A DNA stretch of 64,000 bases, from NCBI GenBank assembly GCA_017305195.1, contig JAFKMU010000035.1:248001-312000 (forward strand). The letters run 5' to 3'. The notes below the pieces were generated by a model that saw only the letters and a list, made by a program, of their open reading frames with translations, had not been told where the DNA came from and made no database searches. Of this stretch, positions 1-64,000 are shown piece by piece. The translations under genes were made by a program, and so were the position numbers. The DNA is from Verrucomicrobiota bacterium. Lineage in GTDB: Bacteria > Verrucomicrobiota > Verrucomicrobiia > Chthoniobacterales > Terrimicrobiaceae. The first letter of the stretch is position 1; every line of letters begins with the position of its first letter.

Positions 1-265
1 GTACACCGGGCCGGGAGGAGTCCTGTCTCGCGCCGTGATCAAGCAGGGGTGGAAACTCTATGCAACCGAGAAGCCGAATGGCGGCAGCGTCATCGCTCTC
101 TATGATCTCGACCGCGATCCCGGGGAATCGCGCGACATGGCGGCGGTCGAACCGGCGAAGGTCGAGGAACTTCTGGGCGAGTGGAATAAATGGGCGAAGA
201 GTCTTTCCCCCGCGCTGCAAGAGTGGAGGCTCTCGGAACCAGTCGGCGACCGCTTGAACAAATGA
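1..265 (+). CDS. Sulfatase, C-terminal end (partial)
   Basis: The frame is open from the window edge, so this is the 3' end of a gene that starts upstream. The visible residues read like the end of an arylsulfatase-type protein: a short strand with K-W-K-L-Y, then L-Y-D-L, then D-R-D-P-G-E-S-R-D, the usual sulfatase tail in which the ligand sheet is followed by a 'D-P-x-E' turn, and a closing helix. The catalytic half is not in the window, so the substrate cannot be assigned. It lies 70 bases before a same-strand FGE-fold protein and 2.8 kb before a complete sulfatase, which suggests one desulfation cluster. The GTG at 35 is internal and not the real start. Confidence 0.75.
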   Translation, partial: YTGPGGVLSRAVIKQGWKLYATEKPNGGSVIALYDLDRDPGESRDMAAVEPAKVEELLGEWNKWAKSLSPALQEWRLSEPVGDRLNK

Positions 266-335
266 CGCAAAACAGCAAGAATCCGGACGCTTCGCCGCGT
301 CGACGAGACGGCGAAAATGCGCTTGGCTAAGTGTC

Positions 336-3053
336 ATGAAGTTTCTCCCCTGGATATGTGCTGCGAGTTTGGCGGCATCCGCTTTTGCCGGGACGGAATC
401 CCGGAACGTGCGAATCGTTGACTTTGGTTCCGACCTGGGCAGCGGGGAGATTCCCTATCGAGGCAAACAGCCCGAAAAGAAAATCGCCTATGAAAAAACC
501 ATGGGAGGCGATTCGCGTCATGAGACGGGGCGTACTTTTGTTTCAGCGTGGCCGCTGAGTTTCGACGAGCCGCTGAACCCTCCCGGGATTCGTTATGATA
601 CGACGCAAAAGAACGCAGTCTTTTACGGCGGGTTGATCACCTTGACCATAAACAACCCGGAGCGCGGACTCAGTGAAGGTCATCTCAATGCAAACCATGC
701 CTTTCGGGATGATGTGAACTTCATGGCCTTGCAGGGAGGCGCTTTCAAGCCCGGCGAGGAGATCGAAGCCTATGCGCTGTGGTTCTGGAAGAAAAAGGAT
801 TTCCTGAACGGGGGTGCCAGCCAGCCCGTATCGTTCAACGACAAGAGCCTCATCGCCGTGCATGTATCCCGCTACTGGGGCGGGGTGCATGCCGGGCGGT
901 GGGTGGTGCGTGATGGAGAGACCTTTTATGTTTCTGAAAAGACCTTTGGGGATCAGTACAAACAGTTCACGTTTCAGGATAAGGACAACCCGATCGTTCA
1001 CCACACGCATATCCTGCTTCCCAATGCCACCCGATGGGCAAAATGGGAACCCCGCCCGCCGTATGCATTTTCCTTCGATCATAGGGCCGCCGATTTCCAG
1101 GCGCACCGGTTTACGGATGTTGCCGCCGTGGGGTTCCTGGTCACCAGGGAACTCACTCCGGCGGTCAAGGCTGTGCCGGGCGGATTGAGTCCCAATCAAC
1201 CGATCGCGGTGAAGTGGTACGCGTTTCGCTGTGATGCGGTGGTCGGGAATGGTGATATGCCGTCGACGCACATCCCGATGGTCGATGTGGCATCTGTCGG
1301 ATTGTCGGCAGGACGGTCGGAGATTTCGTTTTTCCAGTGGGAGCAAATCCGTCGGATCGTGGTGACCAACCAGTATGGGCGGGATCTCGGCGACCTCGGC
1401 TATTGCTTCCAGGGGGATGGCTCGATGGGGTCGATGCGTGTGGGCGACAACCCGCATTCCCCGGGTGAACCTGTCACAGACGTGACGTGGCTAGATGCCC
1501 TGGCCTGGTGCAACGCCCTGTCCGAAGTTGAGGGCAGGGAGCCCGCTTACTATACGGACGCGGAGAAAAAGGCGGTTTTGCGGCGCACGCTCGATCGGGA
1601 CAATGTCGAGAGCAAGCCGATGCAGGTTTTCTGGAAGCAGGAGGCCACGGGCTACCGGCTTCCGACCGAGGCGGAGTGGAAGGCGCTTGCCCTGGCCGGA
1701 GGGAAGGGGTTTGAGGACAACCCCGCGTGGACCGCTGCTAACTCCGGCGGGACGACTCAGTCCACGCTGGCGCAAAAGCCCGGCTCGCAGGGTTTGTGCG
1801 GCATGAATGGCAATGTGTGGGAATACGTCTGGCCCTCGCAGGAAGCGAGTGTGAATCCCGCCACCGTGCCGGAGGCGCTCGCGCTCGGCGGAGATTTTAC
1901 CACGGCAGCGGGTCGGCAGCCGCAGAATGTCGCTTTCGGAAGAGAGACGCCCTTTGAACATGGCTCCTATGGCATCGGGTTTCGCGTAGTCAGCGGTCCA
2001 TGGAAATCCTCATCCGGTTCCTCGGGGGAAATCCCCGCATGGAAGATCGAGCGCGGGGCGGTCATGGAGCCCGGCTCGGCGGCGGACGTGGCGGGTATCA
2101 GGGAATACGTGAAGAAGCATCTGGTGATGGTTGGGGTGCCTGGCGCCGGGCTGGCGGATGAGCGGGATTTTATCGATCCGCTCAGTATCCAGGAGCGCAA
2201 CACGACGCGAGCGAAGGCGCTGGACGACAAGTTTCTCGAGCGTCCGGGGGCGGCGGGGTCCCCGGTGGAGCAGGCTGCGGACAAGCCTCGTTCTCCTCGG
2301 GAGATTTATCTGGAAAAGACGGAGATCCCCTATGGCCTGTGGAACCGGGTGCGTGCATGGTCGGCCTCCCAGGGATATCGATTCAACTATCCTGGAGATA
2401 TCGGCAGCATGCGGATGGAGCGGCAAGCCGACACGGAGTTCGGGCCCGATCAGCCGGTGACCTACATCTCCTGGTACGATGCCGTGGCGTGGAGTAATGC
2501 GCTTTCGGAGTTGATGAATGCTTCTCCAGTCTACTTCACCGATCATGAGAAAAAGGGCGTCTTCCGCGCGGTCTCGCCGTTTCGTCTCGAGACCTATGCC
2601 GGCGCGGGCTATCCGAATCCTGTGTGGAAGAAGAACCGCCGGGCGGGAGAGGAGACCGACACGGCGCTCTCGACGCTGATCTTCTTTGACCCTGCCAGCG
2701 ATGGTTACCGGTTGCCGCTCTATGATGAGTTTCGCGCCGCCGCGGGAGCGGACACGCCGGGAAAGAATGGACTCGAGTGGACGGGAGCGAACTCGGACGG
2801 ACGCACTCACGCGGTCGGCACCGGAGGCGCGAGCCCGACAGGACTGTTCGACTTGGGAGGGAATGTGCTCGAGTGGGGCTGGGACCCGTCGGCGTCCCAT
2901 GTCAACTCCATGGTCGACTATCGTGTGAACGGCGACGGCTATTTCTTTGAATCCCCGACTCCGCCAAAGGGCAACAAGGCTTATTTCCGCGAATACACCG
3001 GGGCTGCCCGCTCGTTTATCGGGCTGCGCGTGGCCCGAGACAAGGGGAACTGA
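336..3053 (+). CDS. Secreted protein with N-terminal VDWG-type module and two SUMF1/FGE-like domains
   Basis: The 905-aa protein has a signal peptide (M-K-F-L-P-W-I, cut near A-F-A-G at about residue 19). A module of about 300 residues follows (I-V-D-F-G, then F-Y-G-G, then K-K-D-F-L-N-G-G, then S-R-Y-W-G-G). Two formylglycine-generating-enzyme-type folds come next, at roughly 310-555 and 650-905. Family signatures are the P-V-T-D-V-T-W-x-D-A-x-x-W-C-N-A-L block, G-Y-R-L-P-T-E-A-E-W near 439, G-M-N-G-N-V-W-E near 489, and G-I-G-F-R-V-V. The C-terminal Cys pair that true FGE uses to oxidise sulfatase cysteines is absent in both folds, so I infer a non-catalytic, probably ligand-binding role. 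It lies 17 bases before a sulfatase. It has a full-length paralogue at 13201. Confidence 0.85.
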   Translation: MKFLPWICAASLAASAFAGTESRNVRIVDFGSDLGSGEIPYRGKQPEKKIAYEKTMGGDSRHETGRTFVSAWPLSFDEPLNPPGIRYDTTQKNAVFYGGLITLTINNPERGLSEGHLNANHAFRDDVNFMALQGGAFKPGEEIEAYALWFWKKKDFLNGGASQPVSFNDKSLIAVHVSRYWGGVHAGRWVVRDGETFYVSEKTFGDQYKQFTFQDKDNPIVHHTHILLPNATRWAKWEPRPPYAFSFDHRAADFQAHRFTDVAAVGFLVTRELTPAVKAVPGGLSPNQPIAVKWYAFRCDAVVGNGDMPSTHIPMVDVASVGLSAGRSEISFFQWEQIRRIVVTNQYGRDLGDLGYCFQGDGSMGSMRVGDNPHSPGEPVTDVTWLDALAWCNALSEVEGREPAYYTDAEKKAVLRRTLDRDNVESKPMQVFWKQEATGYRLPTEAEWKALALAGGKGFEDNPAWTAANSGGTTQSTLAQKPGSQGLCGMNGNVWEYVWPSQEASVNPATVPEALALGGDFTTAAGRQPQNVAFGRETPFEHGSYGIGFRVVSGPWKSSSGSSGEIPAWKIERGAVMEPGSAADVAGIREYVKKHLVMVGVPGAGLADERDFIDPLSIQERNTTRAKALDDKFLERPGAAGSPVEQAADKPRSPREIYLEKTEIPYGLWNRVRAWSASQGYRFNYPGDIGSMRMERQADTEFGPDQPVTYISWYDAVAWSNALSELMNASPVYFTDHEKKGVFRAVSPFRLETYAGAGYPNPVWKKNRRAGEETDTALSTLIFFDPASDGYRLPLYDEFRAAAGADTPGKNGLEWTGANSDGRTHAVGTGGASPTGLFDLGGNVLEWGWDPSASHVNSMVDYRVNGDGYFFESPTPPKGNKAYFREYTGAARSFIGLRVARDKGN

Positions 3054-3070
3054 GTTCATCCATCAAGGCC

Positions 3071-4477
3071 ATGAACTGCGATCCGGATATCACCGCCTCA
3101 GGCCCGAAGGATGAGCTTCTGAGGGAACATGCGGCCAGATTGCGGGCGGCTGATCCCCGACCGAATATCCTGCTCGTTTTCACCGATCAGCAGACGGCTG
3201 CCGCCATGAGTTGCGCGGGCAACCGCTGGGTCGAGACGCCGGGCATGGATGCGCTGGCGAGACGAGGCGTCCGGTTCGTAAACTCCTACTGCGCCGCGCC
3301 AGTGTGCGGACCCTCCCGGGCGGCGATGGTAACCGGCCTCCCACCGCATCAGAACGGAGTAGTCTATAATGGAGATCCGCTGCGGATGAATCTGCCGACC
3401 ATCGGCTCGGTGCTGCGTTCCGCGGGCTATTACACGGCCTGGACCGGAAAGTGGCATCTTCCGGAGAGTTTTCTCCGGGAGAAAGTCGACGCCCATGGGT
3501 TCCATCACCGTCCTTTGACTCCCGAGGTGCCGTGGTGCGCGCTGGGCGACCAGACGGATTTTCTCACGGCCATGGACGCCGAGTTTTTCCTGAGATGGCA
3601 GGCGGCCAAGCAGGCGAAGCCGTGGTTCCTCGGCGTGTCGCTCCACAATCCCCACGACATCTGCTACCACGTGGTCGACGAGGTATCGACGAGTCCCAAT
3701 GTCGAGCACTTCCCACCGCTACCCGACAACTTCGCCGCCGATCCCGGCGAACCTGAGGCATTGCGGCTGCGTCGCCAAAACACGCGATACGGTCACGAAC
3801 TGGCGACCTGCGCCGACTGGGATGAGGCGCGATGGAGGACCTATCTCCAGACCTATGCGCATCTCGTCTCCCAGGTGGATCGGGCTGTAGGTTCTGTCCT
3901 GCACGCCCTGGCGGCTGGCGGCTGGCGGCAGAATACGATCGTGATATTCACTTCCGATCATGGCGAGGGTGTCGCTGCTCATCAATGGGCGACCAAGCAG
4001 TCCCTTTACGAGGAGGTGGTGGGAGTGCCTCTGATCCTATCGGGTCCCGGCATTGCCTCAGGGCTCACTGTCAGCCAACTGGCATCCGGGTTGGACCTCC
4101 TGCCGACCATCTGTGACTTCGCCGGAGCTGATGCTCCAGCCGGACTCCCGGGCAAAAGTCTCCGACCGGCCCTGTCGGGCGAGCACGGGGAGGGCTGGGA
4201 TCATGTGATATGCGAACTGGCGGCAGACAAGGATCGGCCAGAGATCCAGGGGCGCATGGTTCGCTCGGCAAGATTCAAGTATATGGCGTATTCGCCCGGC
4301 GAATCGACCGAGCAGCTGTTTGATCTGGAGGCTGATCCGGGCGAGACCTGCAATCTGGCGCGAGATGAGCGGTACCGTTCCGAACTGCTCCGGCATCGCG
4401 GGGTGCTCCTGACCTGGTGCCTGAAATCGGACGATCCGTTTCTGGAACTGCTGCCGTTTTCTCGCGAGGGCTGCTAG
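3071..4477 (+). CDS. Sulfatase (formylglycine-dependent, Cys-type)
   Basis: A 468-aa arylsulfatase-superfamily enzyme that would hydrolyse sulfate esters, probably from a glycan. Residues 31-40 carry the P-N-I-L-L-V-F-T-D-Q metal-site strand with D39. The activation motif is C-G-P-S-R at 79-83, so Cys79 is the predicted formylglycine precursor. A T-S-D-H-G-E motif gives the second metal-site Asp/His. The C-terminus has the usual D-L-E-A-D-P-G-E-T turn. No signal peptide is visible, so it looks cytoplasmic, unlike its secreted upstream neighbour. ATG at 3071 has AAGG a few bases upstream. Its end overlaps the convergent regulator gene by 4 bases. A working FGE or anSME must be encoded elsewhere. 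Confidence 0.93.
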   Translation: MNCDPDITASGPKDELLREHAARLRAADPRPNILLVFTDQQTAAAMSCAGNRWVETPGMDALARRGVRFVNSYCAAPVCGPSRAAMVTGLPPHQNGVVYNGDPLRMNLPTIGSVLRSAGYYTAWTGKWHLPESFLREKVDAHGFHHRPLTPEVPWCALGDQTDFLTAMDAEFFLRWQAAKQAKPWFLGVSLHNPHDICYHVVDEVSTSPNVEHFPPLPDNFAADPGEPEALRLRRQNTRYGHELATCADWDEARWRTYLQTYAHLVSQVDRAVGSVLHALAAGGWRQNTIVIFTSDHGEGVAAHQWATKQSLYEEVVGVPLILSGPGIASGLTVSQLASGLDLLPTICDFAGADAPAGLPGKSLRPALSGEHGEGWDHVICELAADKDRPEIQGRMVRSARFKYMAYSPGESTEQLFDLEADPGETCNLARDERYRSELLRHRGVLLTWCLKSDDPFLELLPFSREGC

Positions 4478-5637
4478 CTTCGCGGCTGGAAGCTGTTGCG
4501 ATACGCCCCGGGGGACTGGCCAAAGCGCTTTTTGAATTCCACGCTCAAGCGGGAGGTTGACCCGAGTCCGCTTTCACCCGCGATGGTCTCAAGGGTGGCG
4601 TCGGTGTGGAGCAGCATCTGGACGACCTTGTCCAGGCGCACACGCTGGATTTCTTCGTGAGGAGATCGGCCAAGGAGGGAACGGAATCTCCGCTCGAGGA
4701 CGCGCCGGCCCAGGGTGGTTTGAGTCAGGAGATCGGCGACGCCTATCCCCTCGCATGCATGCGTCCGGATGTAGCGCAGCAAGCCAGCGATAACCCGGTC
4801 GCCGACCGCATAGGTGTCGCTCGATCTCCGCACTGCGATTCCGGTCGGGCGGAATCGCACCGGAGCTGGGGATACATCCCCGCCTTCCATCATGCGATCG
4901 AGCTGCACGGCGGCTTCGTGGCCGATTTGCTCCCAGGGGATGATAACGCTCGAGATCAGGATCGGCTGGTCGAGGCAGAACTCGGGGATGTCTCCCACTC
5001 CGAGGATCGCGATTTCCTCCGGCACACGAATGCCGAGATGAAGGGCGGCGCGCAGCACCCGGGCGGCCATCATATCGCCTGAGGCAAAGACGGCGCAGGG
5101 CTTTCGCAGGAACCCGACCCAGCGATGCAAGGTCTCGTCGTCCGGCTCGATCAATGCGCCCCGGCGCCTTTTGTATCCCGGATAGGCAAAGTTCACGTCG
5201 AAGACATCAACCTGCCTGCCGGGCAGTGCCCGGAGAAATCCGCATAACCGCTGGTCGTCATTGGGGTCTTCCCCGGGGAAGCCAATACAGGCGAACTGCG
5301 GGAAGCCCAGCGTGGCCAGGTGGTCTGCCGCCATGGCGCCGATGGCCTCGTGATCACAGCCGACCTGGGCGCCCCGGTGCAGCATGCGCCCACCGTGGAT
5401 ATTGACGATGGGACAGGGCAGGCGACGGGCGTGCTTTACGAGATCGACCCGCCCCAGCATCCCGATGCAGCCATGCGGATGCCACCTGCGTGCATCGAGA
5501 AAGGCCTGAGGGCTTCGCTCGTAGTTAATCGTATCCCAGAGCATGGGCGGAGCCGAGTAACGGGTGATTCCGGCCCGGATCGCCCAGGCAAACCTCGGCA
5601 TGAACAACGCGATTCGTCTCTCTGCGTTCTCAACCAT
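4474..5637 (-). CDS. XylR-like AraC-family regulator (periplasmic-binding-like sensor plus AraC HTH)
   Basis: This 387-aa transcription factor has an N-terminal LacI/PBP1-like sugar-sensing fold (I-V-N-I-H-G-G around residue 80, F-A-S-G-D-M-M-A-A-R-V, then V-P-E-E-I-A-I-L-G-V-G) and a C-terminal AraC double helix-turn-helix. The C-terminal signature is R-R-V-L-E-R-R-F-R, followed by L-E-T-I-A-G-E-S-G-L-G and F-K-K-R-F-G-Q-S-P-G-A-Y-R. This is the layout of XylR from enterobacteria, which activates pentose genes when its sugar binds. The gene is convergent with the sulfatase and overlaps it by 4 bases. The target is not known; the GH28, rhamnosidase and sulfatase genes nearby are candidates. 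A paralogue with the same layout lies at 10393. Confidence 0.9.
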   Translation of the reverse strand: MVENAERRIALFMPRFAWAIRAGITRYSAPPMLWDTINYERSPQAFLDARRWHPHGCIGMLGRVDLVKHARRLPCPIVNIHGGRMLHRGAQVGCDHEAIGAMAADHLATLGFPQFACIGFPGEDPNDDQRLCGFLRALPGRQVDVFDVNFAYPGYKRRRGALIEPDDETLHRWVGFLRKPCAVFASGDMMAARVLRAALHLGIRVPEEIAILGVGDIPEFCLDQPILISSVIIPWEQIGHEAAVQLDRMMEGGDVSPAPVRFRPTGIAVRRSSDTYAVGDRVIAGLLRYIRTHACEGIGVADLLTQTTLGRRVLERRFRSLLGRSPHEEIQRVRLDKVVQMLLHTDATLETIAGESGLGSTSRLSVEFKKRFGQSPGAYRNSFQPRS

Positions 5638-5685
5638 GAAGCGATGCAGGGGATGAAAGCGGTTTGGCGCCGGCTGTCCGCACCT

Positions 5686-6039
5686 TTACTTTTTTGGCGT
5701 CGGTGAAGCCGCGGCCTGACCGTCGATCTCGATGATGTCGGTGATGACGAGCACCTTTCTCGCCTGTTCACCTTGATTGACTTTGCCGTGGGCCTTGATG
5801 GTCGCAGGGGTGTTGTTCAACTCCTTGACGCCATCAAATTCATTGGCCTTCTCTTTGAAGACGATGGCATCGAATTCTCCCCGGTTGAACTTTCCATAGG
5901 GAGCGAGAAGGTTCTTCTCCTTCCAGTACATCCAGTTTCCGGTGAGGATGTAGACGCCGTCGGCCTCAATGGTGACATCGGCCTGGCACCATGCCGCGGA
6001 AAGAAAAAGCCCGGCACACAGCACTTGCAGGTATTTCAT
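5686..6039 (-). CDS. Small secreted protein of unknown function
   Basis: A 117-aa protein with a clear signal peptide (M-K-Y-L-Q-V-L-C-A-G-L-F-L, cut near C-Q-A-D). The frame is open 48 codons further upstream, but only the ATG at 6039 gives a signal peptide, so I chose it. The mature part is small and charged, with E-A-D-G-V-Y-I-L-T-G-N-W and a later V-L-V-I-T-D-I-I-E-I-D-G strand, then a short Pro/Lys tail. I do not recognise the family. It is divergent from the GH28-like gene, and the TGGGACATG operator-like site lies between the two, so both may answer to the same regulator. Confidence 0.6.
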   Translation of the reverse strand: MKYLQVLCAGLFLSAAWCQADVTIEADGVYILTGNWMYWKEKNLLAPYGKFNRGEFDAIVFKEKANEFDGVKELNNTPATIKAHGKVNQGEQARKVLVITDIIEIDGQAAASPTPKK

Positions 6040-6099
6040 CAGGATCGGGGGTTTCCATGATGATGCCACGGCCTCCTGAAAAAGCGAGTACCCCGATTG

Positions 6100-6113
6100 T
6101 GGGACATGACCCT
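6100..6113 (+). promoter_or_regulatory. Operator-like near-palindrome TGGGACATGACCCT
   Basis: First of three intergenic copies of TGGGACATGRCCC (others at 7489 and 19743). Arms TGGG and CCCT flank a self-complementary CATG core. It lies about 38 bases before the GH28-like start and in the divergent region with the small secreted gene. A shared regulator is inferred. Confidence 0.5.
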
Positions 6114-6151
6114 CGGTAAAGGGATTCATCCGGCGGTGCGCGGCGGGAGAA

Positions 6152-7477
6152 ATGGGGTTATCCAAGATGCAAAACACCTCCACCCGGACCGAAGGCCCCC
6201 GCCAGACGCTTCTCGTACCCTCGCAAACCTACGCGGTCACCGTGGACGGGAAAACGGTCGCCTGTCTCGATGCAGGGAAGGCAGATTTTGCCAGTTGGGA
6301 AATGACCCGGCCCAGCGAAATAGTGGTCCGCGTAGACGGCGGCGCGATCGGGGCGACGATCTCTCCGCTCCGCCGGAATATCCGGCCCGTGGTGAATGGC
6401 GAAACGCTCACTTTTTCGATCAGGGAGCCGGGCCATTTCTGCGTCGTCCTGCCGAACCGCAAGCCGCTTTTTCTCTATATCGACGCTCCCGATGAGAGTC
6501 TCCCTGGGCCGGGCGGACGCCAGGTGCGATACTTTGGCGGAGGCAAGGTCTATGACGCCGGGCAGATCGATCTTTTCTCCGGCGATACGCTGTATATCGA
6601 GCGTGGTTCCGTGGTGCGCGGGAATGTCGTCTGCCGGGATGCCGAGGGAGTACGCATCTGTGGAGGGGGTATTCTCGATGGCTCGTACCATGACAACGTG
6701 TCTGGGGAGTTCGTCAGGTCGATTGTCTTTGAGAACTGCCGGGATGTCACCGTGGAAGGAATCATCATGGTCCATCCGACGACGTGGATGCTGGTCCTCG
6801 CACGATGCGAGCATGTGGTGGTGCGGGGCTTGAAGCAGATTGGCTCCTGCATGTCGTCGGATGGGATCGACATCTGCGGCTCCCGGGACGTCCTGATCGA
6901 GCGATGCTGCCTGCGCAATGATGACGACAACATCGCGGTCAAGTCGCTACTGACTCCGGATGGACATGACTGGCGGGGTGATGTCGCCGATGTCATCGTG
7001 CGGGACTGTACCTTTCTCAACGGCCAGCCCGGCAACGTCATGGAAATCGGCTACGAACTCAGCGCGGATCGCGTGGGCGAGGTCCTGTTTGAAAATATCG
7101 ACGTGATCCAGGCCAATGGAGACGGAGCGGTGTTTTCCATTCACAACGGAGACCGGGCGGTGGTGGAAAACATCACGTGGCGCGACATCCGGGTCGAGCA
7201 CTACTGGGACAAGCTCGTGGACCTTCGCATCGTTCACTCCCGGTACAATCGCGATGAATCGAGAGGACATATCCGAAACATCCGGCTGGAGAAAATCGAG
7301 GTGAAAGGGTCCATCTATAATGAAGGTTGTTCCATTTCGCTAATAGGAGGCTTTTCCCCGGACCATAAGGTCTCGGGAGTGCGGTTCGAGGATGTTTTTC
7401 TCAACGGGAAAAAAGTGACTGACGGCGATGCCATCGATCTCCACCTCCGGCACGCGACCGGCATTGTTTTTTCCTAG
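6152..7477 (+). CDS. GH28-like right-handed beta-helix glycoside hydrolase
   Basis: This 441-aa enzyme resembles polygalacturonase-family GH28, which hydrolyses galacturonan or rhamnogalacturonan chains by inversion. The parallel beta-helix is visible as repeated V-x-V/I-x turns from about residue 150. Catalytic-type Asp residues are seen in S-S-D-G-I-D (D237, D240) and in N-D-D-D-N-I-A-V-K-S (D257-D259). The classical G-H-G is replaced by a G-N-V-M-E-I-G-Y-E block, as in many GH28 relatives outside the plant-pathogen type. No signal peptide is visible, which suggests action on imported oligosaccharides. ATG 6152 is used; ATG 6167 is an alternative and spacing to GGGAGA does not decide between them. 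It sits before a GH78-like rhamnosidase, consistent with rhamnogalacturonan-type substrates. Confidence 0.85.
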   Translation: MGLSKMQNTSTRTEGPRQTLLVPSQTYAVTVDGKTVACLDAGKADFASWEMTRPSEIVVRVDGGAIGATISPLRRNIRPVVNGETLTFSIREPGHFCVVLPNRKPLFLYIDAPDESLPGPGGRQVRYFGGGKVYDAGQIDLFSGDTLYIERGSVVRGNVVCRDAEGVRICGGGILDGSYHDNVSGEFVRSIVFENCRDVTVEGIIMVHPTTWMLVLARCEHVVVRGLKQIGSCMSSDGIDICGSRDVLIERCCLRNDDDNIAVKSLLTPDGHDWRGDVADVIVRDCTFLNGQPGNVMEIGYELSADRVGEVLFENIDVIQANGDGAVFSIHNGDRAVVENITWRDIRVEHYWDKLVDLRIVHSRYNRDESRGHIRNIRLEKIEVKGSIYNEGCSISLIGGFSPDHKVSGVRFEDVFLNGKKVTDGDAIDLHLRHATGIVFS

Positions 7478-7488
7478 GCGATCCCGTG

Positions 7489-7502
7489 TGGGACATGGCC
7501 CC
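7489..7502 (+). promoter_or_regulatory. Operator-like near-palindrome TGGGACATGGCCCC
   Basis: Second copy of the TGGGACATGRCCC motif. It lies in the 73-base gap between the GH28-like and GH78-like genes, about 48 bases before the latter's start. Its presence in so short a gap suggests that the GH78-like gene has its own regulated promoter. Confidence 0.5.
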
Positions 7503-7550
7503 GATGGCGGGATTATGCCTCAGGTCAGGTGATACGCATCTTCCTGAGTC

Positions 7551-10361
7551 ATGCAGCAAGTCAGCGATGCCGTCTCGTGGTCCATCTTCTGGTATGCCCC
7601 GGAAGGAGGAGGGCGCAACGAGTTTTGTGTCTTCGAGCGCGAGATTTGCCTGGACGAGGTTCCAGGGGCAGCCTGGATAGAGATCTTTGCCGACACCCGG
7701 TTTCGGTTGATCGTCAATGGTGAGATCATCGGCTACGGACCTCCACGCTTCCTGCCACGGCATCCGGTTTATGTGAGTCACGATCTCGGAGGTGCGCTGA
7801 GAAAAGGCCGGAATCTCCTGAGGATCGAGGTGAACTCCCGGGGAGCGCCCTCCTACCAGGCTGTCGTCAGCATGGGCGGCCTCGCCGTGCGCGGCAGCGT
7901 GGGGGCGCTTGCACTGGACCTGCCTTCCGGCTGGAGAGTGGCCGTATCCCGGGCATGGGATGGTGATGCGGAGCCTTACAGTTTTGCCCAGGGGCCGGTT
8001 GAACTGCGCGATTTGCGTGTTGCCGAGACGGACTGGAATGCTCCCGTCGAACGCAAGGAGCAAGGGCACTGGGGCGCCCCGTCGGCGGCACAGATTGCCG
8101 GCCCGAGTCTGGAGATGTTGTCTCCGAGCAGCCTGGTACGCTGTGCGACGCTGTCATCGCAGCACATCCGCCGCGGGTTTCGCGGGCCTGATCGTGCTGG
8201 CGGACGACAGCCTGTTTGTTTCCATATCTACTCACCCGCAGCCCGGTCGGTTCCGGCCTTCATGGGGTGGGGGCCGCTCGCTCTTAATGGCATCTGGCTG
8301 GAATCGTCAGCCTCCGGCCCGACGCCGAACCGTGAGATCACGGAGCTGCATCTCCAACCGGGATGGAATTTTTGCTTCGGGTTGCCGGAGTTGCTGGGAG
8401 CCTGCTGGACCTGGCAGATCGAGATTCCGGCAGATGGCGGATTGCGGCTTCTTGCGCTGCCGGATGCGGAGGCGCCGTTTCTTCTGGGTCGCCCTCTGCC
8501 CGATGCGACGATCCCGGAGGATCTTGGGAAATATCCCCCGAGGACTTTTGCGGAGGTGGGGAGTGATTTCTTTCCCTGGCGTCCGGCGGGAGCTGTCTCC
8601 CCCCTTTCACCGGCCAAGGAGCTTGCCTGGGATCAGCTTGAGTCCGACCTCGTGCCGCCCGGCAGCCCGCTCTCTGCGCCGATATGTGTGACGAAAGACC
8701 GGGACTTCACCGTTGTGCTGGACTTCGGGGAGGAGTTTCTCGGGCATGCCCGCGTGGAGGTGGAGGCTCCCGGCGGCACCGTGATGGATGTCGGCTATGA
8801 TGAGCGGCTGAGGGAGGACGGGACGCCTGCGTACTTTCTTTGTAACCCGCTGCTGAACTCAGCCGACCGGTTCATCTTGAAAGAGGGCGCTCAGACGGTG
8901 GAGACCTTTCACCCCCGGGGAGGGCGGTACTTGCAGCTTACCTTCCGCAATGTAGTCGGCGACGTCACGGTGCATCGTGTAGGAGTCCGCTCCGCTTGCG
9001 CGGAATATCCGGAGACCGGGCAGTTCCACTCCGGTGATGAGAATATCGATTGGGCATGGAGCGCCTCCGACCGGACATTGCGTACGAGTATGGCGGACGG
9101 CTGGATCGACCCCTGGAGAGAGCAGGGGCTGTACCTTGGCGATGCCCTGGTGCAGGGACATGCGACTCGCAAGATCACCTCCGACTGGCGACTGGACCCG
9201 TGGTGTCTGCGGCTATGGTCGCAGGCGCAATTTCGAAACGGGCAGTTGCCTGACGTGGCACCGTCCTCCCACGATCAGCCGCTTGTTGATTACACCCTCA
9301 TTTGGATCATCGCCTTGCGCAACTACTGGGCCGAGAGCGGAGACCTCGCTCTGGTGGAGGAACTCTGGCCGACCATCACGCGAATATTTGCCAGCCCGGC
9401 GTGGTCGGTATCTTCGCTTGGCCTGTGGGAGGTGCGTCCGGGACAGCGTATCTTTATCGACTGGGGGGCAACGTCGGAGGAGTGCTCTGGCATAAATGCC
9501 TGCCTGAATGCCTTCCGCTATCACGCGCTGGTTTGCGCTGCGGAAATGGCCGAGGCGACCGGGCGGCATGATTCTGCAGCTCAGTTCCGGACGGAGTCCG
9601 CCGACGTGAAACAGGCGTACCAGCGGACCTTCTGGAATGAACGCTCAGGCCGGTTTTACGCAAGCGTTCTCCATGGAGTGCCATATGAAGGGCCTGCCCT
9701 GCATGCCAATACCCTCGCTTTGGCCTTTGGCCTTGATATGGGTGATGACCGCACGGCGGATTATCTGGCCGAACATCTCCGGGTTGACACGAGTTTTCCG
9801 GCAGGGCGCATCGAGATGTATTTTCTCTACTATGCCCTCATCGCGCTTCAGCGCGCCGGTCGCATCGCCGCGGCGGAGCAGGCGATTCGCAGCTACTATG
9901 GATTCATGCGCAGGCGCGGGGCCTGGACCTTGTGGGAAAGACTCATGCAGGGGGCCAAGGGCCGGGACAGCATGTGCCATGGGTGGTCGAGCGGAGCGGT
10001 GCCCTTTCTCGCGGAGTACACGCTCGGCGTACGGCCCGCGCTCCCCGGGGATCCCCGGGTCATGATCATCGCCCCGGAGTGTGCGACGCTTGATGGAGTT
10101 TCCGGGCGGGTTGCTCATCCCTGCGGGCCGATCGCGGTGGACTGGGTGGTGCGCGAAGGGCGGCTGCTTGTCGACGTACACCACCCGGAGGAAATCCTGG
10201 TGGTGGTCCGGCCAAAGGGGCGGCTGTCAGAGTACCCGCTCTCGGTCTCCATGCGGACGCACGGCTCTCGCGCGGACGTCCCATTGGGTGATCCGGTGCA
10301 GTCGCGCAATGGTGTGTCGGAGGTTCAGGCTAGGAAGAGACTTCGCGACATGGTAGTGTGA
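7551..10361 (+). CDS. GH78-like alpha-L-rhamnosidase
   Basis: A 936-aa enzyme of the bacterial alpha-L-rhamnosidase (GH78) type, removing terminal rhamnose from glycans. The N-terminal 300 or so residues are beta-sandwich, with N-G-E-I-I-G-Y-G-P-P-R, a typical sandwich loop in this family. The (alpha/alpha)6 barrel starts near residue 490. The conserved acid-bearing loop reads D-P-W-R-E-Q-G-L-Y-L-G-D at 520-531, where canonical members have D-C-P-Q-R-D-E-x-x-G-W-x-G-D; the loop is therefore divergent but keeps the acidic E and D positions. The C-terminal H-G-W-S-S-G-A-V-P-F-L block and L-G-V-R-P support the call. No signal peptide is seen. It is preceded by its own operator-like site. Confidence 0.85.
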   Translation: MQQVSDAVSWSIFWYAPEGGGRNEFCVFEREICLDEVPGAAWIEIFADTRFRLIVNGEIIGYGPPRFLPRHPVYVSHDLGGALRKGRNLLRIEVNSRGAPSYQAVVSMGGLAVRGSVGALALDLPSGWRVAVSRAWDGDAEPYSFAQGPVELRDLRVAETDWNAPVERKEQGHWGAPSAAQIAGPSLEMLSPSSLVRCATLSSQHIRRGFRGPDRAGGRQPVCFHIYSPAARSVPAFMGWGPLALNGIWLESSASGPTPNREITELHLQPGWNFCFGLPELLGACWTWQIEIPADGGLRLLALPDAEAPFLLGRPLPDATIPEDLGKYPPRTFAEVGSDFFPWRPAGAVSPLSPAKELAWDQLESDLVPPGSPLSAPICVTKDRDFTVVLDFGEEFLGHARVEVEAPGGTVMDVGYDERLREDGTPAYFLCNPLLNSADRFILKEGAQTVETFHPRGGRYLQLTFRNVVGDVTVHRVGVRSACAEYPETGQFHSGDENIDWAWSASDRTLRTSMADGWIDPWREQGLYLGDALVQGHATRKITSDWRLDPWCLRLWSQAQFRNGQLPDVAPSSHDQPLVDYTLIWIIALRNYWAESGDLALVEELWPTITRIFASPAWSVSSLGLWEVRPGQRIFIDWGATSEECSGINACLNAFRYHALVCAAEMAEATGRHDSAAQFRTESADVKQAYQRTFWNERSGRFYASVLHGVPYEGPALHANTLALAFGLDMGDDRTADYLAEHLRVDTSFPAGRIEMYFLYYALIALQRAGRIAAAEQAIRSYYGFMRRRGAWTLWERLMQGAKGRDSMCHGWSSGAVPFLAEYTLGVRPALPGDPRVMIIAPECATLDGVSGRVAHPCGPIAVDWVVREGRLLVDVHHPEEILVVVRPKGRLSEYPLSVSMRTHGSRADVPLGDPVQSRNGVSEVQARKRLRDMVV

Positions 10362-10392
10362 GCGGCGTCCCTCCCCGCTGTCTACGTCGCTG

Positions 10393-11577
10393 ATGAACCC
10401 GAATCTCCACCCTGCTGGCCCCTATCGGGAAATCTACCTCGCTCTTCCTCCCCAGCGATTCGACAATCGCGAGATCGCGCGGGGCATCTATCGATTCGCC
10501 CTGCCGACGCATCACTGGATCTGCTTTTTTGTTAATACCGATCCCGAGGTCATCCGGTCTCTGCCGATCAATGAACGCACCGGGGGGATCATCGGTCGCT
10601 TCGGACGACCCGAGCTTGCCAAGGCTGCGGCCAATCTCGGGATTCCCGCGATCAATGTTCACGGGGGGCGGCCGATGGAGGGTCTGCCCATGGTGGGCCC
10701 GAGTCATGAAGAAACGGGACGCTTTGCTGCGAGGCAGTTTCTCGACTCCGGCTATCCTCACCTGGGATACTATGGACTCAAGGATGAGGATTTCTCGGAG
10801 TGGACGAAGAAAGGATTCGTCGACGAGCTGGCTAACGAGGGCCGCAAAGTGGAGGTTTGCGAGTTCACCTCGGTGCGAAAGGAGCGGATTTCGAAGCTCG
10901 GCGAGGCTGCTCCCATGGAATGGCTGCGCCGGGTGCCAAAGCCGATCGCGATCCACTGCCCGCAGGATTTTTTCGGCCATGAAATCGGCTTTCTCTGTTC
11001 TCAGCTAGGATTCCGTGTTCCTCAGGATGTGGCGATTCTTGGGACAAATAACGACGAGATCCTCTGCCTGGCGACCCAGCCGGCGCTTTCCAGCATCCGG
11101 CTCCCCTGGCAGGAGGTCGGCTTCCGCTCGGCGCAATTGCTGCATGAGATCATGGAGGGGGGAAAGCCTCCATCGGAGCCGGTTTTCCTGGACTCGCCCG
11201 ACCTGGTCACGCGGCAGTCCACCGAAGTCATCAGGTGCCGTGACGAGGTGGTGGAAAAAGCGATCCAGGAAATCCGGTCCCGGATCAAGGAAGCACTGGA
11301 TATCGACTCACTGGCGGCGTTTTGCGGGGTTTCCCGCCGGGGTTTGGAAAAACGATTCCGGGCGGTCCTTGACCGATCTCCCTTGCAGGAGCTGAACCGG
11401 GTGAAAATCGAGGCGATCAAGCAAATGCTGCGGCGGGATCGCCGGTCGATCGAGCAGATTGCCGATGAACTCGGCTTTTCCAGCGCAGTGTACCTGAGCC
11501 AGTTCTTTCACCGGGAGACGGGCATGACCCCGGGCACGTACCGCAAGCGTTTCGCCGCCTCCGGGCATCAACGCTGA
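10393..11577 (+). CDS. XylR-like AraC-family regulator
   Basis: A 394-aa regulator with the same layout as the gene at 4474. It has a LacI-like ligand fold (I-N-V-H-G-G-R around residue 90, V-P-Q-D-V-A-I-L-G-T-N-N-D-E) followed by an AraC double HTH. The HTH block reads I-D-S-L-A-A-F-C-G-V-S-R-R-G-L-E-K-R-F-R and ends in F-F-H-R-E-T-G-M-T-P-G-T-Y-R-K-R-F. It lies 31 bases after the rhamnosidase on the same strand, so it may be cotranscribed with it and sense its product. The 85-base gap to the next gene carries no clear operator that I can see. Confidence 0.9.
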   Translation: MNPNLHPAGPYREIYLALPPQRFDNREIARGIYRFALPTHHWICFFVNTDPEVIRSLPINERTGGIIGRFGRPELAKAAANLGIPAINVHGGRPMEGLPMVGPSHEETGRFAARQFLDSGYPHLGYYGLKDEDFSEWTKKGFVDELANEGRKVEVCEFTSVRKERISKLGEAAPMEWLRRVPKPIAIHCPQDFFGHEIGFLCSQLGFRVPQDVAILGTNNDEILCLATQPALSSIRLPWQEVGFRSAQLLHEIMEGGKPPSEPVFLDSPDLVTRQSTEVIRCRDEVVEKAIQEIRSRIKEALDIDSLAAFCGVSRRGLEKRFRAVLDRSPLQELNRVKIEAIKQMLRRDRRSIEQIADELGFSSAVYLSQFFHRETGMTPGTYRKRFAASGHQR

Positions 11578-11662
11578 GCGCGGCGGACGCGGGCGAGAAA
11601 TCCGAAGTCTTTTTCGCAGATTCGCATTATCGGATTCATCCCGCGCGATTAACTTTTCTCCA

Positions 11663-13204
11663 ATGAAAATCCTCCCGCTGCTCGGGGCCATGGCGATGGC
11701 CCTGCTCTCGTGCCATGCTGAAGGCAAGTTTCCCGTCGGCATCAACCTTGGGCAAAACTCCGACTACACGCCGATGTTTCCTTTTGCCGATGCGATGAAG
11801 AATGCGCGGGGATGGGCCAGGGTCGACAAACGCTATGAAGCGGGCGGCGTGTCGTTGAACCCGCAGGGATGGCCTCTTGAGGATGCGGCGATCGTGATCA
11901 ATGCCGCCGTGCCCGACCTCGCCGGTGTCTATCAATTGAAGTTTCGCGGCCCCGCCAGCGTCTCTGCTCCGGACGGCGGAAAGGTCGAGGATTACCAATA
12001 TGACTCCGGCACGCGGATCTCGACCGCCCGGGTGATCGTGCCCGAGCGGCAGACGCTTCTCAGTCTCGCTTTTCAACAAACCGAGGGAGGCGTGACCGAT
12101 GTCGAGCTGCTCCGTGATCTGCCGGCTGACGGACCGTTTACCAAGGTGTTTCTTGAGAGCCTGAAACCGTTCGGCACCCTGCGGTTCATGGATTGGATGC
12201 GGACCAATGGGTCGAAGCAGGTATCCTGGGCTGATCGTACGACCATGGGTTCGGCGGTATGGACTCGTCCCAACGGGGTGCCGATCGAGATTTGCGTCGA
12301 TCTTTGCAACAAGCTGCATGCGGATGCGTGGTTTTGCATCCCGCACCTCGCCGATGAGGGCTACATCCGGGAGTTTGCCCGACTCGTGAAAGCGCGACTC
12401 GATCCCGGGCTGAAAGTCTACGTGGAATACTCCAACGAACTTTGGAACTTTCAATTCCCCCAGACGAACTACTTCAAGGCCAAGGCGACCGAGGCATTTG
12501 ATGCCAAGGTGAGGGCGGGGGAGATGGAGGAGTCCCGGCGCAATCAGGAGCTTTACGCGATGCTTTGGGACATGGAGGCCCTGAGCGCGGCCAAGGCGCT
12601 GAAGATCTTCCGGGACGAGTTCGCCGACAACGCCCGGCTCATCCCTGTGATTGGCTCGCAGTCGGCCAACCCATATGTCACCAAGAGCTATCTGCGAAGC
12701 GGGGTGCTCGACGGAGTGATTTCAGCCGTGGCCATCGCTCCTTACTTTGGTCATTTTCTCGGCTCGAAGAAGGACGCGGATCGTACGCTGGCCGAGGGGA
12801 TTGAAGGAGTCTTCGCCCGCTTGGGAGAGGATATTGATTCGTCAAACAAGAAGGCGATCGAGAGCAATGCGGCCATCGCCGCGGAGAAAAATCTTCGCCT
12901 CGTCGCCTATGAAGGAGGCCAGCATCTGACGCCTTCGAGCGGCGACAAGGAACGGGATAAGCAGCTCAACGAACTGTTCATCGCAGCAAACCGGGACCCG
13001 CGCATGGGAGAGATCTATAAGCGATCTGCCGCCAACTGGGCCGCCGCAGGAGGCGGGGAGTTTGTCTATTACAGTCACGTCAGCGCCTATGGGATGTCCG
13101 GTTACTGGGGGCTGATCGAGAATATGCAACAAACCAGCACTCCGAAGCTGGATGCCGTGAAGACTATAGCTAGCGGGAATTTCGAAACCTCTGATAAAAA
13201 ATGA
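11663..13204 (+). CDS. Secreted clan GH-A-like glycoside hydrolase, family unassigned
   Basis: A 513-aa exported protein (signal peptide M-K-I-L-P-L-L-G-A-M-A-M-A-L-L-S-C-H-A). A TIM-barrel enzyme is suggested by two glutamates in clan GH-A-like contexts: E259 in E-Y-S-N-E-L-W-N-F (acid/base position) and E417 in V-A-Y-E-G-G-Q-H (nucleophile position). The region before residue 170 is beta-rich and may be a binding module. The S-C in the leader could also allow lipoprotein processing, but no proper lipobox is present. The stop overlaps the next ATG (ATGA at 13201), so the FGE-fold protein downstream is probably cotranslated. The substrate is not inferable. Confidence 0.75.
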   Translation: MKILPLLGAMAMALLSCHAEGKFPVGINLGQNSDYTPMFPFADAMKNARGWARVDKRYEAGGVSLNPQGWPLEDAAIVINAAVPDLAGVYQLKFRGPASVSAPDGGKVEDYQYDSGTRISTARVIVPERQTLLSLAFQQTEGGVTDVELLRDLPADGPFTKVFLESLKPFGTLRFMDWMRTNGSKQVSWADRTTMGSAVWTRPNGVPIEICVDLCNKLHADAWFCIPHLADEGYIREFARLVKARLDPGLKVYVEYSNELWNFQFPQTNYFKAKATEAFDAKVRAGEMEESRRNQELYAMLWDMEALSAAKALKIFRDEFADNARLIPVIGSQSANPYVTKSYLRSGVLDGVISAVAIAPYFGHFLGSKKDADRTLAEGIEGVFARLGEDIDSSNKKAIESNAAIAAEKNLRLVAYEGGQHLTPSSGDKERDKQLNELFIAANRDPRMGEIYKRSAANWAAAGGGEFVYYSHVSAYGMSGYWGLIENMQQTSTPKLDAVKTIASGNFETSDKK

Positions 13205-15861
13205 AGATCCGTTTCCTCCTGCTTCTTTGTGTTCTTGTTGCTCTTGGCGCAGTTCGCGCCGGCAGCCCTTTGATCGTTGACTGGGGGCACGATTGGGGTG
13301 CCGGCTGGTATCGGGAGACAACGGCTCAGGCCGGGCAGCCCGCCCAGCGAATCGCCGAGATCGATATCAATAACAACGGCAGAACCGATGATGACTACAC
13401 TGGCGGTTGGCCATTCTCGATGGACAAGCCCTTGAGTCCCACCACGCTGGTTTATGACTACAGCCTGCCCTCGGCGACGTTCTACGGCGGAGCGGTGGTG
13501 CAGGTGACCGATGTCCCGAATGGCGAGGACGGAAAGCCTCTGCGTCCCCGGGGAGCCACGGAGGGGCATATCAATCAGAATCATGAACTCCGGGATGACT
13601 GGAACCTCATGGCCATGCCCTCATCCAAGCGCGAACCTGAGAAGGAGCGATTTGCGGGAGCTCTGCTGGTGCTCTGGAAAAAGGACGACTTCCTGAATGG
13701 CGGGGCGGCGCATCGGGTTTCTTTCGAGCCGGGCGACATGATCGGGGTGTTCATCTCGCGATATTGGGGCGGCATCGACTGGGGGCGCTGGGTCGTAAAA
13801 AGCGCCGGGAAGTTCTATGTCTCGCGCGCCACTTTTGGCGATCAGACAAAGGCGTTTGACCTGACCGGAGGGGAGGGAACGCCCAATGGCGCCATCAATC
13901 CGGTGGTCCGCAAGACTCACTATCTCGACCCGACCCAGACGGAATGGGCGCCCTATGATCCCAGGCCTGGCTACGAGATATTCTTTAATGCAGATGATGC
14001 GAAATTTTCGAAAGTGGCGCTGGATAATGTCGAGGCTGTCGGGTTCCTCGCACAGCGCAATCTCTCGACCGGTCATCCGGTGGCGGATGGATTGTGGAAA
14101 CTGCCCAACGGACTCGGCGAAGCCATCGCATTGAAGTTCAACGCCGTCCAGGCCCGGGCGACCGTTCATGACCTGGGAGCAGCGTCGTCATTGGTCGACA
14201 TGGCGCCCTTGGGAGCCAGCGCATCGTCTCCCATGCTATGGGTGGCAAAGACCGAGACCTCCTACGCCCAGTGGCTCAAGGTCTGGCGATGGGCCGTGAC
14301 CAACCAGCGGGCGAGCAATTTCCCCGCCGAGCACAAGGACAAGGAGATACCGGGATACAGTTTTATCAAGGATGGGGCGATGGGCAGCATGGAGCTGGCC
14401 GCGGATCGAGCCTGCACCCCGGATGAACCGGTGACCGGCATCACCTGGCACGATGCGGTGCTCTGGTGCAATGCCCTCTCCGAGTCGGAGGGGCTCGTTC
14501 CCGCCTATTACGCAGATGCGGCGTTCACCCAGCCGCTTCGCTCCGGCATGGATCGCGCGCATCTGGAAAAGAGCGGAGAGCGACCGGCGGTGTACTGGAG
14601 GAAAGATGCCGCCGGATACCGCCTGCCGACCATATCCGAATGGACGTGGGCGGCCCAGGCGGGAGGCAATACTGCCGCGCCGCAGGGAGGAGGCCCTGCG
14701 AACGGCACTTCTCCGGTCGCCTCGCAGCCTTTGAACGCATGGGGGCTCGCCGGGATGTCCTCCAATGTCGCGGAATATGTCTGGGATGCGCGCGGAGATT
14801 CCTTCGACCCGGCAACGGAAAAGGTTCACGCCGTTCTCGGGGCAAGCTTCGCAAAAGCGGAGAAATCCTTGATGCCATTTGGCTCGGAACCTGCCCGGGG
14901 CGCTTATGACATCGGGTTCCGCGTGGTCCGGAATGGCAGCGGTGTTGTTCCCGCGACCATGGTTGGCGGACCCCCTCGGCAGGTCGCCGATGGAGTCGTG
15001 CTGCCCGCGGAATCTCCGATGTCCGTCCAGGATTTGCAGGTCATGGCGCGCAAGACGCTGCACCTGGTCGACGTCTCCGGTTCCTTGCCGGATAACAACA
15101 ATCCCAACAAGGATTATCGGGGCGGGGAGGCCTATCCAGCCGCACTTTCAGGGACCGAGATTCCCTACAGGCTGTGGATTCTCGTGCGCAACTGGGCGGA
15201 GCAGGAAAAGGGATATCGGTTCAACTTTTCCGGCGACATGGGGAGCATGACATTCCCGCTGTCGCCCAACCCGGCCTACACTCCCGATGAGCCGGTGACC
15301 AACATCGGATGGCAGGACGCGGCGGTGTGGAGCAATGCGCTCTCCGAGTTGCTGGGGCTCGCCCCCGTCTATGTCGATGAAGCGACGGGACAGCCGGTCC
15401 GGCAGGCCTCGCCCTTTCGCGTGGCCATGTATCCAGAGTATCACTATCCCAATACCGGGAACTACGCGGGCAGGCCGGTGGATACCGCGGCTGTGATGAA
15501 ATGGAAAACGGTCGCGACCAACACCGGCTTCCGGCTTCCCACGATCGCAGAGCTCGAGGCGGCCGAGCAGCCGCAGAAGTCCGAGGAGGCGGGCTGGTTT
15601 TCAACGAACTCCGGGATGAAAACTCATCCGGTCGGCACCCGACAGCCCGGCAGTACCGGCCTGTATGACATGCAGGGCAATGTCTCCGAGTGGACCTATG
15701 GAGGGGATAGCCTGTTTGGACAGGTGCGCTTCGGGAACAACTTTGCCTACCCGCCGGGAGTCAGCCCACACAGGATGAACTCCAAGGAACATCCCGGAGT
15801 GGGGCGGTCCTGGGTGGGATTCCGTGTGATCCGCCGGGGCCCCGCCGCCTCGGAGTCGTAG
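13201..15861 (+). CDS. Secreted protein with VDWG-type module and two SUMF1/FGE-like domains
   Basis: The 886-aa paralogue of the protein at 336 has a signal peptide (M-K-I-R-F-L-L-L-L-C, cut near V-R-A-G). The VDWG module spans about 22-330 (L-I-V-D-W-G, F-Y-G-G-A-V-V, K-K-D-D-F-L-N-G-G, I-S-R-Y-W-G-G). FGE-like folds lie at about 330-580 and 650-880. G-Y-R-L-P-T-I-S-E-W is near 472, G-M-S-S-N-V-A-E-Y replaces G-N-V-W-E in the first fold, and M-Q-G-N-V-S-E-W is in the second. Neither fold has the copper-binding Cys pair of genuine FGE, so sulfatase activation is unlikely. ATG overlaps the stop of the upstream hydrolase, which ties the two functionally. Confidence 0.85.
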   Translation: MKIRFLLLLCVLVALGAVRAGSPLIVDWGHDWGAGWYRETTAQAGQPAQRIAEIDINNNGRTDDDYTGGWPFSMDKPLSPTTLVYDYSLPSATFYGGAVVQVTDVPNGEDGKPLRPRGATEGHINQNHELRDDWNLMAMPSSKREPEKERFAGALLVLWKKDDFLNGGAAHRVSFEPGDMIGVFISRYWGGIDWGRWVVKSAGKFYVSRATFGDQTKAFDLTGGEGTPNGAINPVVRKTHYLDPTQTEWAPYDPRPGYEIFFNADDAKFSKVALDNVEAVGFLAQRNLSTGHPVADGLWKLPNGLGEAIALKFNAVQARATVHDLGAASSLVDMAPLGASASSPMLWVAKTETSYAQWLKVWRWAVTNQRASNFPAEHKDKEIPGYSFIKDGAMGSMELAADRACTPDEPVTGITWHDAVLWCNALSESEGLVPAYYADAAFTQPLRSGMDRAHLEKSGERPAVYWRKDAAGYRLPTISEWTWAAQAGGNTAAPQGGGPANGTSPVASQPLNAWGLAGMSSNVAEYVWDARGDSFDPATEKVHAVLGASFAKAEKSLMPFGSEPARGAYDIGFRVVRNGSGVVPATMVGGPPRQVADGVVLPAESPMSVQDLQVMARKTLHLVDVSGSLPDNNNPNKDYRGGEAYPAALSGTEIPYRLWILVRNWAEQEKGYRFNFSGDMGSMTFPLSPNPAYTPDEPVTNIGWQDAAVWSNALSELLGLAPVYVDEATGQPVRQASPFRVAMYPEYHYPNTGNYAGRPVDTAAVMKWKTVATNTGFRLPTIAELEAAEQPQKSEEAGWFSTNSGMKTHPVGTRQPGSTGLYDMQGNVSEWTYGGDSLFGQVRFGNNFAYPPGVSPHRMNSKEHPGVGRSWVGFRVIRRGPAASES

Positions 15862-15874
15862 CGAAAAAGACAGG

Positions 15875-17521
15875 CTAAACCTTATCGGGTTCGGTCACCG
15901 GGAGGATTCCGTAGGTGACCGGCCCGACAACGCAGCGGGTGCCCCCTGCATTCTCGGTGTATAACCTGATCTCATCCCCCGCGAGGGGAGGACGGATTGA
16001 GGATAGCCGGTCTGGAAGCATGACTTCCTGGTTCGCACCGGACGGGTTCAGCACGATGAGCAGCTTTTGCCCGTCTCCCTCCCGCAGGAAGGCAAACGGA
16101 TAGCGGCCTGGCTCGCAGAAGAGAACGCGGAATCCTGCGGTGGCGCGCAGGGCGGGCTCGGTGCGGCGCAGGGCGATCAGGTGGCGCACCCGATGCCAGA
16201 GGCTGCCAGGGTCGGCTTGCTGGCTCTCGACACTGGGTGAACCGGAGCGGGTATCCATTGGAGCCCAGAGCTTCCCAACCTCCGCCATGGAGAAGCCCCG
16301 GTTGAGGTCGTTCTCCGTCCACGCCATCGGCACGCGAGCGCCAGCCCGGGGAGGATAGGAACCCTCACGGACCGGAGCGTCATCGACCTGCTTGAGGCCG
16401 ATCTCGTCGCCATAAAAGATAAACGGCACCCCGGGCATCGTGAGGAGAAAGGCAAAGACGACGGCGAGGTCGTCATCATCCCGCAGCAGGCTGATGCGGG
16501 AAAGATCGTGATTCCCAACCGGAATGCTAATGCACCCGTGGGTTTTCGTGGCCTCGTAGTGGTCCAGGTAATCGTCGAGAAATCCGCGGAGGTCTCCCTT
16601 TCCCTCCCGGTCGAACCACGATGCGCCTCCCTGGCGGCGAGGCCCGCCCGGGGTGCGCCCGAGCTCCTTGCGAAAGAGGTTTTCGTAGGTGGGTATCCAG
16701 TGAAGGAAATCCGCGTGGAGCCCACGCCCGTCGAGCGCTCTCCGAGGATCGGACCACTCGGCGACGGTGAAGTAGTCGGGATTGATCGCCTCGCAGGCGG
16801 TGCGAGCCTCCGCCCAGAAACGGCGCGCCTCCCGGCCATCTGGATCCCTGCGAGTGATCGACCCGGCCATGTCGACGCGGAATCCGTCGGCTCCAGCCTT
16901 CATCCAGAAAACCATGGTATCCCTCATTTCATCCCAGAGCTTGCGCACATCGGGATGCGTGGTTGGCAGTTGCCACGGTTCGGCGGGATCGGGCTCGGCA
17001 AAGCCAAAGTTCAGCGCGGGCTGGGACCAGAAAAAGTTGATGAGGTAGTTGCCATTGCGATCCGAGAAGCCATGGACGGTGCGCCCTCGCCATTCCGGTC
17101 CCCCGTCATTCCATGCACTGTCGGTCCAGATGTACCAGTTGGACCGGGCGTTGCTTCTCGCCTGAGCCGATTCCTGAAACCAGGGGTGGTCGATCGAGGT
17201 GTGACCAGGCACGAAATCCATGAGGACGCGCATGCCTCGGCGATGCGCTTCGTCGAAGAGACGCTGCACGTCCGCAAATGTCCCGTAACGAGGATCGACC
17301 TTGCGAAAATCGGCCACGTCGTAACCGGCATCACGCATGGGGGACAGATAGACCGGGTTGAGCCAGATCGCGTTGGCGCCCAGCGACGCGATATAGTCCA
17401 GGCGGGAAATGATTCCCGGGATATCGCCGATCCCGTCGCCATCGGAGTCTTGAAACGTCTGGGGATAGATTTCGTAGAATACGGCGGATGCCGCCCAAGG
17501 CGGCACGGGAGCGGTGTTCAT
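15875..17521 (-). CDS. GH13 alpha-amylase-family enzyme
   Basis: A 548-aa member of GH13, acting on alpha-glucosides; sequence alone does not tell alpha-glucosidase from trehalose-type transferases. The barrel starts with F-Y-E-I-Y-P-Q-T-F-Q-D-S-D-G-D-G-I-G-D. Catalytic residues are in place: G-F-R-V-D217-M-A (nucleophile), V-A-E255-W (acid/base) and G-N-H-D339 (transition-state Asp). A beta-sandwich C domain follows the barrel. There is no signal peptide, so it is cytoplasmic. I take ATG 17521; four codons upstream a TTG in the same frame is possible. A perfect 17-base palindrome sits 14 bases before this start. Confidence 0.92.
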   Translation of the reverse strand: MNTAPVPPWAASAVFYEIYPQTFQDSDGDGIGDIPGIISRLDYIASLGANAIWLNPVYLSPMRDAGYDVADFRKVDPRYGTFADVQRLFDEAHRRGMRVLMDFVPGHTSIDHPWFQESAQARSNARSNWYIWTDSAWNDGGPEWRGRTVHGFSDRNGNYLINFFWSQPALNFGFAEPDPAEPWQLPTTHPDVRKLWDEMRDTMVFWMKAGADGFRVDMAGSITRRDPDGREARRFWAEARTACEAINPDYFTVAEWSDPRRALDGRGLHADFLHWIPTYENLFRKELGRTPGGPRRQGGASWFDREGKGDLRGFLDDYLDHYEATKTHGCISIPVGNHDLSRISLLRDDDDLAVVFAFLLTMPGVPFIFYGDEIGLKQVDDAPVREGSYPPRAGARVPMAWTENDLNRGFSMAEVGKLWAPMDTRSGSPSVESQQADPGSLWHRVRHLIALRRTEPALRATAGFRVLFCEPGRYPFAFLREGDGQKLLIVLNPSGANQEVMLPDRLSSIRPPLAGDEIRLYTENAGGTRCVVGPVTYGILPVTEPDKV

Positions 17522-17534
17522 AAAACAAGGCAAT

Positions 17535-17551
17535 CGTGAACAGTGTTCACG
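17535..17551. promoter_or_regulatory. Perfect palindrome CGTGAACAGTGTTCACG, LacI-type operator candidate
   Basis: Eight-base arms CGTGAACA and TGTTCACG flank one central G. It sits immediately before the GH13 start, a repressor position. LacI-family operators are typically palindromes of this length. No copy was noticed elsewhere in the window, so the regulator may be encoded outside it. Confidence 0.5.
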
Positions 17552-17674
17552 CGCTGCCGGAGTGCTGTGGTCTCACGACCAAAGCCGCCACCCGTGCGCA
17601 GTGGCGGATGTTCCTCAAGGTTGAGAAATCGGGGAGCCTCCGGCTATCGAGGGCAGGCTTCCCTCCAAAGCGGC

Positions 17675-18502
17675 TCAAATAGCGGCGTGCCTGCGGCGGC
17701 GAAGCAGGAGGAAGAGCCCGCCAATGGCAACGAGCACCATGGTCGACGGCTCGGGAACGGCTGAGAAGGTGATGTCGGAGACTGCCACGCTGGAGTTGCC
17801 CGTTGCACCGCCGGTCCGGTTCGCGAAAAAGAAGTAACCGACTGCGGTAATATCGGTGAGCGAAGATCCCGATGTGGTGTAGGAGCTCGGCAGTGTCGCG
17901 AGCGATGCCGCGGTTGCGGTATAGGCTCCCCACATTTCGGTCGCGGCGTTGTTAATGGTTAGTCCCGCAGAGTATTGGGCATTGGGGGACGAGGTGTTGG
18001 AAAGATACCATTGCCCGTTAGCCAGAACAGCGGCTTTTACATAGTAGTTGTTCCCTGCTCCGGTTGGCTTTGCGATACTAATGGAGCTGGTGCTATCGAA
18101 GGTTACCGAACCGGTGTTGTAGGATAGAAAGCTGGATTGCTTGATATAAACCAATCCGAGCACGGTTTTGTCCGTGAAGGAAGAACTCGTCCATCCCACG
18201 GTGATGGTGTCCCCTGAGGCGCTGTTCACCACCTGAGTTTGCGAGATGTTGGCGGCGGGGCCGTTGGAGCTATTATTTTGAATGATTCCGTAAAAGGCGG
18301 GTCCGCTATAATTTGCAGCGGGCGAAAGCGCGGTCGCTCCCGTGCGATCCCAGGTGCTCTGGTTGCCGGAAACGCTGGATGTTCCCATGTTCAGGCTCTG
18401 TCCGGTGGCAACATAGTCGCCGCCCCAGTCAACGATCGTGGCTGCGTGCGCGGAGGCAATCGCAAAGGAAGCTACTACGAGGTGGAGAGGGAGGCGTTTC
18501 AT
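17675..18502 (-). CDS. PEP-CTERM sorted surface protein with VDWG-type module
   Basis: A 275-aa exported protein: signal peptide M-K-R-L-P-L-H-L-V, cut near A-H-A-A. The C-terminal PEP-CTERM signal reads V-P-E-P-S-T, then a hydrophobic helix, then R-R-R-R-H. Such proteins are processed by an exosortase, which is not encoded here, and are usually delivered to the surface or matrix. The body starts with I-V-D-W-G-G-D-Y and contains Y-S-G-P-A-F-Y-G and a closing T-D-I-T-A-V-G-Y-F-F. These line up with the N-terminal module of the two tandem FGE-fold proteins. It is Ser/Thr/Asn rich. It follows the LacI gene on the same strand with a 119-base gap. Confidence 0.85.
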   Translation of the reverse strand: MKRLPLHLVVASFAIASAHAATIVDWGGDYVATGQSLNMGTSSVSGNQSTWDRTGATALSPAANYSGPAFYGIIQNNSSNGPAANISQTQVVNSASGDTITVGWTSSSFTDKTVLGLVYIKQSSFLSYNTGSVTFDSTSSISIAKPTGAGNNYYVKAAVLANGQWYLSNTSSPNAQYSAGLTINNAATEMWGAYTATAASLATLPSSYTTSGSSLTDITAVGYFFFANRTGGATGNSSVAVSDITFSAVPEPSTMVLVAIGGLFLLLRRRRHAAI

Positions 18503-18621
18503 GCTCCTTCAATTAGCTTTATTCAACTGGTAGTCACAATGCGTAAACCCGTAAAAGACTTTAGAAGATGCGCACGATGGACCTGCGTCAGAGGTTGGGC
18601 TTTTTGAGACTGCGTTGCAGA

Positions 18622-19683
18622 TTAACGCTGGCGCAAAGTGGCGCCCGGAATAAGCACAGGCGGAACCAGCAGGCGAAGTGGGATCTCGGGGCGTCCCACG
18701 ATTCCGTGCTGAAGTTGCTGATGGGCCAGGTCCACAGCCTGGCGGCCTTGTTCGACCGGGCGCAGGCTCACCTGGGAGCAATCGGGAAGCTCGGTGATGT
18801 CCCGCAGGCAAAGAAATCCAATCTCCTCCGGGATGCGCCGAGCGCGAAGCCTGCGATCAAAATAATCACCTCCGGTCAACCAGTAGTAGGGCTGGACGTT
18901 GGTGGAGATCACCACATCAGGTCGCTCCCGGCGAACCCAGGTGGCGAAGTCCCGCACGGAGTCGTCGCTGGGTTCGTAGTGGTGAATGGCGGGCTGTGCG
19001 CCGAGAGTCTGGCCGAGCCGGTCGATCTCAAATAACGCCTGGGCGTGAAAGGGGACATCCGTGCCGCTTGCCCGGTAGTTCATCAGCGCGATGCCGATGC
19101 GCTGGTAGCCCCGCGAGCAGCAGGCCTGCACTCCCTGGTGCAGGGCGGAGCGGAAATCGGCCTGCACATTATGAACTCGCGCCAGATCGTTTTCCGGGCC
19201 GACGAAGATGGTGAAGAAATGTTCCCAGTCCAGCTCCAGATTGATGCCATCGCGGAAGGCCTGGATGAGCACACCGCGGATACCGCGGTGATAAATCACG
19301 TGACCGAGGGCTGCGGTGGTAGGGTAGTCGCCCAGGGAAAACTCATCGAGTTGATAGCCCAGCTCCGCCGCACGCTGCCGGGCGCCGACAAATTCCGGTG
19401 CCAGCTGATGGGAGGGAGGCAGCAAGGGCTGATGGATCCATGCCAGGGTCGCTGTTTGCGGCTTGGCTCCGAGAGGCCAGCGTCGGCGTGTCAGCGCGCC
19501 AAGGGCCGGGTCGGGCCGATAGCCCAGCTTTTTCGCTGCCTGGAGAACTTTTTCCCGCGTTTTCTCCGCGACATAGCCTGTCCCTTGCAGCACGCGTCCC
19601 ACGGTGGTTTTTCCCACGCCACAGGCCTCGGCTATACGACGGTAGTTCACCGGAGATGGGACAGAGGCGTTCTCCGCATTCAT
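18622..19683 (-). CDS. LacI-family transcriptional regulator
   Basis: A 353-aa regulator. The N-terminal helix-turn-helix reads N-Y-R-R-I-A-E-A-C-G-V-G-K-T-T-V-G-R-V-L-Q, followed by the hinge region with K-K-L-G-Y-R-P-D-P. A periplasmic-binding-like ligand domain follows (R-G-I-R-G-V-L-I-Q, S-R-G-Y-Q-R-I-G-I-A). The open frame extends 19 codons upstream to a GTG, but ATG 19683 places the HTH at the usual distance from the N-terminus. A perfect inverted repeat, AAAGAC-TG-GTCTTT, ends 8 bases before this ATG and is a good candidate for self-repression. It is divergent from the pseudopilin cassette, which it probably controls. Confidence 0.92.
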   Translation of the reverse strand: MNAENASVPSPVNYRRIAEACGVGKTTVGRVLQGTGYVAEKTREKVLQAAKKLGYRPDPALGALTRRRWPLGAKPQTATLAWIHQPLLPPSHQLAPEFVGARQRAAELGYQLDEFSLGDYPTTAALGHVIYHRGIRGVLIQAFRDGINLELDWEHFFTIFVGPENDLARVHNVQADFRSALHQGVQACCSRGYQRIGIALMNYRASGTDVPFHAQALFEIDRLGQTLGAQPAIHHYEPSDDSVRDFATWVRRERPDVVISTNVQPYYWLTGGDYFDRRLRARRIPEEIGFLCLRDITELPDCSQVSLRPVEQGRQAVDLAHQQLQHGIVGRPEIPLRLLVPPVLIPGATLRQR

Positions 19684-19690
19684 TAGGTTA

Positions 19691-19704
19691 AAAGACTGGT
19701 CTTT
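19691..19704. promoter_or_regulatory. Inverted repeat AAAGACTGGTCTTT before the LacI gene
   Basis: Six-base arms AAAGAC and GTCTTT around TG lie 7-8 bases before the chosen ATG of the LacI gene. This overlaps the position of the ribosome binding region, typical for autorepression. The binding protein is inferred. Confidence 0.45.
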
Positions 19705-19742
19705 CGGGAGGGTTGCCAAATAAACTATATGAAGTTGCACTA

Positions 19743-19756
19743 TGGGACAAGGCCCA
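19743..19756 (+). promoter_or_regulatory. Operator-like palindrome TGGGACAAGGCCCA
   Basis: Third copy of the TGGGACATGRCCC motif. Extended arms TATGGG and CCCATA (19741-19758) are perfectly complementary. It is about 55 bases before the first pseudopilin gene, in the divergent region shared with the LacI gene. Confidence 0.5.
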
Positions 19757-19811
19757 TATGGCGATGACTTCCCCCCAGGCCCGCAGCAGAGTTTACTTCG
19801 CTTAGTCCCCC

Positions 19812-20501
19812 ATGAGCACCCTTTCTTTGTCCAGGACGCAGTCTCGACGTAAAGGTCCGCTCGCGATAAAGCCAGGCCGCAGGCTGGTTGCCGAAGGCGG
19901 CTTCTCGCTGATGGAGCTGCTGGTCGTGATCGCGATCATTGGCCTCCTCGCGGCCGTCGCCTCCAGCGGGTTGGGTGGGAGCGATGGCGCAAAGCTGAAG
20001 ACCGCCCTGAGCGTGTTGATCTCCCAGACGCAGGCGGCGCGCACCACCGCGATAGCAAGGAATGCACCGGCCCGCCTCCTCATTGACTCGGGGAATGACC
20101 GCGAGAACGGTCGCAGGCTCATCGCGGTGGCGGTGAAGAATTCCGATGGGAGTTGGGAGGTTGCGGGCACGCCGGCCCTGCTGCCCGATGGCGCGACATT
20201 TCTCGTCGGAGATGGCCAGTCGCCTTCCTCCACTGCGGGCGGCACCTCGGCTCCGCCGCCGACGATGGCTCTCGATTTTCGCAATCAGCACAGGACGTGG
20301 TACTACCTGGAGTTTGATCCCGAGGGCACCTGCGAGGAGAATGCCGGGGCGATCCTCGTCCTTGGCCTGGGAAGGCATACCGGCACGGAGTGGGTGAGAA
20401 AAAATCCCGACCTTCTCCAGGCGGCGATGATCCGTCGCTCGGGACAGGTCAGCGCATTTTCTGATCCGGCGCACATCCGGGATGCTTTTGGCGCCCTATG
20501 A
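19812..20501 (+). CDS. GspH-like pseudopilin (Verru_Chthon cassette protein D type)
   Basis: A 229-aa type II pseudopilin. After a long basic leader (about 30 residues) comes the prepilin peptidase site G-G|F-S-L-M-E-L-L-V-V-I-A-I-I-G, with Glu at +5 and a hydrophobic helix. The remainder fits the GspH/FimT shape: a helix followed by beta strands with R-T-W-Y-Y-L-E-F-D-P-E-G and a late R-R-S-G-Q-V. It is the first gene of a tightly packed operon; its stop overlaps the next ATG (ATGA at 20498). In type II secretion, GspH is a minor pseudopilin near the pilus tip. The 'cassette protein D' name rests on position and fold, not on a search. Confidence 0.8.
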   Translation: MSTLSLSRTQSRRKGPLAIKPGRRLVAEGGFSLMELLVVIAIIGLLAAVASSGLGGSDGAKLKTALSVLISQTQAARTTAIARNAPARLLIDSGNDRENGRRLIAVAVKNSDGSWEVAGTPALLPDGATFLVGDGQSPSSTAGGTSAPPPTMALDFRNQHRTWYYLEFDPEGTCEENAGAILVLGLGRHTGTEWVRKNPDLLQAAMIRRSGQVSAFSDPAHIRDAFGAL

Positions 20502-21022
20502 TCTCCGAACGGCATGTGGCCCGGGGATTTTCCCTGGTCGAGGTGGTGCTCGCGATCGGCATCTTCGCGTTTGTCGTGGTGGCGGTGATGGGGTTGTTTG
20601 GCAGCGCCCTGAGCGGCGTGCGGGATGTCGTGGATCGTGATGGTATGGTAGCCGTCGCCGATTCGGCAGCCGAGCGAGTGTCCCAGCTTTCCCGGGCGGA
20701 GATCGCCGGGATTCCCGCCGGGACCAACCTTCAGGCCTCCGGCCGACCTTTACTCTACGGCTATCTCGGCACGGCGCCCGGCCAGACAAACAGCCTCATA
20801 TGGACGAATGCTTCTCCAGCTGTCGCCAGCGTGCAAAGCGGGAGAGTTTATCGAGTGGCTCTTTACCGGGCAAATCTGGACGCCTCCACCGAGGCGATGT
20901 TTGCGGCGACGAATGCAAGTTTTCCCGTGCGCATGGAGGTCGCCGTCCTCGCGGTCGGGCAGTCGTCGACCCGTCCTGCCATGAGCTGGACCTTTCATCG
21001 GAACCTTCAGCCCCGCCAATGA
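20498..21022 (+). CDS. GspI-like pseudopilin (Verru_Chthon cassette protein B type)
   Basis: A 174-aa pseudopilin with a short leader and cleavage site A-R-G|F-S-L-V-E-V-V-L-A-I-G-I-F-A, Glu at +5. The length, the A-I-G-I-F-A-F pattern and placement second in the operon match GspI/PilV-type minor pseudopilins. The body contains V-Y-R-V-A-L-Y-R and R-M-E-V-A-V-L strands. It overlaps both neighbours by four bases (ATGA at each end), so translation of the whole cassette is coupled. Its likely role is to form a tip complex with the H-, J- and K-like proteins. Confidence 0.8.
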   Translation: MISERHVARGFSLVEVVLAIGIFAFVVVAVMGLFGSALSGVRDVVDRDGMVAVADSAAERVSQLSRAEIAGIPAGTNLQASGRPLLYGYLGTAPGQTNSLIWTNASPAVASVQSGRVYRVALYRANLDASTEAMFAATNASFPVRMEVAVLAVGQSSTRPAMSWTFHRNLQPRQ

Positions 21023-21891
21023 AGATCGTGCGTTTCAGGCGCGGCGGGTTGTTGTCCGCCGGATTGCGCCACCAGGGATTCACCTTGGTCGAATTACTCG
21101 TGGCGACCGCGGTCATGGCGGTCGTGCTGGTGCTCTCGGTGCAGGTCGTCACCGCGAGCTTGAACCAATGGGGACTGGCGAATGATCGCATGACGGCCAA
21201 TATGCAGGCGCGGCTTGCGCTCGACTGGATATCACGGGATATCCAGACCGTCATTGTGAGCGGGGACGACTCGGAGTGGCTCCGCATCGCGCCGATTTCC
21301 GTGACGGGCGGGAGCGGGGGAACGATCGATGGCTCGCGGTTGATGATCTTCTGCCAGCCTGGAGAGCGCCCCAAGGATCCGGCCAGCTCCTCCTCGCGGA
21401 TCACCGGCCCGATCGCAGTTTCCTACATGATGGGGTATCTCGATCCCATGGTTTCCGGCGGCAGCAGGAAAAGCTATGCTCTCCTGAGGACGGCGATCAA
21501 TCCGCGCGATACCTTTGAGAACATGGCCGTGGCCAATCTGGAGACAGACTTCTGGGCCACGGGCGTGCTGGGGTTCACCGCGGTGCGACCGGAGGATATC
21601 GTCGCAGAGAATGTCGTGGCCTTTCAGGTGATCGCGGAGTTTGTCGACGAGTCGAGCGACATTAATTATCGAAGCAATCCGGCGGAGGGATTTTCCGTTG
21701 GCCCCGACGGGGTGATCCACTCAGGTTCGCAGGTCTACCCCCATGCCCGTCTCCAGGCTATTGAGGTGTCGCTCCGGCTGCTGAAGCCCAAGGTCGCGGC
21801 GAGGCTGAACGGTCTCAGCGGCCAGGCATGGCAGGATGCCATTGCGACGAGTGAGGTGTTTTCCAAGCGCATACCGATTTTCGCACCATGA
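21019..21891 (+). CDS. GspJ-like pseudopilin (Verru_Chthon cassette protein C type)
   Basis: A 290-aa pseudopilin. The frame is open further upstream, but ATG 21019 overlaps the previous stop and gives a sensible leader: about 20 basic residues, then H-Q-G|F-T-L-V-E-L-L-V-A-T-A-V-M-A with Glu at +5. The helix is followed by W-G-L-A-N-D-R-M-T-A-N-M-Q-A-R-L-A-L-D-W-I-S-R-D-I, the pattern of GspJ/PilW-type proteins. At the 3' end ATGA overlaps the next gene. In T2SS, J binds I and K at the tip; the same order here (H, I, J, then K after one inserted gene) argues for an equivalent complex. Confidence 0.82.
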   Translation: MKIVRFRRGGLLSAGLRHQGFTLVELLVATAVMAVVLVLSVQVVTASLNQWGLANDRMTANMQARLALDWISRDIQTVIVSGDDSEWLRIAPISVTGGSGGTIDGSRLMIFCQPGERPKDPASSSSRITGPIAVSYMMGYLDPMVSGGSRKSYALLRTAINPRDTFENMAVANLETDFWATGVLGFTAVRPEDIVAENVVAFQVIAEFVDESSDINYRSNPAEGFSVGPDGVIHSGSQVYPHARLQAIEVSLRLLKPKVAARLNGLSGQAWQDAIATSEVFSKRIPIFAP

Positions 21892-24542
21892 GAGTCTTTT
21901 CCTTGTTAGCATTCCTGGTGTTGTCCATCCGTCCGACGATGGCGGATACGCCACTTTCCTTGAAGGGCATAGCCATCATCGGTTTCGATGACGCGGTCGC
22001 GGCGGATGGATCGGGAGGGTGGACCGACGAGGGGCCGGAGAATTCGCTGCAGGGATTCCCTGTCGGGTCGCAGACATTTCTCGGCGTGCCTTTCGACATA
22101 CCGCGCGAGGGTCCGGCTGTCCTCGCTTTGCCGGGAAAGGCGTGGCCGAAAGCCCCACCGGTCGTGACTGTCCCGGCAAATGGCGCCACGGGAAAGACGC
22201 TGTTTGTTCTTTCCGCTCATGCCTGGGATGATCCGCCGTCCGAACTGGCGACCGTTACGGTCGCATACGAGGATGGGAAGGAAGACCGCTTCTCTTTTGT
22301 CCAGGACGCCCAGACCGGACCATGGTGGTATCCCTTGAGCCGCAACCAATCTCGCGTAGCATGGCGCGGGGAAAATCGCTCGGGAGTGCCGGTCGGCGTC
22401 TACCTGACCGGCCTGGAACTGACGAGACCCGGCGCGTCGGTGCGGTCTGTCGTCCTTGAGGGGGCTCCCATGCGCGGACAGCTTCTGATATTGGGTCTGA
22501 CCTTGTCGAACCAGCCCGCCTCACTGGCGTTTGCACCCCCAGCCTGGACGGAGGAGCCATCTGCCACGGCTGGCTGGTTCGAGCCTGCGCGTGCCGGTGT
22601 GGAGGTCGACGATGCCCCGGTCTGGGGTGCCGAGGCGGGTGGGGCGGCAACCGGGCGCGTATTGTTGATGGAGTTTGGCCAGAGCCTCAGCGCTCCGGAG
22701 CAGAAGCAGGCGGAGCAGACCGTGCGGCTGCTGAAAGATCTGGGATACACCGGAGTACGGACTGCTCCCATCGATCCGCTCATTGCGAAGCCTTCCGGCG
22801 ACATGTTGCGAACAGGGTTGAGGAACCTCCTGGCGGAATGCGAGAAGCACGGGCTGGCGATTTCCGTCACCCTGGCCGGAGGGCGCGTCTATCATGCCGA
22901 CGAGGGAGTGGCGGCCTTTCGCGAGCTGAATATTGGCTATCCCGAGTATTATTTTGTCGATGAGGCGGCCACGGCTTTGCTGGAGCGCGACCTGGGGGAT
23001 TTCTGGCAGTCGTTCGGGACCTCTGCTCGGATGGGGCCGAGCGCCATATTATTCGAGGGAGGGCTATTCGGATACCACCAGGACTTTCTCACCCGTCCGC
23101 ACCATCGCATGTTGCAAAATCGCTGGTGCGCCTGGCTTCGGCAGTGTTACGGCTCGGGAGAAAAGCTGAAAGAGGCCTGGCAGATGCCGGGCGAGGCCAG
23201 TCCGTTGTATTTCGACGAGAGCATGGAACGCGGACGCGTCGAGTTCCTTAGCACCAGCAACCTTCTCGCCGCCTCGCCCCGGTTTCGCCGGAGGATCGCC
23301 GATCAGCTCCGCTTTCTTGATCAGTTCCAGTCCGAGTGGTTCCTGGCCCGGCGGGCTGCGGCGGAAAAAATCCTCCCTCCTGCGAAATGGAGCGCGACTG
23401 CCTGGACCTCCCCGGCATGGCTGCGCGACCTGCAGACCCGTACTGCCGCCAGCCTCGACGTGATCGAGGAACGTGCCGAGCTCGTCGAGACCGGGACGAT
23501 GTCGGACCCTGATCGGGCGCTCTACTTGGATGTCTCGCCCATCTCTGCGGCGTCGCTCACCACGTTCCGGACGCCATTTCAGCGGGTGGAGGGAAAGCCT
23601 TTCATTGTCTGGGATGCGATCGGAGCCTGGCCGGGAGACCGGAATTTCGTGCGCGTGCTCCGCACCCTGGCACTCGGAGCGATCCAGGGTTGGGATGGAG
23701 TGTTGCACCGCCAGCTCGACCGGTTTCCCGAGGAGGGATCGCCCATGAGTGATGTCCCCCTGCCAGGGAGAGCTTTGCAAAATCCCTCGGTGCTGGCGAT
23801 CCTTCCGCTCGGGCGCCATCTCTTCCTGCGCGGTGATCTTGCCGAGGCGCCGGTGGTTCTCAGCCGGAGGCTGGTCTCGCCGGACGACATCGCATCGGCA
23901 ACACAGGCGATTCCTGCGGGCGGAAATGGCTTGCCCGGCTGGCTGGCATTTGGCGGCAAGGTGGTGGCACGGTTGGACTCCGGCGAACTGGCCCGATCAC
24001 AGGATGCTCCTCCTGACGGAAAGATCTCCACGCCGGACCGATCGCTGGAGATCGATATGCCGTCGGATCACATGCGCATCTCGACCGCGAGGTCCGTCGC
24101 CCTGGCGGGTTCGCTCTCTCGTGCGGAATTTGAGGACGCTTCAGTCATTTTGCGGGTGGCCGATGGATATGGCGTGGTTTATGTCACCACGCTCGACGGC
24201 CAGCCGATTACGACCTCGCGCAAGCTGCTCCTGGGCTTCGTCGGACGCTCGCGCAATACCGGTCAGACCGCTGACCGCAGTACGGAGCCTCGCGGGGTGC
24301 ATCCCACGGTTTGGAGCATCCGCAACCCCGGGGCCGGTCCCGTCATCATGGAACCGGTACGCGCCTCCGTCACCGTCAAGAATGCTCTGGCCGGGACCTG
24401 GACCCTTCTCGGCGTGGACGTCAGAGGCCTTCCCCTGCCAGCTAGCCCCCGGGTGCTCAAGCCGGCCTCCGGCGACAAGCTGACCCTGGATATCGACACG
24501 GCTGATGCTCGCACGCCGCTTTTCCTGCTGACCCATGAATAA
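21888..24542 (+). CDS. Exported GH42/GH-A-like protein inside the pseudopilin cassette
   Basis: An 884-aa protein with a signal peptide (M-R-V-F-S-L-L-A-F-L-V-L, cut near M-A-D-T). A beta-rich N-terminal third precedes a TIM-barrel-like region: L-L-M-E-F-G-Q, then L-L-K-D-L-G-Y-T-G-V-R, then a stretch N-R-W-C-A-W-L-R-Q-C-Y-G-S, then L-K-E-A-W. This recalls beta-galactosidase-type GH42 relatives, but I cannot assign catalytic residues or a family. ATGA overlaps join it to the J-like gene, and its stop overlaps the start of the giant K-like gene by 8 bases. It may be the cargo of the pseudopilus or a tip-bound enzyme. Function is inference. Confidence 0.65.
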   Translation: MRVFSLLAFLVLSIRPTMADTPLSLKGIAIIGFDDAVAADGSGGWTDEGPENSLQGFPVGSQTFLGVPFDIPREGPAVLALPGKAWPKAPPVVTVPANGATGKTLFVLSAHAWDDPPSELATVTVAYEDGKEDRFSFVQDAQTGPWWYPLSRNQSRVAWRGENRSGVPVGVYLTGLELTRPGASVRSVVLEGAPMRGQLLILGLTLSNQPASLAFAPPAWTEEPSATAGWFEPARAGVEVDDAPVWGAEAGGAATGRVLLMEFGQSLSAPEQKQAEQTVRLLKDLGYTGVRTAPIDPLIAKPSGDMLRTGLRNLLAECEKHGLAISVTLAGGRVYHADEGVAAFRELNIGYPEYYFVDEAATALLERDLGDFWQSFGTSARMGPSAILFEGGLFGYHQDFLTRPHHRMLQNRWCAWLRQCYGSGEKLKEAWQMPGEASPLYFDESMERGRVEFLSTSNLLAASPRFRRRIADQLRFLDQFQSEWFLARRAAAEKILPPAKWSATAWTSPAWLRDLQTRTAASLDVIEERAELVETGTMSDPDRALYLDVSPISAASLTTFRTPFQRVEGKPFIVWDAIGAWPGDRNFVRVLRTLALGAIQGWDGVLHRQLDRFPEEGSPMSDVPLPGRALQNPSVLAILPLGRHLFLRGDLAEAPVVLSRRLVSPDDIASATQAIPAGGNGLPGWLAFGGKVVARLDSGELARSQDAPPDGKISTPDRSLEIDMPSDHMRISTARSVALAGSLSRAEFEDASVILRVADGYGVVYVTTLDGQPITTSRKLLLGFVGRSRNTGQTADRSTEPRGVHPTVWSIRNPGAGPVIMEPVRASVTVKNALAGTWTLLGVDVRGLPLPASPRVLKPASGDKLTLDIDTADARTPLFLLTHE

Positions 24543-27500
24543 GATCAAACAGAGAGGATTTGCCACCATACTTGCGCTGCTGGTCATCGCCCTGCTTGTG
24601 GTGGTGCTCGTCGGCGCGGCGATCTTTGTCCGGGTGGAGACTCTCACTTCCTCCAATGCCAAGAAAGCAGCGGAGGCGCGGCGAAACGCGATCTTCGGCC
24701 TCGAGAACGCGATTACCCTGCTTCAGGAAACCGCCGGGCCGGACCAGCGGGTAACAGCCCCGGCCGAGCTGAATCGTAACACCAACACAACCACCTGGGA
24801 GCCCGCCTTTCTTCCGGGAGCCAGTACCAACGCAGCGGCGCAAACTCCCGGCCGCAACTGGAGCGGCGTCTGGGATGTTTCCCGAAATCGCTACATCCCG
24901 GACCCCGCCAAGCCCGGCCGTGTCGTTTCTAATGTCGGCTCCTCGGCAACCCAGGTGTCGCCCGAGCCTCTCGCCTGGCTTATCTCCGGGGGGCGCAGGA
25001 AAAACGGCGGAGCGGAGTCACAAACGAACAACGTGACGCCGCTCAACTACCCCGCCCGCCTGACCTCGGCCGGAACGGTCACGGGGGTGGCGGATCTCGA
25101 TGCTCATGTCGTCTTGCTGGGCAGCGGGTCCGTCGATCTGGCCAACGATCAGGCGGAGGGGGTGGTGGTTCCCAAGGTTCCGATCTGGAATCCGACCGCC
25201 GCCCAGCCCGACGTGGCTGCCGGGGCTTATGCATTCTGGATCGGGGATGAGGGAATAAAGGCAAAGTTTCAGGCCGGGGTGGAGTTCTCCTCGCTCGGCC
25301 AGACCTTCTCCGGGGCATCGCTCGATCAGGCTCGCCTCGCCTCGTCGCAAAAGCTCGGGATCGGCGTCGTTGACGGTACGTCGACGAATTCCGACCTCGC
25401 CACCGATGGCTACGATCCCTCGGACTCAAGCTTTGCGTCGAGCCTGCTCCGGCTCTCTGCGGACTCCCAGGTGAACTACCTGCCCGGCGGCGACAAGCTG
25501 GGCGCGGACTTCAAGCGCCGCTTCCATGATCTCACCCTCTATACACGAGGCGTGCTTGCCGATGTGAAAAAAGGAGGCCTCAAGGAGGACCTCTCGGTCT
25601 ACCTCGGGAGCGGGAACATTTCGGGCTATATCAGCGATACCGATCTGCTTTACGAAGACCCCAGGGATACCGCGGCAACGGTCGACGACCCGAGAGCGCC
25701 CTTTCGGACCCGGTTCCCAGGGTTTCATCCCACGTCCAGCTCCAATCTTCCCCGGGTGGGGATTCTTCGCTCATGGGATGGTATTGACGCATCCAATCCG
25801 CAGATCGAGCCGAGAACGGATACGCAGCATGGACTTTTCCCCGTCATTACCCGATGCGAGTGGCCCGCGTGGCTGCACTTTGATCTCCCGACTGCCTCCA
25901 CCTATCCCCAGACGATCCCGGCAAACTCCGGTCAGGTGCGGCTGAGGTTCCACCCCGTGATCACGCTCTACAATCCCTACAATGTCCGGCTGCCGGGCGT
26001 GTCCTACATCATTCGCATCCGCGTCGATGACGATGCCCTCTTTGAGCTATTGGCTGATCCGCCAAACACGGCGAATGTCGGCGGAGTGATGAAGTTTGAC
26101 GTAAGCGCGAGCCTTATGGCGGCAAATACGGCTACGGGCGACTCCGCGATTTACCTGAGGATTCCGGCCTCGGAGAGTTCGCTGCCTCCTGGCGCATCAA
26201 AAGTCTTTACCCTGCAAAACAGCGGAAGCGTTCAGCAGGTCATGGACATGGTGTGCGACTTCAGCCAGGTGAGTCAGCAGTTCGGCGACAAGACCAATGT
26301 CAAGAACCCCTCGCCATCGGTGCTTAATCAGAATGGCTATTTCGAGATTTCCGCGCTGCCCGACGGGAGCACTCCGCTCCAGATCAGCGCGGCGCCGACG
26401 GTCGCCACGTCGTTCCGCATGAGGTTTTACGGAAGCGTACCCACGCCGCCGTCCGATCCGTCGACTTATGAGGATGCACCCAGAGGCGTCACCCTGCACA
26501 AGGCATCCTCGGCTTCCGCGCTCGGCCAGCCGCTGCAGATCATCTCCAACTGGCCAATGCCTGTTGGCTGGCTGGCCAACTCGACGGCCGCCACGTTGGG
26601 CCTTTCTTTCAGCGCAGGACAATTTCAGCATAAAGTGCAGGTGGACACCCGGCTCCCGGTCGGCCAGTTTCATCGGCGTCCGCTGGTGCATCGTTCGACG
26701 AACGGTGCCGGACCCCAGGGGGGATTTCTTGCCGGGTATCTGTATTCCAATATGCGCTCAGGGGATGAGTTCTCCGTCCCGTCCCGCTTCGGCGTCGGAG
26801 TCTCCGGTGCCAGTGCCTACAATCTGGTCAAGTGGTATGGCAACTGGGTGAATTTCACCGATGGCACCGCGGGCGTGAACAATACGGCATTCGCCCCGCC
26901 CCAGATCCGCTACACGGGGGGAGATTATCTCGAGTCGCTCTTTTACGATTACGAGGATCAGAACCCGGCGGTAAAGCCGGCGGGCCTGGTCAGCGGCGCA
27001 TTTTCATGGAGCCAGTTGGGATATGAGAGCCCGGCTTTTGATTTTGCGCCTCCCGATGGACTTGGCAGCCTCGGCTGGTTTCAGCACGCGGATCTATCGG
27101 GGCATAACAACCAGCCATCCTATATTTTTGGAAACTCCTGGGTCTATGCTCCATTGGCCGGGCGCGATTGCTACGCAGGGTTTTATAACTACAGCAATTC
27201 CTCCTATGTGGAGTATTTCAACAGGTACCCCGCACCCAAGCCTGCCAATAGCTCCCAGGACCGGTTCAACCTCATCTACGACGCCTCCTACATGGCGAAC
27301 GATGCGTTGTGGGATCGCTTCTTCCTGAGCGGGCTGGAGGGTTCTGGCGCCGTCTCACAGAGCTACCTGGACAATGACAAGGCGCTTCCCAACAGCCGTC
27401 TCCGCTTTCGAAGCAGTCAGGGAGGGGACTACAATGCCCTGGGGTCTCCCGCGAATCGGTTCCGGCTGGGAGCCGCCTATCTGTTGACGGACGGAGCATT

Positions 27501-28407
27501 CAACGTGAACTCCACCTCGGTCGAAGCCTGGAAAGCGGTGCTGGCGTCGAGGCTGGGACTCAAGGTTAACAACGCCACGGCAAATGCAGATCAGGCTGTT
27601 TTCAGCCGCCTTTTGAAACCAGGAAATGGCTCGGGGGGATTTCTTGTTCCCCCGGGTAATCAACCTGCGGGAGAGCTCGCCGAGGCCTACACCGGAGCTC
27701 GCCGCCTTTCGGAACAGGAGGTCGACCTGCTGGCTCGCGAGATCGTTGCGGAGATCAAGGAGCGCGGTCCTTTTGTCGCCATGGCCGACTTCGTCAATCG
27801 CCGCCTCGCCCCCGAGTTGAGCGCCTCGCCCTTCACGGAGACAGCCCTTTCCCGTACCGGCCTGCGCGGCGCACTGCAGGCAGCCATCGATCGAAGCAGC
27901 CTTCAGGCCGTCAATGGCAAGTCGGCCATCAATGGAGCGTTTTACGATTCCGGCACGGAAGGATCGTTCTATACCCCGGCGCAGATGCGGACGTACGTGG
28001 GTGATCCGCGGACTGATGTGAATGTGGATGATTCCGCCCTGCAAGGAGCCGTGGTACCCCGGCTGGCCATGTTTGGGGAGGAGTGGTACTATACGGCAGC
28101 GGGGGTGCCGGGCTTCCTGACCCAGGCGGACGTGCTTCAGGCCCTGGCCCCGATCCTGACCGTGCGGAGCGACACCTTTCGTGTTCGAGCCTACGGGGAG
28201 GTGAAGAATCCCCGCACCGGTCGCATCGAGGCCCGGGCCTGGTGCGAGGCAATCGTGCAGAGATATCCCGAGCCTTTCAAGAAATCGACTGATCCCGAGG
28301 ATCTCGCCTGGCCGGAGCGGCCCGCCAACGCGGGAGATCCTGCGGCGTCGCTGGGGAGGCTGTTCCGGATCATTGCGTTTCGATGGCTCACTCCCGAGGA
28401 GGTCTAG
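24535..28407 (+). CDS. Giant GspK/PilX-like tip pseudopilin (Verru_Chthon cassette protein A type)
   Basis: A 1290-aa protein. It starts like GspK: short leader K-I-K-Q-R-G|F-A-T-I-L-A-L-L-V-I-A-L-L-V-V-V-L-V, with no Glu at +5, the hallmark of the K subunit that caps the pseudopilus. The next residues (A-K-K-A-A-E-A-R-R-N-A-I-F-G-L-E-N-A-I) form the expected amphipathic helix. Usual GspK is about 330 aa, so nearly 1000 residues are extra and mostly beta-rich. A conserved end block has L-S-E-Q-E-V-D-L-L-A-R-E-I-V and later R-V-R-A-Y-G-E-V. A second copy lies at 48898. I infer a tip adhesin or substrate receptor. Confidence 0.82.
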   Translation: MNKIKQRGFATILALLVIALLVVVLVGAAIFVRVETLTSSNAKKAAEARRNAIFGLENAITLLQETAGPDQRVTAPAELNRNTNTTTWEPAFLPGASTNAAAQTPGRNWSGVWDVSRNRYIPDPAKPGRVVSNVGSSATQVSPEPLAWLISGGRRKNGGAESQTNNVTPLNYPARLTSAGTVTGVADLDAHVVLLGSGSVDLANDQAEGVVVPKVPIWNPTAAQPDVAAGAYAFWIGDEGIKAKFQAGVEFSSLGQTFSGASLDQARLASSQKLGIGVVDGTSTNSDLATDGYDPSDSSFASSLLRLSADSQVNYLPGGDKLGADFKRRFHDLTLYTRGVLADVKKGGLKEDLSVYLGSGNISGYISDTDLLYEDPRDTAATVDDPRAPFRTRFPGFHPTSSSNLPRVGILRSWDGIDASNPQIEPRTDTQHGLFPVITRCEWPAWLHFDLPTASTYPQTIPANSGQVRLRFHPVITLYNPYNVRLPGVSYIIRIRVDDDALFELLADPPNTANVGGVMKFDVSASLMAANTATGDSAIYLRIPASESSLPPGASKVFTLQNSGSVQQVMDMVCDFSQVSQQFGDKTNVKNPSPSVLNQNGYFEISALPDGSTPLQISAAPTVATSFRMRFYGSVPTPPSDPSTYEDAPRGVTLHKASSASALGQPLQIISNWPMPVGWLANSTAATLGLSFSAGQFQHKVQVDTRLPVGQFHRRPLVHRSTNGAGPQGGFLAGYLYSNMRSGDEFSVPSRFGVGVSGASAYNLVKWYGNWVNFTDGTAGVNNTAFAPPQIRYTGGDYLESLFYDYEDQNPAVKPAGLVSGAFSWSQLGYESPAFDFAPPDGLGSLGWFQHADLSGHNNQPSYIFGNSWVYAPLAGRDCYAGFYNYSNSSYVEYFNRYPAPKPANSSQDRFNLIYDASYMANDALWDRFFLSGLEGSGAVSQSYLDNDKALPNSRLRFRSSQGGDYNALGSPANRFRLGAAYLLTDGAFNVNSTSVEAWKAVLASRLGLKVNNATANADQAVFSRLLKPGNGSGGFLVPPGNQPAGELAEAYTGARRLSEQEVDLLAREIVAEIKERGPFVAMADFVNRRLAPELSASPFTETALSRTGLRGALQAAIDRSSLQAVNGKSAINGAFYDSGTEGSFYTPAQMRTYVGDPRTDVNVDDSALQGAVVPRLAMFGEEWYYTAAGVPGFLTQADVLQALAPILTVRSDTFRVRAYGEVKNPRTGRIEARAWCEAIVQRYPEPFKKSTDPEDLAWPERPANAGDPAASLGRLFRIIAFRWLTPEEV

Positions 28408-29160
28408 ATGAAGGTGCGATATTATATACCCATGGCTGTCCTTGCGCTGCTGCATCCTTCGGCATCGCTGTCGGCCCAGCCGTCTCCGGTCGAGCCGCAG
28501 ACGACATTCACAGTGCTGTTGATTGACCGGCCGGCCACGGAGGCGGAGTCCGCCGGAGCGGAAGGCTCGGTGAAATCCCTGGACCCCACGGTGTACTATC
28601 GCGCTCCGGTCGTTCGCGGCGGCGGGGACATGTCTTTTCTGCCCCTGGTGCTTCCCGTGAATCGGCCCGCCAATCCGGTCGCGCTTCCCAAGGGCCAACC
28701 GCTGGAGCTCTTTTCCAAACCCTCGGCGGATGCCAGGATCACCTCGATCTCTCCGTCCGCCGGATCAGCCGCAATCGTCTTGCTGCGCGCTTCGCGGGAC
28801 AAGGGATTTGTCAATGCCAAGACCACCGTGCTGGACACGGACGAGTCGGCATTTCCCTTCGGCTCAATGAGAGTCATCAATGCGAGCGATCGTCCGGCAG
28901 CCCTGAAAACCATTGACTCCTCCGTGGTGATTGAGTCCGGCGAAACACGCAACCTTTCCCCGGCGCGAGCCCGGCGGGATACTGTTCCGTTTTCCGTCGC
29001 GGTGCAGGACGGCGTCTGGAAGGAGATCGATTCCAGTGCGATAAAGCTCCCGGCGGACCAACGAGCGACATTGTTGATCACGGCGGCCACGGATGCTCGC
29101 CAGCGGACGCGGTACGACGTGATCGCCCTGATCGACGTACGCAGGGAACCTGCGCCTTAG
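28408..29160 (+). CDS. Secreted protein of unknown function, last gene of cassette
   Basis: A 250-aa protein whose ATG directly follows the stop of the giant pseudopilin. The signal peptide is about 23 residues (hydrophobic M-A-V-L-A-L-L, cut near S-L-S-A-Q). The mature part has beta-rich, immunoglobulin-like character, with F-G-S-M-R-V-I-N-A-S and later V-V-I-E-S-G-E-T-R. The family is not recognised. In the locus III cassette the equivalent position holds an unrelated secreted protein, so this slot may carry an accessory that varies between cassettes. It ends 2 bases before the convergent transporter gene. Confidence 0.6.
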   Translation: MKVRYYIPMAVLALLHPSASLSAQPSPVEPQTTFTVLLIDRPATEAESAGAEGSVKSLDPTVYYRAPVVRGGGDMSFLPLVLPVNRPANPVALPKGQPLELFSKPSADARITSISPSAGSAAIVLLRASRDKGFVNAKTTVLDTDESAFPFGSMRVINASDRPAALKTIDSSVVIESGETRNLSPARARRDTVPFSVAVQDGVWKEIDSSAIKLPADQRATLLITAATDARQRTRYDVIALIDVRREPAP

Positions 29161-29162
29161 GG

Positions 29163-30575
29163 TCAGGCTGCCTCGGAGCGTTTCTTTTCCAGCTCTGCGC
29201 GGATTTCCTCGCATCGCTCACGGGTCAATGGCCATCCGCGAATGGCGAAAAGGGCCAGCAGACTGCCCACGGCAGGGATAAGGCTGAAGCTGACTCTCAT
29301 GGCGAAGAACACGCCGTTGGCCTGGTTTGCACCATCGCTGATATGAAACCCGGTCCATACCACGACCCAGCCGGAAAGAATGATGGCCAGCGAGCCACCC
29401 ATCTTCATGACCCAGCCTCCGATGGCGCCAAACATCCCCTCGCGCCTCCGCCCCGAGTGCAGTTCATCGAGGTCGACGACATCCGCCTGCATCGCGGACA
29501 TCACGATGTAGATCGAGGAGATTCCGATCGAGAAAAAGAAGGGGAGTACGAGCTGCATCCATGGGTGGGCGGGATCGATGCACCACCACTTCAGGATGCT
29601 CCCGGCCACGTAGAGCCAGAGCGCCACCACGAGGGCGCGATGTTTCCCAAAGCGGTCGCAGAGATACTTAGTCAGCGGGATCGCCAGAGCGGAAAGCACC
29701 AGTCCCAGCGTGCCCACCACCCCTCCTAGCGTGGCTCCCGCCGCCTTGTCTCCTCCGTAGACGAAGTAAACATTCAGGTACATTCCGAGAGCGGTAAATA
29801 CGCCAGTGTTCAGGGTGAGAATGGTCCAGATGGCGAGGAGCCGCAGGTAGACCGGGTTGGACAGGACAGAGCCGATGGTTTTCCAGAAATTCTCCGGCAG
29901 GCTCTTGGTGGCGGCGACCGTCTTGTAACGATGTTCGCGGTTCCGGGTTACGAGAGCGAAGGTCGATGCGATGCCAAACACCGCGATCAGACCGGCCAGC
30001 CAGCGCGCACCGACCAGGGCATTGGCGAAAAGCTCCGTAAAGCGAAAGTACCAGTTGCTAAAGATGGCGAAGACCTTGTCCCCGAGACTGCGGTATGCGA
30101 CCACGCGGGTTCGCTGATCATAGTCGGTTCCCATCTCGATCCCCAGAGCATAGTAGGGGACGCTGATGATGGAGGTGGCGGTGTTAAAGAGCAGCGTCAC
30201 CACCCCGAACCAGATCAGGATCGACGTGCTGTTCCAGTCGGTGCTGCACCAGTAGAATAACCCGATGCAGGCCATGCTTAGCACGCCGCCGACCAGGATA
30301 AATGGCATGCGGCGCCCAAATCGCGTCCGGGTGTTGTCCGAGACCTGGCCCATTATCGGATCGATCAAGGCGTCCCACAGGCGCACGATGCCGGCGATGG
30401 TCCCGATCATGCCGGGATTCACTCCCAGCAGCATGTTGAAGATGGGAAACTGGAGGCTCTGGATGAGCCCGTTTCCCATGACCACGGCGGAATTTCCCAG
30501 CGTATAAAATATCAGCTCGCGCCGCGTGGGGGGAGCTTCGGCATGGCCTCTGGGCTGCTCGGTAATCGAGGGCAT
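29163..30575 (-). CDS. GPH-family (MelB-like) sugar:cation symporter
   Basis: A 470-aa MFS membrane protein with about 12 hydrophobic helices. The GPH signature is visible near residue 70: L-I-D-P-I-M-G-Q-V-S-D-N-T-R-T-R-F-G-R-R, followed by P-F-I-L-V-G-G. A second hallmark is D-R-F-G-K-H-R in the C-half. MelB-type proteins import glycosides, pentosides or hexuronides with Na+ or H+. It is convergent with the cassette and 43 bases upstream (in transcription order) of the deacetylase's stop, with which it shares a strand. A likely role is uptake of degradation products made by the enzymes of this region. Confidence 0.9.
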   Translation of the reverse strand: MPSITEQPRGHAEAPPTRRELIFYTLGNSAVVMGNGLIQSLQFPIFNMLLGVNPGMIGTIAGIVRLWDALIDPIMGQVSDNTRTRFGRRMPFILVGGVLSMACIGLFYWCSTDWNSTSILIWFGVVTLLFNTATSIISVPYYALGIEMGTDYDQRTRVVAYRSLGDKVFAIFSNWYFRFTELFANALVGARWLAGLIAVFGIASTFALVTRNREHRYKTVAATKSLPENFWKTIGSVLSNPVYLRLLAIWTILTLNTGVFTALGMYLNVYFVYGGDKAAGATLGGVVGTLGLVLSALAIPLTKYLCDRFGKHRALVVALWLYVAGSILKWWCIDPAHPWMQLVLPFFFSIGISSIYIVMSAMQADVVDLDELHSGRRREGMFGAIGGWVMKMGGSLAIILSGWVVVWTGFHISDGANQANGVFFAMRVSFSLIPAVGSLLALFAIRGWPLTRERCEEIRAELEKKRSEAA

Positions 30576-30618
30576 CGCAAATGTTCAGGTAAAATTGGGA
30601 GAGTAGTAAATCCGGCGT

Positions 30619-31440
30619 CTAGAGATCCGTCGATTCTCCCGAGAGGAGGCGGATCTCGCGTCCGTTGAATGTGAAAAAGACCGGGGTGGCGGAGGGGTTG
30701 TGAGCGCGACCGAGATCAAGCGACCAGAGCATCCCGCGCCATGCGGAGATATAGTCATAGACTTGGCGATGGGTGGCAAACCACAGTCCATCCTGCCTCG
30801 CGGCGTCCTGAAGGAAATCTTCGATATGCTGCCAGCCCCACTGCTCCTCAAACTCATAGCTGTGGCCCCAGATATTGAAGAGGCGATCGGACTCCTGCCG
30901 TGTCTTGAAAAATTCCCATTGCTCCGCGAGTTCGGAACCGCAGTGACACGACGTATCCCAGTTGAAAAAATCTGCCGGCGGTTCATGGACCTTGGCGGGA
31001 GAGGAACGCCGCGCATAAAGAAAACCGGCGCGTCTTGCCAGCGGCAGCATGGCGTCGCCGGATGCGCCTCGGCCAAAAGGGAAAACAAACCCCGTGACGA
31101 TCTCCCCGGCGACCGCTTCCAGAACCTGCCGATCCCGAACCATCTCGGCAAAGATCACCTCCGGCGGAAGCGTCCAGAGGCGGGGATGAGTGACGGTGTG
31201 GGAACCAACTTCAAACCCCTTGTACAAGGTCCGCACCTCCTCCGAGGAGATGCAGCGGGGATCACCGCCCTCCTGATCGCAAAAACGATCGCTGCAGAGG
31301 TAGAACGAGCCCTTGAATCCGTGCTCGCGGAAAAGCTGCACCAGTCGCCGGTCATGGACGGTGCCGTCGTCCCAACTGGAGGTTACCGTTCCGGTCAGGA
31401 AGCTCGGCCATCGGAATTGAATGCTCGGCAGTCGGGACAT
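30619..31440 (-). CDS. Polysaccharide deacetylase (NodB-like, CE4)
   Basis: A 273-aa carbohydrate esterase of the NodB type, removing N- or O-acetyl groups from glycans. The metal site is visible: S-S-W-D24-D25-G and H81-T-V-T-H85-P. The frame stays open for 60 more codons, but ATG 31440 aligns with the start of the paralogue at 57696 (M-P-Y-R-S then the same spacing to D-D-G). No signal peptide is seen, so it probably acts on imported fragments. It is divergent from the secreted GH-A-like gene at 31674. The W-G-H-S-Y-E-F-E and D-Y-I-S-A-W-R segments are shared with the paralogue. Confidence 0.88.
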   Translation of the reverse strand: MSRLPSIQFRWPSFLTGTVTSSWDDGTVHDRRLVQLFREHGFKGSFYLCSDRFCDQEGGDPRCISSEEVRTLYKGFEVGSHTVTHPRLWTLPPEVIFAEMVRDRQVLEAVAGEIVTGFVFPFGRGASGDAMLPLARRAGFLYARRSSPAKVHEPPADFFNWDTSCHCGSELAEQWEFFKTRQESDRLFNIWGHSYEFEEQWGWQHIEDFLQDAARQDGLWFATHRQVYDYISAWRGMLWSLDLGRAHNPSATPVFFTFNGREIRLLSGESTDL

Positions 31441-31673
31441 GGTGGGATTCACTCCGTTCATTCTCACATCCCGGCAAGGCAACCCAAATCCCGGAACATG
31501 GAACCTGTCCCGCATTGTGGCCGCTTGGTTCCTCGCTTTCCTTGGTCCGATCTTTTGGGAGCAGTTGCCGAAGAGAAACTTGCGCAATGGCGCAGAGAGT
31601 ATAACGATGAGATCCCTCACCGCGCCCCCCGCAGGACTGTCTCCGGAGGCCTGCGCTCAAGCGCTGTGTCAGA

Positions 31674-33227
31674 ATGTATAAACCGGACGCCTTTTCTATC
31701 CGACTCTTGAGCTTTTGCGGTTCAATATTGCGGGTTGCTGTGATCGCCGGATCGCTGCTGGCGGGGCTGGGGTTGCTCGGAGCCTCGGAGCCTTCCATTC
31801 AATCCATCCGACGGCTTTCTTTTGTTCCGAATCCTGACGGACTCCAGATTGGCTTTTGGGCCAATTATATCCATTCCGGGGAGATCCTTCGGGACTTCGG
31901 CCCTCGCCCGTTCGAGCGCGTCAGTTTTTACAAGTGGGCGCAGATCGAAAAAGCGCCGGGGCAACTGCAATGGGGGAAATTTTTCGAGTCCGAAAAACGG
32001 GCCCACCTGGCGGGGAGCAGCGTGATCACCAACGTAAATACCTTCTTTACCCGCGCACTCAATCCACAAGGCATGGACGCCATCCCTGCCTTTTATGAAC
32101 AGGATATCCGGAACCCCGAAACCCGGCGGATGGCGAAGAAGTTCCTCACAGAATTTGTCACCCGGGCGCTTGAGGAGGCTGGAAGCATCAGCCTGCTGCT
32201 GGACTACGAGTTTCTCTGGTTTGCCAGGCCGCGAACGCCGGAGATTCGTCAGGCTTACCGGGATTGGTTTCTGGAGGAGGCGCAGGTTTGCCGCGAGACG
32301 GCACGGTCTTTGGGCAAGGCGGATCAGTTGAGGATCGGATGTTGCGTCAATACGAATCCCTTCGACACCGGCGAGGCGCTGCTTGGCTCTCCGGCACGGC
32401 CGTTCCACGAGCCTCAGCCGTGGCTTTTGGATGTGGTTGCGGCCTCCGACTTCTTTGCCATCGACTGCTACGCCCAGACTCAAGGCGACGCCACCTCACC
32501 GGCCGCCCTGCTCGAGGTGGCGAAGTTCTGGATCGAAAACTACGCGGGGAACAAGGAGGTATTCATTACGGAAAATGGCTTTTCATCGGCAGTTGAACGA
32601 GGGCTTGCGGACAAGGGTTATCACGCCCGGGGAACGGAAGCCGAACAGGCGGTGTTCTTTCGGAGGGTCTTCTCCGCATTTGAGCGGCGGGATGACGAGG
32701 ATATTGCCTTTCTGCGAAGGGTCCGGGGATACGGCATCTGGATGTATCGCGACATGCCCGGCGTCAAGGGGCTCTTGGAGCAGTCATTCGGCATCACACG
32801 GGAGGACGGTTCGCAAAAGCCGGCCTTCGGAGCAGTCAAAACTGGCATTGAAACAGTGGAAGAAAACCCTGGACTATCGCCGGCTGGCCTGGCTTCCAGT
32901 GAACCAATAGCCCTCGCGCAGATCGCGAATGGCGGCGTGGAGTTGTCGTATCAATCAGGCGTCCGGCGCCAGGCGATCGAGGTGACTCTTGATGTGCCGC
33001 CCGGTTTGTCCGGTGTTGAGATATCGGTCAGATCCCGATCTCCGGCCTGCCTCATCGTTTACGCTCCGCAGGGCGAGTGGGTCAGTTCCTTCCCGGTGTT
33101 GCTGACTAATATCTCCCTGCGGCTTCCTGTCGGCAAAAAGGGAGGAAGCCAGAAGCTAAGAATCTATCTGACTTCGGAAAAATTTCCGTTCACCTCCGAA
33201 CTGGAGTCCTTGGGATTCCGAAACTAA
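31674..33227 (+). CDS. Exported clan GH-A-like glycoside hydrolase
   Basis: A 517-aa protein with an N-terminal hydrophobic export segment (residues 15-37, cut probably near L-L-G-A-S). The TIM-barrel candidates are E179 in L-L-D-Y-E-F-L-W-F (acid/base) and E300 in V-F-I-T-E-N-G-F-S (nucleophile), the latter close to the clan GH-A I-T-E-N-G motif seen in GH1, GH39 and GH53. The last 150 residues look like a beta-sandwich. The family is unassigned. It is transcribed divergently from the deacetylase, with 233 bases between the chosen starts; I see nothing recognisable as an operator there beyond a doubtful GGGACATGG at the deacetylase start. Confidence 0.72.
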   Translation: MYKPDAFSIRLLSFCGSILRVAVIAGSLLAGLGLLGASEPSIQSIRRLSFVPNPDGLQIGFWANYIHSGEILRDFGPRPFERVSFYKWAQIEKAPGQLQWGKFFESEKRAHLAGSSVITNVNTFFTRALNPQGMDAIPAFYEQDIRNPETRRMAKKFLTEFVTRALEEAGSISLLLDYEFLWFARPRTPEIRQAYRDWFLEEAQVCRETARSLGKADQLRIGCCVNTNPFDTGEALLGSPARPFHEPQPWLLDVVAASDFFAIDCYAQTQGDATSPAALLEVAKFWIENYAGNKEVFITENGFSSAVERGLADKGYHARGTEAEQAVFFRRVFSAFERRDDEDIAFLRRVRGYGIWMYRDMPGVKGLLEQSFGITREDGSQKPAFGAVKTGIETVEENPGLSPAGLASSEPIALAQIANGGVELSYQSGVRRQAIEVTLDVPPGLSGVEISVRSRSPACLIVYAPQGEWVSSFPVLLTNISLRLPVGKKGGSQKLRIYLTSEKFPFTSELESLGFRN

Positions 33228-33433
33228 CTATCGGAGTCCGCACACACACGGGGCAGGCAGGAGGGACAGGAGAGACGGTGCCGCACTCAAAGCGTGGAAT
33301 CAGCAAAGGGCTGCGGTCGAAATAGGATCTGCGCCATGGTGGCGGATGCCTCTTCACCTCAAGCGCTTCGATGACGATATGATTCCGCCGGCCGGTCGCC
33401 GCGACACGCAGCGACCGCGTGGACGAGACTCTG

Positions 33434-33927
33434 CTAGATCGAGGCTCGATTCCGGCGACGCACGATCAGGACCAGCAGGCCTGCACCGATGAGAAGAAGG
33501 CTTTGCGGCTCGGGAACAACCGTGACTGAACCGATGCCGGAGAAGTTGAAACCACCGAAAAAGCTGTTCAGTTGCGAAGCCGTGTAGGTGCTGGCATCGA
33601 TGAATGTTGAACCTAACCCCAGATCGGCGATGGACATCGCGCCCGAGTAGTTGAGGTTGATGATGGAGGCCAGATCAAAGGTTAATGCCGAGGTGGAGTC
33701 GAGAGAGATTGTTGCCCAGCGTAAGTGTCTGGCCGTTGAGTACTGAAACGTCCGCGGTTCCCAGCGTACCAGCTGCATTGGTTTGCAGGGTTCCGCCTGT
33801 GACGGTGATATTTCCAGAGAATGTGTTTTGCGCACCGACCACCAGAGTGCCTGTCCCTAGCTTATCGAGCGTGCCGCTTCCGCTGATCGAACCGTTGCAG
33901 GATATTGACGTGCTCCTGAAAAACTAG
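33434..33927 (-). pseudogene. Decayed PEP-CTERM/autotransporter-repeat protein
   Basis: On the minus strand, 33927-33707 translates in one frame as an autotransporter-associated beta-strand repeat (G-S-G-T-L-D-K-L-G-T-G-T-L-V-V, then F-S-G-N-I-T-V-T-G-G-T-L-Q). At about 33705 the coding continuity moves by one base into the frame ending at 33434, which carries S-A-L-T-F-D-L-A-S and a PEP-CTERM end (V-P-E-P-Q-S, hydrophobic helix, R-R-R-N-R). The 5' end, signal peptide and most repeats are missing. This is a frameshifted remnant of a protein like the one at 37816. The apparent 133-aa open frame through 33835 mixes real and out-of-frame sequence. Confidence 0.7.
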
Positions 33928-34349
33928 GCACGGGAAATTTTTTCAATGGGAGAGGTTCTTGGGAAAGAGAGAACCGAGATGAAAAAAGAGACATAGCGAC
34001 AATGTCGCAGCATTGCAAGGTTTTCTGGAAGGGGTATTCCGCGGTAACCAGGAACATCGCGCAGGTCAGCCCAGATTCTGGCCTCTTCGCTGCATCCTGA
34101 TGCCGCCTTACGCTATTGTCGATGCGGTGGACGCAGCTCGACAAAAGTACCCAGAGGCAAAGGGGAAAGTGCTTGATGCCTTCACCTTCTTCCATTTGCG
34201 AAGGGAATCCTTATTAAAAGCTGAAGTCCGCAATCCCTAGATCCTCCGGGAGGGTCATTTTGATTGCAGACCAATCAAGGCTTTCATCACCATGCTCTTC
34301 CGCGACTGCAGCCTGCCATGCAAGAGCGGATGGCGGTCGCTGCTCTCCA
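33928..34349. other. Intergenic stretch, no confident gene
   Basis: No recognisable gene. Two weakly coding-looking scraps exist. One is a plus-strand frame ending at 34240 (M-P-P-Y-A-I-V-D-A-V-D-A-A-R-Q-K). The other is a minus-strand frame ending near 34215 with D-E-S-L-D-W-S-A-I-K-M-T-L-P-E-D-L-G. They cannot both be real. Together with the neighbouring pseudogene they suggest gene decay here. Confidence 0.35.
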
Positions 34350-35399
34350 TCAGGTGGATCGATCGAAGGCCTCGAGCGTGACGCGGGCCTGGATGGGCTG
34401 GCCGGAGAGATAACGCTGGATGTTGGATAGTGCGAACTTTCCGCATCGGGGATGTTCATCCGATGTCGGTCCGCCAATGTGCGGAGAAAGGATGGCGGTC
34501 TCGATGGCAAAGAGCGACGTGCTTTCGGTCACCGGTTCCTCGTGCACGACATCGACCGCGACGCGGAGGCGACCGGATGCGGCCTCCTCCTCCAGCGCGG
34601 ATTCATCGACGGTGAGGCCGCGACCGACGTTGACGAAGACCGCGTCGTCCGGCAGCGCGGCTAGCAGCGTGCGAGTCACGGAAAGATGAGTCTGGGGCGT
34701 GAGCGCCTCGCATTCGAAGAGGACTTCGCTTTGGGAAAAGAGCTCCTCCAGGGTGTCGAGCGGCGTCGCGCCATGGGCGAGGATGTACTCGGGAGGCACG
34801 CCTTCGGAGTACACCACGACGTCGACCCGGAAGGGGTGAAGCAGCTCCAGCAGGGCGCGGGCGATGCGGCCAAATCCATGAATGCCCACGCGCCTGCCGT
34901 AAAGCGACCGGGTTTTTAACACGAGCGCCGGACTGGCATGGAGGGGGGCGTAATCCCGGATGTAGGTGCGCCAGCCGGGAGCGTTGCGCAGGGCGGAAAG
35001 GGCGAGCAGCAGGGCTTGCTCCGCGACTTGCTCGCAGACGGCGTTCCCCCAGTTGCTCACGATGCCGCCGCGCTCGATGAACCAGCGGGGAACGACATTG
35101 CGCACCGATCCGGCAAGGTGGCAGATGTAGCGGGGCGATGGCTGGCCCGGTGTCGGCTCGGGCAGGAGCGGGGTGGACCAGCAGGCGACGAGCACGGTCG
35201 GGCGGAAGCGTCGCAGCGCGTCGGGCCACGATTCCACGGCATCGAGAGGGTCATGCCATTCCATCGCGACCTGGCCGAGCGAGTCGGGACGGAACGCGGG
35301 AAGGAATAATTCCTGCTCGCGGCGGCTGATGGCAAACAGCAGCCGCTCCGTCTGGCTCGCGGCCGGTGAGCGGGAGATGCTGTGGTCGAGGGTTTTCAC
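34350..35399 (-). CDS. D-isomer-specific 2-hydroxyacid dehydrogenase
   Basis: A 349-aa NAD-dependent oxidoreductase of the D-2-hydroxyacid dehydrogenase family. The nucleotide site is G-R-R-V-G-I-H-G-F-G-R-I-A. The catalytic triad is present: Arg in F-V-N-V-G-R-G, Glu in V-V-H-E-E-P and His in L-S-P-H-I-G-G. It is a close relative of the enzyme at 59968 (shared C-W-S-T-P, Y-I-C-H, N-W-G-N and Q-V-A-E-Q-A-L-L-L-A-L-S). The GTG start overlaps the stop of the symporter gene, so it is the last gene of a minus-strand operon with PEP-CTERM, CBM-like and symporter genes. Its 2-keto or 2-hydroxy acid substrate may come from lyase products; that is inference. Confidence 0.88.
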   Translation of the reverse strand: MKTLDHSISRSPAASQTERLLFAISRREQELFLPAFRPDSLGQVAMEWHDPLDAVESWPDALRRFRPTVLVACWSTPLLPEPTPGQPSPRYICHLAGSVRNVVPRWFIERGGIVSNWGNAVCEQVAEQALLLALSALRNAPGWRTYIRDYAPLHASPALVLKTRSLYGRRVGIHGFGRIARALLELLHPFRVDVVVYSEGVPPEYILAHGATPLDTLEELFSQSEVLFECEALTPQTHLSVTRTLLAALPDDAVFVNVGRGLTVDESALEEEAASGRLRVAVDVVHEEPVTESTSLFAIETAILSPHIGGPTSDEHPRCGKFALSNIQRYLSGQPIQARVTLEAFDRST

Positions 35400-37198
35400 G
35401 GGGTTTCAACCAACGATTCGGGTTTGATCGCTGCCGTGGATTCCCTGGCACGGGAGGCGCGGCGGCTGGAGAGAACGAGCAGCCCGCCGATCCCGGCGAT
35501 GAAAGACGCGCAAAATGCCACGGCGATGCGACCTTCCAGAGAGTTCGGGACCAGCAGGAGCAGCGCCATGAGTCCACCCCAGACCAGCGCCATGCGGCCG
35601 ATGCGCCGCGACTGCCGGGAGAGTTCCGACGGAGGACAGGTTTCCTTGTCGGACAAGGGATGGCGCATCGTGGCAAAGAACGTGTCGATCTGCTCGCGGC
35701 GCTCCGGTGAAAGCCTGCCGCCGAGCAGGAACCCCGCGCCGAGATACCAGAGAGAGCCGAGGGAGAAGCTGATGAGCGCCACGAGCGCATAGGAGTGCGT
35801 GCGGATGTATTCCAGCAAGGGGGTGAGTCCCAGGGTCGACGCCAGCGCCTGCACGGCGTGGATGTTGGGCATCAGCCCGAGCAGCGTGCTGATCGCGAGG
35901 CAGAAGATCACCGTCGTCCACGCGGCCCAGTCCGGCGACCGCCGCGTGATCAGGCACCAGAGGGTCGGTACAGCGGTGGGGATCCCGAGCATCACGCTGG
36001 CATTGAGCATCAGCTGGAGCACGCCGACGTCCTTCCACGTACTGTAGAGCAGGGCGAGCGAGATGATAAGCAGGCCGCAGACGATCGTGGCGGCGCGGCC
36101 CACGACCACGAGCTCGCGTTCCCCGGCCAGCGGACGCAGGATCGGCAGGTAAAACGAGCGCACGAAGATGCCGGAGTTGCGGTTGAGCCCGTGATCCATC
36201 GACGACATCGTGGCCGAGATCATGCCGGTGACCATCAAGCCGAGGAGACCGGCGGGAAGGAATCGGTGGGCGATGGCCACATAGGCGCCCTCCGCAGGTT
36301 GCGTCAGCCCCGGCATGAGCGCCGCCATGTCCATATTGAGCGCCCGCGCGGCCATGGGCGGGACGAACCAGATCAGCGAGCCGATCGCAAACAAGCCCGC
36401 CGCCAGCAGGGAAGCCCGCCTCGCGTCGCGGCCATTGCGGGCCGAGAGATAGCGAGTCGCGCCGAGCAGGTTGTTCCCGGCGGAAAGGCGCTCCAGCAGA
36501 GTGGCCACCACCCAGAGAATGCCCATGCCGCTTGCCTGCGAGGCGGTGAAGTCGAGATGCGTGGCGGGGAGTTTCTCGATCAGGCCGGAGAAGCCGCCCA
36601 CTGCGAGAAGCGAATGCACGAAGACCACCAGCGTGATGCCGATCAGCATCAGCGCCTGGAGAAAGTCCCCCGTCGCCACGGCCCACGAGCCGCCCAGCGT
36701 CGTGGCGATGAGCACCACCAGCCCCGCGCCGATGATGACGAGCTTCAGGTCAAAGCCGAAGGCTGGCGCGCAGAAAATGGCCAGCCCGTAAAGTGTAATG
36801 GCTGATCCGATGATCTGGAGCGGCAGCGTCATCCAGGTGAAGAACTGCTCGTTGATCCGCCCGAGCCGCGCCCGCACGGCCTCCATCACCACCACGACCC
36901 GCATCTGGCGGCAGGGCTCGGCCAGCCACAGGGCGTTCAGGACAAAGGAGAGCGTATTCCCGAGATACATGACCAGCACGATCGCGCCGTACTGGTAGGC
37001 GAGGCCGGCCGCTCCCGTGAATGTCCACGCGCTGAAGGACGCCATGAAGGCCGATGCGCCGACCAGCCACCAGGCCATCTCGCCGCCGCCGCGAAAGTAC
37101 TCGCTGCTGTTGCGGGCGAAGCGACGCGAAAGCCACCCCACGCCGAGGAGCAGGACAAAGTACAGCCCGACGACCGCATAGTCGTAGATGGTCAGCAT
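35396..37198 (-). CDS. Sodium/solute symporter (SSS family)
   Basis: A 600-aa membrane protein with about 13-14 hydrophobic helices, starting with Y-D-Y-A-V-V-G-L-Y-F-V and S-S-E-Y-F-R-G-G-G-E-M-A-W-W, which is typical of SSS/SLC5-family transporters. It imports a small solute with sodium, here probably a sugar, uronate or similar product. It starts 3 bases after the stop of the CBM-like gene and overlaps the dehydrogenase gene by 4 bases, so the three are cotranslated from one mRNA. A functionally parallel but sequence-divergent SSS protein closes locus III at 61745. Confidence 0.92.
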   Translation of the reverse strand: MLTIYDYAVVGLYFVLLLGVGWLSRRFARNSSEYFRGGGEMAWWLVGASAFMASFSAWTFTGAAGLAYQYGAIVLVMYLGNTLSFVLNALWLAEPCRQMRVVVVMEAVRARLGRINEQFFTWMTLPLQIIGSAITLYGLAIFCAPAFGFDLKLVIIGAGLVVLIATTLGGSWAVATGDFLQALMLIGITLVVFVHSLLAVGGFSGLIEKLPATHLDFTASQASGMGILWVVATLLERLSAGNNLLGATRYLSARNGRDARRASLLAAGLFAIGSLIWFVPPMAARALNMDMAALMPGLTQPAEGAYVAIAHRFLPAGLLGLMVTGMISATMSSMDHGLNRNSGIFVRSFYLPILRPLAGERELVVVGRAATIVCGLLIISLALLYSTWKDVGVLQLMLNASVMLGIPTAVPTLWCLITRRSPDWAAWTTVIFCLAISTLLGLMPNIHAVQALASTLGLTPLLEYIRTHSYALVALISFSLGSLWYLGAGFLLGGRLSPERREQIDTFFATMRHPLSDKETCPPSELSRQSRRIGRMALVWGGLMALLLLVPNSLEGRIAVAFCASFIAGIGGLLVLSSRRASRARESTAAIKPESLVETP

Positions 37199-37201
37199 GG
37201 A

Positions 37202-37804
37202 TCAGCGAGTGCGCTCGACGACAAAGTCATCGATGAAAAACTCCCCCGTGCCGCGCCAGAGAAACACGGCGGGGCGCATGGACGTGGTATCGTCCGGCAC
37301 GACGAACTCCGCCTCCACCTTGGTCCACTGGGTGGGCAGGGGCTCGGTGACGAAGTCGTTGGGGGAATCCTGCGGAGAAAGCAGGCGGGACTGGCCCTTC
37401 CAGTCGATGGTCACGATGCCGACCGAGTCGCGCCCGTTCATCATATCCATTCTTAGCAGCATGCCGGATTGGTCGTTCTGTCCCTCAAAGTTCTTTCCGG
37501 CCTTGATCCACAGGGAGACCTTGAACTTCTCGCCGGGCTCCACCGGGATCGGCGTGCCCTTGGGGGAGATGGCGATGCGGCCATTATCTTCCGAGGAGAG
37601 CCGGGCGCAGGCTTTGCCGGAGTGCGGCGACTCCTTGACGACCTCAAAGGCGCAGTGCCGGTCGATGCTGTCGTTCGGGATGTACGGGGCGTTCCAGCCC
37701 GTGGTGTCTTCCTCGAAACCTGGATCGCGCACGATGTTCTGGGCGACGAGGTTTGACGCGGTGAACACGAGGAGGCTGGCGAGGAGGAGAGGGGAGTATT
37801 TCAT
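37202..37804 (-). CDS. Small exported CBM4/9-like carbohydrate-binding protein
   Basis: A 200-aa protein. ATG 37804 gives a signal peptide (M-K-Y-S-P-L-L-L-A-S-L-L-V, cut near L-V-A-Q); the open frame extends upstream only through the preceding gene's end. The mature part is a jelly-roll of CBM4/9 type: I-V-R-D-P-G-F-E-E-D-T-T-G-W near the start, P-V-E-P-G-E-K-F-K-V-S-L-W-I in the middle and F-F-I-D-D-F-V-V-E at the end. It has no catalytic domain, so it may capture glycan for the transporter or act as a soluble lectin. A same-size paralogue is at 57110. It lies 11 bases after the PEP-CTERM gene. Confidence 0.8.
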   Translation of the reverse strand: MKYSPLLLASLLVFTASNLVAQNIVRDPGFEEDTTGWNAPYIPNDSIDRHCAFEVVKESPHSGKACARLSSEDNGRIAISPKGTPIPVEPGEKFKVSLWIKAGKNFEGQNDQSGMLLRMDMMNGRDSVGIVTIDWKGQSRLLSPQDSPNDFVTEPLPTQWTKVEAEFVVPDDTTSMRPAVFLWRGTGEFFIDDFVVERTR

Positions 37805-37815
37805 AAATGGGATGC

Positions 37816-39291
37816 TTAGCAGAGATGAGGGGAGTTTGCCTTGCGGCGAATCACCGTGGCTACGCCCAACAGGCCCAGCACAGCGAGCGCAAAAGCGCCG
37901 GGCTCGGGCACGGCGGATACGGTGAACTGCAAAAGGTTGCCATCGCCGCCATAGGCGAATGTCCCCGCCCAACCGGCTGACTGGCTGGCTGAGGACAAGG
38001 CGAAGGTGCTCAGCGCGATCCCTTGGGCGGTTCCTCCAAAGCTGATCAGGTCGTAGGTCGTGCCGATGGCTGCGCCACTGGAGCCGAGGAGGTCAAAGAC
38101 CACGCTGCCATTGCCACCCAGGGCAGATCCCGTCATCGAGGACGAGGCCAGCGTGATCATGTCCTGCGCCGTACCGAGTCGGAACTCGATGGTCGCCTGA
38201 CCCAGGAAGACGAGGCCCTTGGACGAGGCGTTGCCGCCCGAGATCGTCATCGTTCCGGCAGCATCGGCCGTGCCCGGCTTGAGCGTGCCGCCGCTTTCGA
38301 TGGTGACATTGCGCGCAGTCGATCCGGTGGAGAGCGAGATCGTGCCGTTGACCCCGAGCAGCGCACCGTTTTTCACGACATAGTCTCCCTGGCCGGTCAC
38401 TCCGGTGAACCCGGTGCCATAGGTGCCGTTGAGGTACAGCCTGCCTCCCTCGACCGTGGTGGCTCCCTCATAGCCGCCCGTCCCGGAGATGGACAGGACG
38501 CCCGTTCCCGCCTTGGTGAAGGCGAGCACGTGATCGGTGCGCGTGAGGTTTTCCCCGATGGTGCCGGTGAAGGTCGTGTTGGTCGACTGCTCCACCCGCA
38601 GCGTGCGCGTCCCTCCCGTGGAGGAAAATTGTCCCGGAAACTTGATGTTACCATTGCCCGAGAGTTCCCCGATCGTTGCGACGGTCCCGATGACGCCCGG
38701 ACCGATTTCCAGGTTGCCGCCCGAGGCCAGATGGACCTTGGTATTGACGCCTACCGAGTTTGCCCCCGTTCCCAACTGGCTGCCGATGAGCAGGCTCACG
38801 GTGGAAACCGATGACCCGTTGATCGTGATGGTGCCATTCCAGGCGGTGCTGCCGGTGAGCAGGACCTTCAGATTCAGGGCCGTGCCGGAGGTGCGTTGAT
38901 CCGTGAGGGAAAAGTCTCCGCTGCCGCCCTGCGTGATGGTCAGCCCGCGGGTCGTGCTGGTGGCTCCGGAGCCCGATGCATACAGGGCCGCGCCGTTCTC
39001 GATCGTCACGGTGGTTGCACTGACATTCCAAAGATGGATTTGTGCGTTGGACGTCACGATGTCCGCCTCGTTGGCGTTTGTCCAATAGGTCGATGGCGAT
39101 CCCGTCGATGTCGTGGCCCAATCGAGCGAGTTGGTAGCGGTTGTCCAGTTGCCGCTCGTGCCGGTCCAGTAATAGGTGCTGGCCGGGAGGCACGACAACG
39201 CCGCGACGGCGAAGAGGCCCGCGAGGCGGGGGGTGGTAAGAAATGTCCGGCGATTGCGGACCGGGCGGAGGCTGGCGGGGGTGGAGTTCAT
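37816..39291 (-). CDS. PEP-CTERM beta-helix (autotransporter-repeat) surface protein
   Basis: A 491-aa exported protein, ATG 39291, with a signal peptide whose basic n-region is unusually long (R-P-V-R-N-R-R-T) before A-G-L-F-A-V-A-A-L. The body is Gly/Thr/Ser rich, with autotransporter-associated beta-strand repeats such as F-T-K-A-G-T-G-V-L-S-I-S-G and G-A-T-T-V-E-G-G-R-L-Y-L-N-G-T. The end is a PEP-CTERM signal: V-P-E-P-G-A, hydrophobic helix, R-R-K. It heads the operon with the CBM-like, symporter and dehydrogenase genes. An ATAACACAGTT operator-like site lies about 50 bases upstream. It likely forms a surface or matrix layer that holds substrate. Confidence 0.88.
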   Translation of the reverse strand: MNSTPASLRPVRNRRTFLTTPRLAGLFAVAALSCLPASTYYWTGTSGNWTTATNSLDWATTSTGSPSTYWTNANEADIVTSNAQIHLWNVSATTVTIENGAALYASGSGATSTTRGLTITQGGSGDFSLTDQRTSGTALNLKVLLTGSTAWNGTITINGSSVSTVSLLIGSQLGTGANSVGVNTKVHLASGGNLEIGPGVIGTVATIGELSGNGNIKFPGQFSSTGGTRTLRVEQSTNTTFTGTIGENLTRTDHVLAFTKAGTGVLSISGTGGYEGATTVEGGRLYLNGTYGTGFTGVTGQGDYVVKNGALLGVNGTISLSTGSTARNVTIESGGTLKPGTADAAGTMTISGGNASSKGLVFLGQATIEFRLGTAQDMITLASSSMTGSALGGNGSVVFDLLGSSGAAIGTTYDLISFGGTAQGIALSTFALSSASQSAGWAGTFAYGGDGNLLQFTVSAVPEPGAFALAVLGLLGVATVIRRKANSPHLC

Positions 39292-39340
39292 ATGCGTCGG
39301 ATGGTTGCGTCGGAGAAACAAGGGGACAAGGGGTTTGTCT

Positions 39341-39351
39341 ATAACACAGTT
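39341..39351 (-). promoter_or_regulatory. Operator-like site ATAACACAGTT (copy 1)
   Basis: Eleven bases identical to the site at 41562-41572 in the opposite orientation. AAC and GTT arms flank ACA. It lies between the Gfo/Idh gene and the PEP-CTERM operon, just before the start of the latter. It is probably bound by the LacI protein encoded at 40481. Confidence 0.4.
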
Positions 39352-39364
39352 TAGTTAGAGGGAT

Positions 39365-40366
39365 TCAGGATTGCGCCTGGAGGGCGGGAGAAGGGAGGGA
39401 GGCCTCGCAAAGTCCCTGTCGCATGGATTCCATCAGCCAGACGGGTTGAGCGGATTCCTTCAGGCTGGGACGTAGCGGGGCGCCAGCTTTCACGGCATCG
39501 AGGAAGGACTTCATTTGTGCGGCGAATCCCCACTGCACATAGTCCGGCCCGCCTTCGCCGCGCTCCTCGAGGACGAGGGTGTCGTACTGCCACAGGCGAA
39601 GCAGTCCCGGTGTGTCGGAGCTTCCCCAGATCGGCAGGTCCACCGTTGCCGAGGTCTGCGCCCCATGGACGGCGATCCGCTCGAGCGTGGCTCCGGCGAC
39701 GGGGAGGAAGTTGCATCGGATGAGCGCCCCGCTGGCGCAATCGACCTCCACGGCCGTCGCGGTCGTTTCGGGAGGCAGCGATTGATAGTGAAATCGGGCT
39801 TTCACTGCCGGCGACCGTGCGACGAACCCGGAGGCGTCCAGTCCATGAATGGCGGTGATGGAAAAATCGGCCTCGGTTCGCTGCCAGCGAATCATGTCGT
39901 AATTCACCTGCCAGATTTCCGCGGGGTCCATGAGGTCCGTGAGAAGGCGCTGCGCACGCGCCAACAGCGGCATGAAGCGCCGATTGAAGCCGACCTGCAC
40001 CGGAGCCTGATGTCGCGAGGTGATGTCGCCGAGCATCTCGACGTCGTCCAGGGTGAGACCTGGCGGCTTTTCCAGGAGAATCGGGATCTGGCGGGGCGCG
40101 AGGGAGGAGGTAATAGCCGCCGCTCGCTCCGGGGGCAGGATGATGCACAGGGCATCGGGGGTCTCCTCTTCCAGCATGCGCTCGATGCTGGTGTAGCTGC
40201 GCCGGAAACCAAATGTCTGGCGAAAGTCCGCCGCCTTTGTGGCATCGATGTCGCAGCAGGCGCTCAGGACGATGCCGGACTCCTCCCTGTCATAGTGTCG
40301 GAGGGAGGGGCCATGGGCCACGGAGGCATGGACTCCGCACCCGATCACGCAAATGGATACGCTCAT
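39365..40366 (-). CDS. Gfo/Idh/MocA-family oxidoreductase
   Basis: A 333-aa NAD(P)-dependent sugar or polyol dehydrogenase-type protein. The Rossmann start is C-V-I-G-C-G-V-H-A, and the family's lysine motif is I-L-L-E-K-P-P-G near residue 100, followed by V-G-F-N-R-R-F. The C-terminal half is the open beta-sheet substrate domain. ATG 40366 is used because the Rossmann strand then starts at residue 3; the frame is open for 10 more codons. The gene sits between the LacI regulator and the PEP-CTERM operon on the same strand. It may epimerise or oxidise a monosaccharide released by the lyase. Confidence 0.9.
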   Translation of the reverse strand: MSVSICVIGCGVHASVAHGPSLRHYDREESGIVLSACCDIDATKAADFRQTFGFRRSYTSIERMLEEETPDALCIILPPERAAAITSSLAPRQIPILLEKPPGLTLDDVEMLGDITSRHQAPVQVGFNRRFMPLLARAQRLLTDLMDPAEIWQVNYDMIRWQRTEADFSITAIHGLDASGFVARSPAVKARFHYQSLPPETTATAVEVDCASGALIRCNFLPVAGATLERIAVHGAQTSATVDLPIWGSSDTPGLLRLWQYDTLVLEERGEGGPDYVQWGFAAQMKSFLDAVKAGAPLRPSLKESAQPVWLMESMRQGLCEASLPSPALQAQS

Positions 40367-40480
40367 GGTGAATAATCGCGCCGCAGCTTCGATCACCTCG
40401 GCTGGCGTTGTCCAATGGCGATCTATTCACTCAGTTTATAAGGAACGCTAGCGCCGCATTCCGCCTGTCGGGCGAAGGGA

Positions 40481-41563
40481 TTACGCCTTGCGGGATTTCC
40501 TGCTGCGCGATGCAGCCTTGGGCTTTGTCTCAGGACGGAAGGGGGGCAGTGTCTTTCCGGGAACCCAGGCGCCCTCGATGAGCAGCCTTTGCGGGACGGG
40601 CGGTACTCCGCGTTCGCCGCGCTGGATCATGGCAACGAGGAAGTCGGCGCTGGCCTCTCCGACCAGCCGGGAGTTCTCACACACACCGGCCAGCGGGCCG
40701 TCGGGTTCGAACATCATCGGGCAGGCGATCGCGAGGTCGCGGGGAAAACGGAATCCCGCCTCGATGAGCATGTCCTGCACGTCGAGGCTGATCACCGCCG
40801 CCTCGGGACGCACCTCGCGCATCCATGCGCTGAGATTCTCCGGAGTTGTCCAGCCCGGCTTGAGCGGAGTTACGTGAGGCTCCTCGCCATGAATCGCCAT
40901 CTCCGCGAGGTAGGCGGCGAGGCAGTTGTGATCCACGCGCTCGTCCTGCGTCAGGCTGGAGGCAAAGGCAATACGCCGGTAGCCCAGGTTCCGCATGCGC
41001 TGCATGGTTTGCAGTGTGGCGCGGTATTGTGTGGCTGCGACGCAATGGAGCAAAGGCTGGAGCAGGGTGAAGCCAAATGTCACCGCGGAAAAATGCTCCC
41101 AGGGAAAATCCAGCGTGGCATAGGGCTTCGGTTGCGGAGCGACGAAGATGCCCGTGATATTGCGCGAGCGCAGGATGCCAGCCATCCGCTGCGGCGAGAT
41201 GTCCGGCGTCTGGAGATCAAAGACCTCCACTGTATAGCCATGACTCTGGGCGCACGCGACCGCTCCCTCGTAGTTCTGCTGAAAGATCGGGATCTTTCTC
41301 CAGTCGTAGTGCGGCAGCGTGTTTCCCAGCCACGCCAGCGTGCCCTGAAAAACCCGGGGGCTTTGCTGCCTGCGATACACGGCCAGCGCGGATAGCATCG
41401 GGTCGGGCTGATAGCCTAGCTGGCGCGCGATTTCCTGGATGCGCTCACGCGTGGCCACGGGGATATTGGGATGGTTCTGCATGGCCAGGCAGACCGAGGA
41501 ACGATGCACTCCCGCCGCCCTCGCCACATCCTGCTGGGTGACTCGTTTGGGTTGTTTGTTCAA
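40481..41563 (-). CDS. LacI-family transcriptional regulator of locus II
   Basis: A 360-aa regulator with HTH T-Q-Q-D-V-A-R-A-A-G-V-H-R-S-S-V-C-L-A-M-Q and hinge R-Q-L-G-Y-Q-P-D-P-M-L-S-A-L. It is a close paralogue of the regulator at 47557 (shared V-Y-R-R, G-T-L-A-W-L, V-T-F/S-F-G-F-T-L). No ATG is available near the HTH; the TTG at 41563 gives the usual 8-residue lead. The ATAACACAGTT site overlaps this start, which argues for autorepression. It is divergent from the pseudopilin-lyase pair. C-terminus is Lys/Arg rich. Ligand is probably an oligosaccharide of locus II. Confidence 0.9.
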   Translation of the reverse strand: MNKQPKRVTQQDVARAAGVHRSSVCLAMQNHPNIPVATRERIQEIARQLGYQPDPMLSALAVYRRQQSPRVFQGTLAWLGNTLPHYDWRKIPIFQQNYEGAVACAQSHGYTVEVFDLQTPDISPQRMAGILRSRNITGIFVAPQPKPYATLDFPWEHFSAVTFGFTLLQPLLHCVAATQYRATLQTMQRMRNLGYRRIAFASSLTQDERVDHNCLAAYLAEMAIHGEEPHVTPLKPGWTTPENLSAWMREVRPEAAVISLDVQDMLIEAGFRFPRDLAIACPMMFEPDGPLAGVCENSRLVGEASADFLVAMIQRGERGVPPVPQRLLIEGAWVPGKTLPPFRPETKPKAASRSRKSRKA

Positions 41564-41572
41564 CTGTGTTAT
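41562..41572 (-). promoter_or_regulatory. Operator-like site ATAACACAGTT (copy 2)
   Basis: Identical in 11 bases to the site at 39341-39351. It overlaps the TTG start of the LacI gene and lies 73 bases before the divergent pseudopilin gene, so one bound repressor could block both. Confidence 0.4.
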
Positions 41573-41644
41573 TAAAATCCCTTTTGCTCCTTTTGTCCAG
41601 AGACATTAGGCTGCACGACGTCACTCCATTCCCCCACATAGGAT

Positions 41645-42304
41645 ATGCCTGCCTGTTTTCGCCATCGTGATCTCTTAGCCTGTCGTGCGTTCTCCCTGCT
41701 GGAGCTTCTGGCCGGGATCGGAATCACCGCGCTGCTGGCTGCGATCCTGCTTCCCATGGTGGGCAGGATGAAGGCCCAGGCTGCCGAGACCCGGTGCCTG
41801 GCCAACCTTCGTACTCTTGCGCAGGGTGTGAGTCTCTATCAAGCCGAGCACGCGGGGCTCCTCCCGCCGAACTATGCATTCTCGGGTGGTACGACGGAGC
41901 AGATATGGACCGTGGTGCTGCGACCCTACGTGGGGATCGACGATCTCGGGCGCACCGGCTCCGGATTGGATCAGATGGCAAAAATATTGACTTGTCCCTC
42001 GGTCAGTCTGGCGACAGACAAGCCGACGAAGTGGTGGGAGTCCAACTATGCGGCGGGACTCTGTTTTGGCTCCGATGGATCGTCCCAGCGTATGGCTGGA
42101 CGCAAGGCGTCGTCGACCGTCATGTTTATGGAAAGCAAAGACAAACTGCGCTCGATGTATGCGACGCCGTTGCCCTGGGAAAGTGTGCCATACCGTCATT
42201 CCGATGCGGTGCAAATGGTCTTTCTCGACGGGCATACGGAGGCGCGCAAGCAGGCGGATATTCCGAAATCCTTCGACGATCCTTTCTGGGGGGCAAAGCC
42301 GTGA
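41645..42304 (+). CDS. Type II pseudopilin with H-X9-DG domain
   Basis: A 219-aa GspG-like pseudopilin. The N-terminus reads C-R-A|F-S-L-L-E-L-L-A-G-I-G-I-T-A-L-L-A-A-I-L-L-P, with Glu at +5 and Ala rather than Gly at -1. After the helix comes C-L-A-N-L-R-T-L-A-Q-G-V-S-L-Y, common in verrucomicrobial and planctomycete prepilins. The C-terminal processing-associated motif is exact: H-S-D-A-V-Q-M-V-F-L-D-G. The stop overlaps the GTG start of the lyase gene (GTGA at 42301). Cotranslation with a secreted lyase suggests a joint role in enzyme export or display. Confidence 0.88.
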   Translation: MPACFRHRDLLACRAFSLLELLAGIGITALLAAILLPMVGRMKAQAAETRCLANLRTLAQGVSLYQAEHAGLLPPNYAFSGGTTEQIWTVVLRPYVGIDDLGRTGSGLDQMAKILTCPSVSLATDKPTKWWESNYAAGLCFGSDGSSQRMAGRKASSTVMFMESKDKLRSMYATPLPWESVPYRHSDAVQMVFLDGHTEARKQADIPKSFDDPFWGAKP

Positions 42305-44655
42305 GAAAGGCTGTATCAATGATTCTCGGCGTCTGTTTGGCGGGAATTGCCTCCGGTTGGTGTGCGGACGGGAACGCCGGGCTGATCACCCCGGAGGAGG
42401 TGGCGGTCTACCGTGCGCAGCACGAAAAGGACTGGCTGGCGAAGACCTCACCCGGCCAGCCGCGACTCTTTTATGACAAGGACTCCTGGCCGGCCGCGGC
42501 GGAGCGGGTCCGGCAGCTCGGCGGCGCCGGGGCGAAGTGGCGGAAGTTCGCCGACGAAACCGCCCAGGCCATCATCAAGCAGCCGCTCCCGGTTTATCGT
42601 CCCCCGGAGGCCTTCGTCAGAGAGGGGAACTCCATCCTCGAGGCCCGGGAGGAACTCTGGCAGCGGGCCGTGGGCAACAATATCGCCTTCCTCGCCTTCA
42701 TGGCCCGGCTGGATGATCGCCCGGAGTATCGCTCGTATCTGCGGGAGCTGGTATTGGCTGCTCTCAAGCTGGACTCCTGGGGCTCCGGGATCTGGCGCGA
42801 TTGCGACCTGGCGGCGGCGCATATCCTGAGGGGAGTGGCGATGGCGTGGGACTGGCACAGGGACATCTTTTCCGAGCAGGACCAGGCGTTCATTCGCGAG
42901 ACCATCGCGCGGCGTACGCCGACGATGCTGGGCGGGCTCTACGGGAAGATATTCTGGGGTAGGGAATACCGGGCGAATCACAATCACATCAGCGTGGCTG
43001 CGCTGGGACTCACGGGTCTCGCCTTTCTCAACGACCTGCCGCAGGCGGGGGACTGGCTGGCTGCCTCCATGCTGGACTATGAACGTGTCGTTGCCGACAT
43101 GAACCCCGACGGCAGCTCCGAGGAGGGCCTCGGCTACGCGAGTTACGGGATGAATTTCATCCTCCAGTTCATCGAGGGGACCCGTACCGTCACGGACTCG
43201 GCAAAGTTCTACGACTCGCCGTTCCTCCAGCATGCGGCCAACTACCGCATCGGCTCCTCGACGCCCGGGCTCGAGGGCGTTCTGCTCTGGGGCGACGCGA
43301 CGGGCAAGGACTACTACGGGCCGCAGCAGATCCTCTGCCGACTGGCCGCCCAGTACGACGATGGCGGCGCGCAGTTTCTCGCAGAGTCGCTGCCATTCCT
43401 GCCGCGCGGCGCAGGCCCGGAGGGCAATGCCAATGACGTGCTCGCCTTTGCCCTGCTCTGGAACCATCCCGCTGTAAAAGCCCGCGCTCCGCAGCAACTC
43501 GACTACCGCTACAAGGACTGGGAGGTGCTCACCACCCGCAACAGCTGGAAAAACGACGCCTATCTCTTCACCCTCAAGGCCGGGCTCAACAACCTGCATC
43601 ACAGCCACCTCGATGCCGGGGCCATCGCCTTCAACCTGGGCGGTTCCTGGCTGCTTACGGCTCCCGGTTACGGCGACCATGGCGCGCCGGGATTCTGGGA
43701 TCGCGAGGGCAAACGCTGGACGTTCTTTTCCAATGCCACGGAGTCGCACTCGACCCTCCTGATCAACGGAAAGAACCAGCGTTCTGATCGCGAGGCGGGA
43801 GCGTCCGTCCTCAGCATGGTATCGGCTCCGCAGAGCATGTTTGCCTCGGTGGACATGACCCGGGCCTACGAAGGCGTGAAGAGGGTGGTCCGGCGGGTCA
43901 TTCATCAACGCAACGAGTATCTCCTGGTCCTTGATGACCTGGAGGGCGAGAAATCCCTCCGGGCGGAATGGCTGGCCCAGGTTCCGCCGCGGGCGATGGT
44001 GCAGGACGACGGGGATGTCGTCGTGACCGCAAATTCCACGGCCAGCATGCGGCTGCGGCTGTTTGGCGGGGCGCCCGGCTTTACGGACAGAGCGCCGACG
44101 GTGGAGCATTTCAATCTCCCGGCAGCCAAACTGAAGACCCTTGCCTCGGCGCAGGAGGGGAGGCAGGTCCGATTTGCCGCGTTGATCCGTCCGTTTACCG
44201 CCGGATCGACCTACGAACCCTGGAAGACGGAACTGGCGGGAGATGCCGGGAAGTCCACCGTGACCATCGAGGGAAGCGGCTGGGTGGATACCGTGGAGTC
44301 CTTTGCCGACCCTGGAACCACGGGGCAGATGGGCGACAAGGATGTGGGTGCGAATGCCAATGTCCTCTTGGTTCGCAGGCAGACAGGCGCGATTGGAACG
44401 GTGATCCTCGCCGGTGCCAGGGAATATTCGGGACCGACTTGGGGATTCACCTCGCAGACACCGGTCGATATGATCGAGGAGTCGGCGGCCGACGGCAGTC
44501 GCTCGATCAGGCTGGCCCACGAGTTGAAAGGCAGCATTCGGATTAATGCCTCTTTTGAACTCCTGGATGAAAAAGGGCGCATTCTGGATGTTGGCAAGAG
44601 CGTAACATTAAATTCCGGTGCGTACATCCTGCGAAAGACAACCTCGGGAGAGTGA
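42301..44655 (+). CDS. Heparinase II/III-family polysaccharide lyase-like protein
   Basis: A 784-aa exported protein. I chose GTG 42301, which overlaps the pseudopilin stop and gives a signal peptide (R-K-A-V-S-M-I-L-G-V-C-L-A-G, cut near W-C-A-D); ATG 42319 is the alternative. The N-terminal half is an alpha/alpha toroid (A-N-H-N-H-I-S-V-A-A-L near 225). The C-terminal half has the heparinase II/III signature H-H-S-H-L-D-A-G-A-I-A-F-N-L-G-G and a beta-sandwich. Such lyases cleave uronate-containing chains by elimination; the chain type is not inferable. The upstream open frame to 41794 lies inside the pseudopilin gene and is rejected. Confidence 0.88.
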   Translation: MRKAVSMILGVCLAGIASGWCADGNAGLITPEEVAVYRAQHEKDWLAKTSPGQPRLFYDKDSWPAAAERVRQLGGAGAKWRKFADETAQAIIKQPLPVYRPPEAFVREGNSILEAREELWQRAVGNNIAFLAFMARLDDRPEYRSYLRELVLAALKLDSWGSGIWRDCDLAAAHILRGVAMAWDWHRDIFSEQDQAFIRETIARRTPTMLGGLYGKIFWGREYRANHNHISVAALGLTGLAFLNDLPQAGDWLAASMLDYERVVADMNPDGSSEEGLGYASYGMNFILQFIEGTRTVTDSAKFYDSPFLQHAANYRIGSSTPGLEGVLLWGDATGKDYYGPQQILCRLAAQYDDGGAQFLAESLPFLPRGAGPEGNANDVLAFALLWNHPAVKARAPQQLDYRYKDWEVLTTRNSWKNDAYLFTLKAGLNNLHHSHLDAGAIAFNLGGSWLLTAPGYGDHGAPGFWDREGKRWTFFSNATESHSTLLINGKNQRSDREAGASVLSMVSAPQSMFASVDMTRAYEGVKRVVRRVIHQRNEYLLVLDDLEGEKSLRAEWLAQVPPRAMVQDDGDVVVTANSTASMRLRLFGGAPGFTDRAPTVEHFNLPAAKLKTLASAQEGRQVRFAALIRPFTAGSTYEPWKTELAGDAGKSTVTIEGSGWVDTVESFADPGTTGQMGDKDVGANANVLLVRRQTGAIGTVILAGAREYSGPTWGFTSQTPVDMIEESAADGSRSIRLAHELKGSIRINASFELLDEKGRILDVGKSVTLNSGAYILRKTTSGE

Positions 44656-44714
44656 TTCTCGTAAGCATAGTTCGGGGTGCATGGAGCACACCTGATTCTG
44701 CTCTGAGTTATTAG

Positions 44715-45185
44715 CTAATGCCAGAGATTGCGATCCAGCGTGCGGTATTGGATGGCCTCCATCACGTGCGGGGGCTGGACGGAGGGGCTTCCGGCGAGGT
44801 CGGCGATGGTGCGCGAGACTTTCAGGATGCGGTTGTATGCTCTGGCGCTGAGCTGGAGATTGGTCATGGCGTGGCGGAGGAGTTCCTGTCCGGCGCTGTC
44901 GAGTTTGCAGTGCTCCTTGATCTGGCCGTGCGACATTTCGGCATTCGTGCGCGTCTTGCGGGATGAGGCAAAACGCTCACGCTGGATGCGTCGGGCCTCG
45001 ATGACGCAGGAGCGGATCGCTGCGGAAGGCTCGGCGCTTTCCGTGCTGCTTAGGTCCTTGTACTCCACGGCGGGCGCCTCGACGTGGAGATCGATGCGGT
45101 TGCGGTAGTTCTCAATCTCGCGCGGCGAGCACCGGCACTCGCGCTTCGGGTCTCCATAGTAGCCGCATTTGTACGGATTCGATTT
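44715..45185 (-). pseudogene. ComM/YifB Mg-chelatase-like ATPase, C-terminal fragment
   Basis: The last 150 or so residues of a ComM-type AAA+ helicase used in natural transformation. Recognisable blocks are C-G-Y-Y-G-D-P-K-R-E-C-R-C-S-P, H-V-E-A-P-A-V-E-Y-K-D-L, E-H-C-K-L-D and I-A-D-L-A-G followed by A-I-Q-Y-R-T-L-D-R. The Walker A/B region and about two thirds of the usual 510 aa are gone. In addition, the strongly conserved I-S-G-P-L-L-D-R segment is missing between N-R and I-D-L-H-V, an in-frame 24-base loss. Upstream of C-G-Y-Y-G the sequence passes directly into the 45169 repeat. It is not expected to function. Confidence 0.8.
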
Positions 45186-45381
45186 TCGGTGACGTCGGTG
45201 TGCGGCTTGAAATCCCATTTACTATAAATGACTTAAGTGACGAATTTCTGCCGGTGGAAGGCGGTGAAAAGCGGTGTCGAGTATGTAAAAGCTTCTTCCG
45301 GTGGCGGAATACCGGACAATCACCAACAAGGGCAAGTCTCGGCAATATTACGCCTGCCGTTCGTGTTCCCGGCAGCTGCAA
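45169..45381 (+). repeat. Dispersed repeat, copy 1 (with 61272-61485)
   Basis: About 213 bases clearly similar to 61272-61485 in the same orientation. Both start with TTGTACGGATTCGATTTTCG and contain a zinc-ribbon reading frame. The left edge abuts the ComM fragment. Flanking sequences differ, so this is a dispersed element and not part of a larger duplication. Confidence 0.75.
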
Positions 45382-45400
45382 TCGCGGTCCGGGATCTTGA
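45200..45400 (+). pseudogene. Frameshifted small zinc-ribbon gene
   Basis: Copy of the intact gene at 61303. It starts R-L-E-I-P-F-T-I-N-D-L and keeps the first C-R-V-C pair. One base is missing just after K-S-F-F (near 45295) relative to the intact copy, so the second half, P-V-A-E-Y-R-T-I-T-N-K-G-K and C-R-S-C, continues in another frame. It is therefore broken. Confidence 0.65.
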
Positions 45401-45755
45401 GCGGACTCACCGATTGGCTTCCGGTATGGAAAAGGCGAACCCATCGCTCTGAGATATGGCAATCCTTCAGGAGGATCCGGCGGGAAAGAATTTCAACAAC
45501 TTACTTCCGATTTTCAAAATAAGCTCCATCTCGCTCGCCGTGAGGATGCCCAGCCAAAAGAAGGGCTCAATTCGCGGGGTGAGGTTAAACCCCTCAGAAT
45601 ACTCAAAATTTCCTTGTCCATTTTACGGGAGGACCTCACTCGCATTGGACAGCACCCCTGGTGGAGGTGTTGAGGGTTCTCTAGAGAGAAGCGAAATCTT
45701 GGGTGCGGACTTACTTGGAGAGAAATACCCGGAGCTTATGCAGTGTTGACATTTT
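45401..45755. other. Stretch with one start-less open frame
   Basis: No intact gene. The frame 45401-45673 is open for 90 codons and looks coding (P-I-G-F-R-Y-G-K-G-E-P, then F-Q-Q-L-T-S-D-F-Q-N-K-L-H-L-A-R-R-E-D-A), but it has no start codon and I do not recognise it. It may be a gene remnant within this decayed segment. Confidence 0.3.
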
Positions 45756-46350
45756 GACGGACCGAACCGGGAGTATGTGATTACGCGGTCGGATACGCCT
45801 CGCGTCTGGTCAAACTACCTCGGTTCCCGCCGCTAGGGCGGGATAATCACTTCAGGAGCGGGTAAATATTCCTTCACCCGATCGCCCGCGGAGGGAAGAA
45901 TCCTGAGGTATCGCTACAACGGCGTATCAGCCGAGTTGTCGGGGCGGCAGTTCTATCTGCAAGATTACGCGACAGGCGAATTTTGGTCGACTGCCTGGCA
46001 GGCCACGGCGAAGCCCTTGGAAGAGTATGAGACGGAGACACGGTTCGGCACCGGGGACGTCGTGATCTCAAGCCGTTATCGAGGGATTCGCTCGGAATCG
46101 CTTTACTATATCCCGCTCGGAGCGGAACACGAGGTCTGGCGGCTCGTGGTGGAGAATCGCAGCGATCGCGCACTGTCTCTCGACGTGTTCTCGGTTTGCG
46201 AGTTCACGACTGAGTGGAATCTGGTCAATGACATGCTCAATCTTCAGTACACGCAGTATATTGGCGAGTCGCGCTGGTGGAGGTCTCCCGAAAATCAAAC
46301 GGTATTTCGAAAAGACCGTGACGGCACCTCCAGTTCCTTGCTCTCTGGTT
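45756..46350 (+). pseudogene. GH94 cellobiose/cellodextrin phosphorylase-like remnant
   Basis: The frame reads the N-terminal GH94 pattern: H-F-D-G-P-N-R-E-Y-V-I-T-R-S-D-T-P, W-S-N-Y-L-G-S-R-R, then an in-frame TAG at 45834, then G-G-I-I-T-S-G-A-G-K-Y-S-F, R-Y-R-Y-N-G-V, F-Y-L-Q-D and V-W-R-L-V-V-E-N. In intact relatives the TAG position is Tyr or Phe, so this is a nonsense mutation. Similarity fades after about 46270, and the catalytic barrel of this roughly 800-aa family is absent. The open frame runs on to 46532 without family features. GH94 enzymes phosphorolyse beta-glucosides in the cytoplasm; this copy is dead. Confidence 0.78.
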
Positions 46351-46615
46351 GGAACTGCTCACGGCGTGGGGACGCCCAATGGATGGGCTGTGCGCCCTCC
46401 CGTGAGGGCCCTCTTGGGCCTGGAGTCTCGGGTCTCGGCTGCGGCCTGAAGGAGAGAAAGCAGCCGACATATCTTGCGATGTCCCGTGACGGGTTGGACG
46501 AGAAGAGCCTTAACCCATCAGGCCCACGGTAGCGGCAGAGGGAGTCGGGCCGAGAAGTTTCTCGAAAGCCCACCCCATCCGTAATTTGCCGGACCTCTAT
46601 AGGTAGAAAGATACT

Positions 46616-47416
46616 TCAGTCACGTGACACCCGCCATTTGCTGTGGCGGCGAATCACGAGCATCCCCATGCCGCAGGCAAGGATCACGAGGGAAAGCGAC
46701 GAGGGCTCGGGGACCACGGAGAGCGAGTCGAAGTAATAGCCGAGGTTTGTTCCAGAACTATAGCCGACCGACAGCTCGACTTTCCCGATCGTCCAGTTTG
46801 TCGCCGTGTCTGACGAGGTGATGATCTGTGCGCCGTTGAGGAGGACTGACGCCGTATTGGTCGTTTCGTTAAAGGCTATGCCGAGGGTGGCCCAGCTATC
46901 AAACGTGGTCGAGAGATTTGCGGTATAGGAACCCAGGCTGGCACCTCCGGTTCCGCGATAAAGCGTAATCGTTCCCGAATTGGCGGCGGGAGTGTACCAT
47001 AACGAAAAGGTCGCTGTTCCGCTCGTTGTATAGAAATTCGTGTAGAAGGTGGCATCCGACGTGCCTGCCAGTTGGAGCATTGCATCGCTGAATGTTCCTG
47101 ACGAAATATTGCTGCCCAGCGTATACGAGGCTGCCGGGCGGTTTGACGTGTTATTGTCGTAAATCAGCAGGGATTGTGTCCCTGCATAAGCCTGGGCATT
47201 CGACACGGTGATCGTCGAGGTTCCACTCCCCGCACCGTTGTTCAATGTACTCACCCATCCGCCCTGCGTACCGAGATTTCCTACAGTATATCCGGGACTA
47301 GGCGTGGTGACCTCGTTGGGTTCGAATCCGATGAAAACCTGAGCGTTAGCACCTGAGGCGAAAAACACCATCTGGGATACGACAGCTATCAGTGGGAGAA
47401 ATGTTTGGGGCTTCAT
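46616..47416 (-). CDS. PEP-CTERM protein with ConA-like module
   Basis: A 266-aa exported protein. The signal peptide ends near A-N-A-Q. The body is one beta-sandwich of LamG/ConA-like appearance: I-G-F-E-P-N-E, Y-T-V-G-N-L-G, T-Q-S-L-L-I-Y-D-N-N-T-S-N-R-P, W-A-T-L-G-I-A-F-N-E, S-V-L-L-N-G and Y-Y-F-D-S-L-S-V. The same module is the N-terminal third of the GH16 at 55095. The C-terminus is a PEP-CTERM signal (V-P-E-P-S-S, hydrophobic helix, R-R-H-S-K). It is divergent from the LacI gene with a regulon operator between them. A role as a surface glycan receptor is inferred. Confidence 0.86.
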   Translation of the reverse strand: MKPQTFLPLIAVVSQMVFFASGANAQVFIGFEPNEVTTPSPGYTVGNLGTQGGWVSTLNNGAGSGTSTITVSNAQAYAGTQSLLIYDNNTSNRPAASYTLGSNISSGTFSDAMLQLAGTSDATFYTNFYTTSGTATFSLWYTPAANSGTITLYRGTGGASLGSYTANLSTTFDSWATLGIAFNETTNTASVLLNGAQIITSSDTATNWTIGKVELSVGYSSGTNLGYYFDSLSVVPEPSSLSLVILACGMGMLVIRRHSKWRVSRD

Positions 47417-47466
47417 GATTTCTTTCCTGCTATTGACACGGCGCAGCGCTGACGAGTAGATTTGAC

Positions 47467-47481
47467 CTCTAACAATAGAGT
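47467..47481 (-). promoter_or_regulatory. Locus III operator, copy A (ACTCTATTGTTAGAG)
   Basis: The best palindrome of the six copies: CTCTA and TAGAG around TTGT. It lies between the divergent PEP-CTERM and LacI genes, so it could serve both. Confidence 0.6.
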
Positions 47482-47556
47482 AAAATACTGCTCGTTTTCT
47501 GACTTTCGGATCCCCCTTTATCGAGGCAAAACACGCCGCGACTCCCCCTAAAAGTC

Positions 47557-48627
47557 ATGTCCATCAAGAGAGTCTTTCAGAAACATATCGCAGAGCGCGC
47601 GGGCGTTCATGTCACGACGGTTTCGCTCGCGCTCCGCGACGATCCGAGCCTCCCCAAGAGTACGCGGGAGCGCATTCAGAACCTGGCAAAGGAGATGGGC
47701 TATCATCCCGATCCCATGCTCTCGGCGCTCACGGTTTATCGCCGGAACGCCCAACGACCACATCACCAGGGGACTCTCGCCTGGCTGAATGCAACGAAAC
47801 GGGACACTGTTGCCTATGGGGACAGTTTTCGAAGCTACCGTCGGGGTGCTGAAGCGCGCTGTGCGGAGCTCGGCTATGTCCTGGAAGAGTTTCGCCTAGA
47901 CGATCTTCCCCTTGCCCGGCTGGCGCGGATTCTCCAAGCCCGCAACATCACCGGCGTGCTTCTCCCGCCACAGCCTCGACGCCTGTCCCATCTGAATTTC
48001 GACTGGAACTCCTTCTCTGCCGTTTCCTTTGGCTTCACTCTGGCTCGGCCTCGGTTGCATCTGGTCACGAATGCGCAATACCAGTCAACACGCACCGCGG
48101 TGCGGGCGATGCGTTCCTGCGGCTATCGGCGCATCGGTTTCGCGACGACCTATGATAATGAGCTGAGGACGGATCAGAATCTGTCCTCTGGCTATCTGGC
48201 GGAGCAACGTCTCGGCAAGAAGGCCAAGATCCCGGTCTTCGTTTACAATGATGTGAAGGAAACCCTTCGAAAGACGTTTCTCAAAGGCTTCTCCAAATGG
48301 ATATCAGTCCATAAACCCGATGCGATCCTGGCTTTTGATGACGAGATCCCTCAGTCGCTGGAAAGGCTGGGAATCTCCGCGGACACTTGCGGCTACGCTT
48401 CGATGAGTCTCCCCCAACCGGGAGGCCCCTTTGCGGGCATCTATCAGAATGACGAGAAAATCGGACGTACCGCCGTGGATTTTCTCGTCGACATGATCCA
48501 TCGCGGAGAACGAGGCGTCCCGCAAATCCCCTTGCGCATTCTGGTGGAAGGCACCTGGATCAACGGGCCGTCCCTTCCTCGTTCCATGTCAAAGATTTCC
48601 AAATCGGATAAGAAAGAGCCGACTTAA
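47557..48627 (+). CDS. LacI-family transcriptional regulator of locus III
   Basis: A 356-aa regulator with HTH F-Q-K-H-I-A-E-R-A-G-V-H-V-T-T-V-S-L-A-L-R and hinge E-M-G-Y-H-P-D-P-M-L-S-A-L-T-V-Y-R-R. The ligand domain contains R-N-I-T-G-V-L-L-P-P-Q, F-S-A-V-S-F-G-F-T-L and C-G-Y-R-R-I-G-F-A, closely parallel to the locus II regulator. It is the only regulator gene inside the stretch that holds six copies of ACTCTATTGTTCGAGT, one of them directly upstream, so it is the natural candidate to bind them. C-terminus is Lys/Ser rich. Confidence 0.92.
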   Translation: MSIKRVFQKHIAERAGVHVTTVSLALRDDPSLPKSTRERIQNLAKEMGYHPDPMLSALTVYRRNAQRPHHQGTLAWLNATKRDTVAYGDSFRSYRRGAEARCAELGYVLEEFRLDDLPLARLARILQARNITGVLLPPQPRRLSHLNFDWNSFSAVSFGFTLARPRLHLVTNAQYQSTRTAVRAMRSCGYRRIGFATTYDNELRTDQNLSSGYLAEQRLGKKAKIPVFVYNDVKETLRKTFLKGFSKWISVHKPDAILAFDDEIPQSLERLGISADTCGYASMSLPQPGGPFAGIYQNDEKIGRTAVDFLVDMIHRGERGVPQIPLRILVEGTWINGPSLPRSMSKISKSDKKEPT

Positions 48628-48688
48628 CCTTTCCAAATCCCGTACAGGAGATGAATTGGGCATATCGCTCAAGGCGGAGGCAATGCGG

Positions 48689-48704
48689 ACTCTATTGTTG
48701 GAGT
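48689..48704 (+). promoter_or_regulatory. Locus III operator, copy B (ACTCTATTGTTGGAGT)
   Basis: Lies in the 270-base gap between the LacI gene and the giant pseudopilin gene, 194 bases before the latter's ATG. ACTC and GAGT ends are exact. Apart from this site, the gap shows nothing I recognise except a good AAAAAGGA ribosome site close to 48898. Confidence 0.6.
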
Positions 48705-48897
48705 GACCCAGACGTGGCACCGCGAAATTTTGGCGGCAATGTAAATACATCCGCTCCCACGTTTGCACGGATTTCCAACCAGTCACCCAAACATGTTTCC
48801 GTACTCCATCCAGCAAGCATTGCCTGACGCTTCAGCCCCGCAGCATGCTCGCTGCGCATGAGTTAACGCAGGACAGTCTAGGCTCAAAAAGGACTCT

Positions 48898-51800
48898 ATG
48901 AACAAGAGTGTTGATCGCGAGGCTAAAAGGAGGAACGCTCCCGGAAACAGGGCGGCCTCTGGTTTGCCTCGCTTTCGGAGGAGAGGTTTCAAGAAGCGAG
49001 GTATCGCTCTCGTTGTCGTCCTGAGTTTTATTGTCATCGTCAGTCTGATTCTCGTGGCTTTCGTCACGGCCATGAGGCTGGAGCAAACGGCTTCCTCGAG
49101 CTACAGCAGCTCGCTTCGCGCGGACGAGACCGCTCTCGGAGCACTCACACTGGTGGTGGCGGACTTGCAAAAGGAAATGGATGCGGGTGGAGCAGCCGAT
49201 CTCACATTTCCTCGGAAACCTCTCTACACCAACATCACCAGCGCAAACATTCGTCCGCAGCGGATCGGAGTGTCAGCCTCGATGACGAATCTCGTTCGAG
49301 TCAGCGCAGCGTCGTCATTTACCAACAGCGCAGGAACAGCCGGCGGACTCAAAGGCTCCACCAATCTCTCTTCTACACCGTCGATGAACGGTCGTTATGT
49401 AAGCACCAAAAGATGGGCCGAGGCCTATCTCGGAGATTTTACCAACCAAGCCGCTCCGAGCTGGATTTTCCTATCACGCATGGGTGCGACGGATGGCGTC
49501 GGCGCTTCATTCAATGGAGCGAACGCCGTAAATAATCCGGCTCCAGATAACGTCAACTACATCGGGGCTCGTTTTGCCTACGCTGTATATGATATCGGAG
49601 GATTGCTCGACATCAGCATGGCGGGATACCCCTCGCAGTCGATTTCCGTCGCCTCCGCCCAAGCCATCAAGGGAACGCTGGCAGGAACTGATCTCGCGGT
49701 ATTGGGCATCGATCCAGAAGCGCTGACCAAGTGGAGGAATGCGAAATCCGCATCGTCGGGGACAAATTACTTAAATTATATCACGAACACTGCCATCCGG
49801 AATGGTTTCAAAGAGGTCGTCCCTGGAGACACGACATTTCTCAGCCGACAGGATCTCATCAAGGCGGCCAAGATGTCGGTGGCGGGATTATCCACCAATG
49901 CACTGCCCAATCTCTCCGTCTTTTCCCGAGAGAGAAACGCGCCAAGTTATTTCCCTCGGACGCCTGCAGGCAGCGCGATCGACTACGGGACACAGGCTCG
50001 GACGACGTCGGCGACTAATGTTTTCATCCCGCTCGTTCGTAGAACCCAAGCCGCGACGATCAAAAGTTACCAGGTCGACGGCACCCCGTTCACCTATGAG
50101 GTGGAAGCCGGGGATCCACTTGCGTACTTTCGATTTCCGCTGGATCGTATTCGTTGGCTGGGGCCGAACGGACCTCAGAACGGCGGAACGGATGAGAGCA
50201 TCCAGGCGTGTTTCGGATTAAAATGGGACTCGGCGGCCAACCTCTGGAAATATGTCGGGCCGTCTGGCTCAACGGAACAGGGCGAGATCAAAACACTCGC
50301 TCAGGTACTCGCCGACAGCCCCGCTCGCGAGCCGAATTTCTTCGAACTCCTCCAGGCCGGAATCCTCTCGGGTTCCCTCGCGAAGGATGGAGGAGCGAAG
50401 GACCCGTTCACCACGTTTCATCAGAGAAAACCCGCATTTCATATCTTCCGGATCGGGGCGTCGATCATCTCGCAATACGAGTCCTCCAGTTGCCCGGCAG
50501 TCATCGAGTACGATCAAAGCGGAGCTCCCTGGCAGGCTTGCGGCATAGAGAATCTGCCCTACATCAATTTCGTCCGCTACCTTTGGGGATATACATCCAC
50601 GCCATCATCGCTGGAACAGTATATGACGGTTTCGCTCTGGAACCCGCATCAGGCGGTCGGCTCGGTCACATCCCGGCCTCGCATTCGGCTGCGGATCAAG
50701 GGCTCCTTCGGAATGAGCAATGGCTACTACAGCGGGAGTAATTCCTTCACTGCTGGCAGTCCGCCTGCCGTCTTTGCGGGAGAGCACGGAAGCATGAATG
50801 GCACGATCGAGTTATCCTCCATAGCGGGACGTGGCGTTAATGGCTTCTCGGAACCCAATGTCCCCGCAGGAAGCGACCTGACCTCTGCCCCCGGCAACTC
50901 TGTTAACGCGTGGTCACTCATGCCAGCAGTCAGCACGAGCGATACGGCGAACTACCTCGGATACCGGCTCCAGGATTTCCCCATCTCCCTGAGCAAGATA
51001 TCCACAGGAGGGTCTGCATGGACATCGCTTCGCTTGACCCTGAGCAACAATCTCGCAGATCTGTTTAATGTCTGGCTGGAGTACCTGACTCCGGGCGGGG
51101 TGTGGATGCCGTACAACTACGGGATCGGTATTAATGACGAAGCGACCGGAATGTCCATGTCGTGGCCCATGTATTCCGGCACGATGGGAGGAGCGACGGG
51201 CACAAAGGCGGCCCCCCAGAAGTTTGACGTGTCGAATGTCGCGAGCGATCTGGCGCCGTTCTGGGCGATCGCCGACCCTCGATCCACGCGCTTCAATCTG
51301 GCGCAGATCGAGAGCATAACCAAGCGTCCATACTGGAAAGCCTCCCTGTGGTCATCAGACACGATGCCTGCTTTCCAGACCGATAGCACCCCGGCAAAAC
51401 AGATCGTGCCAGCCACGTTTCCACAGCCTCCTCCCTATGATCAGTATTTTCTCGCCAGGTTTAGCCGCAACAACACCAGCGCCAGCACCAAGGTCCTGGG
51501 CTATACCGATCCCGATGGCGTCCGTCGCCTGGCGGACTCCGGCCTCTACACCTCCACGCCCTCGACGAGCTCATGGGAGGGGGATCCTTATGCACGGAGC
51601 GCGGACCGCCCGGTAATTCTCAACCGCCCATTCTACAGCGTGGGGGAGTTGGGTTACGTTGCTCGAGACTATCCGTGGCGCACGCTGGATTTCTTTACCG
51701 ACCTCAGTGGCGATGCGGGATTGCTGGATCTCTTTACGGTCGGCCAGAGCATGGATCGCGTGCGTCATGGCTGTATCAGTCTAAACAGCTCCAACAAGCA

Positions 51801-52221
51801 GGCGCTGGCTGCCGTCCTGAAGAATACGATGGCTGATGTCATCGGAGGGGCGACCGTGGGGGACGCGTCGGCCATGGCCGACAACATCTCCTCGCTCACC
51901 CAAAGCACTCCGTTCGCCGGCAAGGATGAGCTTGTCACCAAAATCGCCTCCGGGCTCGGCGGATCGTCCTTTGGAAATACCATGGAGCAGAATATCAAAA
52001 CCCGACGGGAGGCAGCCGTACGTGCACTCACCGATGTGGGACAGACCCGTACGTGGAATCTCCTGATCGATGTCGTGGCCCAGACGGGACGATACCCGCA
52101 GAATGCTTCCAATCTCGACCAATTTGTCGTCGAGGGTGAAAGGCGTTACTGGCTGCACGTGGCGATAGATCGCTTTACGGGCGAAGTCCTTGATCGGCAG
52201 ATGGAATTGGTAAACCCATGA
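48898..52221 (+). CDS. Giant GspK/PilX-like tip pseudopilin (Verru_Chthon cassette protein A type)
   Basis: An 1107-aa relative of the protein at 24535. A basic leader of about 34 residues is followed by K-K-R-G|I-A-L-V-V-V-L-S-F-I-V-I-V-S-L-I-L-V-A-F-V, again without Glu at +5, as in GspK-type tip subunits. The C-terminal region repeats the family end: F-A-G-K-D-E-L-V-T-K-I-A-S-G, R-R-E-A-A-V-R-A-L-T-D-V-G, then R-T-W-N-L-L-I-D-V-V-A-Q-T-G-R. The ATG has AAAAAGGA 5 bases upstream. Unlike region 2, no H-, I- or J-like partners are next to it; only one secreted protein follows, overlapping by ATGA. Confidence 0.82.
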   Translation: MNKSVDREAKRRNAPGNRAASGLPRFRRRGFKKRGIALVVVLSFIVIVSLILVAFVTAMRLEQTASSSYSSSLRADETALGALTLVVADLQKEMDAGGAADLTFPRKPLYTNITSANIRPQRIGVSASMTNLVRVSAASSFTNSAGTAGGLKGSTNLSSTPSMNGRYVSTKRWAEAYLGDFTNQAAPSWIFLSRMGATDGVGASFNGANAVNNPAPDNVNYIGARFAYAVYDIGGLLDISMAGYPSQSISVASAQAIKGTLAGTDLAVLGIDPEALTKWRNAKSASSGTNYLNYITNTAIRNGFKEVVPGDTTFLSRQDLIKAAKMSVAGLSTNALPNLSVFSRERNAPSYFPRTPAGSAIDYGTQARTTSATNVFIPLVRRTQAATIKSYQVDGTPFTYEVEAGDPLAYFRFPLDRIRWLGPNGPQNGGTDESIQACFGLKWDSAANLWKYVGPSGSTEQGEIKTLAQVLADSPAREPNFFELLQAGILSGSLAKDGGAKDPFTTFHQRKPAFHIFRIGASIISQYESSSCPAVIEYDQSGAPWQACGIENLPYINFVRYLWGYTSTPSSLEQYMTVSLWNPHQAVGSVTSRPRIRLRIKGSFGMSNGYYSGSNSFTAGSPPAVFAGEHGSMNGTIELSSIAGRGVNGFSEPNVPAGSDLTSAPGNSVNAWSLMPAVSTSDTANYLGYRLQDFPISLSKISTGGSAWTSLRLTLSNNLADLFNVWLEYLTPGGVWMPYNYGIGINDEATGMSMSWPMYSGTMGGATGTKAAPQKFDVSNVASDLAPFWAIADPRSTRFNLAQIESITKRPYWKASLWSSDTMPAFQTDSTPAKQIVPATFPQPPPYDQYFLARFSRNNTSASTKVLGYTDPDGVRRLADSGLYTSTPSTSSWEGDPYARSADRPVILNRPFYSVGELGYVARDYPWRTLDFFTDLSGDAGLLDLFTVGQSMDRVRHGCISLNSSNKQALAAVLKNTMADVIGGATVGDASAMADNISSLTQSTPFAGKDELVTKIASGLGGSSFGNTMEQNIKTRREAAVRALTDVGQTRTWNLLIDVVAQTGRYPQNASNLDQFVVEGERRYWLHVAIDRFTGEVLDRQMELVNP

Positions 52222-52916
52222 GAAACAACTTTCGATTTCCCCTGCTCACCACGGCGGCGTGCGTACTTATCTCCGTTTCTTCGCACGCAGCATCGACTGC
52301 TCCGGTCCCGTCGCCTCCCTTGATCAGCAAAGCGCCATCGAAGATTCAATGGACCATCACAGCGCGCCAGGCAGCGAATGAAACAAATCCGGCCAACACC
52401 GCTCCCGAAGCCAATGAAATCGAGCGCGTCGAGACCGTATGGACGGACGGCACCGGACGTGACCGGGTGACATTCCGCAACGGACGCACGCAGGACATCT
52501 GGTACACAGCGAGAGCCTATCTGGTGGACGACGGTAGCGAAATCTCGATTTCTACCACGAGAAGCGCCGGGCCGGGCCTTGGAGAGGATTCATCGATCGC
52601 CGAAGCCGCCAGGTTTGCACCTCTTTCATTTGCCGGCTTTCCCGGGGTGTCGTGGATCGCGTTGTCGTATTTCGACAAGGTTGAGGCGTTCGATGGAGTC
52701 GCCTGTTATCACTATGTTCTCAATGCCAGGCAGGAGGCATGGGTCGATGTCAGCTCGTCCCGGCCCGTTGCTTATCGGGATGGAAATGCGACCTACGTCT
52801 ACCAGTTCGGAGCGGAACCTGGCTCGGCGCTCGTATTGCCCGATCCGGTAAAGACGACTCTCGACAAATACCTGAAGCTCGAGAAGCGGCGCGAACTCCT
52901 CAAGAGTGGACGTTGA
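52218..52916 (+). CDS. Secreted protein of unknown function coupled to giant pseudopilin
   Basis: A 232-aa protein whose ATG overlaps the upstream stop. The signal peptide is about 24 residues (L-L-T-T-A-A-C-V-L-I-S-V, cut near S-H-A-A). The mature protein has a Pro-rich stretch, then a beta-rich region with R-V-T-F-R-N-G-R-T-Q-D-I-W-Y-T-A and Y-V-Y-Q-F-G-A-E-P-G. It ends in a basic helix (L-K-L-E-K-R-R-E-L-L-K). I do not recognise the family, and it is not similar to the 250-aa protein in the same position of the other cassette. It is convergent with the lyase gene. Confidence 0.62.
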   Translation: MRNNFRFPLLTTAACVLISVSSHAASTAPVPSPPLISKAPSKIQWTITARQAANETNPANTAPEANEIERVETVWTDGTGRDRVTFRNGRTQDIWYTARAYLVDDGSEISISTTRSAGPGLGEDSSIAEAARFAPLSFAGFPGVSWIALSYFDKVEAFDGVACYHYVLNARQEAWVDVSSSRPVAYRDGNATYVYQFGAEPGSALVLPDPVKTTLDKYLKLEKRRELLKSGR

Positions 52917-52938
52917 GGATCAGCTCCCGACGTCCGAT

Positions 52939-54882
52939 CTACGGCTGAGATGCGGGATTAGCTGAAACCACCGGGGTGATCCGCATGACCACCTGGCCGT
53001 CGGCGGTCTTTTCCTTCAAGGCAACCTCGATGCGGCGGGCTTGTTCCGGCCCACTTTTCAACTTTTCCGGAATGATCTCCTGTTTCAACGTAAAAGCGGC
53101 TCCCCCGGTACTCACCTCCACCTGAACGCTCCGGCCTCCCCTGGTTATGGTCAAGACGCCGGGCTGGACCTCTCGCACCGTGCCGAATGTCACCAGCGCC
53201 GTGGCAAATGCCTCTGGCGACGAAAACTCAAAGGTATCCGTGATGGTCACGCAGCTTGCTCCAGTCCGGTCATAATCGAAGCGCCGGGTGAGCCTTTTGA
53301 CGGAGGGCACGGAGTAGGCGTCGGCCAGATCCAGGACCAGGGAGTCCCGGTCATCCGTTGAGGCTTTTTCCACAACCCGGGAACCATGTTTGGTTCCCGC
53401 CTTCTGCAATTGACCTGCCACGACCGGGACAGAGTGGCCGTAGGAATTCAGAATCTTGTTATCATAGCGCCGGGAATCGAAGGTCGCCGCGCTGTAGACC
53501 GCCGCCCCGGGGTCAATGATCATTCCTTGATCCCCGCTGAAAACAGCGAAAGACCCCTGATCCAGATGCCCGTGACTTTCGCCATTGTTTCCCCCTTTGC
53601 AGGCCAGGCCCAATCCCGTCGCGGGGTCGAGCGGGCGGGCGATCAGGACCTGGGACTCGGGAAACCAAGTGGTTGACGAATTGCTGAAGGCTTCCTGCCC
53701 AGGAGGGGAAACCGCTGCCTCTCCGGGAGAAAAGGCCGTGCTGATCGCCGCCGCATAGAGGAGCGGTGCATACATCGAATCCAACATGGGAAACGCCTCG
53801 CCTCCCTTCCAGCCAAACTGATAGCGGGCATTCAAGATGCGAAGCACCCAGGCAGACGGCTCCATGGAGACGACGCAATCTCCGAACGCCGGATATGTCC
53901 CGGGGAGCACCTCAAGGGCTTTCGGAAACTGAGCCACTCGCCTGGCTCGCTCTTCGGCATACAGGTTGATCCTGCCATTGGTCGCCTGGAGCAAGGTTTC
54001 CGCGAGGAGCACGTAGTGCCCGAATCCGTAGTTCCAATAGCTAAGCCCCTCCTCTGCGTATCCATCGGCTTTGAACCCCCCAAGGTAGGCCCGAATGTTC
54101 TGCTCCGCCTCGACCGCAAACTCCGCTCGCTCCTCCGGACTCTCCACCAGGGCCAGAGCCGCTCCAGTAACCCCGGCGTGAACGACCGCATTCCAGTTGA
54201 AGCTGCTCGCAATCCACCATGCCGCCGGCCCCTCTCCCCGGATTTGAGCCAGCATGGGTTGAAAGACCCGTCGTTGGGCTTCGGCCCGGATCTTTGCCCG
54301 TGTCTCCGAATCCAGATGGTCTCCGAGTATTGTGTCTGCGGTGGCCAGATTCCAAACCGTCATCGCCGTCCACAGATCGATCTCTGCCTTGGTTCCCTTG
54401 AAGTTCTCCAAGCCTTTGTCGTGGGAGGGAAGCACCCATGTCGGTTCGGCGAGAATCTTTGCCAGCTCCTCCTTGATATACGGCAAAAACCGCCCCTTGT
54501 TTTCAAGCCCCTCCGCCTGCACAAAGATCGAGAGACGATGGCGTCGCGAATCCGCTTTGCCTTCATAGTTGGAGCGATTCCCGGTCTTGGAAAATTCGAG
54601 ATAGTCGGCCTCCGAGGTTTGAGGAGAGTCCTGCTCGAGCAAGCGATTTGCCGTTCGCAGGACATCTTCAGCATAATGCGGTAGTCCGGCGATTTTTTCC
54701 CACGCAGCGCGATCTCCTATCGGCACGCCAATGCCCGCCGGTTTGGAGGGAAGTATCTTCGCAATCTCGGCAACCCTCGCCGGGGGAGGAGGCTCAATGC
54801 TGATGGCCTTGTCGCAAAAAATACCATGACACACCGTAACGGCAACGGCGGTGATCTGGAGGCAATACACAGGCAAACGCAT
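52939..54882 (-). CDS. Heparinase II/III-family polysaccharide lyase-like protein
   Basis: A 647-aa exported lyase-type protein. ATG 54882 gives the signal peptide (M-R-L-P-V-Y-C-L-Q-I-T-A-V-A-V-T-V); the frame is open for 18 more codons, with an ATG at 54924 that would place the operator right at the start. An alpha/alpha toroid covers about 60-380 (S-F-N-W-N-A-V-V-H-A-G-V near 230). The heparinase II/III signature is G-E-S-H-G-H-L-D-Q-G-S-F-A-V-F, followed by a beta-sandwich. It corresponds to the lyase of locus II but is shorter and divergent. A regulon operator lies about 46 bases before the start. Confidence 0.86.
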   Translation of the reverse strand: MRLPVYCLQITAVAVTVCHGIFCDKAISIEPPPPARVAEIAKILPSKPAGIGVPIGDRAAWEKIAGLPHYAEDVLRTANRLLEQDSPQTSEADYLEFSKTGNRSNYEGKADSRRHRLSIFVQAEGLENKGRFLPYIKEELAKILAEPTWVLPSHDKGLENFKGTKAEIDLWTAMTVWNLATADTILGDHLDSETRAKIRAEAQRRVFQPMLAQIRGEGPAAWWIASSFNWNAVVHAGVTGAALALVESPEERAEFAVEAEQNIRAYLGGFKADGYAEEGLSYWNYGFGHYVLLAETLLQATNGRINLYAEERARRVAQFPKALEVLPGTYPAFGDCVVSMEPSAWVLRILNARYQFGWKGGEAFPMLDSMYAPLLYAAAISTAFSPGEAAVSPPGQEAFSNSSTTWFPESQVLIARPLDPATGLGLACKGGNNGESHGHLDQGSFAVFSGDQGMIIDPGAAVYSAATFDSRRYDNKILNSYGHSVPVVAGQLQKAGTKHGSRVVEKASTDDRDSLVLDLADAYSVPSVKRLTRRFDYDRTGASCVTITDTFEFSSPEAFATALVTFGTVREVQPGVLTITRGGRSVQVEVSTGGAAFTLKQEIIPEKLKSGPEQARRIEVALKEKTADGQVVMRITPVVSANPASQP

Positions 54883-54927
54883 TCCATACCATCGATACCG
54901 CCTTCCGAAGGAGCAATCGAGCATGGA

Positions 54928-54942
54928 ATCTAACAATAGAGT
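54928..54942 (-). promoter_or_regulatory. Locus III operator, copy C (ACTCTATTGTTAGAT)
   Basis: Matches the consensus except for the last positions. It precedes the lyase gene on the minus strand, about 46 bases from its ATG, and lies 80 bases from copy D, which serves the divergent GH16 gene. Confidence 0.58.
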
Positions 54943-55021
54943 ATGAGAGAATGCTGCTTCTCAAAGCGGAGGCCGCCGTTGATGCGACCTGCGTCCAATC
55001 GACCTCTCCTTCACGGTTTCA

Positions 55022-55037
55022 ACTCTATTGTAGGAGT
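55022..55037 (+). promoter_or_regulatory. Locus III operator, copy D (ACTCTATTGTAGGAGT)
   Basis: Precedes the GH16 gene by about 58 bases. ACTC and GAGT ends are exact; two inner bases vary. With copy C it forms a paired-site arrangement in a divergent intergenic region. Confidence 0.58.
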
Positions 55038-55094
55038 ATTTTACACGATACCAAATGCTTCCTCACCGGGAGGCATTTTCGCTAATGAGCAAGC

Positions 55095-57029
55095 ATGTCC
55101 CCCTTGACATTCCTGCGTACGAGCCTCATCGCGGCCATCACTCTCACATTACCATGTTCCGCCCAGATTCTTTCGTGCGGGTTCGAGGCGAGCGAAGGAT
55201 ACTCTCCGGGAAACCTCGGCGCTTCCGGTCCATGGTCGATCGCACTAAACAACGGAGCAGGGACGGGCATATCGTCCGTAACGGTCGTGACTGCGACGGC
55301 CAACACAGGCACGCAATCCCTTTTGATTCAGGATAACAACACGGCCAACCGGCCGGTCGTCACATGTGACCTCGGCGAGAGCTGCAGTTCGGGAATCCTC
55401 CGCCTTGCCATCCGAAGGGCCACCTCCAGCGCGACGGCATGGTATTTGAATTTCTATAATGCCTCGAATGCGAAGGTCTTCGGGCTGATCTGCGATGGAG
55501 CCAGTACCATCTCCCTGACCGGAGGAGCGGCAGGAACCACGACCCTGGCAACCTACACCAATGCCAGTCTCCTCAGCACACTATCCTCGTGGGCAAACCT
55601 GGAGATTCGATTTAATGAGGCCACTCACGGCGCCAGCGTGCTTCTCAATGGCACAACGGTGCTATCGGCCTACAGCGTTGCTACGAACTGGTCGGTTCGC
55701 AAATTTGATCTCTCGGCAGGCTACGGCTCCGGAACCAATCTCGGAATCTACCTCGACTCCCTCTCGGTCACTCCGCTGCCTCCGCTCAATGGCTCCTGGC
55801 TCCTGACGTTCTCGGATGAATTTAAATCCCCCAACACCTATCTCGATGGATCAAAGTGGAAGGTCGGGGAGGCAAGCCTGTGGATCAATGGCCAGGGTGG
55901 GAACGATCCCGGGAACATCTCCCAGGCCGCGGGAGTGCTCAACCTGCGCTCGCAAGTCCGCAACTATACTTTTGGAGGCACTAACTACGCCTATACTGGA
56001 GCAGAGTTATCGACATTCGGACTCTTCCGACAGCAGTATGGCTACTTTGAGGTTCGCGCCCGGTTTCCCTTCATTACTGGCCTCTGGCCTGCATTCTGGT
56101 TGATGCCGGACCGAGGAGCCTATGGCAATCTCAGCGGCTACTACCGGTCATTACTGAAGTTCGACCTGAATGGAGCCAATATCTCCCAGGTCAACTCCGC
56201 CTATCTCAAACTGACTGTGTCCTCTGCTGATCAAGGCTCAGGCAATAACTTGCTGGTTTTGAAAGTCAGAGACGATTCGTGGACTGAAACGGGCGTAACC
56301 TGGAATAACCAGCCAGTGCAGGATCCCGCCTGGATTGCGCAAGCCTACAATCAGACCTATGCATCAGGCCAGCAGCTGACTTTTGATGTGAAAGATTTCG
56401 TCACAGAGAAGCTTGCAGGGAATCGCCAGGTCTCAATCCTGCTCGCAGATACCTTTCGTCGGGTCAGGCAGATCAAGTTCTACAGCAAAGAATGGCCCTC
56501 CGCCTCGGTGCGTCCTCAGTTGGTCGTGAACGGCGTCACTTACTATCCGGTTGCCGATTCCAGCTTGCAGAACGGCACTGCGGCTAATACGAACTTCGGC
56601 TCTACGACCGAACTCGTGGTCCGTGACGACTGGGGAGATACCTCCTCGACCTACAACGGCGGCATGGAGGTGGATATTTGGGAGTCGCTGTCATTTGAGG
56701 GGCAAAACTCAGCCTATCAGACGCTCCATTGGGATGGATATGGCGTGGATCACCAATCCGCAGGCACCGGCCTGCAGAACTTCACTCCGACCATGGACGG
56801 CTATCATACCTACGGGGTCTACTGGGAGAGTGGCTTGATGGAGTTTTATGTGGATGGAGTGAAAACCTACACCTTCGCAAACTCCCGAGCCTGCAGCGTC
56901 CCGTGTTATATCCTGCTATCCCTGCAGCTTGGAGGGTGGGATCCGGCTAACGCTCCTGGTTCCCAGGTGGACAACCAACTGACTCAGGTCGATTGGGTAC
57001 GCGTATGGAGCGGGACAAAGCAGCCATAG
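55095..57029 (+). CDS. GH16 beta-glucanase-like enzyme with inserted DNRLRE/CBM96-like domain
   Basis: A 644-aa exported enzyme. The signal peptide ends near C-S-A-Q. Residues 25-230 are the ConA-like module shared with the PEP-CTERM protein at 46616. GH16 starts near 240 (F-S-D-E-F, W-K-V-G-E, G-L-W-P-A-F-W-L-M-P-D-R-G at 329-341). The catalytic motif M-E-V-D-I-W-E is at 524-530, so E525 is the nucleophile and E530 the acid/base. Between P-D-R-G and this motif about 180 residues are inserted, resembling a DNRLRE/CBM96-type domain: L-L-K-F-D-L, W-N-N-Q-P, then N-T-N-F-G-S-T-T-E-L-V-V-R-D-D. Substrate is probably a beta-glucan or a galactan. Confidence 0.87.
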   Translation: MSPLTFLRTSLIAAITLTLPCSAQILSCGFEASEGYSPGNLGASGPWSIALNNGAGTGISSVTVVTATANTGTQSLLIQDNNTANRPVVTCDLGESCSSGILRLAIRRATSSATAWYLNFYNASNAKVFGLICDGASTISLTGGAAGTTTLATYTNASLLSTLSSWANLEIRFNEATHGASVLLNGTTVLSAYSVATNWSVRKFDLSAGYGSGTNLGIYLDSLSVTPLPPLNGSWLLTFSDEFKSPNTYLDGSKWKVGEASLWINGQGGNDPGNISQAAGVLNLRSQVRNYTFGGTNYAYTGAELSTFGLFRQQYGYFEVRARFPFITGLWPAFWLMPDRGAYGNLSGYYRSLLKFDLNGANISQVNSAYLKLTVSSADQGSGNNLLVLKVRDDSWTETGVTWNNQPVQDPAWIAQAYNQTYASGQQLTFDVKDFVTEKLAGNRQVSILLADTFRRVRQIKFYSKEWPSASVRPQLVVNGVTYYPVADSSLQNGTAANTNFGSTTELVVRDDWGDTSSTYNGGMEVDIWESLSFEGQNSAYQTLHWDGYGVDHQSAGTGLQNFTPTMDGYHTYGVYWESGLMEFYVDGVKTYTFANSRACSVPCYILLSLQLGGWDPANAPGSQVDNQLTQVDWVRVWSGTKQP

Positions 57030-57048
57030 ATAAAGGCGCCAGATCGTT

Positions 57049-57064
57049 CCTCTATTGTTCGAGT
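57049..57064 (+). promoter_or_regulatory. Locus III operator, copy E (CCTCTATTGTTCGAGT)
   Basis: Lies 46 bases before the CBM-like gene that opens the three-gene unit of CBM-like protein, deacetylase and esterase. Fifteen of 16 bases match copy F. Confidence 0.6.
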
Positions 57065-57109
57065 AGTCGGTCGTTTGACCCATCGTGCGGGCCTGCCCAT
57101 AGTGTTAGC

Positions 57110-57655
57110 ATGTCATACCGAGTTTCCCTCACCGTCTTGCTCGCCGCCATGGCGTCCTTCTCTTCTCTCTGTCGCGCAGATGAGGCTCTGAATCTGGAGA
57201 ATCCCGGATTCGAAGCGGACCGGCAAGGCTGGGTCTGGGGAAAAGAAGACTCGGAATCCGAACTGAGCCGCGTCACCACCGAAAGTGCCTACAAAGGCAA
57301 GCTGGGCCTGAGTGTGATCGTGGCAGATGGCGAACAGGCGCCGATGGGATCGAGCGTGCTGAGCAACAAGGTGCCGGTCGAGCCAGGCAGCGTCTATCGC
57401 ATGACCTTCTACGCCCGCTGCAACGAAAAGAGTGGCATCGGAGTCATGCTGCAGTTTTACAACGAAGGATTCTCCATCGTGGGCGATGCCAAGCAGATCC
57501 TCCCGATGGAAGTCGGGGATTGGACGGAGTATAAAGTTGAAGCTCCAGCTCCGCCGAATGCCGCTTACGCGGCGATCTTCATCCACTCCTGGTCGAGGAA
57601 CCGGTGCAATGTGGATTTCGATGACTTTACCATCTCGAAGGTGACGAAACCCTGA
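57110..57655 (+). CDS. Small exported CBM4/9-like carbohydrate-binding protein
   Basis: A 181-aa protein with signal peptide M-S-Y-R-V-S-L-T-V-L-L-A-A-M-A, cut near C-R-A-D. The jelly-roll features match the paralogue at 37202: N-L-E-N-P-G-F-E-A-D-R-Q-G-W, P-V-E-P-G-S-V-Y-R-M-T-F-Y-A-R and a final V-D-F-D-D-F-T-I-S. The upstream open frame to 56993 overlaps the GH16 gene and is rejected because only ATG 57110 gives a signal peptide. It is first in a unit with the deacetylase and the esterase. Confidence 0.8.
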   Translation: MSYRVSLTVLLAAMASFSSLCRADEALNLENPGFEADRQGWVWGKEDSESELSRVTTESAYKGKLGLSVIVADGEQAPMGSSVLSNKVPVEPGSVYRMTFYARCNEKSGIGVMLQFYNEGFSIVGDAKQILPMEVGDWTEYKVEAPAPPNAAYAAIFIHSWSRNRCNVDFDDFTISKVTKP

Positions 57656-57695
57656 TCCGCAGCACATCGCGTCAATTCGGGTCTTGAGACTGACC

Positions 57696-58541
57696 ATGCC
57701 TTACCGCTCGGTCGTTCGGTTGAATCGGTTTCCGGGAGGAGTCCAAAAGGCTGTCACCGCCAGCTACGACGACGGCGCGGTTCATGATCGGCGTCTTGTC
57801 TCCATCTTCAACAAAGCTGGGCTGAAAGGAACATTCCATCTCAACTCAGGACTATTGGGAAGGAGCGATGTCCTCACGGAAGAGGAAATATGCAGCCTGT
57901 TCTCAGGGCATGAAGTAGCTATCCACAGCATGACCCATCCTCATTTGACCAGCTTGTCGCCGATCCAGCTTTCCTATGAGGTCATGGCCGATCGCCGAAA
58001 CCTGGAATCTCTGGTTGGCTATCCGGTTCGAGGGATGTCCTATCCCTTCGGAACGAAAAGCGCCGCGCTTTCGGCCAGCCTCGAGGCCTACGGAATCGAG
58101 TACGCCAGAGTGGTATCGGAAAGCAGGAGCGACTACGCCATGCCGGGGGATTGGTTGGACTGGCATCCGACCTGCCACCACAAGGACCGACTCTGCGAGC
58201 GATTTGAGACCTTCGTCGCATCCGATCCCTGGGTGGAGATGGCGTTGTTTTATGTCTGGGGTCACAGCTTCGAGTTTCACCGCGAGGACAATTGGGAGAT
58301 CGCAGAGGAGTTTGCGAAAATGGCCCGGAGCCACCGGGAGGAGCTTTGGTTCGCCACGAATATCGAAATCAAAGACTACATGGAGGCCCTGAGGCAGGTG
58401 AAGATATCCCTCGACGGGACTCACATCCTTAATCCGAGCGCCCACACTGTCTGGATGGAGATTGATGGGGAGGCAGCCACGCTCGCCCCCGGAAATCTCT
58501 TGAACTGCCGAAGCCTCACGGCGCGCCCTTTTTATCAATGA
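57696..58541 (+). CDS. Polysaccharide deacetylase (NodB-like, CE4)
   Basis: A 281-aa enzyme. Metal ligands are in place: S-Y-D25-D26-G and H77-S-M-T-H81-P. Also present are G-M-S-Y-P-F-G and Y-V-W-G-H-S-F-E-F. It is a paralogue of the enzyme at 30619, with matching start (M-P-Y-R-S; I prefer ATG 57696 over the TTG at 57684). There is no signal peptide. The stop overlaps the esterase start (ATGA at 58538). Deacetylation of imported oligosaccharides before further breakdown is the likely role; the sugar is not known. Confidence 0.88.
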   Translation: MPYRSVVRLNRFPGGVQKAVTASYDDGAVHDRRLVSIFNKAGLKGTFHLNSGLLGRSDVLTEEEICSLFSGHEVAIHSMTHPHLTSLSPIQLSYEVMADRRNLESLVGYPVRGMSYPFGTKSAALSASLEAYGIEYARVVSESRSDYAMPGDWLDWHPTCHHKDRLCERFETFVASDPWVEMALFYVWGHSFEFHREDNWEIAEEFAKMARSHREELWFATNIEIKDYMEALRQVKISLDGTHILNPSAHTVWMEIDGEAATLAPGNLLNCRSLTARPFYQ

Positions 58542-59875
58542 AACTTTTGCCTATCGGATGGGTCTGCCTTTTGCCCATCGTTCAAGGTCTCGCTGCCGAT
58601 CCGGCCCCGTCGCTGGTTATTTCTCCGTCGCGCCCGTCAGGGGTCTGGCAAACGGGAGAAAAGATCGTCTGGAATGTTTCCTTCGCGGGCGGAAACGCAA
58701 CGACTCCTTCCAAGATCAGCTATGTCATCAAGCGAAACGGAGCAGATAATGTTCGGCGGGATCAGGTAAATCTGAATAGCGGCGCCGGCGCAATCGAAGC
58801 CCAGGCGGATGGCCCGTCGACTCTCCTGCTGGAGGCGACCGCCTCCCAGCCAGGAAAGCCAGTGCTGCGCACGGCCGCAGGGGCGGCTATTGAGCCATGG
58901 CAGATTACACGTTCGGCTCCGCTGCCCGAGGATTTCGATTCATTCTGGGATTCCATGGTCAACCGCATGGCCTCCACGCCGCCGGACGCCACGCTGGAGA
59001 AATTGGAGAGCGGGCGCAACGGAGTGGAGTATTGGAAGGTTACGCTAAAGGGATATGCTGGCATTCAGGTCCGCGGCCAGATCGCCCGCCCTGTCGGCGG
59101 GAACAAGCTGCCCGCACTGGTCGTTTTTCAGTGGGCGGGAGTTTATCCGCTGAAGAAGGAATGGGTCGTGGATCGCGCCGCCGAGGGATGGCTGGCGATG
59201 AACATCATGGCTCATGATCTCCCCATCGACGAGCCCCAGCCCTTCTACGATCACGAGGCGTCGACCACGCTCAACAACTACGCGAGCATCGGAAACGACG
59301 ATCGCGAAAAGAGCTATTTTCTTCGGATGTTTCTCGCATGCTATCAGGCGATCGAATACCTGACGCAGAGGCCGGATTGGGATGGGCGGAATCTCCTGGC
59401 CACCGGCGGGAGCCAGGGAGCATTGCAAGCCCTTGCGGCAGCCGCCCTGCATCCCGCCGTCACGGGTGTCACCGCCCTCGTGCCTGCTGGTTGCGACCAT
59501 ACCGGACGTGAAGCTGGGCGTCAGCCGGGCTGGCCATTTTGGATCGCCAATGGTGGATCAGGAAAACCGGAGGCAGTCTTCGAGACATCCCGCTATTTCG
59601 ATGCCGTGAATTTTGCGCATCGCATCAGATGCCCTGTGCTGATCGGCCTCGGACTCATCGACACCACTTCACCTCCCTCAGGCGTCTTTGCGCTCGTGAA
59701 TCAGCTTCAATGCCCGAGAGAGGTGGTCATCATGCCAGCCTCCGACCATGGCGGAGCAAAAAACTCCCAGGCGCCCTTTCAGACCAGGGCAGGGGCCTGG
59801 AGGCGCGCGGTGCTGGAGGGGAAGAACATCCCTCTGATTTCCTGGAACAAGGAAAGCGCATTGCCAGCACAGTAG
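58538..59875 (+). CDS. Exported CE7-like (acetyl xylan esterase type) alpha/beta hydrolase
   Basis: A 445-aa exported esterase; the signal peptide ends near G-L-A-A-D. Residues 25-125 form a beta-sandwich-like domain. The CE7/AXE1 fold follows: P-L-P-E-D-F-D-S-F-W (typical start), W-A-G-V-Y-P-L, then the nucleophile S292 in T-G-G-S-Q-G, D375 in L-G-L-I-D-T-T-S-P-P and H404 in S-D-H-G-G. Such enzymes remove acetyl groups from xylan or sugars. Translation is coupled to the deacetylase. Together they suggest that the locus III substrate is acetylated. Confidence 0.87.
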   Translation: MKLLPIGWVCLLPIVQGLAADPAPSLVISPSRPSGVWQTGEKIVWNVSFAGGNATTPSKISYVIKRNGADNVRRDQVNLNSGAGAIEAQADGPSTLLLEATASQPGKPVLRTAAGAAIEPWQITRSAPLPEDFDSFWDSMVNRMASTPPDATLEKLESGRNGVEYWKVTLKGYAGIQVRGQIARPVGGNKLPALVVFQWAGVYPLKKEWVVDRAAEGWLAMNIMAHDLPIDEPQPFYDHEASTTLNNYASIGNDDREKSYFLRMFLACYQAIEYLTQRPDWDGRNLLATGGSQGALQALAAAALHPAVTGVTALVPAGCDHTGREAGRQPGWPFWIANGGSGKPEAVFETSRYFDAVNFAHRIRCPVLIGLGLIDTTSPPSGVFALVNQLQCPREVVIMPASDHGGAKNSQAPFQTRAGAWRRAVLEGKNIPLISWNKESALPAQ

Positions 59876-59908
59876 GCTTCCGGTTCTGCAAACGGGGAGC
59901 GTTTCCGG

Positions 59909-59924
59909 ACTCTATTGTTCGAGT
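59909..59924 (+). promoter_or_regulatory. Locus III operator, copy F (ACTCTATTGTTCGAGT)
   Basis: The copy taken as consensus. It lies 34 bases after the esterase stop and 44 bases before the chosen dehydrogenase start, so that gene probably has its own promoter. Confidence 0.6.
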
Positions 59925-59967
59925 TCAGGTGCGATTGTGGCGGCGTCTCTGGCCGGGGATTATTCCC

Positions 59968-61089
59968 ATGCCTTGCCGCGCAAGAATCATGGAACTTTTG
60001 AACACCGTCCCCAATCTTATCGAGGAAGAAAGTGCTGCCAATCGGACTGAGAAATCCGTCTGCTCGCTTCCAGCCACAGACCGGCTCCTGGTGACTCTCA
60101 ATCGGTACGAACTGCGAAAGTTTTTTCCGGATACGGCTCTGTTGGAATCCATCTTTCCGGAAACACACAGCATTGAAGCCTGTTGCCTCAAGGAAGAACA
60201 ATGGCACGCCGCCCTCCGGAGCTATCAACCCACCGCGATTTTGTCGTGCTGGTCTACTCCGCGTATTCCGGAGGATATTGCGGGGAATCCAGAGTCGCCG
60301 CTGAAGTATATCTGTCACGTCACCGGTAGTCCTAAAAATTTGGTTCCCAGGTCGTTTTTTGAACGCGGAGGGATTGTCACAAACTGGGGGAACCTCGCTG
60401 CGGGTCAGGTCGCTGAGCAGGCGCTTCTTCTCGCCCTGTCGGCGCTGAGAAACCAGGGCGCCTGGCGGTCCCAGACGGAGGAATTCAGCCACACGCCATT
60501 TTGGGACATGGTCGAGACCTTGCAAACAAGGACTCTCTTTGGACGCCGGGTGGGGGTGCACGGCTTCGGTCAGATCGCCCAGAGCCTTGTCCGGCTCCTC
60601 CGTCCGTTTAATGTCCAGGTATTCGCCTACTCCCAAGGAGTTCCTCCCGAGATCATGAGGCAGGCAGACGTGGTGCCCTGTGAATCTCTGGCCGCATTGT
60701 TCTCCCAGAGCGAAGTCCTCTTCGAATGCGAGGCGTTGACTCCAGGCACTTTTCAATGTGTCGACGAAAGCCTTCTTTCTTGCCTTCCGGATGGTGCGGT
60801 ATTCGTCAATATCGCTCGCGGGCACCTGGCGAATGAGGCCGCTCTCCAGCGCGAGCTCCAGTCAGGCCGTATCCGGGTGGCTCTGGATGTCGTGGCGACA
60901 GAACCCCTCACTCCGGAGCATCCATTCTGGACCTACCCCAATGCGATAATGTCCCCGCATATCGGAGCCCCGACGGCAGACAGGACGTACGCCTACGGCG
61001 ACTTCGCCTCTGAGAATCTCCGTCGTTTTCGAAATCGAATGCCTCTTCAAGGCGTCGTCTCAATATCCGCCTACGATCGGTGCACATAG
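59968..61089 (+). CDS. D-isomer-specific 2-hydroxyacid dehydrogenase
   Basis: A 373-aa paralogue of the enzyme at 34350. NAD site: G-R-R-V-G-V-H-G-F-G-Q-I-A. Triad: Arg in F-V-N-I-A-R-G, Glu in V-V-A-T-E-P, His in M-S-P-H-I-G-A. The open frame begins far upstream inside the esterase gene; ATG 59968, with CGGGGAT about 10 bases before it, is preferred, and ATG 59989 is possible. About 25 extra N-terminal residues are not in the paralogue. It has its own regulon operator. Presumed to process a 2-keto or 2-hydroxy acid derived from the degraded polysaccharide. Confidence 0.88.
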   Translation: MPCRARIMELLNTVPNLIEEESAANRTEKSVCSLPATDRLLVTLNRYELRKFFPDTALLESIFPETHSIEACCLKEEQWHAALRSYQPTAILSCWSTPRIPEDIAGNPESPLKYICHVTGSPKNLVPRSFFERGGIVTNWGNLAAGQVAEQALLLALSALRNQGAWRSQTEEFSHTPFWDMVETLQTRTLFGRRVGVHGFGQIAQSLVRLLRPFNVQVFAYSQGVPPEIMRQADVVPCESLAALFSQSEVLFECEALTPGTFQCVDESLLSCLPDGAVFVNIARGHLANEAALQRELQSGRIRVALDVVATEPLTPEHPFWTYPNAIMSPHIGAPTADRTYAYGDFASENLRRFRNRMPLQGVVSISAYDRCT

Positions 61090-61271
61090 CCGGATTCGCG
61101 GCGCGAGGGATGGCAGCTTTCCATTTCTCCGGCGAAGCGCCTGTCTGGGACCTGAGAATTCTCAACTTGTAAAGTAGCTAAATGGCCGCAGGGTCGGCGG
61201 GGCCAGAATAGCTACAAGCGATTGCCATTTTGCCGCTAGCGAATCGGTTTATTTCTCCGCCATACCCGGAG
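61090..61271. other. Intergenic, nothing recognised
   Basis: Together with 61546-61744, this flanks the small zinc-ribbon gene. I see no operator copy, RNA gene or coding frame in either part. Confidence 0.4.
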
Positions 61272-61485
61272 TTGTACGGATTCGATTTTCGGTGATGTAG
61301 GTGTGAGGCTTGAAAGTCCGTTTGTTATAAACGACTTACGTGATGAGCTGCCTCCGGGGGGGACTGGTAAAATGTGGTGCCGAATTTGTAAAAGGCTCCT
61401 TCCGGTGGCGGAATACCGGACAATCACCCATAAGGGCAAGTCGTGGCTGTATTACGCATGCCGCACTTGTTCGCGGCAGTTGCAA
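61272..61485 (+). repeat. Dispersed repeat, copy 2 (with 45169-45381)
   Basis: Counterpart of the element at 45169. Similarity starts sharply at TTGTACGG and fades after the second Cys pair of the zinc-ribbon frame. Here the reading frame is intact. No terminal inverted repeats or target duplication were seen. Confidence 0.75.
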
Positions 61486-61545
61486 AGAGAGGCCTATCAG
61501 CGAAGAAAGAGCCGATATCGGAGTCGACGATGTGAACCGTTTTGA
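61303..61545 (+). CDS. Small zinc-ribbon protein within a repeat
   Basis: An 80-aa basic protein with two Cys pairs, C-R-I-C and C-R-T-C, separated by about 24 residues (R-L-L-P-V-A-E-Y-R-T-I-T between them), and a very basic tail (R-R-K-S-R-Y-R-S-R-R). The pattern recalls the short zinc-binding leaders of phage HNH-type proteins, but no HNH residues follow. The GTG at 61303 is conserved in copy 1; ATG 61372 would give a 57-aa version starting just before the first pair. It probably binds DNA or RNA. The second copy is frameshifted, which shows that this frame is a true, decaying family member. Confidence 0.55.
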   Translation: MRLESPFVINDLRDELPPGGTGKMWCRICKRLLPVAEYRTITHKGKSWLYYACRTCSRQLQREAYQRRKSRYRSRRCEPF

Positions 61546-61744
61546 AGTCCGGTGGTCCATGACGCTGCGTGATCGCTCTGCGCCATCTTCCTCCCACTTA
61601 GTACCCATGACTTTTCGGACAGCCTCTACGAGGTGAGAGCGCTGGGCTTGGTTCCCGGCGATGCTGTTCCCCAGAGTCGATTTTTCTCGCCGATGTGGTC
61701 TCCCAAAGGAAATGACATCTGGGCGAGGGGAGAATAGAGGGATG

Positions 61745-63700
61745 CTAGTGGCTGGAGTCGCTGAGGTTGTGGTGATTCACCACCATGCCGTTGTCTTCCG
61801 CGTCGGGACGCTCCTGGCGGAGCCGGGAGAAAAAGAGCCGCATATCGCGGATGCCGCCCCATGTGAACCAGATCGCCGTGACGAAGGCGAAGAAGACCGG
61901 AATGCCGATGCCCACAACAAACCAGAAACGGGACCATACGGAAATGGGCCAAGGCGCGATGAGGTTCCAGATTGACCCCACTACGAGCACGCTAAACCAC
62001 AGCATGCTCCATCCAAAAAGACCGCCAGCCAGGAATTTGTCGCCGAGCGTGAAGTGCTCGTCAAAGCCGATCAACCTGCCCCACGTGACGCGCTTTGCCG
62101 GAGCGGTTTCAAAAGCTTGCTCGGATTTCACTGCATACCGCCCCCGGTGCAGCATGCGATCCATGTCGAAGGCTTCCCGGCAGGTTAGCAGGGAAACGAT
62201 GGCATAGACGACACAGGCGGAGACCGCGCCAAAGAAGCCGATCTGCGCGCCATTGAGGGAGAAGGCGTCGCCCCAGATCTGTCGGGCCATGATGCCACCG
62301 GTGACCAGGCTGGAGCCCGTCAGCAGCCCGGCCCAGGCCCCTGCGGTAGTGCCCTTCTTCCAGTAGAGTCCCCCGATGATGGCGACTCCGGCTCCGCCCA
62401 CGTAGATCGCCTCTGTCACCGCCCACCACATCATAACGTACTCGGTTTGCTTGAAGAGGCAGCCAAAGGAGAAGGCAAAGACCGCCACCCCGATCATTGA
62501 GGCGCGCAGGAGGCGGATGTGCTGCTTCGGCGTGAATGGCTTCTTGCGCAGGGGCAGGATGACGTCCTGGATGAAGAGACTGCCCCAGGAGAGCAGGTGT
62601 GTCCCGTCGCCGCCAAAGATGCCCATGAGCAGGATGATGCAGAGCAGCCCTTTGATGCCCTCGGGCAGCATGTGTACGACTGCGATCGGGATCGTCATTT
62701 GCTCCTGGAGCTGCGGCTGGCCGATCTCGGCCACCTGCTGCTTCACGACGGCCGCCTGCACCGTGAAATCGGGGTGCGCCAGATAGGTCATCGCACAGAC
62801 GGCGAGCAAGGTGATGATGGCGGAGTTTCCCAGGCCCTTCCAGTTGGCCATCACGCCGCCCATTCGCGATTCGTGGGGAGTCACCGCCGCCGTCGCGTAG
62901 GCGCCCTGGTTTTGCCAGGCCATCGTCCGGTAGACCGCGCCAAACAAGCCCATCAGCACGTACCAGATGTTGAAATCCTTCAGCCCCATCGAGTCGAAGG
63001 GGTTGAGCAGAGATTCTCCGGGCGGGCGGTTCTCCAGTACGGTGGAAATCTCCGACCAGCTGAACATCGTGAAAAGAAAGGCAATGATGATGAGAAAGAG
63101 CACCATCGACACCATGCCCTCCAGGCAGTTTGTCACCATCAGCGTGATAAGGCCGCCGGAGAGGGTAAGGGCGAGGCTGATCGTCAGCAGCACCGCCATC
63201 AGCGGGATATACGTCGCCACCTCCCAGCCAAAGAGATGCACCGTGGGCGGAAGGCCGAGGAAGTACGTCATGAACCGCGCTCCTACGACCGGGATGATGC
63301 CGAAGTTGGCAATGCCTGCCGCGAAGCCCAGGAACCCCGTGAAGATGCGAAACCGCTTGCTGTAGCGAATCTCAAAGAACTGCGCCAGGGTGAGCGCCCG
63401 CGTCTCGCGGAAGCGGTAGATCACCCATCCGCTGATCGCCACAATGAGCGTCACCGGCACGCTCAGCCATCCCCACCACGTCAGCACGAAGCCCGACTTG
63501 GAGATCATCTCAAACATCGCCACAAACACCACCGCGCCAACGCCCTGCTCGCCCTTTGCCACCGCCAGCAGATAGCGTCCGGCCATGCGGCCTCCGGAGA
63601 GAAAGTCTACCACGCCCTTGAGGTAACTCCGAGTATAAAGCGCCACCACTAGCAGGCCGAGCAACGGCAAACTAATCAATAACCAATCAATGAGATGCAT
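61745..63700 (-). CDS. Sodium/solute symporter (SSS family)
   Basis: A 651-aa membrane protein with about 14 hydrophobic segments. ATG 63700 starts directly before the first helix (W-L-L-I-S-L-P-L-L-G-L-L); the 25 codons further upstream are ordinary intergenic sequence. SSS features are V-V-D-F-L-S-G-G-R-M-A-G-R-Y, L-T-L-A-Q-F-F-E-I-R-Y-S-K-R-F and G-G-A-G-V-A-I-I-G-G-L-Y-W. It is longer than the locus II transporter, with an additional C-terminal part containing F-D-E-H-F-T-L-G-D-K. It would import the products of locus III degradation. It is convergent with the dehydrogenase. Confidence 0.9.
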   Translation of the reverse strand: MHLIDWLLISLPLLGLLVVALYTRSYLKGVVDFLSGGRMAGRYLLAVAKGEQGVGAVVFVAMFEMISKSGFVLTWWGWLSVPVTLIVAISGWVIYRFRETRALTLAQFFEIRYSKRFRIFTGFLGFAAGIANFGIIPVVGARFMTYFLGLPPTVHLFGWEVATYIPLMAVLLTISLALTLSGGLITLMVTNCLEGMVSMVLFLIIIAFLFTMFSWSEISTVLENRPPGESLLNPFDSMGLKDFNIWYVLMGLFGAVYRTMAWQNQGAYATAAVTPHESRMGGVMANWKGLGNSAIITLLAVCAMTYLAHPDFTVQAAVVKQQVAEIGQPQLQEQMTIPIAVVHMLPEGIKGLLCIILLMGIFGGDGTHLLSWGSLFIQDVILPLRKKPFTPKQHIRLLRASMIGVAVFAFSFGCLFKQTEYVMMWWAVTEAIYVGGAGVAIIGGLYWKKGTTAGAWAGLLTGSSLVTGGIMARQIWGDAFSLNGAQIGFFGAVSACVVYAIVSLLTCREAFDMDRMLHRGRYAVKSEQAFETAPAKRVTWGRLIGFDEHFTLGDKFLAGGLFGWSMLWFSVLVVGSIWNLIAPWPISVWSRFWFVVGIGIPVFFAFVTAIWFTWGGIRDMRLFFSRLRQERPDAEDNGMVVNHHNLSDSSH

Positions 63701-63826
63701 GGGGAAATGGGATGGGCTCCGCCGTGGAGGATGCGGACAATCCTCGAAGGATCTCCATGAGGCGCAACACGTCAATCTCCGTGATGCGGCGCCTGGCGGT
63801 CTGCCCGGCTCGTTCCCTGGCCAGGT

Positions 63827-64000
63827 TCAAGGTTGGAAGGTCCGGGTGCGTCCGGTTAACGAATCGATCTGGATGGTGACAAAGTTTCCGCCCTGCGCTG
63901 GGGAGGTGTTTTCGCGAGTGAGAGTGACAAACGCGTCCGAAGCGAGCGTCGTGGCCCCTCCGGGTTTGATCAGGAATGACCGATAAGCATAGTTCCTGCC
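63827..64000 (-). CDS. Pseudopilin-like protein, C-terminal end (partial)
   Basis: The minus frame is open from the window edge to the TGA at 63827. Its 57 residues read Y-A-Y-R-S-F-L-I-K-P-G-G, then F-V-T-L-T-R-E, then N-F-V-T-I-Q-I-D-S-L-T-G-R-T-R-T-F-Q-P and stop. A terminal I-Q-I-D-x-x-T-G-R-x-R strand is what I expect at the end of a GspH-like pseudopilin of the Verru_Chthon cassette D kind. If so, a third cassette lies just outside the window. The N-terminal cleavage site is not visible, so the call is tentative. Confidence 0.5.
   Translation of the reverse strand, partial: GRNYAYRSFLIKPGGATTLASDAFVTLTRENTSPAQGGNFVTIQIDSLTGRTRTFQP

Follow-up and report, generated by a model that had tools for sequence, protein, structure and literature searches.

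The window analysed here, a 64,000-nucleotide stretch of a Verrucomicrobiota genome (GCA_017305195.1, JAFKMU010000035.1:248001-312000), sits on contig C36 of a 5.1-Mb genome from a soil verrucomicrobium, and it raises the question of what is served by an operon that resembles the minor pseudopilin genes gspH-I-J-K and also encodes a giant K-like protein and, between J and K, an 884-residue protein with a glycosidase-like fold. An earlier note on this DNA had described a row of H-, I-, J-, hydrolase- and K-like genes followed by a gene for a secreted protein, and all six open reading frames were present as first described, tightly packed on the plus strand at 19812-29160 in the order H, I, J, 884-aa, K, S1 (Table 1). 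The H/I, I/J and J/884 overlaps are 4 bp each, 884/K is 8 bp, and K and S1 abut; the Sec-type signals of the 884-aa protein and S1 were judged by eye. The complete H-I-J-884-K-S order is kept in LR76 (QAYZ01), a second species of the genus (which also includes G086), with 87-92% amino acid identity per gene, and H-I-J-884 is kept in a third genome from another genus (G084), where the contig ends. Across the six genes dN/dS was 0.09-0.16 (window vs LR76), indicating purifying selection.

Table 1. Features of the cassette and its flanks, in window coordinates
Feature	Position	Strand	Basis
Alpha-amylase family protein (GH13)	15875-17521	-	PF00128 2e-73; also in LR76
LacI-family regulator, divergent from cassette	18622-19683	-	PF00356 E 7e-14
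LacI/H intergenic region with palindrome AAAGACTGGTCTTT (19691-19704) and conserved stretch TGGGACAAGGCCCA	19684-19811	.	Comparison with LR76 and G084
H-like minor prepilin, 229 aa, Glu5	19812-20501	+	N_methyl 23.2 bits, over cut-off; TIGR01708 GspH 1e-8 and TIGR02596 1e-8, both below cut-off
I-like minor prepilin, 174 aa, Glu5	20498-21022	+	N_methyl over cut-off; TIGR01707 GspI 7e-6 and TIGR02598 2e-5, below cut-off
J-like minor prepilin, 290 aa, Glu5	21019-21891	+	N_methyl over cut-off; TIGR02599 4e-11 and GspJ 0.002, below cut-off
Sec-secreted clan GH-A-like protein, 884 aa, catalytic residues lost	21888-24542	+	Profile matches, model, residue tables, dN/dS
Giant K-like prepilin, 1290 aa, Leu5	24535-28407	+	NF037980 GspK 5e-5 and TIGR02600 0.005, both N-terminal only; class-wide family; motif comparison
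S1, Sec-secreted partner of K, 250 aa	28408-29160	+	S-family HMM, alignment
MFS sugar transporter, convergent with S1	29163-30575	-	PF13347 2e-62; syntenic in LR76

Three Glu5 prepilins, a giant K protein and its secreted partner

H, I and J all passed the N_methyl (PF07963) cut-off and carry Glu5 (GG/FSLME, RG/FSLVE and QG/FTLVE, respectively), while the N-terminus of K (RG/FATIL) is a prepilin signal with Leu5 in place of Glu5. This difference, claimed in the earlier note, held here and across the ~25 cassettes of the genome: three Glu5 prepilins stand beside the giant K in 21 of 25 cassettes, two in 2 and none in 2 (small genes beside K entered this count only if Glu5 was present), and Glu5 occurs in 0/24 of the K N-termini found in the genome. 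In all, 103 prepilin N-termini were found there. The pattern is beyond chance, and Glu5 in H, I and J with none in K is, at the level of sequence, the signature of HIJK, in which K caps the filament and the apex subunit needs no Glu5 (PMC10628169). Tip pilins that bear lectins are established in other systems (PMC9934059).

K was also said to be about four times the normal size of GspK, and at 1290 residues it is indeed 4.2x the genome's own GspK (304 aa). It has a single N-terminal hydrophobic helix, a DEG-x-K motif near residue 238 and an FNVNSTSVEAW motif near residue 989; comparison by eye pairs GAYAFWIGDEGIKAKF (own GspK: EWHVRVIGETSRLNIN) and GAFNVNSTSVEAW with DE-x-x-K and NVNS/TA, two landmarks of GspK. 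In profile searches K reached 23 bits against NF037980 GspK (cut-off 130), over the N-terminal 70 residues only and not over its full length, the genome's own GspK matched the K profile with 9% probability, and the K profile had no match in PDB. The similarity of K to GspK, as judged from these comparisons, is weak and mostly N-terminal. A predicted model of K residues 91-1290 had a pLDDT of 28.6, which is too low for structural statements. Overall the set resembles GspH-GspI-GspJ-GspK (XcpUVWX) in its four prepilins, its gene order, its distribution of Glu5 and the two motif counterparts in K, but differs in the size of K, in having no gsp genes nearby and scores below the equivalog cut-offs, and in the two extra secreted proteins of the operon.

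The giant-K cassettes of the genome comprise a canonical A type, type II (K2-like, including the gene at 48898-52221 of the window), type III (the K of this operon) and the intermediates L018 and L019, and profiles join types III, II and A only via the N-terminal 67-240 residues. Type III relatives of K were found in 113 of 385 genomes of the class, with invariant residues concentrated in the last 400 residues. A profile of the S family, built from eight S proteins, was applied to 21 further K genes of type III that had played no part in building it, and at 17 of them it matched the gene immediately downstream; to judge from these sequences, giant K plus S is a conserved unit across the class. 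Many K-S pairs have no H-I-J nearby, and K is therefore not always dependent on co-encoded partners. After most type II K genes, too, comes a gene for a secreted protein, which by eye belongs to a different family from S. The window itself holds an orphan K with a secreted protein at 48898-52916.

Pairs of this kind fit a reading in which H, I, J and K would be membrane or periplasmic structural proteins outside any filament, with K-S as the functional unit, e.g., an envelope-anchored polysaccharide receptor. K-S occurs alone in many Verrucomicrobiae, and the orphan pair of the window points the same way; but across cassettes H, I and J retain Glu5, a residue typical of polymerising pilins, and K is without it, as in HIJK, and we consider the reading unlikely.

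About 25 cassettes beside one complete T2SS

Reading of the loci gave ~25 giant-K cassettes in this genome, many of them near sugar-degradation genes. Thirteen score as Verru_Chthon, and a TIGR02600 search returned 13 canonical giant-K proteins along with further weak ones. The Verru_Chthon families (TIGR02598 B, TIGR02599 C, TIGR02600 A, TIGR02596 D) likewise occur in this genome as multi-copy cassettes of four prepilins, one of them a giant A/K protein, and the genes at 19812-29160 also make up such a cassette, with four prepilin-like members of which one is a giant A protein. The canonical order is B-C-A-D or a variant with no S gene seen, whereas here it is H-I-J-X-K-S, and the present K matches profile A only over its N-terminal 67 residues. 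We rejected membership of these families since all four genes fall below the curated cut-offs (35.4 vs 70 bits for TIGR02596, 24.9 vs 51.4 for TIGR02598, 42.6 vs 256.5 for TIGR02599 and 14.9 vs 332.3 for TIGR02600); a canonical cassette from this genome exceeds every one of these cut-offs.

As the earlier note had stated, no motor or secretin is nearby: searches for secretin and the T2SSE ATPase gave no match on contig C36 and several elsewhere in the genome, and on this contig H-I-J-K are not encoded with gsp or pil machine genes. C21 (L071) holds a complete T2SS that includes G, H, I and J of its own and the 304-aa GspK, which scored 9e-22 and 78 bits against NF037980, below the 130-bit cut-off. 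T4P-like parts lie on C17 and C10, and tandem PilB-like ATPases on C39. With one complete T2SS and many cassettes, the cassettes duplicate tips, not machines, and since the T2SS has its own H-I-J-K they would be alternatives to its tip and not a missing one. The suggestion of a swappable tip placed on a common T2SS is thus possible in its first half, given many sets and one complete T2SS; the T2SS as carrier is not established, as T4P-like machinery is also present.

A glycosidase fold with lost catalytic residues

The 884-aa protein had been called a hydrolase, and its place between J and K had suggested a dedicated cargo or tip-borne enzyme. It had no Pfam or NCBIfam match; its family profile matches GH5 mannanases and GH42 galactosidases (3pz9, E 3e-6; 4uoq, 1e-5), and its architecture is a beta-sandwich, a TIM barrel and a second beta-sandwich. 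The predicted model (pLDDT 74.6) found its best fold matches in GH42, GH35 and GH50 with modest TM-scores (~0.22-0.34 over the whole query), and against a viral fold library it gave generic TIM-barrel matches only. Going by profile and model, this is the TIM-barrel fold of clan GH-A, whose members (GH5, GH42, GH35, GH50) it resembles in the barrel, the flanking beta-sandwiches and the location of both catalytic positions, predicted to fall within barrel strands 4 and 7 or at their ends.

Clan GH-A uses two catalytic Glu, and the 884-aa protein does not have both on strands 4 and 7. D576 occupies the nucleophile Glu position; E390, the candidate acid/base, is retained, but the Asn preceding it is gone. 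All three cassette copies, from two genera, have Asp for the nucleophile Glu, and E390 is kept in two of them; in G084 the acid/base is also Asp, a residue read just after an assembly gap. In the cassette copies Phe or Tyr replaces the Asn of the Asn-Glu pair, and the R-x-H-H motif, where it can be read, is lost. Both catalytic Glu are kept in 23/23 aligned relatives outside cassettes. The three cassette copies form one clade (support 100/100, branch 3.64), and relatives occur in 94 of 385 genomes of the class, some adjoining single prepilin genes.

The gene is an addition to the cassette: in other cassettes of the same K type, e.g., L045, J and K are 6 bp apart with nothing between. A J-K slot for varied enzymes was rejected, as no other gene was present at the same-type junctions inspected outside the three genomes, few of which loci carry J. 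We also rejected a decaying pseudogene, for dN/dS of the 884-aa gene is 0.14 (window vs LR76), indicating purifying selection, and its frame is intact in LR76. By its residues the protein looks like a maintained, repurposed pseudoenzyme that has probably lost its activity, and with the nucleophile and neighbouring motifs lost, polysaccharide binding is likelier than cutting. The name hydrolase is therefore better replaced by that of a clan GH-A relative, and a binding protein fits better than a dedicated cargo or tip-borne enzyme, which is unlikely. With E390 retained in two copies, some residual or altered chemistry could persist.

A second reading would make the 884-aa protein an exported T2SS effector and the cassette a cargo-specific adaptor tip, the effector being released to act outside by binding or residual catalysis. 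It accords with the Sec signal, the shared operon with tip genes and the complete T2SS of the genome, and the T2SS of Verruconatronum alginivorum has been proposed as the exporter of its alginate lyases (PMC13274419). We nevertheless give it a low probability, as the loss of catalytic residues makes a released enzyme unlikely and the position of the 884-aa gene is empty in most of the genome's cassettes. Least probable is the earlier suggestion of an active glycosidase, tip-displayed or tip-secreted, which with its fold, retained E390, purifying selection and sugar-enzyme neighbours could work by an unusual mechanism (Asp nucleophile or substrate-assisted), but clan GH-A uses two Glu, every copy has Asp as the nucleophile residue, G084 has Asp at the acid/base position too, and neither the Asn-Glu nor the R-x-H-H motif survives, so that residue loss in three copies led us to reject it as the likelier reading.

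A sugar-linked neighbourhood

Beyond the divergent LacI gene lie a PEP-CTERM gene and then the GH13 gene, and S1 is followed by genes for the MFS sugar transporter and for a polysaccharide deacetylase, all arranged alike in LR76. In both LR76 and G084 the cassette likewise has upstream of it a divergent regulator gene whose start sequence resembles that of the LacI gene. Both AAAGACTGGTCTTT and TGGGACAAGGCCCA of the LacI/H intergenic region are present in LR76, and TGGGACAAGGCCCA is nearly intact in G084, making these elements a putative operator. Genome-wide, a LacI gene lies within 8 kb of 12 of 25 cassettes vs 3.8 expected. The excess reached significance for distances of 8-10 kb, was marginal for 5 kb (p 0.045) and disappeared for 3 kb under a null that treats the genome as one circle, and it therefore speaks for shared neighbourhoods, not fixed adjacency. 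GH2, GH38 and GH106 genes adjoin other cassettes. The fold of the 884-aa protein matches galactosidases and agarases; the neighbouring gene encodes an amylase.

A proposed filament tip and its relatives

The reading we prefer, with a little less than an even chance of being right, is a modular tip for a type IV filament, with its genes in a sugar locus, and this tip would present a glycan-binding protein without catalytic activity, comparable to PilY1. The cassette would encode a specialised tip to be fitted to a shared filament machine of type IV, either a T2SS pseudopilus or a T4P. By analogy with known HIJK complexes, H, I and J would form the tip base and the Glu5-less giant K its cap; the large middle region of K, from its size and position, may be an added module, and S1, from its pairing with K, may be a dedicated secreted partner for folding, anchoring or display. 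The 884-aa protein would reach the periplasm via its Sec signal and then be presented by the tip as PilY1 is in diderm T4P, and with its glycosidase fold kept and catalytic residues lost it would bind polysaccharide, not cut it. The synteny of the divergent LacI gene with the GH13 gene and sugar transporter suggests that the cassette may be switched on by substrate. Such a tip would then either catch the polymer as the filament extends and retracts or pick out exoproteins for export.

Two published arrangements come close to this proposal. Diderm T4P minor pilins with PilY1 also have a large Sec-secreted non-pilin protein encoded among minor pilins, and HIJK are thought to aid tip presentation of PilC/PilY1 (PMC10628169); the 884-aa protein differs in having a GH-A-like fold instead of PilY1 domains, which Pfam and NCBIfam searches did not find in it, and no sequence relation was seen. 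The modular tip pilins PilA/PilB/PilC of Streptococcus sanguinis are alike in their oversized tip pilins, glycan-binding module and cap without Glu5 (PMC10628169), but there a lectin is grafted on a pilin, whereas here the GH-like protein is a separate gene product. We assigned the cassette to neither HIJK with PilY1 nor modular tip pilins, because some of the tests that define them gave a negative result.

The statement that a role in polysaccharide capture or secretion is not established has been partly overtaken: V. alginivorum over-expresses a PulG-like pseudopilin on alginate and has 67 homologues in its genome (PMC13274419), in Akkermansiaceae attachment to glycans has been linked to a T4P-like locus (PMC13174399), and pseudopilins in polysaccharide use in the phylum have been reviewed (PMC12418764). 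It stands for cassettes of the present kind, for which our literature search found no paper that names or tests them. This published work lowers the novelty of the general idea, not that of the cassette anatomy.

Verrucomicrobia are major polysaccharide degraders in which the capture of large polymers is largely an open question, and multi-copy prepilin cassettes are present in many of their genomes and known by name only. The locus offers a concrete case: its tip set is complete, K and S form a conserved pair, a probably retired enzyme is the candidate receptor, and the linked regulator hints at the conditions for cassette use. In a broader and more speculative form, which we regard as rather unlikely, the genome would hold ~25 exchangeable giant filament tips, each induced with its own sugar locus, one lineage would have made a glycosidase into a non-catalytic tip-borne receptor, and the shared filament would act as a programmable polysaccharide grappling hook. 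If this is true, a single machine that uses many tips would account for the matching of one filament to a range of substrates.

Elements upstream of H and FGE-domain genes

The region between the LacI gene and H holds a palindrome and a conserved stretch (Table), and the PEP-CTERM/LacI intergenic region holds a half (AAAAGACTTT) similar to this palindrome. Sulfatase-modifying-factor (FGE) domains were seen in two genes of the window, one of which adjoins a sulfatase gene.

Table. Features and their coordinates
Feature	Position	Sequence
Palindrome upstream of H, within 19684-19811	window 19691-19704	AAAGACTGGTCTTT
Conserved stretch upstream of H	within window 19684-19811	TGGGACAAGGCCCA
FGE-domain gene, adjoining sulfatase	window 336-3053	
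Sulfatase	window 3071-4477	
FGE-domain gene	window 13201-15861	
Prepilin/heparinase-family pair	window 41645-44655	
LacI gene upstream of type II K	window 47557-48627	
Type II K and partner	window 48898-52916	
Canonical giant K/GH106 locus	L081:2703-9962	
PilM/N/O-like genes and tandem secretins	L074:1796-10642	

Other giant-K and prepilin loci

The window's second giant-K gene (type II, 1107 residues) is paired with its own secreted partner of 232 residues, and no H, I or J gene adjoins it. Three type II cassettes at other loci (L011, L015, and L016) each have a GH38 alpha-mannosidase gene nearby, and the canonical giant-K gene of L081, where H/I/J are absent, is followed 13 bp on by a GH106 rhamnosidase gene. 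Two tandem secretins with PilM/N/O-like genes at L074 form a region putatively like the MUL2-type region of Akkermansiaceae.

At L051, L052, L053, and L110, genes for GH-A-like relatives of the 884-residue cassette protein, all keeping both catalytic Glu residues, lie directly downstream of single prepilin genes. Within the window, a lone prepilin gene followed after 15 bp by one for a 778-residue heparinase II/III family protein (PF07940 match, 4e-14) is a further pairing of a prepilin with a sugar-active protein.

What the first reader, a model, noticed from the sequence alone, without database searches (positions are those of the whole stretch)
30619..63700. Two paralogous loci with the same seven-part toolkit
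Locus II (30.6-44.7 kb) and locus III (46.6-63.7 kb) both hold LacI regulator, PEP-CTERM surface protein, pseudopilin, heparinase II/III-type lyase, CBM4/9-like protein, NodB deacetylase, D-2-hydroxyacid dehydrogenase and SSS transporter. Order and strand differ, so this is not a simple tandem duplication. The shared set looks like a verrucomicrobial counterpart of Bacteroidetes PULs, but without SusC/SusD.
Basis: partly seen in the sequence, partly recalled or inferred. Interest (0 to 1): 0.7.

Follow-up and report, generated by a model that had tools for sequence, protein, structure and literature searches.

The report
LacI-run sugar loci with surface genes
The two gene clusters are members of a larger bacterial family of separately switched kits for digesting acidic polysaccharides, and unusually the same switch appears to control both the digestive enzymes and a surface protein and pilus-like protein, where the classic gut-bacterial kits would have SusC/SusD uptake proteins.

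Summary
All eight named families are present in both intervals, so the inventory holds. The framing needs correcting. (1) "Locus II" is not one unit: its NodB gene belongs to a 19-kb stretch shared with locus I in strain LR76. The real unit is a 10.3-kb block (34352-44647) conserved gene for gene in two congeners without NodB. Locus III is a separate conserved block (46629-61089). (2) II and III are not sister copies. They are two of nine LacI/2-hydroxyacid-dehydrogenase (HADH) loci in this Terrimicrobium-like genome. LacI and HADH trees agree that III's closest relative is a third locus (contig C32). Only LacI, HADH and NodB are clear II-III homologues; the lyases belong to different families (PL35/PL39-like and PL33-like), and transporters and pseudopilins differ too. 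(3) The set does recur in other families and another order. (4) New here: locus III carries six copies of a 16-bp operator in front of nearly all its transcription units, including the PEP-CTERM and pseudopilin genes, footprinted against LR76 (93% vs 72%, p=1.5e-6). Comparable operators occur at related loci in two further families. The genome has no SusD and no detected TonB receptor. Best reading: LacI-controlled acidic-polysaccharide regulons that include their own surface and pseudopilin genes.

The parts
30619..31461 (-).
   Evidence: PF01522 E 6.6e-16; colinear with LR76 C9 up to 31514
34352..44647 (.). Locus II core block, conserved gene for gene in LR76 (C13) and G001 (C2)
   Evidence: single 10.3-kb alignment, 84% identity in both; gene order L018/L040, L032
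34350..35399 (-). D-2-hydroxyacid dehydrogenase (II)
   Evidence: PF02826 E 1.5e-33; 49% identical to III
35396..37198 (-). SSS transporter (II), SGLT-like
   Evidence: PF00474; PDB SGLT matches
37202..37804 (-). CBM4/9-like secreted protein (II)
   Evidence: PF02018 E 5.4e-10, 40.2 bits vs cut-off 25.9
37816..39321 (-). PEP-CTERM surface protein with PATR repeat (II), mid-cluster between cbm and gfo
   Evidence: PF07589 23.8 vs 20.7 bits
39365..40396 (-). GFO/IDH/MocA oxidoreductase (II)
   Evidence: PF01408
40481..41563 (-). LacI regulator (II); closest paralogue is at the C74 locus
   Evidence: PF00356; tree 98/91
41645..42304 (+). GspG-like pseudopilin (II), 14 bp upstream of the lyase gene
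   Evidence: T2SS/T4P N-terminal models, best 22.1 bits, below cut-offs
42319..44655 (+). Heparinase II/III-type lyase (II), PL35/PL15/PL39-like
   Evidence: PF07940; PDB 9o3q PL35 E 1.1e-17, 3a0o PL15, 6jp4 PL39
46629..61089 (.). Locus III block, conserved (inverted) in LR76 C9:350655-365116
   Evidence: 82-87% identity
46616..47416 (-). PEP-CTERM protein (III)
   Evidence: TIGR02595 23.4 vs 16 bits
47557..48627 (+). LacI regulator (III); closest paralogue is at the C32 locus
   Evidence: PF00356; tree 97/96
48898..52221 (+). GspK/Verru_Chthon-A-like giant pseudopilin (III)
   Evidence: N-terminal matches NF037980 and TIGR02600, below cut-off
52218..52916 (+). Secreted companion protein, function unknown; homologue follows the same pseudopilin in sister loci
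   Evidence: tail232 family
52939..54936 (-). Heparinase II/III-type lyase (III), PL33-like, catalytic Asn/Tyr/His conserved
   Evidence: PDB 8r73 E 1.2e-38
55095..57029 (+). GH16 with CBM96 inserted in the catalytic domain; N-terminal module shared with the PEP-CTERM protein
   Evidence: PF00722, PF24517; NF041449 on residues 235-337; 47% over 243 aa to 46616-47416
57110..57655 (+). CBM4/9-like protein (III)
   Evidence: PF02018 E 7.6e-5, just under cut-off
57684..58541 (+). NodB deacetylase (III)
   Evidence: PF01522 E 1.6e-16
58538..59875 (+). AXE1-type acetyl esterase (III)
   Evidence: PF05448 E 7.9e-42
60013..61089 (+). D-2-hydroxyacid dehydrogenase (III); start uncertain
   Evidence: PF02826 E 2.1e-37
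61745..63700 (-). SSS transporter near locus III, outside the conserved block; same subfamily as one in G066's HADH locus
   Evidence: PF00474 E 1.8e-12; sssA match in L050
47466..47481 (.). Operator-like site 1, between PEP-CTERM and LacI
   Evidence: CCTCTAACAATAGAGT, identical in LR76
48689..48704 (.). Operator-like site 2, between LacI and pseudopilin
   Evidence: ACTCTATTGTTGGAGT
54927..54942 (.). Operator-like site 3, at the lyase gene start, lyase/GH16 divergent region
   Evidence: AATCTAACAATAGAGT, identical in LR76
55022..55037 (.). Operator-like site 4, before GH16
   Evidence: ACTCTATTGTAGGAGT
57049..57064 (.). Operator-like site 5, before CBM-NodB-AXE1
   Evidence: CCTCTATTGTTCGAGT
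59909..59924 (.). Operator-like site 6, before HADH
   Evidence: ACTCTATTGTTCGAGT

Best explanation
Loci II (block 34352-44647) and III (block 46629-61089) are two members of a family of LacI-controlled loci for uronate-containing (acidic) polysaccharides that radiated in an ancestor of this Terrimicrobium-like lineage. In locus III a LacI repressor binds a 16-bp operator in front of nearly every transcription unit. When the matching sugar is present, the cell co-induces a secreted beta-elimination lyase (PL33-like), GH16, CBM, deacetylase and esterase, a cytoplasmic 2-hydroxyacid dehydrogenase that probably reduces a sugar-derived 2-keto acid, and also a PEP-CTERM surface protein and a pseudopilin; an SSS transporter that would import the products lies next to the block in III and inside it in II. 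The surface protein and pseudopilin presumably hold or deliver the digestion machinery at the cell surface, a place taken by SusC/SusD in Bacteroidota. Locus II is built the same way as two divergent operons with a PL35/PL39-like lyase. Shown: gene content, conserved blocks, trees, recurrence, operator copies and their footprint, absence of SusD and PF00593 matches. Inferred: that LacI binds these sites, the substrates, the HADH reaction, transport direction, and the role of the PEP-CTERM and pseudopilin proteins.
For: Gene content. Conserved blocks. Nine HADH paralogues here, 7 and 9 in congeners; 7/9 within 5 kb of LacI vs 1.0 expected. Concordant LacI and HADH sister pairs (Mantel r 0.51, p 0.011). 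Other HADH loci hold PF05426 alginate lyase, PF14099 lyase, rhamnogalacturonase-like lyases, GH106, GH92, RhaT. Six operator copies in III (5 found at <=1 mismatch vs 0.07 expected), at orthologous positions in LR76, 93% vs 72% conserved, p 1.5e-6. Different multi-copy operators in G097 (5 vs 0.01 expected) and G066 (5 sites), also at PEP-CTERM, pilin, lyase and HADH genes. LacI-pseudopilin and LacI-PEP-CTERM enrichment genome-wide. No SusD or TonB barrel, one exosortase. PL33/PL35 relatives with aligned catalytic residues.
Against: No repeated operator is found in locus II, which has few promoter regions. Most other LacI loci of the genome gave no operator above shuffled controls (4 of the further stretches tested exceeded the largest of 20 shuffles), so the regulon claim is firm only for III and the G097 and G066 loci. 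HADH taken alone is not significantly closer to pseudopilins or PEP-CTERM genes than random positions. Substrates and HADH reaction rest on family resemblance. The C17 locus is rhamnosidase-type rather than lyase-type.
Confidence: 0.7

Rival explanations
1. Loci II and III are direct duplicates of one ancestral eight-gene locus, later rearranged.
For: All eight families occur in both intervals; LacI 40%, HADH 49%, NodB 36% identical.
Against: HADH and LacI of III are sister to the C32 locus with strong support, and LacI of II to C74; lyases 22% identical and closest to different PL families, II's lyase being 41-42% identical to that of the C74 locus and III's 43% to that of G097; SSS and pseudopilins non-homologous or of different type; NodB of II outside the conserved block.
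Confidence: 0.07
2. The PEP-CTERM and pseudopilin genes are abundant filler in the accessory parts of the genome (100 and 139 copies) and sit near LacI genes only because all of these accumulate in plastic regions.
For: High genome-wide copy numbers; HADH alone is not enriched next to them; blocks II and III lie in rearranged surroundings with gene fragments.
Against: Operator copies lie in front of these genes in III, G097 and G066, and those of III are conserved in LR76; LacI enrichment is 2-3 fold and also seen in another family; in II the PEP-CTERM gene sits inside a tightly packed six-gene cluster conserved in three genomes.
Confidence: 0.18
3. The loci build or remodel the cell's own exopolysaccharide rather than digest a foreign one, as PEP-CTERM proteins are tied to exopolysaccharide in Proteobacteria (Haft 2006, PMC1569441).
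For: PEP-CTERM and NodB genes neighbour exopolysaccharide genes in that study.
Against: LacI and sugar transporters (SSS, MFS, RhaT), lyases, GH106, GH92, GH3 and a catabolic-type dehydrogenase point to breakdown and uptake; no glycosyltransferase or polymer-export gene was recognised in the blocks.
Confidence: 0.05

Closest known systems
Bacteroidota polysaccharide utilisation locus (PUL)
   Same: Regulator, lyase/hydrolases, binding proteins, deacetylase/esterase and transporter co-located and probably co-regulated per substrate
   Different: No SusC/SusD; LacI instead of HTCS, SusR or sigma factors; PEP-CTERM and pseudopilin genes in the regulon
TonB-dependent carbohydrate utilisation (CUT) loci of freshwater Verrucomicrobia (He 2017, PMC5615132)
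   Same: Same phylum, per-substrate saccharolytic clusters
   Different: Those carry TonB-dependent receptors; this genome has no PF00593 match
PEP-CTERM/exosortase surface sorting (Haft 2006, PMC1569441)
   Same: PEP-CTERM tails and one exosortase
   Different: In Proteobacteria the genes are tied to sigma-54/PrsR and exopolysaccharide loci; here they sit in LacI sugar loci. That paper lists 65 PEP-CTERM genes and no PrsK/R/T for Verrucomicrobium spinosum
PL33 lyases (PMC11848413) and PL35 lyases (PMC12088678)
   Same: Lyase of III aligns with PL33 over the whole length with the Asn/Tyr/His triad; lyase of II aligns with PL35
   Different: Distant relatives; II has an Asn-His pair at the neutraliser site (by alignment) that resembles alginate lyases such as PL39; substrate unknown
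Verru_Chthon cassette (TIGR02596, TIGR02598-TIGR02600)
   Same: N-termini of 48898-52221 and of the locus I pseudopilins match these models
   Different: Far below the subfamily cut-offs; locus III has only the A-like member

Membership tests
Bacteroidota PUL | SusC/SusD pair | tested here: not met
   No PF07980 in the genome, control rings in Bacteroides; no PF00593
Bacteroidota PUL | Co-located carbohydrate-active enzymes, regulator and transporter | tested here: met
TonB-dependent CUT locus | TonB-dependent receptor in the locus | tested here: not met
   No PF00593 in the genome
LacI-regulated sugar regulon | LacI-family regulator with HTH and sugar-binding domain | tested here: met
   PF00356 and PF13377 in both loci
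LacI-regulated sugar regulon | Repeated palindromic operator at promoters of the locus | tested here: met
   Locus III only: six sites, footprinted; not found in II
LacI-regulated sugar regulon | The regulator binds the operator and responds to a sugar | not testable with these tools
   needs a binding assay and RNA-seq
PEP-CTERM/exosortase system | PEP-CTERM tail plus an exosortase in the genome | tested here: met
PL33 | Full-length similarity and catalytic Asn/Tyr/His | tested here: met
   8r73 E 1.2e-38, aligned NWN, SYW and ESHGH motifs in the lyase of III
PL33 | Lyase activity on glucuronate polymers | not testable with these tools
   none
PL35 | Full-length similarity and catalytic residues (lyase of II) | tested here: inconclusive
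   E 1e-17, Tyr and His aligned, neutraliser site differs; PL15 and PL39 also match
Verru_Chthon cassette protein A (TIGR02600) | Score over subfamily cut-off 332.3 | tested here: not met
   19.9 bits, N-terminus only
II-III direct paralogy | Genes of II and III are sisters in trees | tested here: not met
   III groups with C32, LacI of II with C74

The most novel reading that the evidence does not exclude
Verrucomicrobiota lacking SusC/SusD and TonB receptors place a dedicated PEP-CTERM surface protein and pseudopilin under each sugar-specific LacI repressor, so that every polysaccharide induces its own surface or secretion module as well as its own enzymes. This would give the many PEP-CTERM (100) and pseudopilin (139) genes of such genomes a substrate-specific role.
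Probability: 0.5. Interest if true: 0.78.

Novelty: new variant of a known kind. Interest (0 to 1): 0.58.

Why it matters
It offers a testable explanation for two long-standing oddities of Verrucomicrobiota: the very large PEP-CTERM and pseudopilin families, and how polysaccharide specialists manage without SusC/SusD. If surface proteins and pseudopilins are induced per substrate by LacI repressors, their function and substrate can be read from the operator they share with a lyase. No paper found in the held library links these three components.

Tried and rejected
The 37188-37925 (+) ORF was first taken as a gene; it is antisense to the real CBM gene 37202-37804 (-). A search for classical CG-centred LacI operators found none in the window at promoters; the real operator is not CG-centred. 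A motif search requiring 6 of 8 palindromic pairs missed the locus III operator; relaxed to 5 of 8 it was the top hit. No shared operator was found for locus II. A structure prediction of the 232-aa companion protein (52218-52916) was still not finished when last collected. The enrichment of HADH alone near pseudopilins and PEP-CTERM genes was tested and is not significant. Full-text searches for Verru_Chthon and for pseudopilin + PEP-CTERM + Verrucomicrobia returned nothing. The comM fragment was considered as an island insertion hotspot but not established.
Full report
Setting. The window is G000:C36:248001-312000 of a 5.11-Mb assembly in 75 contigs. Two genomes share its genus. The other, G001, has three contigs and about 4.8 Mb, which fits Terrimicrobium sacchariphilum NM-5 (PMC5532833); that identification is inferred.

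Inventory. The CBM4/9 gene of locus II is 37202-37804 on the minus strand, masked by an antisense ORF. The loci also differ: II has a GFO/IDH/MocA oxidoreductase; III has a GH16 with an inserted CBM96, an AXE1 esterase and a 232-aa secreted companion of the pseudopilin. Between the loci only LacI (40%), HADH (49%) and NodB (36%) are clear homologues; the CBM proteins (24%) and lyases (22%) are weak, and the transporters are undetectable by BLASTP. The lyase of III is closest to PL33 (8r73, E 1.2e-38, Asn/Tyr/His aligned), that of II to PL35 (E 1.1e-17) with PL15 and PL39 behind (PMC11848413, PMC12088678).

What the units are. Dc-megablast against LR76 and G001 gives three clean blocks. Window 12524-31514 is colinear with LR76 C9:254001-272992, so the NodB gene of 'locus II' travels with locus I. 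Window 34352-44647 aligns end to end with LR76 C13 and G001 C2 (84%) and carries hadh-sss-cbm-PEP-CTERM-gfo-lacI / pseudopilin-lyase without NodB. Window 46629-61089 aligns with LR76 C9:350655-365116; the SSS gene at 61745-63700 is outside it. LR76 has its NodB orthologue of II at C9:272097, apart from its locus II block.

Paralogy. The HADH subfamily has nine close members in this genome, 7 and 9 in the congeners, and one or two in 13 other genomes of the 197 searched. In G000, 7 of 9 lie within 5 kb of a LacI gene (1.0 expected). In the trees HADH of III is sister to that of the C32 locus (100/100) and LacI of III to that of C32 (97/96); LacI of II is sister to that of C74 (98/91), whose lyase is also the closest relative of II's lyase among the loci compared (41%); C17 and C36:229k are sisters in both trees. 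Distances in the two trees correlate (Mantel r 0.51, p 0.011, 8 loci). So LacI and HADH largely diversified together, but II and III are not a pair.

What the family does. The sister loci carry other acidic-polysaccharide or rhamnose enzymes: PF05426 alginate lyase and SASA esterase (C48); PF14099 lyase and beta-helix protein (C3); rhamnogalacturonase-like lyases and CBM4/9-deacetylases (C32, C42, C36:229k); GH92 (C32); GH106, GH3 and RhaT (C17); heparinase-type lyase, GDSL esterase, MFS and GH78 (C74). HADH resembles glyoxylate/hydroxypyruvate and 2-ketogluconate reductases. The simplest reading, an inference, is a reductase for a 2-keto acid from uronate or deoxysugar breakdown.

Recurrence elsewhere. 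The set reappears outside the genus: G097 (another family; lyase-lacI-GH16-axe-hadh-PEP-CTERM-pilins-giant pseudopilin), G066 (lacI-PEP-CTERM-hadh-GH16-SSS-pilin), Cerasicoccus frondis L019 (PEP-CTERM-lacI-lyase-sulfatase-pilin-hadh-SSS), a Puniceicoccaceae MAG L023 and an uncultured verrucomicrobial MAG L020.

Operators. Locus III holds six copies of ACTCTATTGTTSGAGT: PEP-CTERM/LacI, LacI/pseudopilin, lyase/GH16 (two), before CBM-NodB-AXE1, and before HADH. Five are found at up to one mismatch in 64 kb against 0.07 expected, eight at up to two mismatches against 0.78 expected, two of these within genes. All six are at orthologous positions in LR76 and are 93% conserved against 72% for the rest of the same intergenic DNA (p 1.5e-6). 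A search for repeated near-palindromes with shuffled controls found this motif as the top hit (score 92, null maximum 30) and comparable, different motifs in G097 (67 vs 33) and G066 (77 vs 43), again in front of PEP-CTERM, pilin, lyase and HADH genes; weaker ones at C74 (37 vs 35; three sites) and elsewhere. This puts PEP-CTERM and pseudopilin genes in the same predicted regulon as the lyase. Locus II gives no repeated motif, as expected of two divergent operons with few promoters.

Genome-wide pattern. The genome has 43 LacI, 100 PEP-CTERM and 139 pseudopilin N-termini at permissive thresholds. LacI genes have a pseudopilin within 10 kb in 32 of 43 cases (15 expected), a PEP-CTERM in 30 (16 expected), both in 27 (9.6 expected); 17 lie within 2.5 kb of a PEP-CTERM against 4.0 expected. 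The LacI-pseudopilin link holds in G001 (24/44 vs 8.1) and in G097 (16/27 vs 3.1) (truncated pilin lists). Among the further LacI-bearing stretches of this genome and one of LR76 that were tested, four had an operator above all shuffles, so the regulon statement cannot yet be extended to the whole genome.

Known or new. SusC/SusD-less saccharolytic clusters in Verrucomicrobia are known in outline (TonB-type CUT loci, PMC5615132). This genome has neither SusD nor PF00593 and one exosortase. PEP-CTERM control has been described for Proteobacteria (sigma-54/PrsR), with Verrucomicrobium spinosum listed with 65 PEP-CTERM proteins and no PrsK/R/T (PMC1569441). I found no paper in the held library that places PEP-CTERM and pseudopilin genes in LacI sugar regulons; most subscription journals are not held, so this is not proof of novelty.

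Noticed in passing
window 44715-45218 (-), 45936-46532 (+): Gene fragments between loci II and III: C-terminal piece of a ComM-type Mg-chelatase protein (a 95% identical copy of part of it at G000:C36 about 350 kb) and a GH94 fragment.
   Followed up: partly
window 45160-45381 and 61263-61485: A 223-bp direct repeat (80% identical) flanks locus III; the same element is at LR76 C9:316.4k. Possible scar of block movement.
   Followed up: partly
window 33434-33835 (-): Short PEP-CTERM C-terminal remnant in poorly coding DNA beside locus II.
   Followed up: no
window 55095-57029: GH16 catalytic domain appears interrupted by a CBM96 module; its N-terminal 240 aa are shared (47%) with the PEP-CTERM protein at 46616-47416.
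   Followed up: no
window 19911-29160: Locus I carries a Verru_Chthon-like pseudopilin cassette (about six genes) next to a LacI and a PEP-CTERM gene, the same triad as in II and III.
   Followed up: partly
window 31674-33227 (+): 517-aa secreted protein without Pfam match; only a weak resemblance to a beta-galactosidase structure (6y2k, E 0.033).
   Followed up: no
L026:6871 and L034:13246: Perfect palindrome ACTCTACACATAGAGT between LacI and a PEP-CTERM gene in both genomes, close in form to the locus III operator.
   Followed up: partly
L080:14898 and 16005; L090:8258; L075:2340, 10273: Other LacI loci with repeated palindromes (AGTTATCACGATAACT, GAGAAAGTACTTTCTC, TCACATCCGGATGTGA) beside PEP-CTERM or pilin genes.
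   Followed up: partly
G000 whole genome: No TonB-dependent receptor barrel (PF00593) detected in a 5.1-Mb Gram-negative saccharolytic genome that is about 95% complete.
   Followed up: partly
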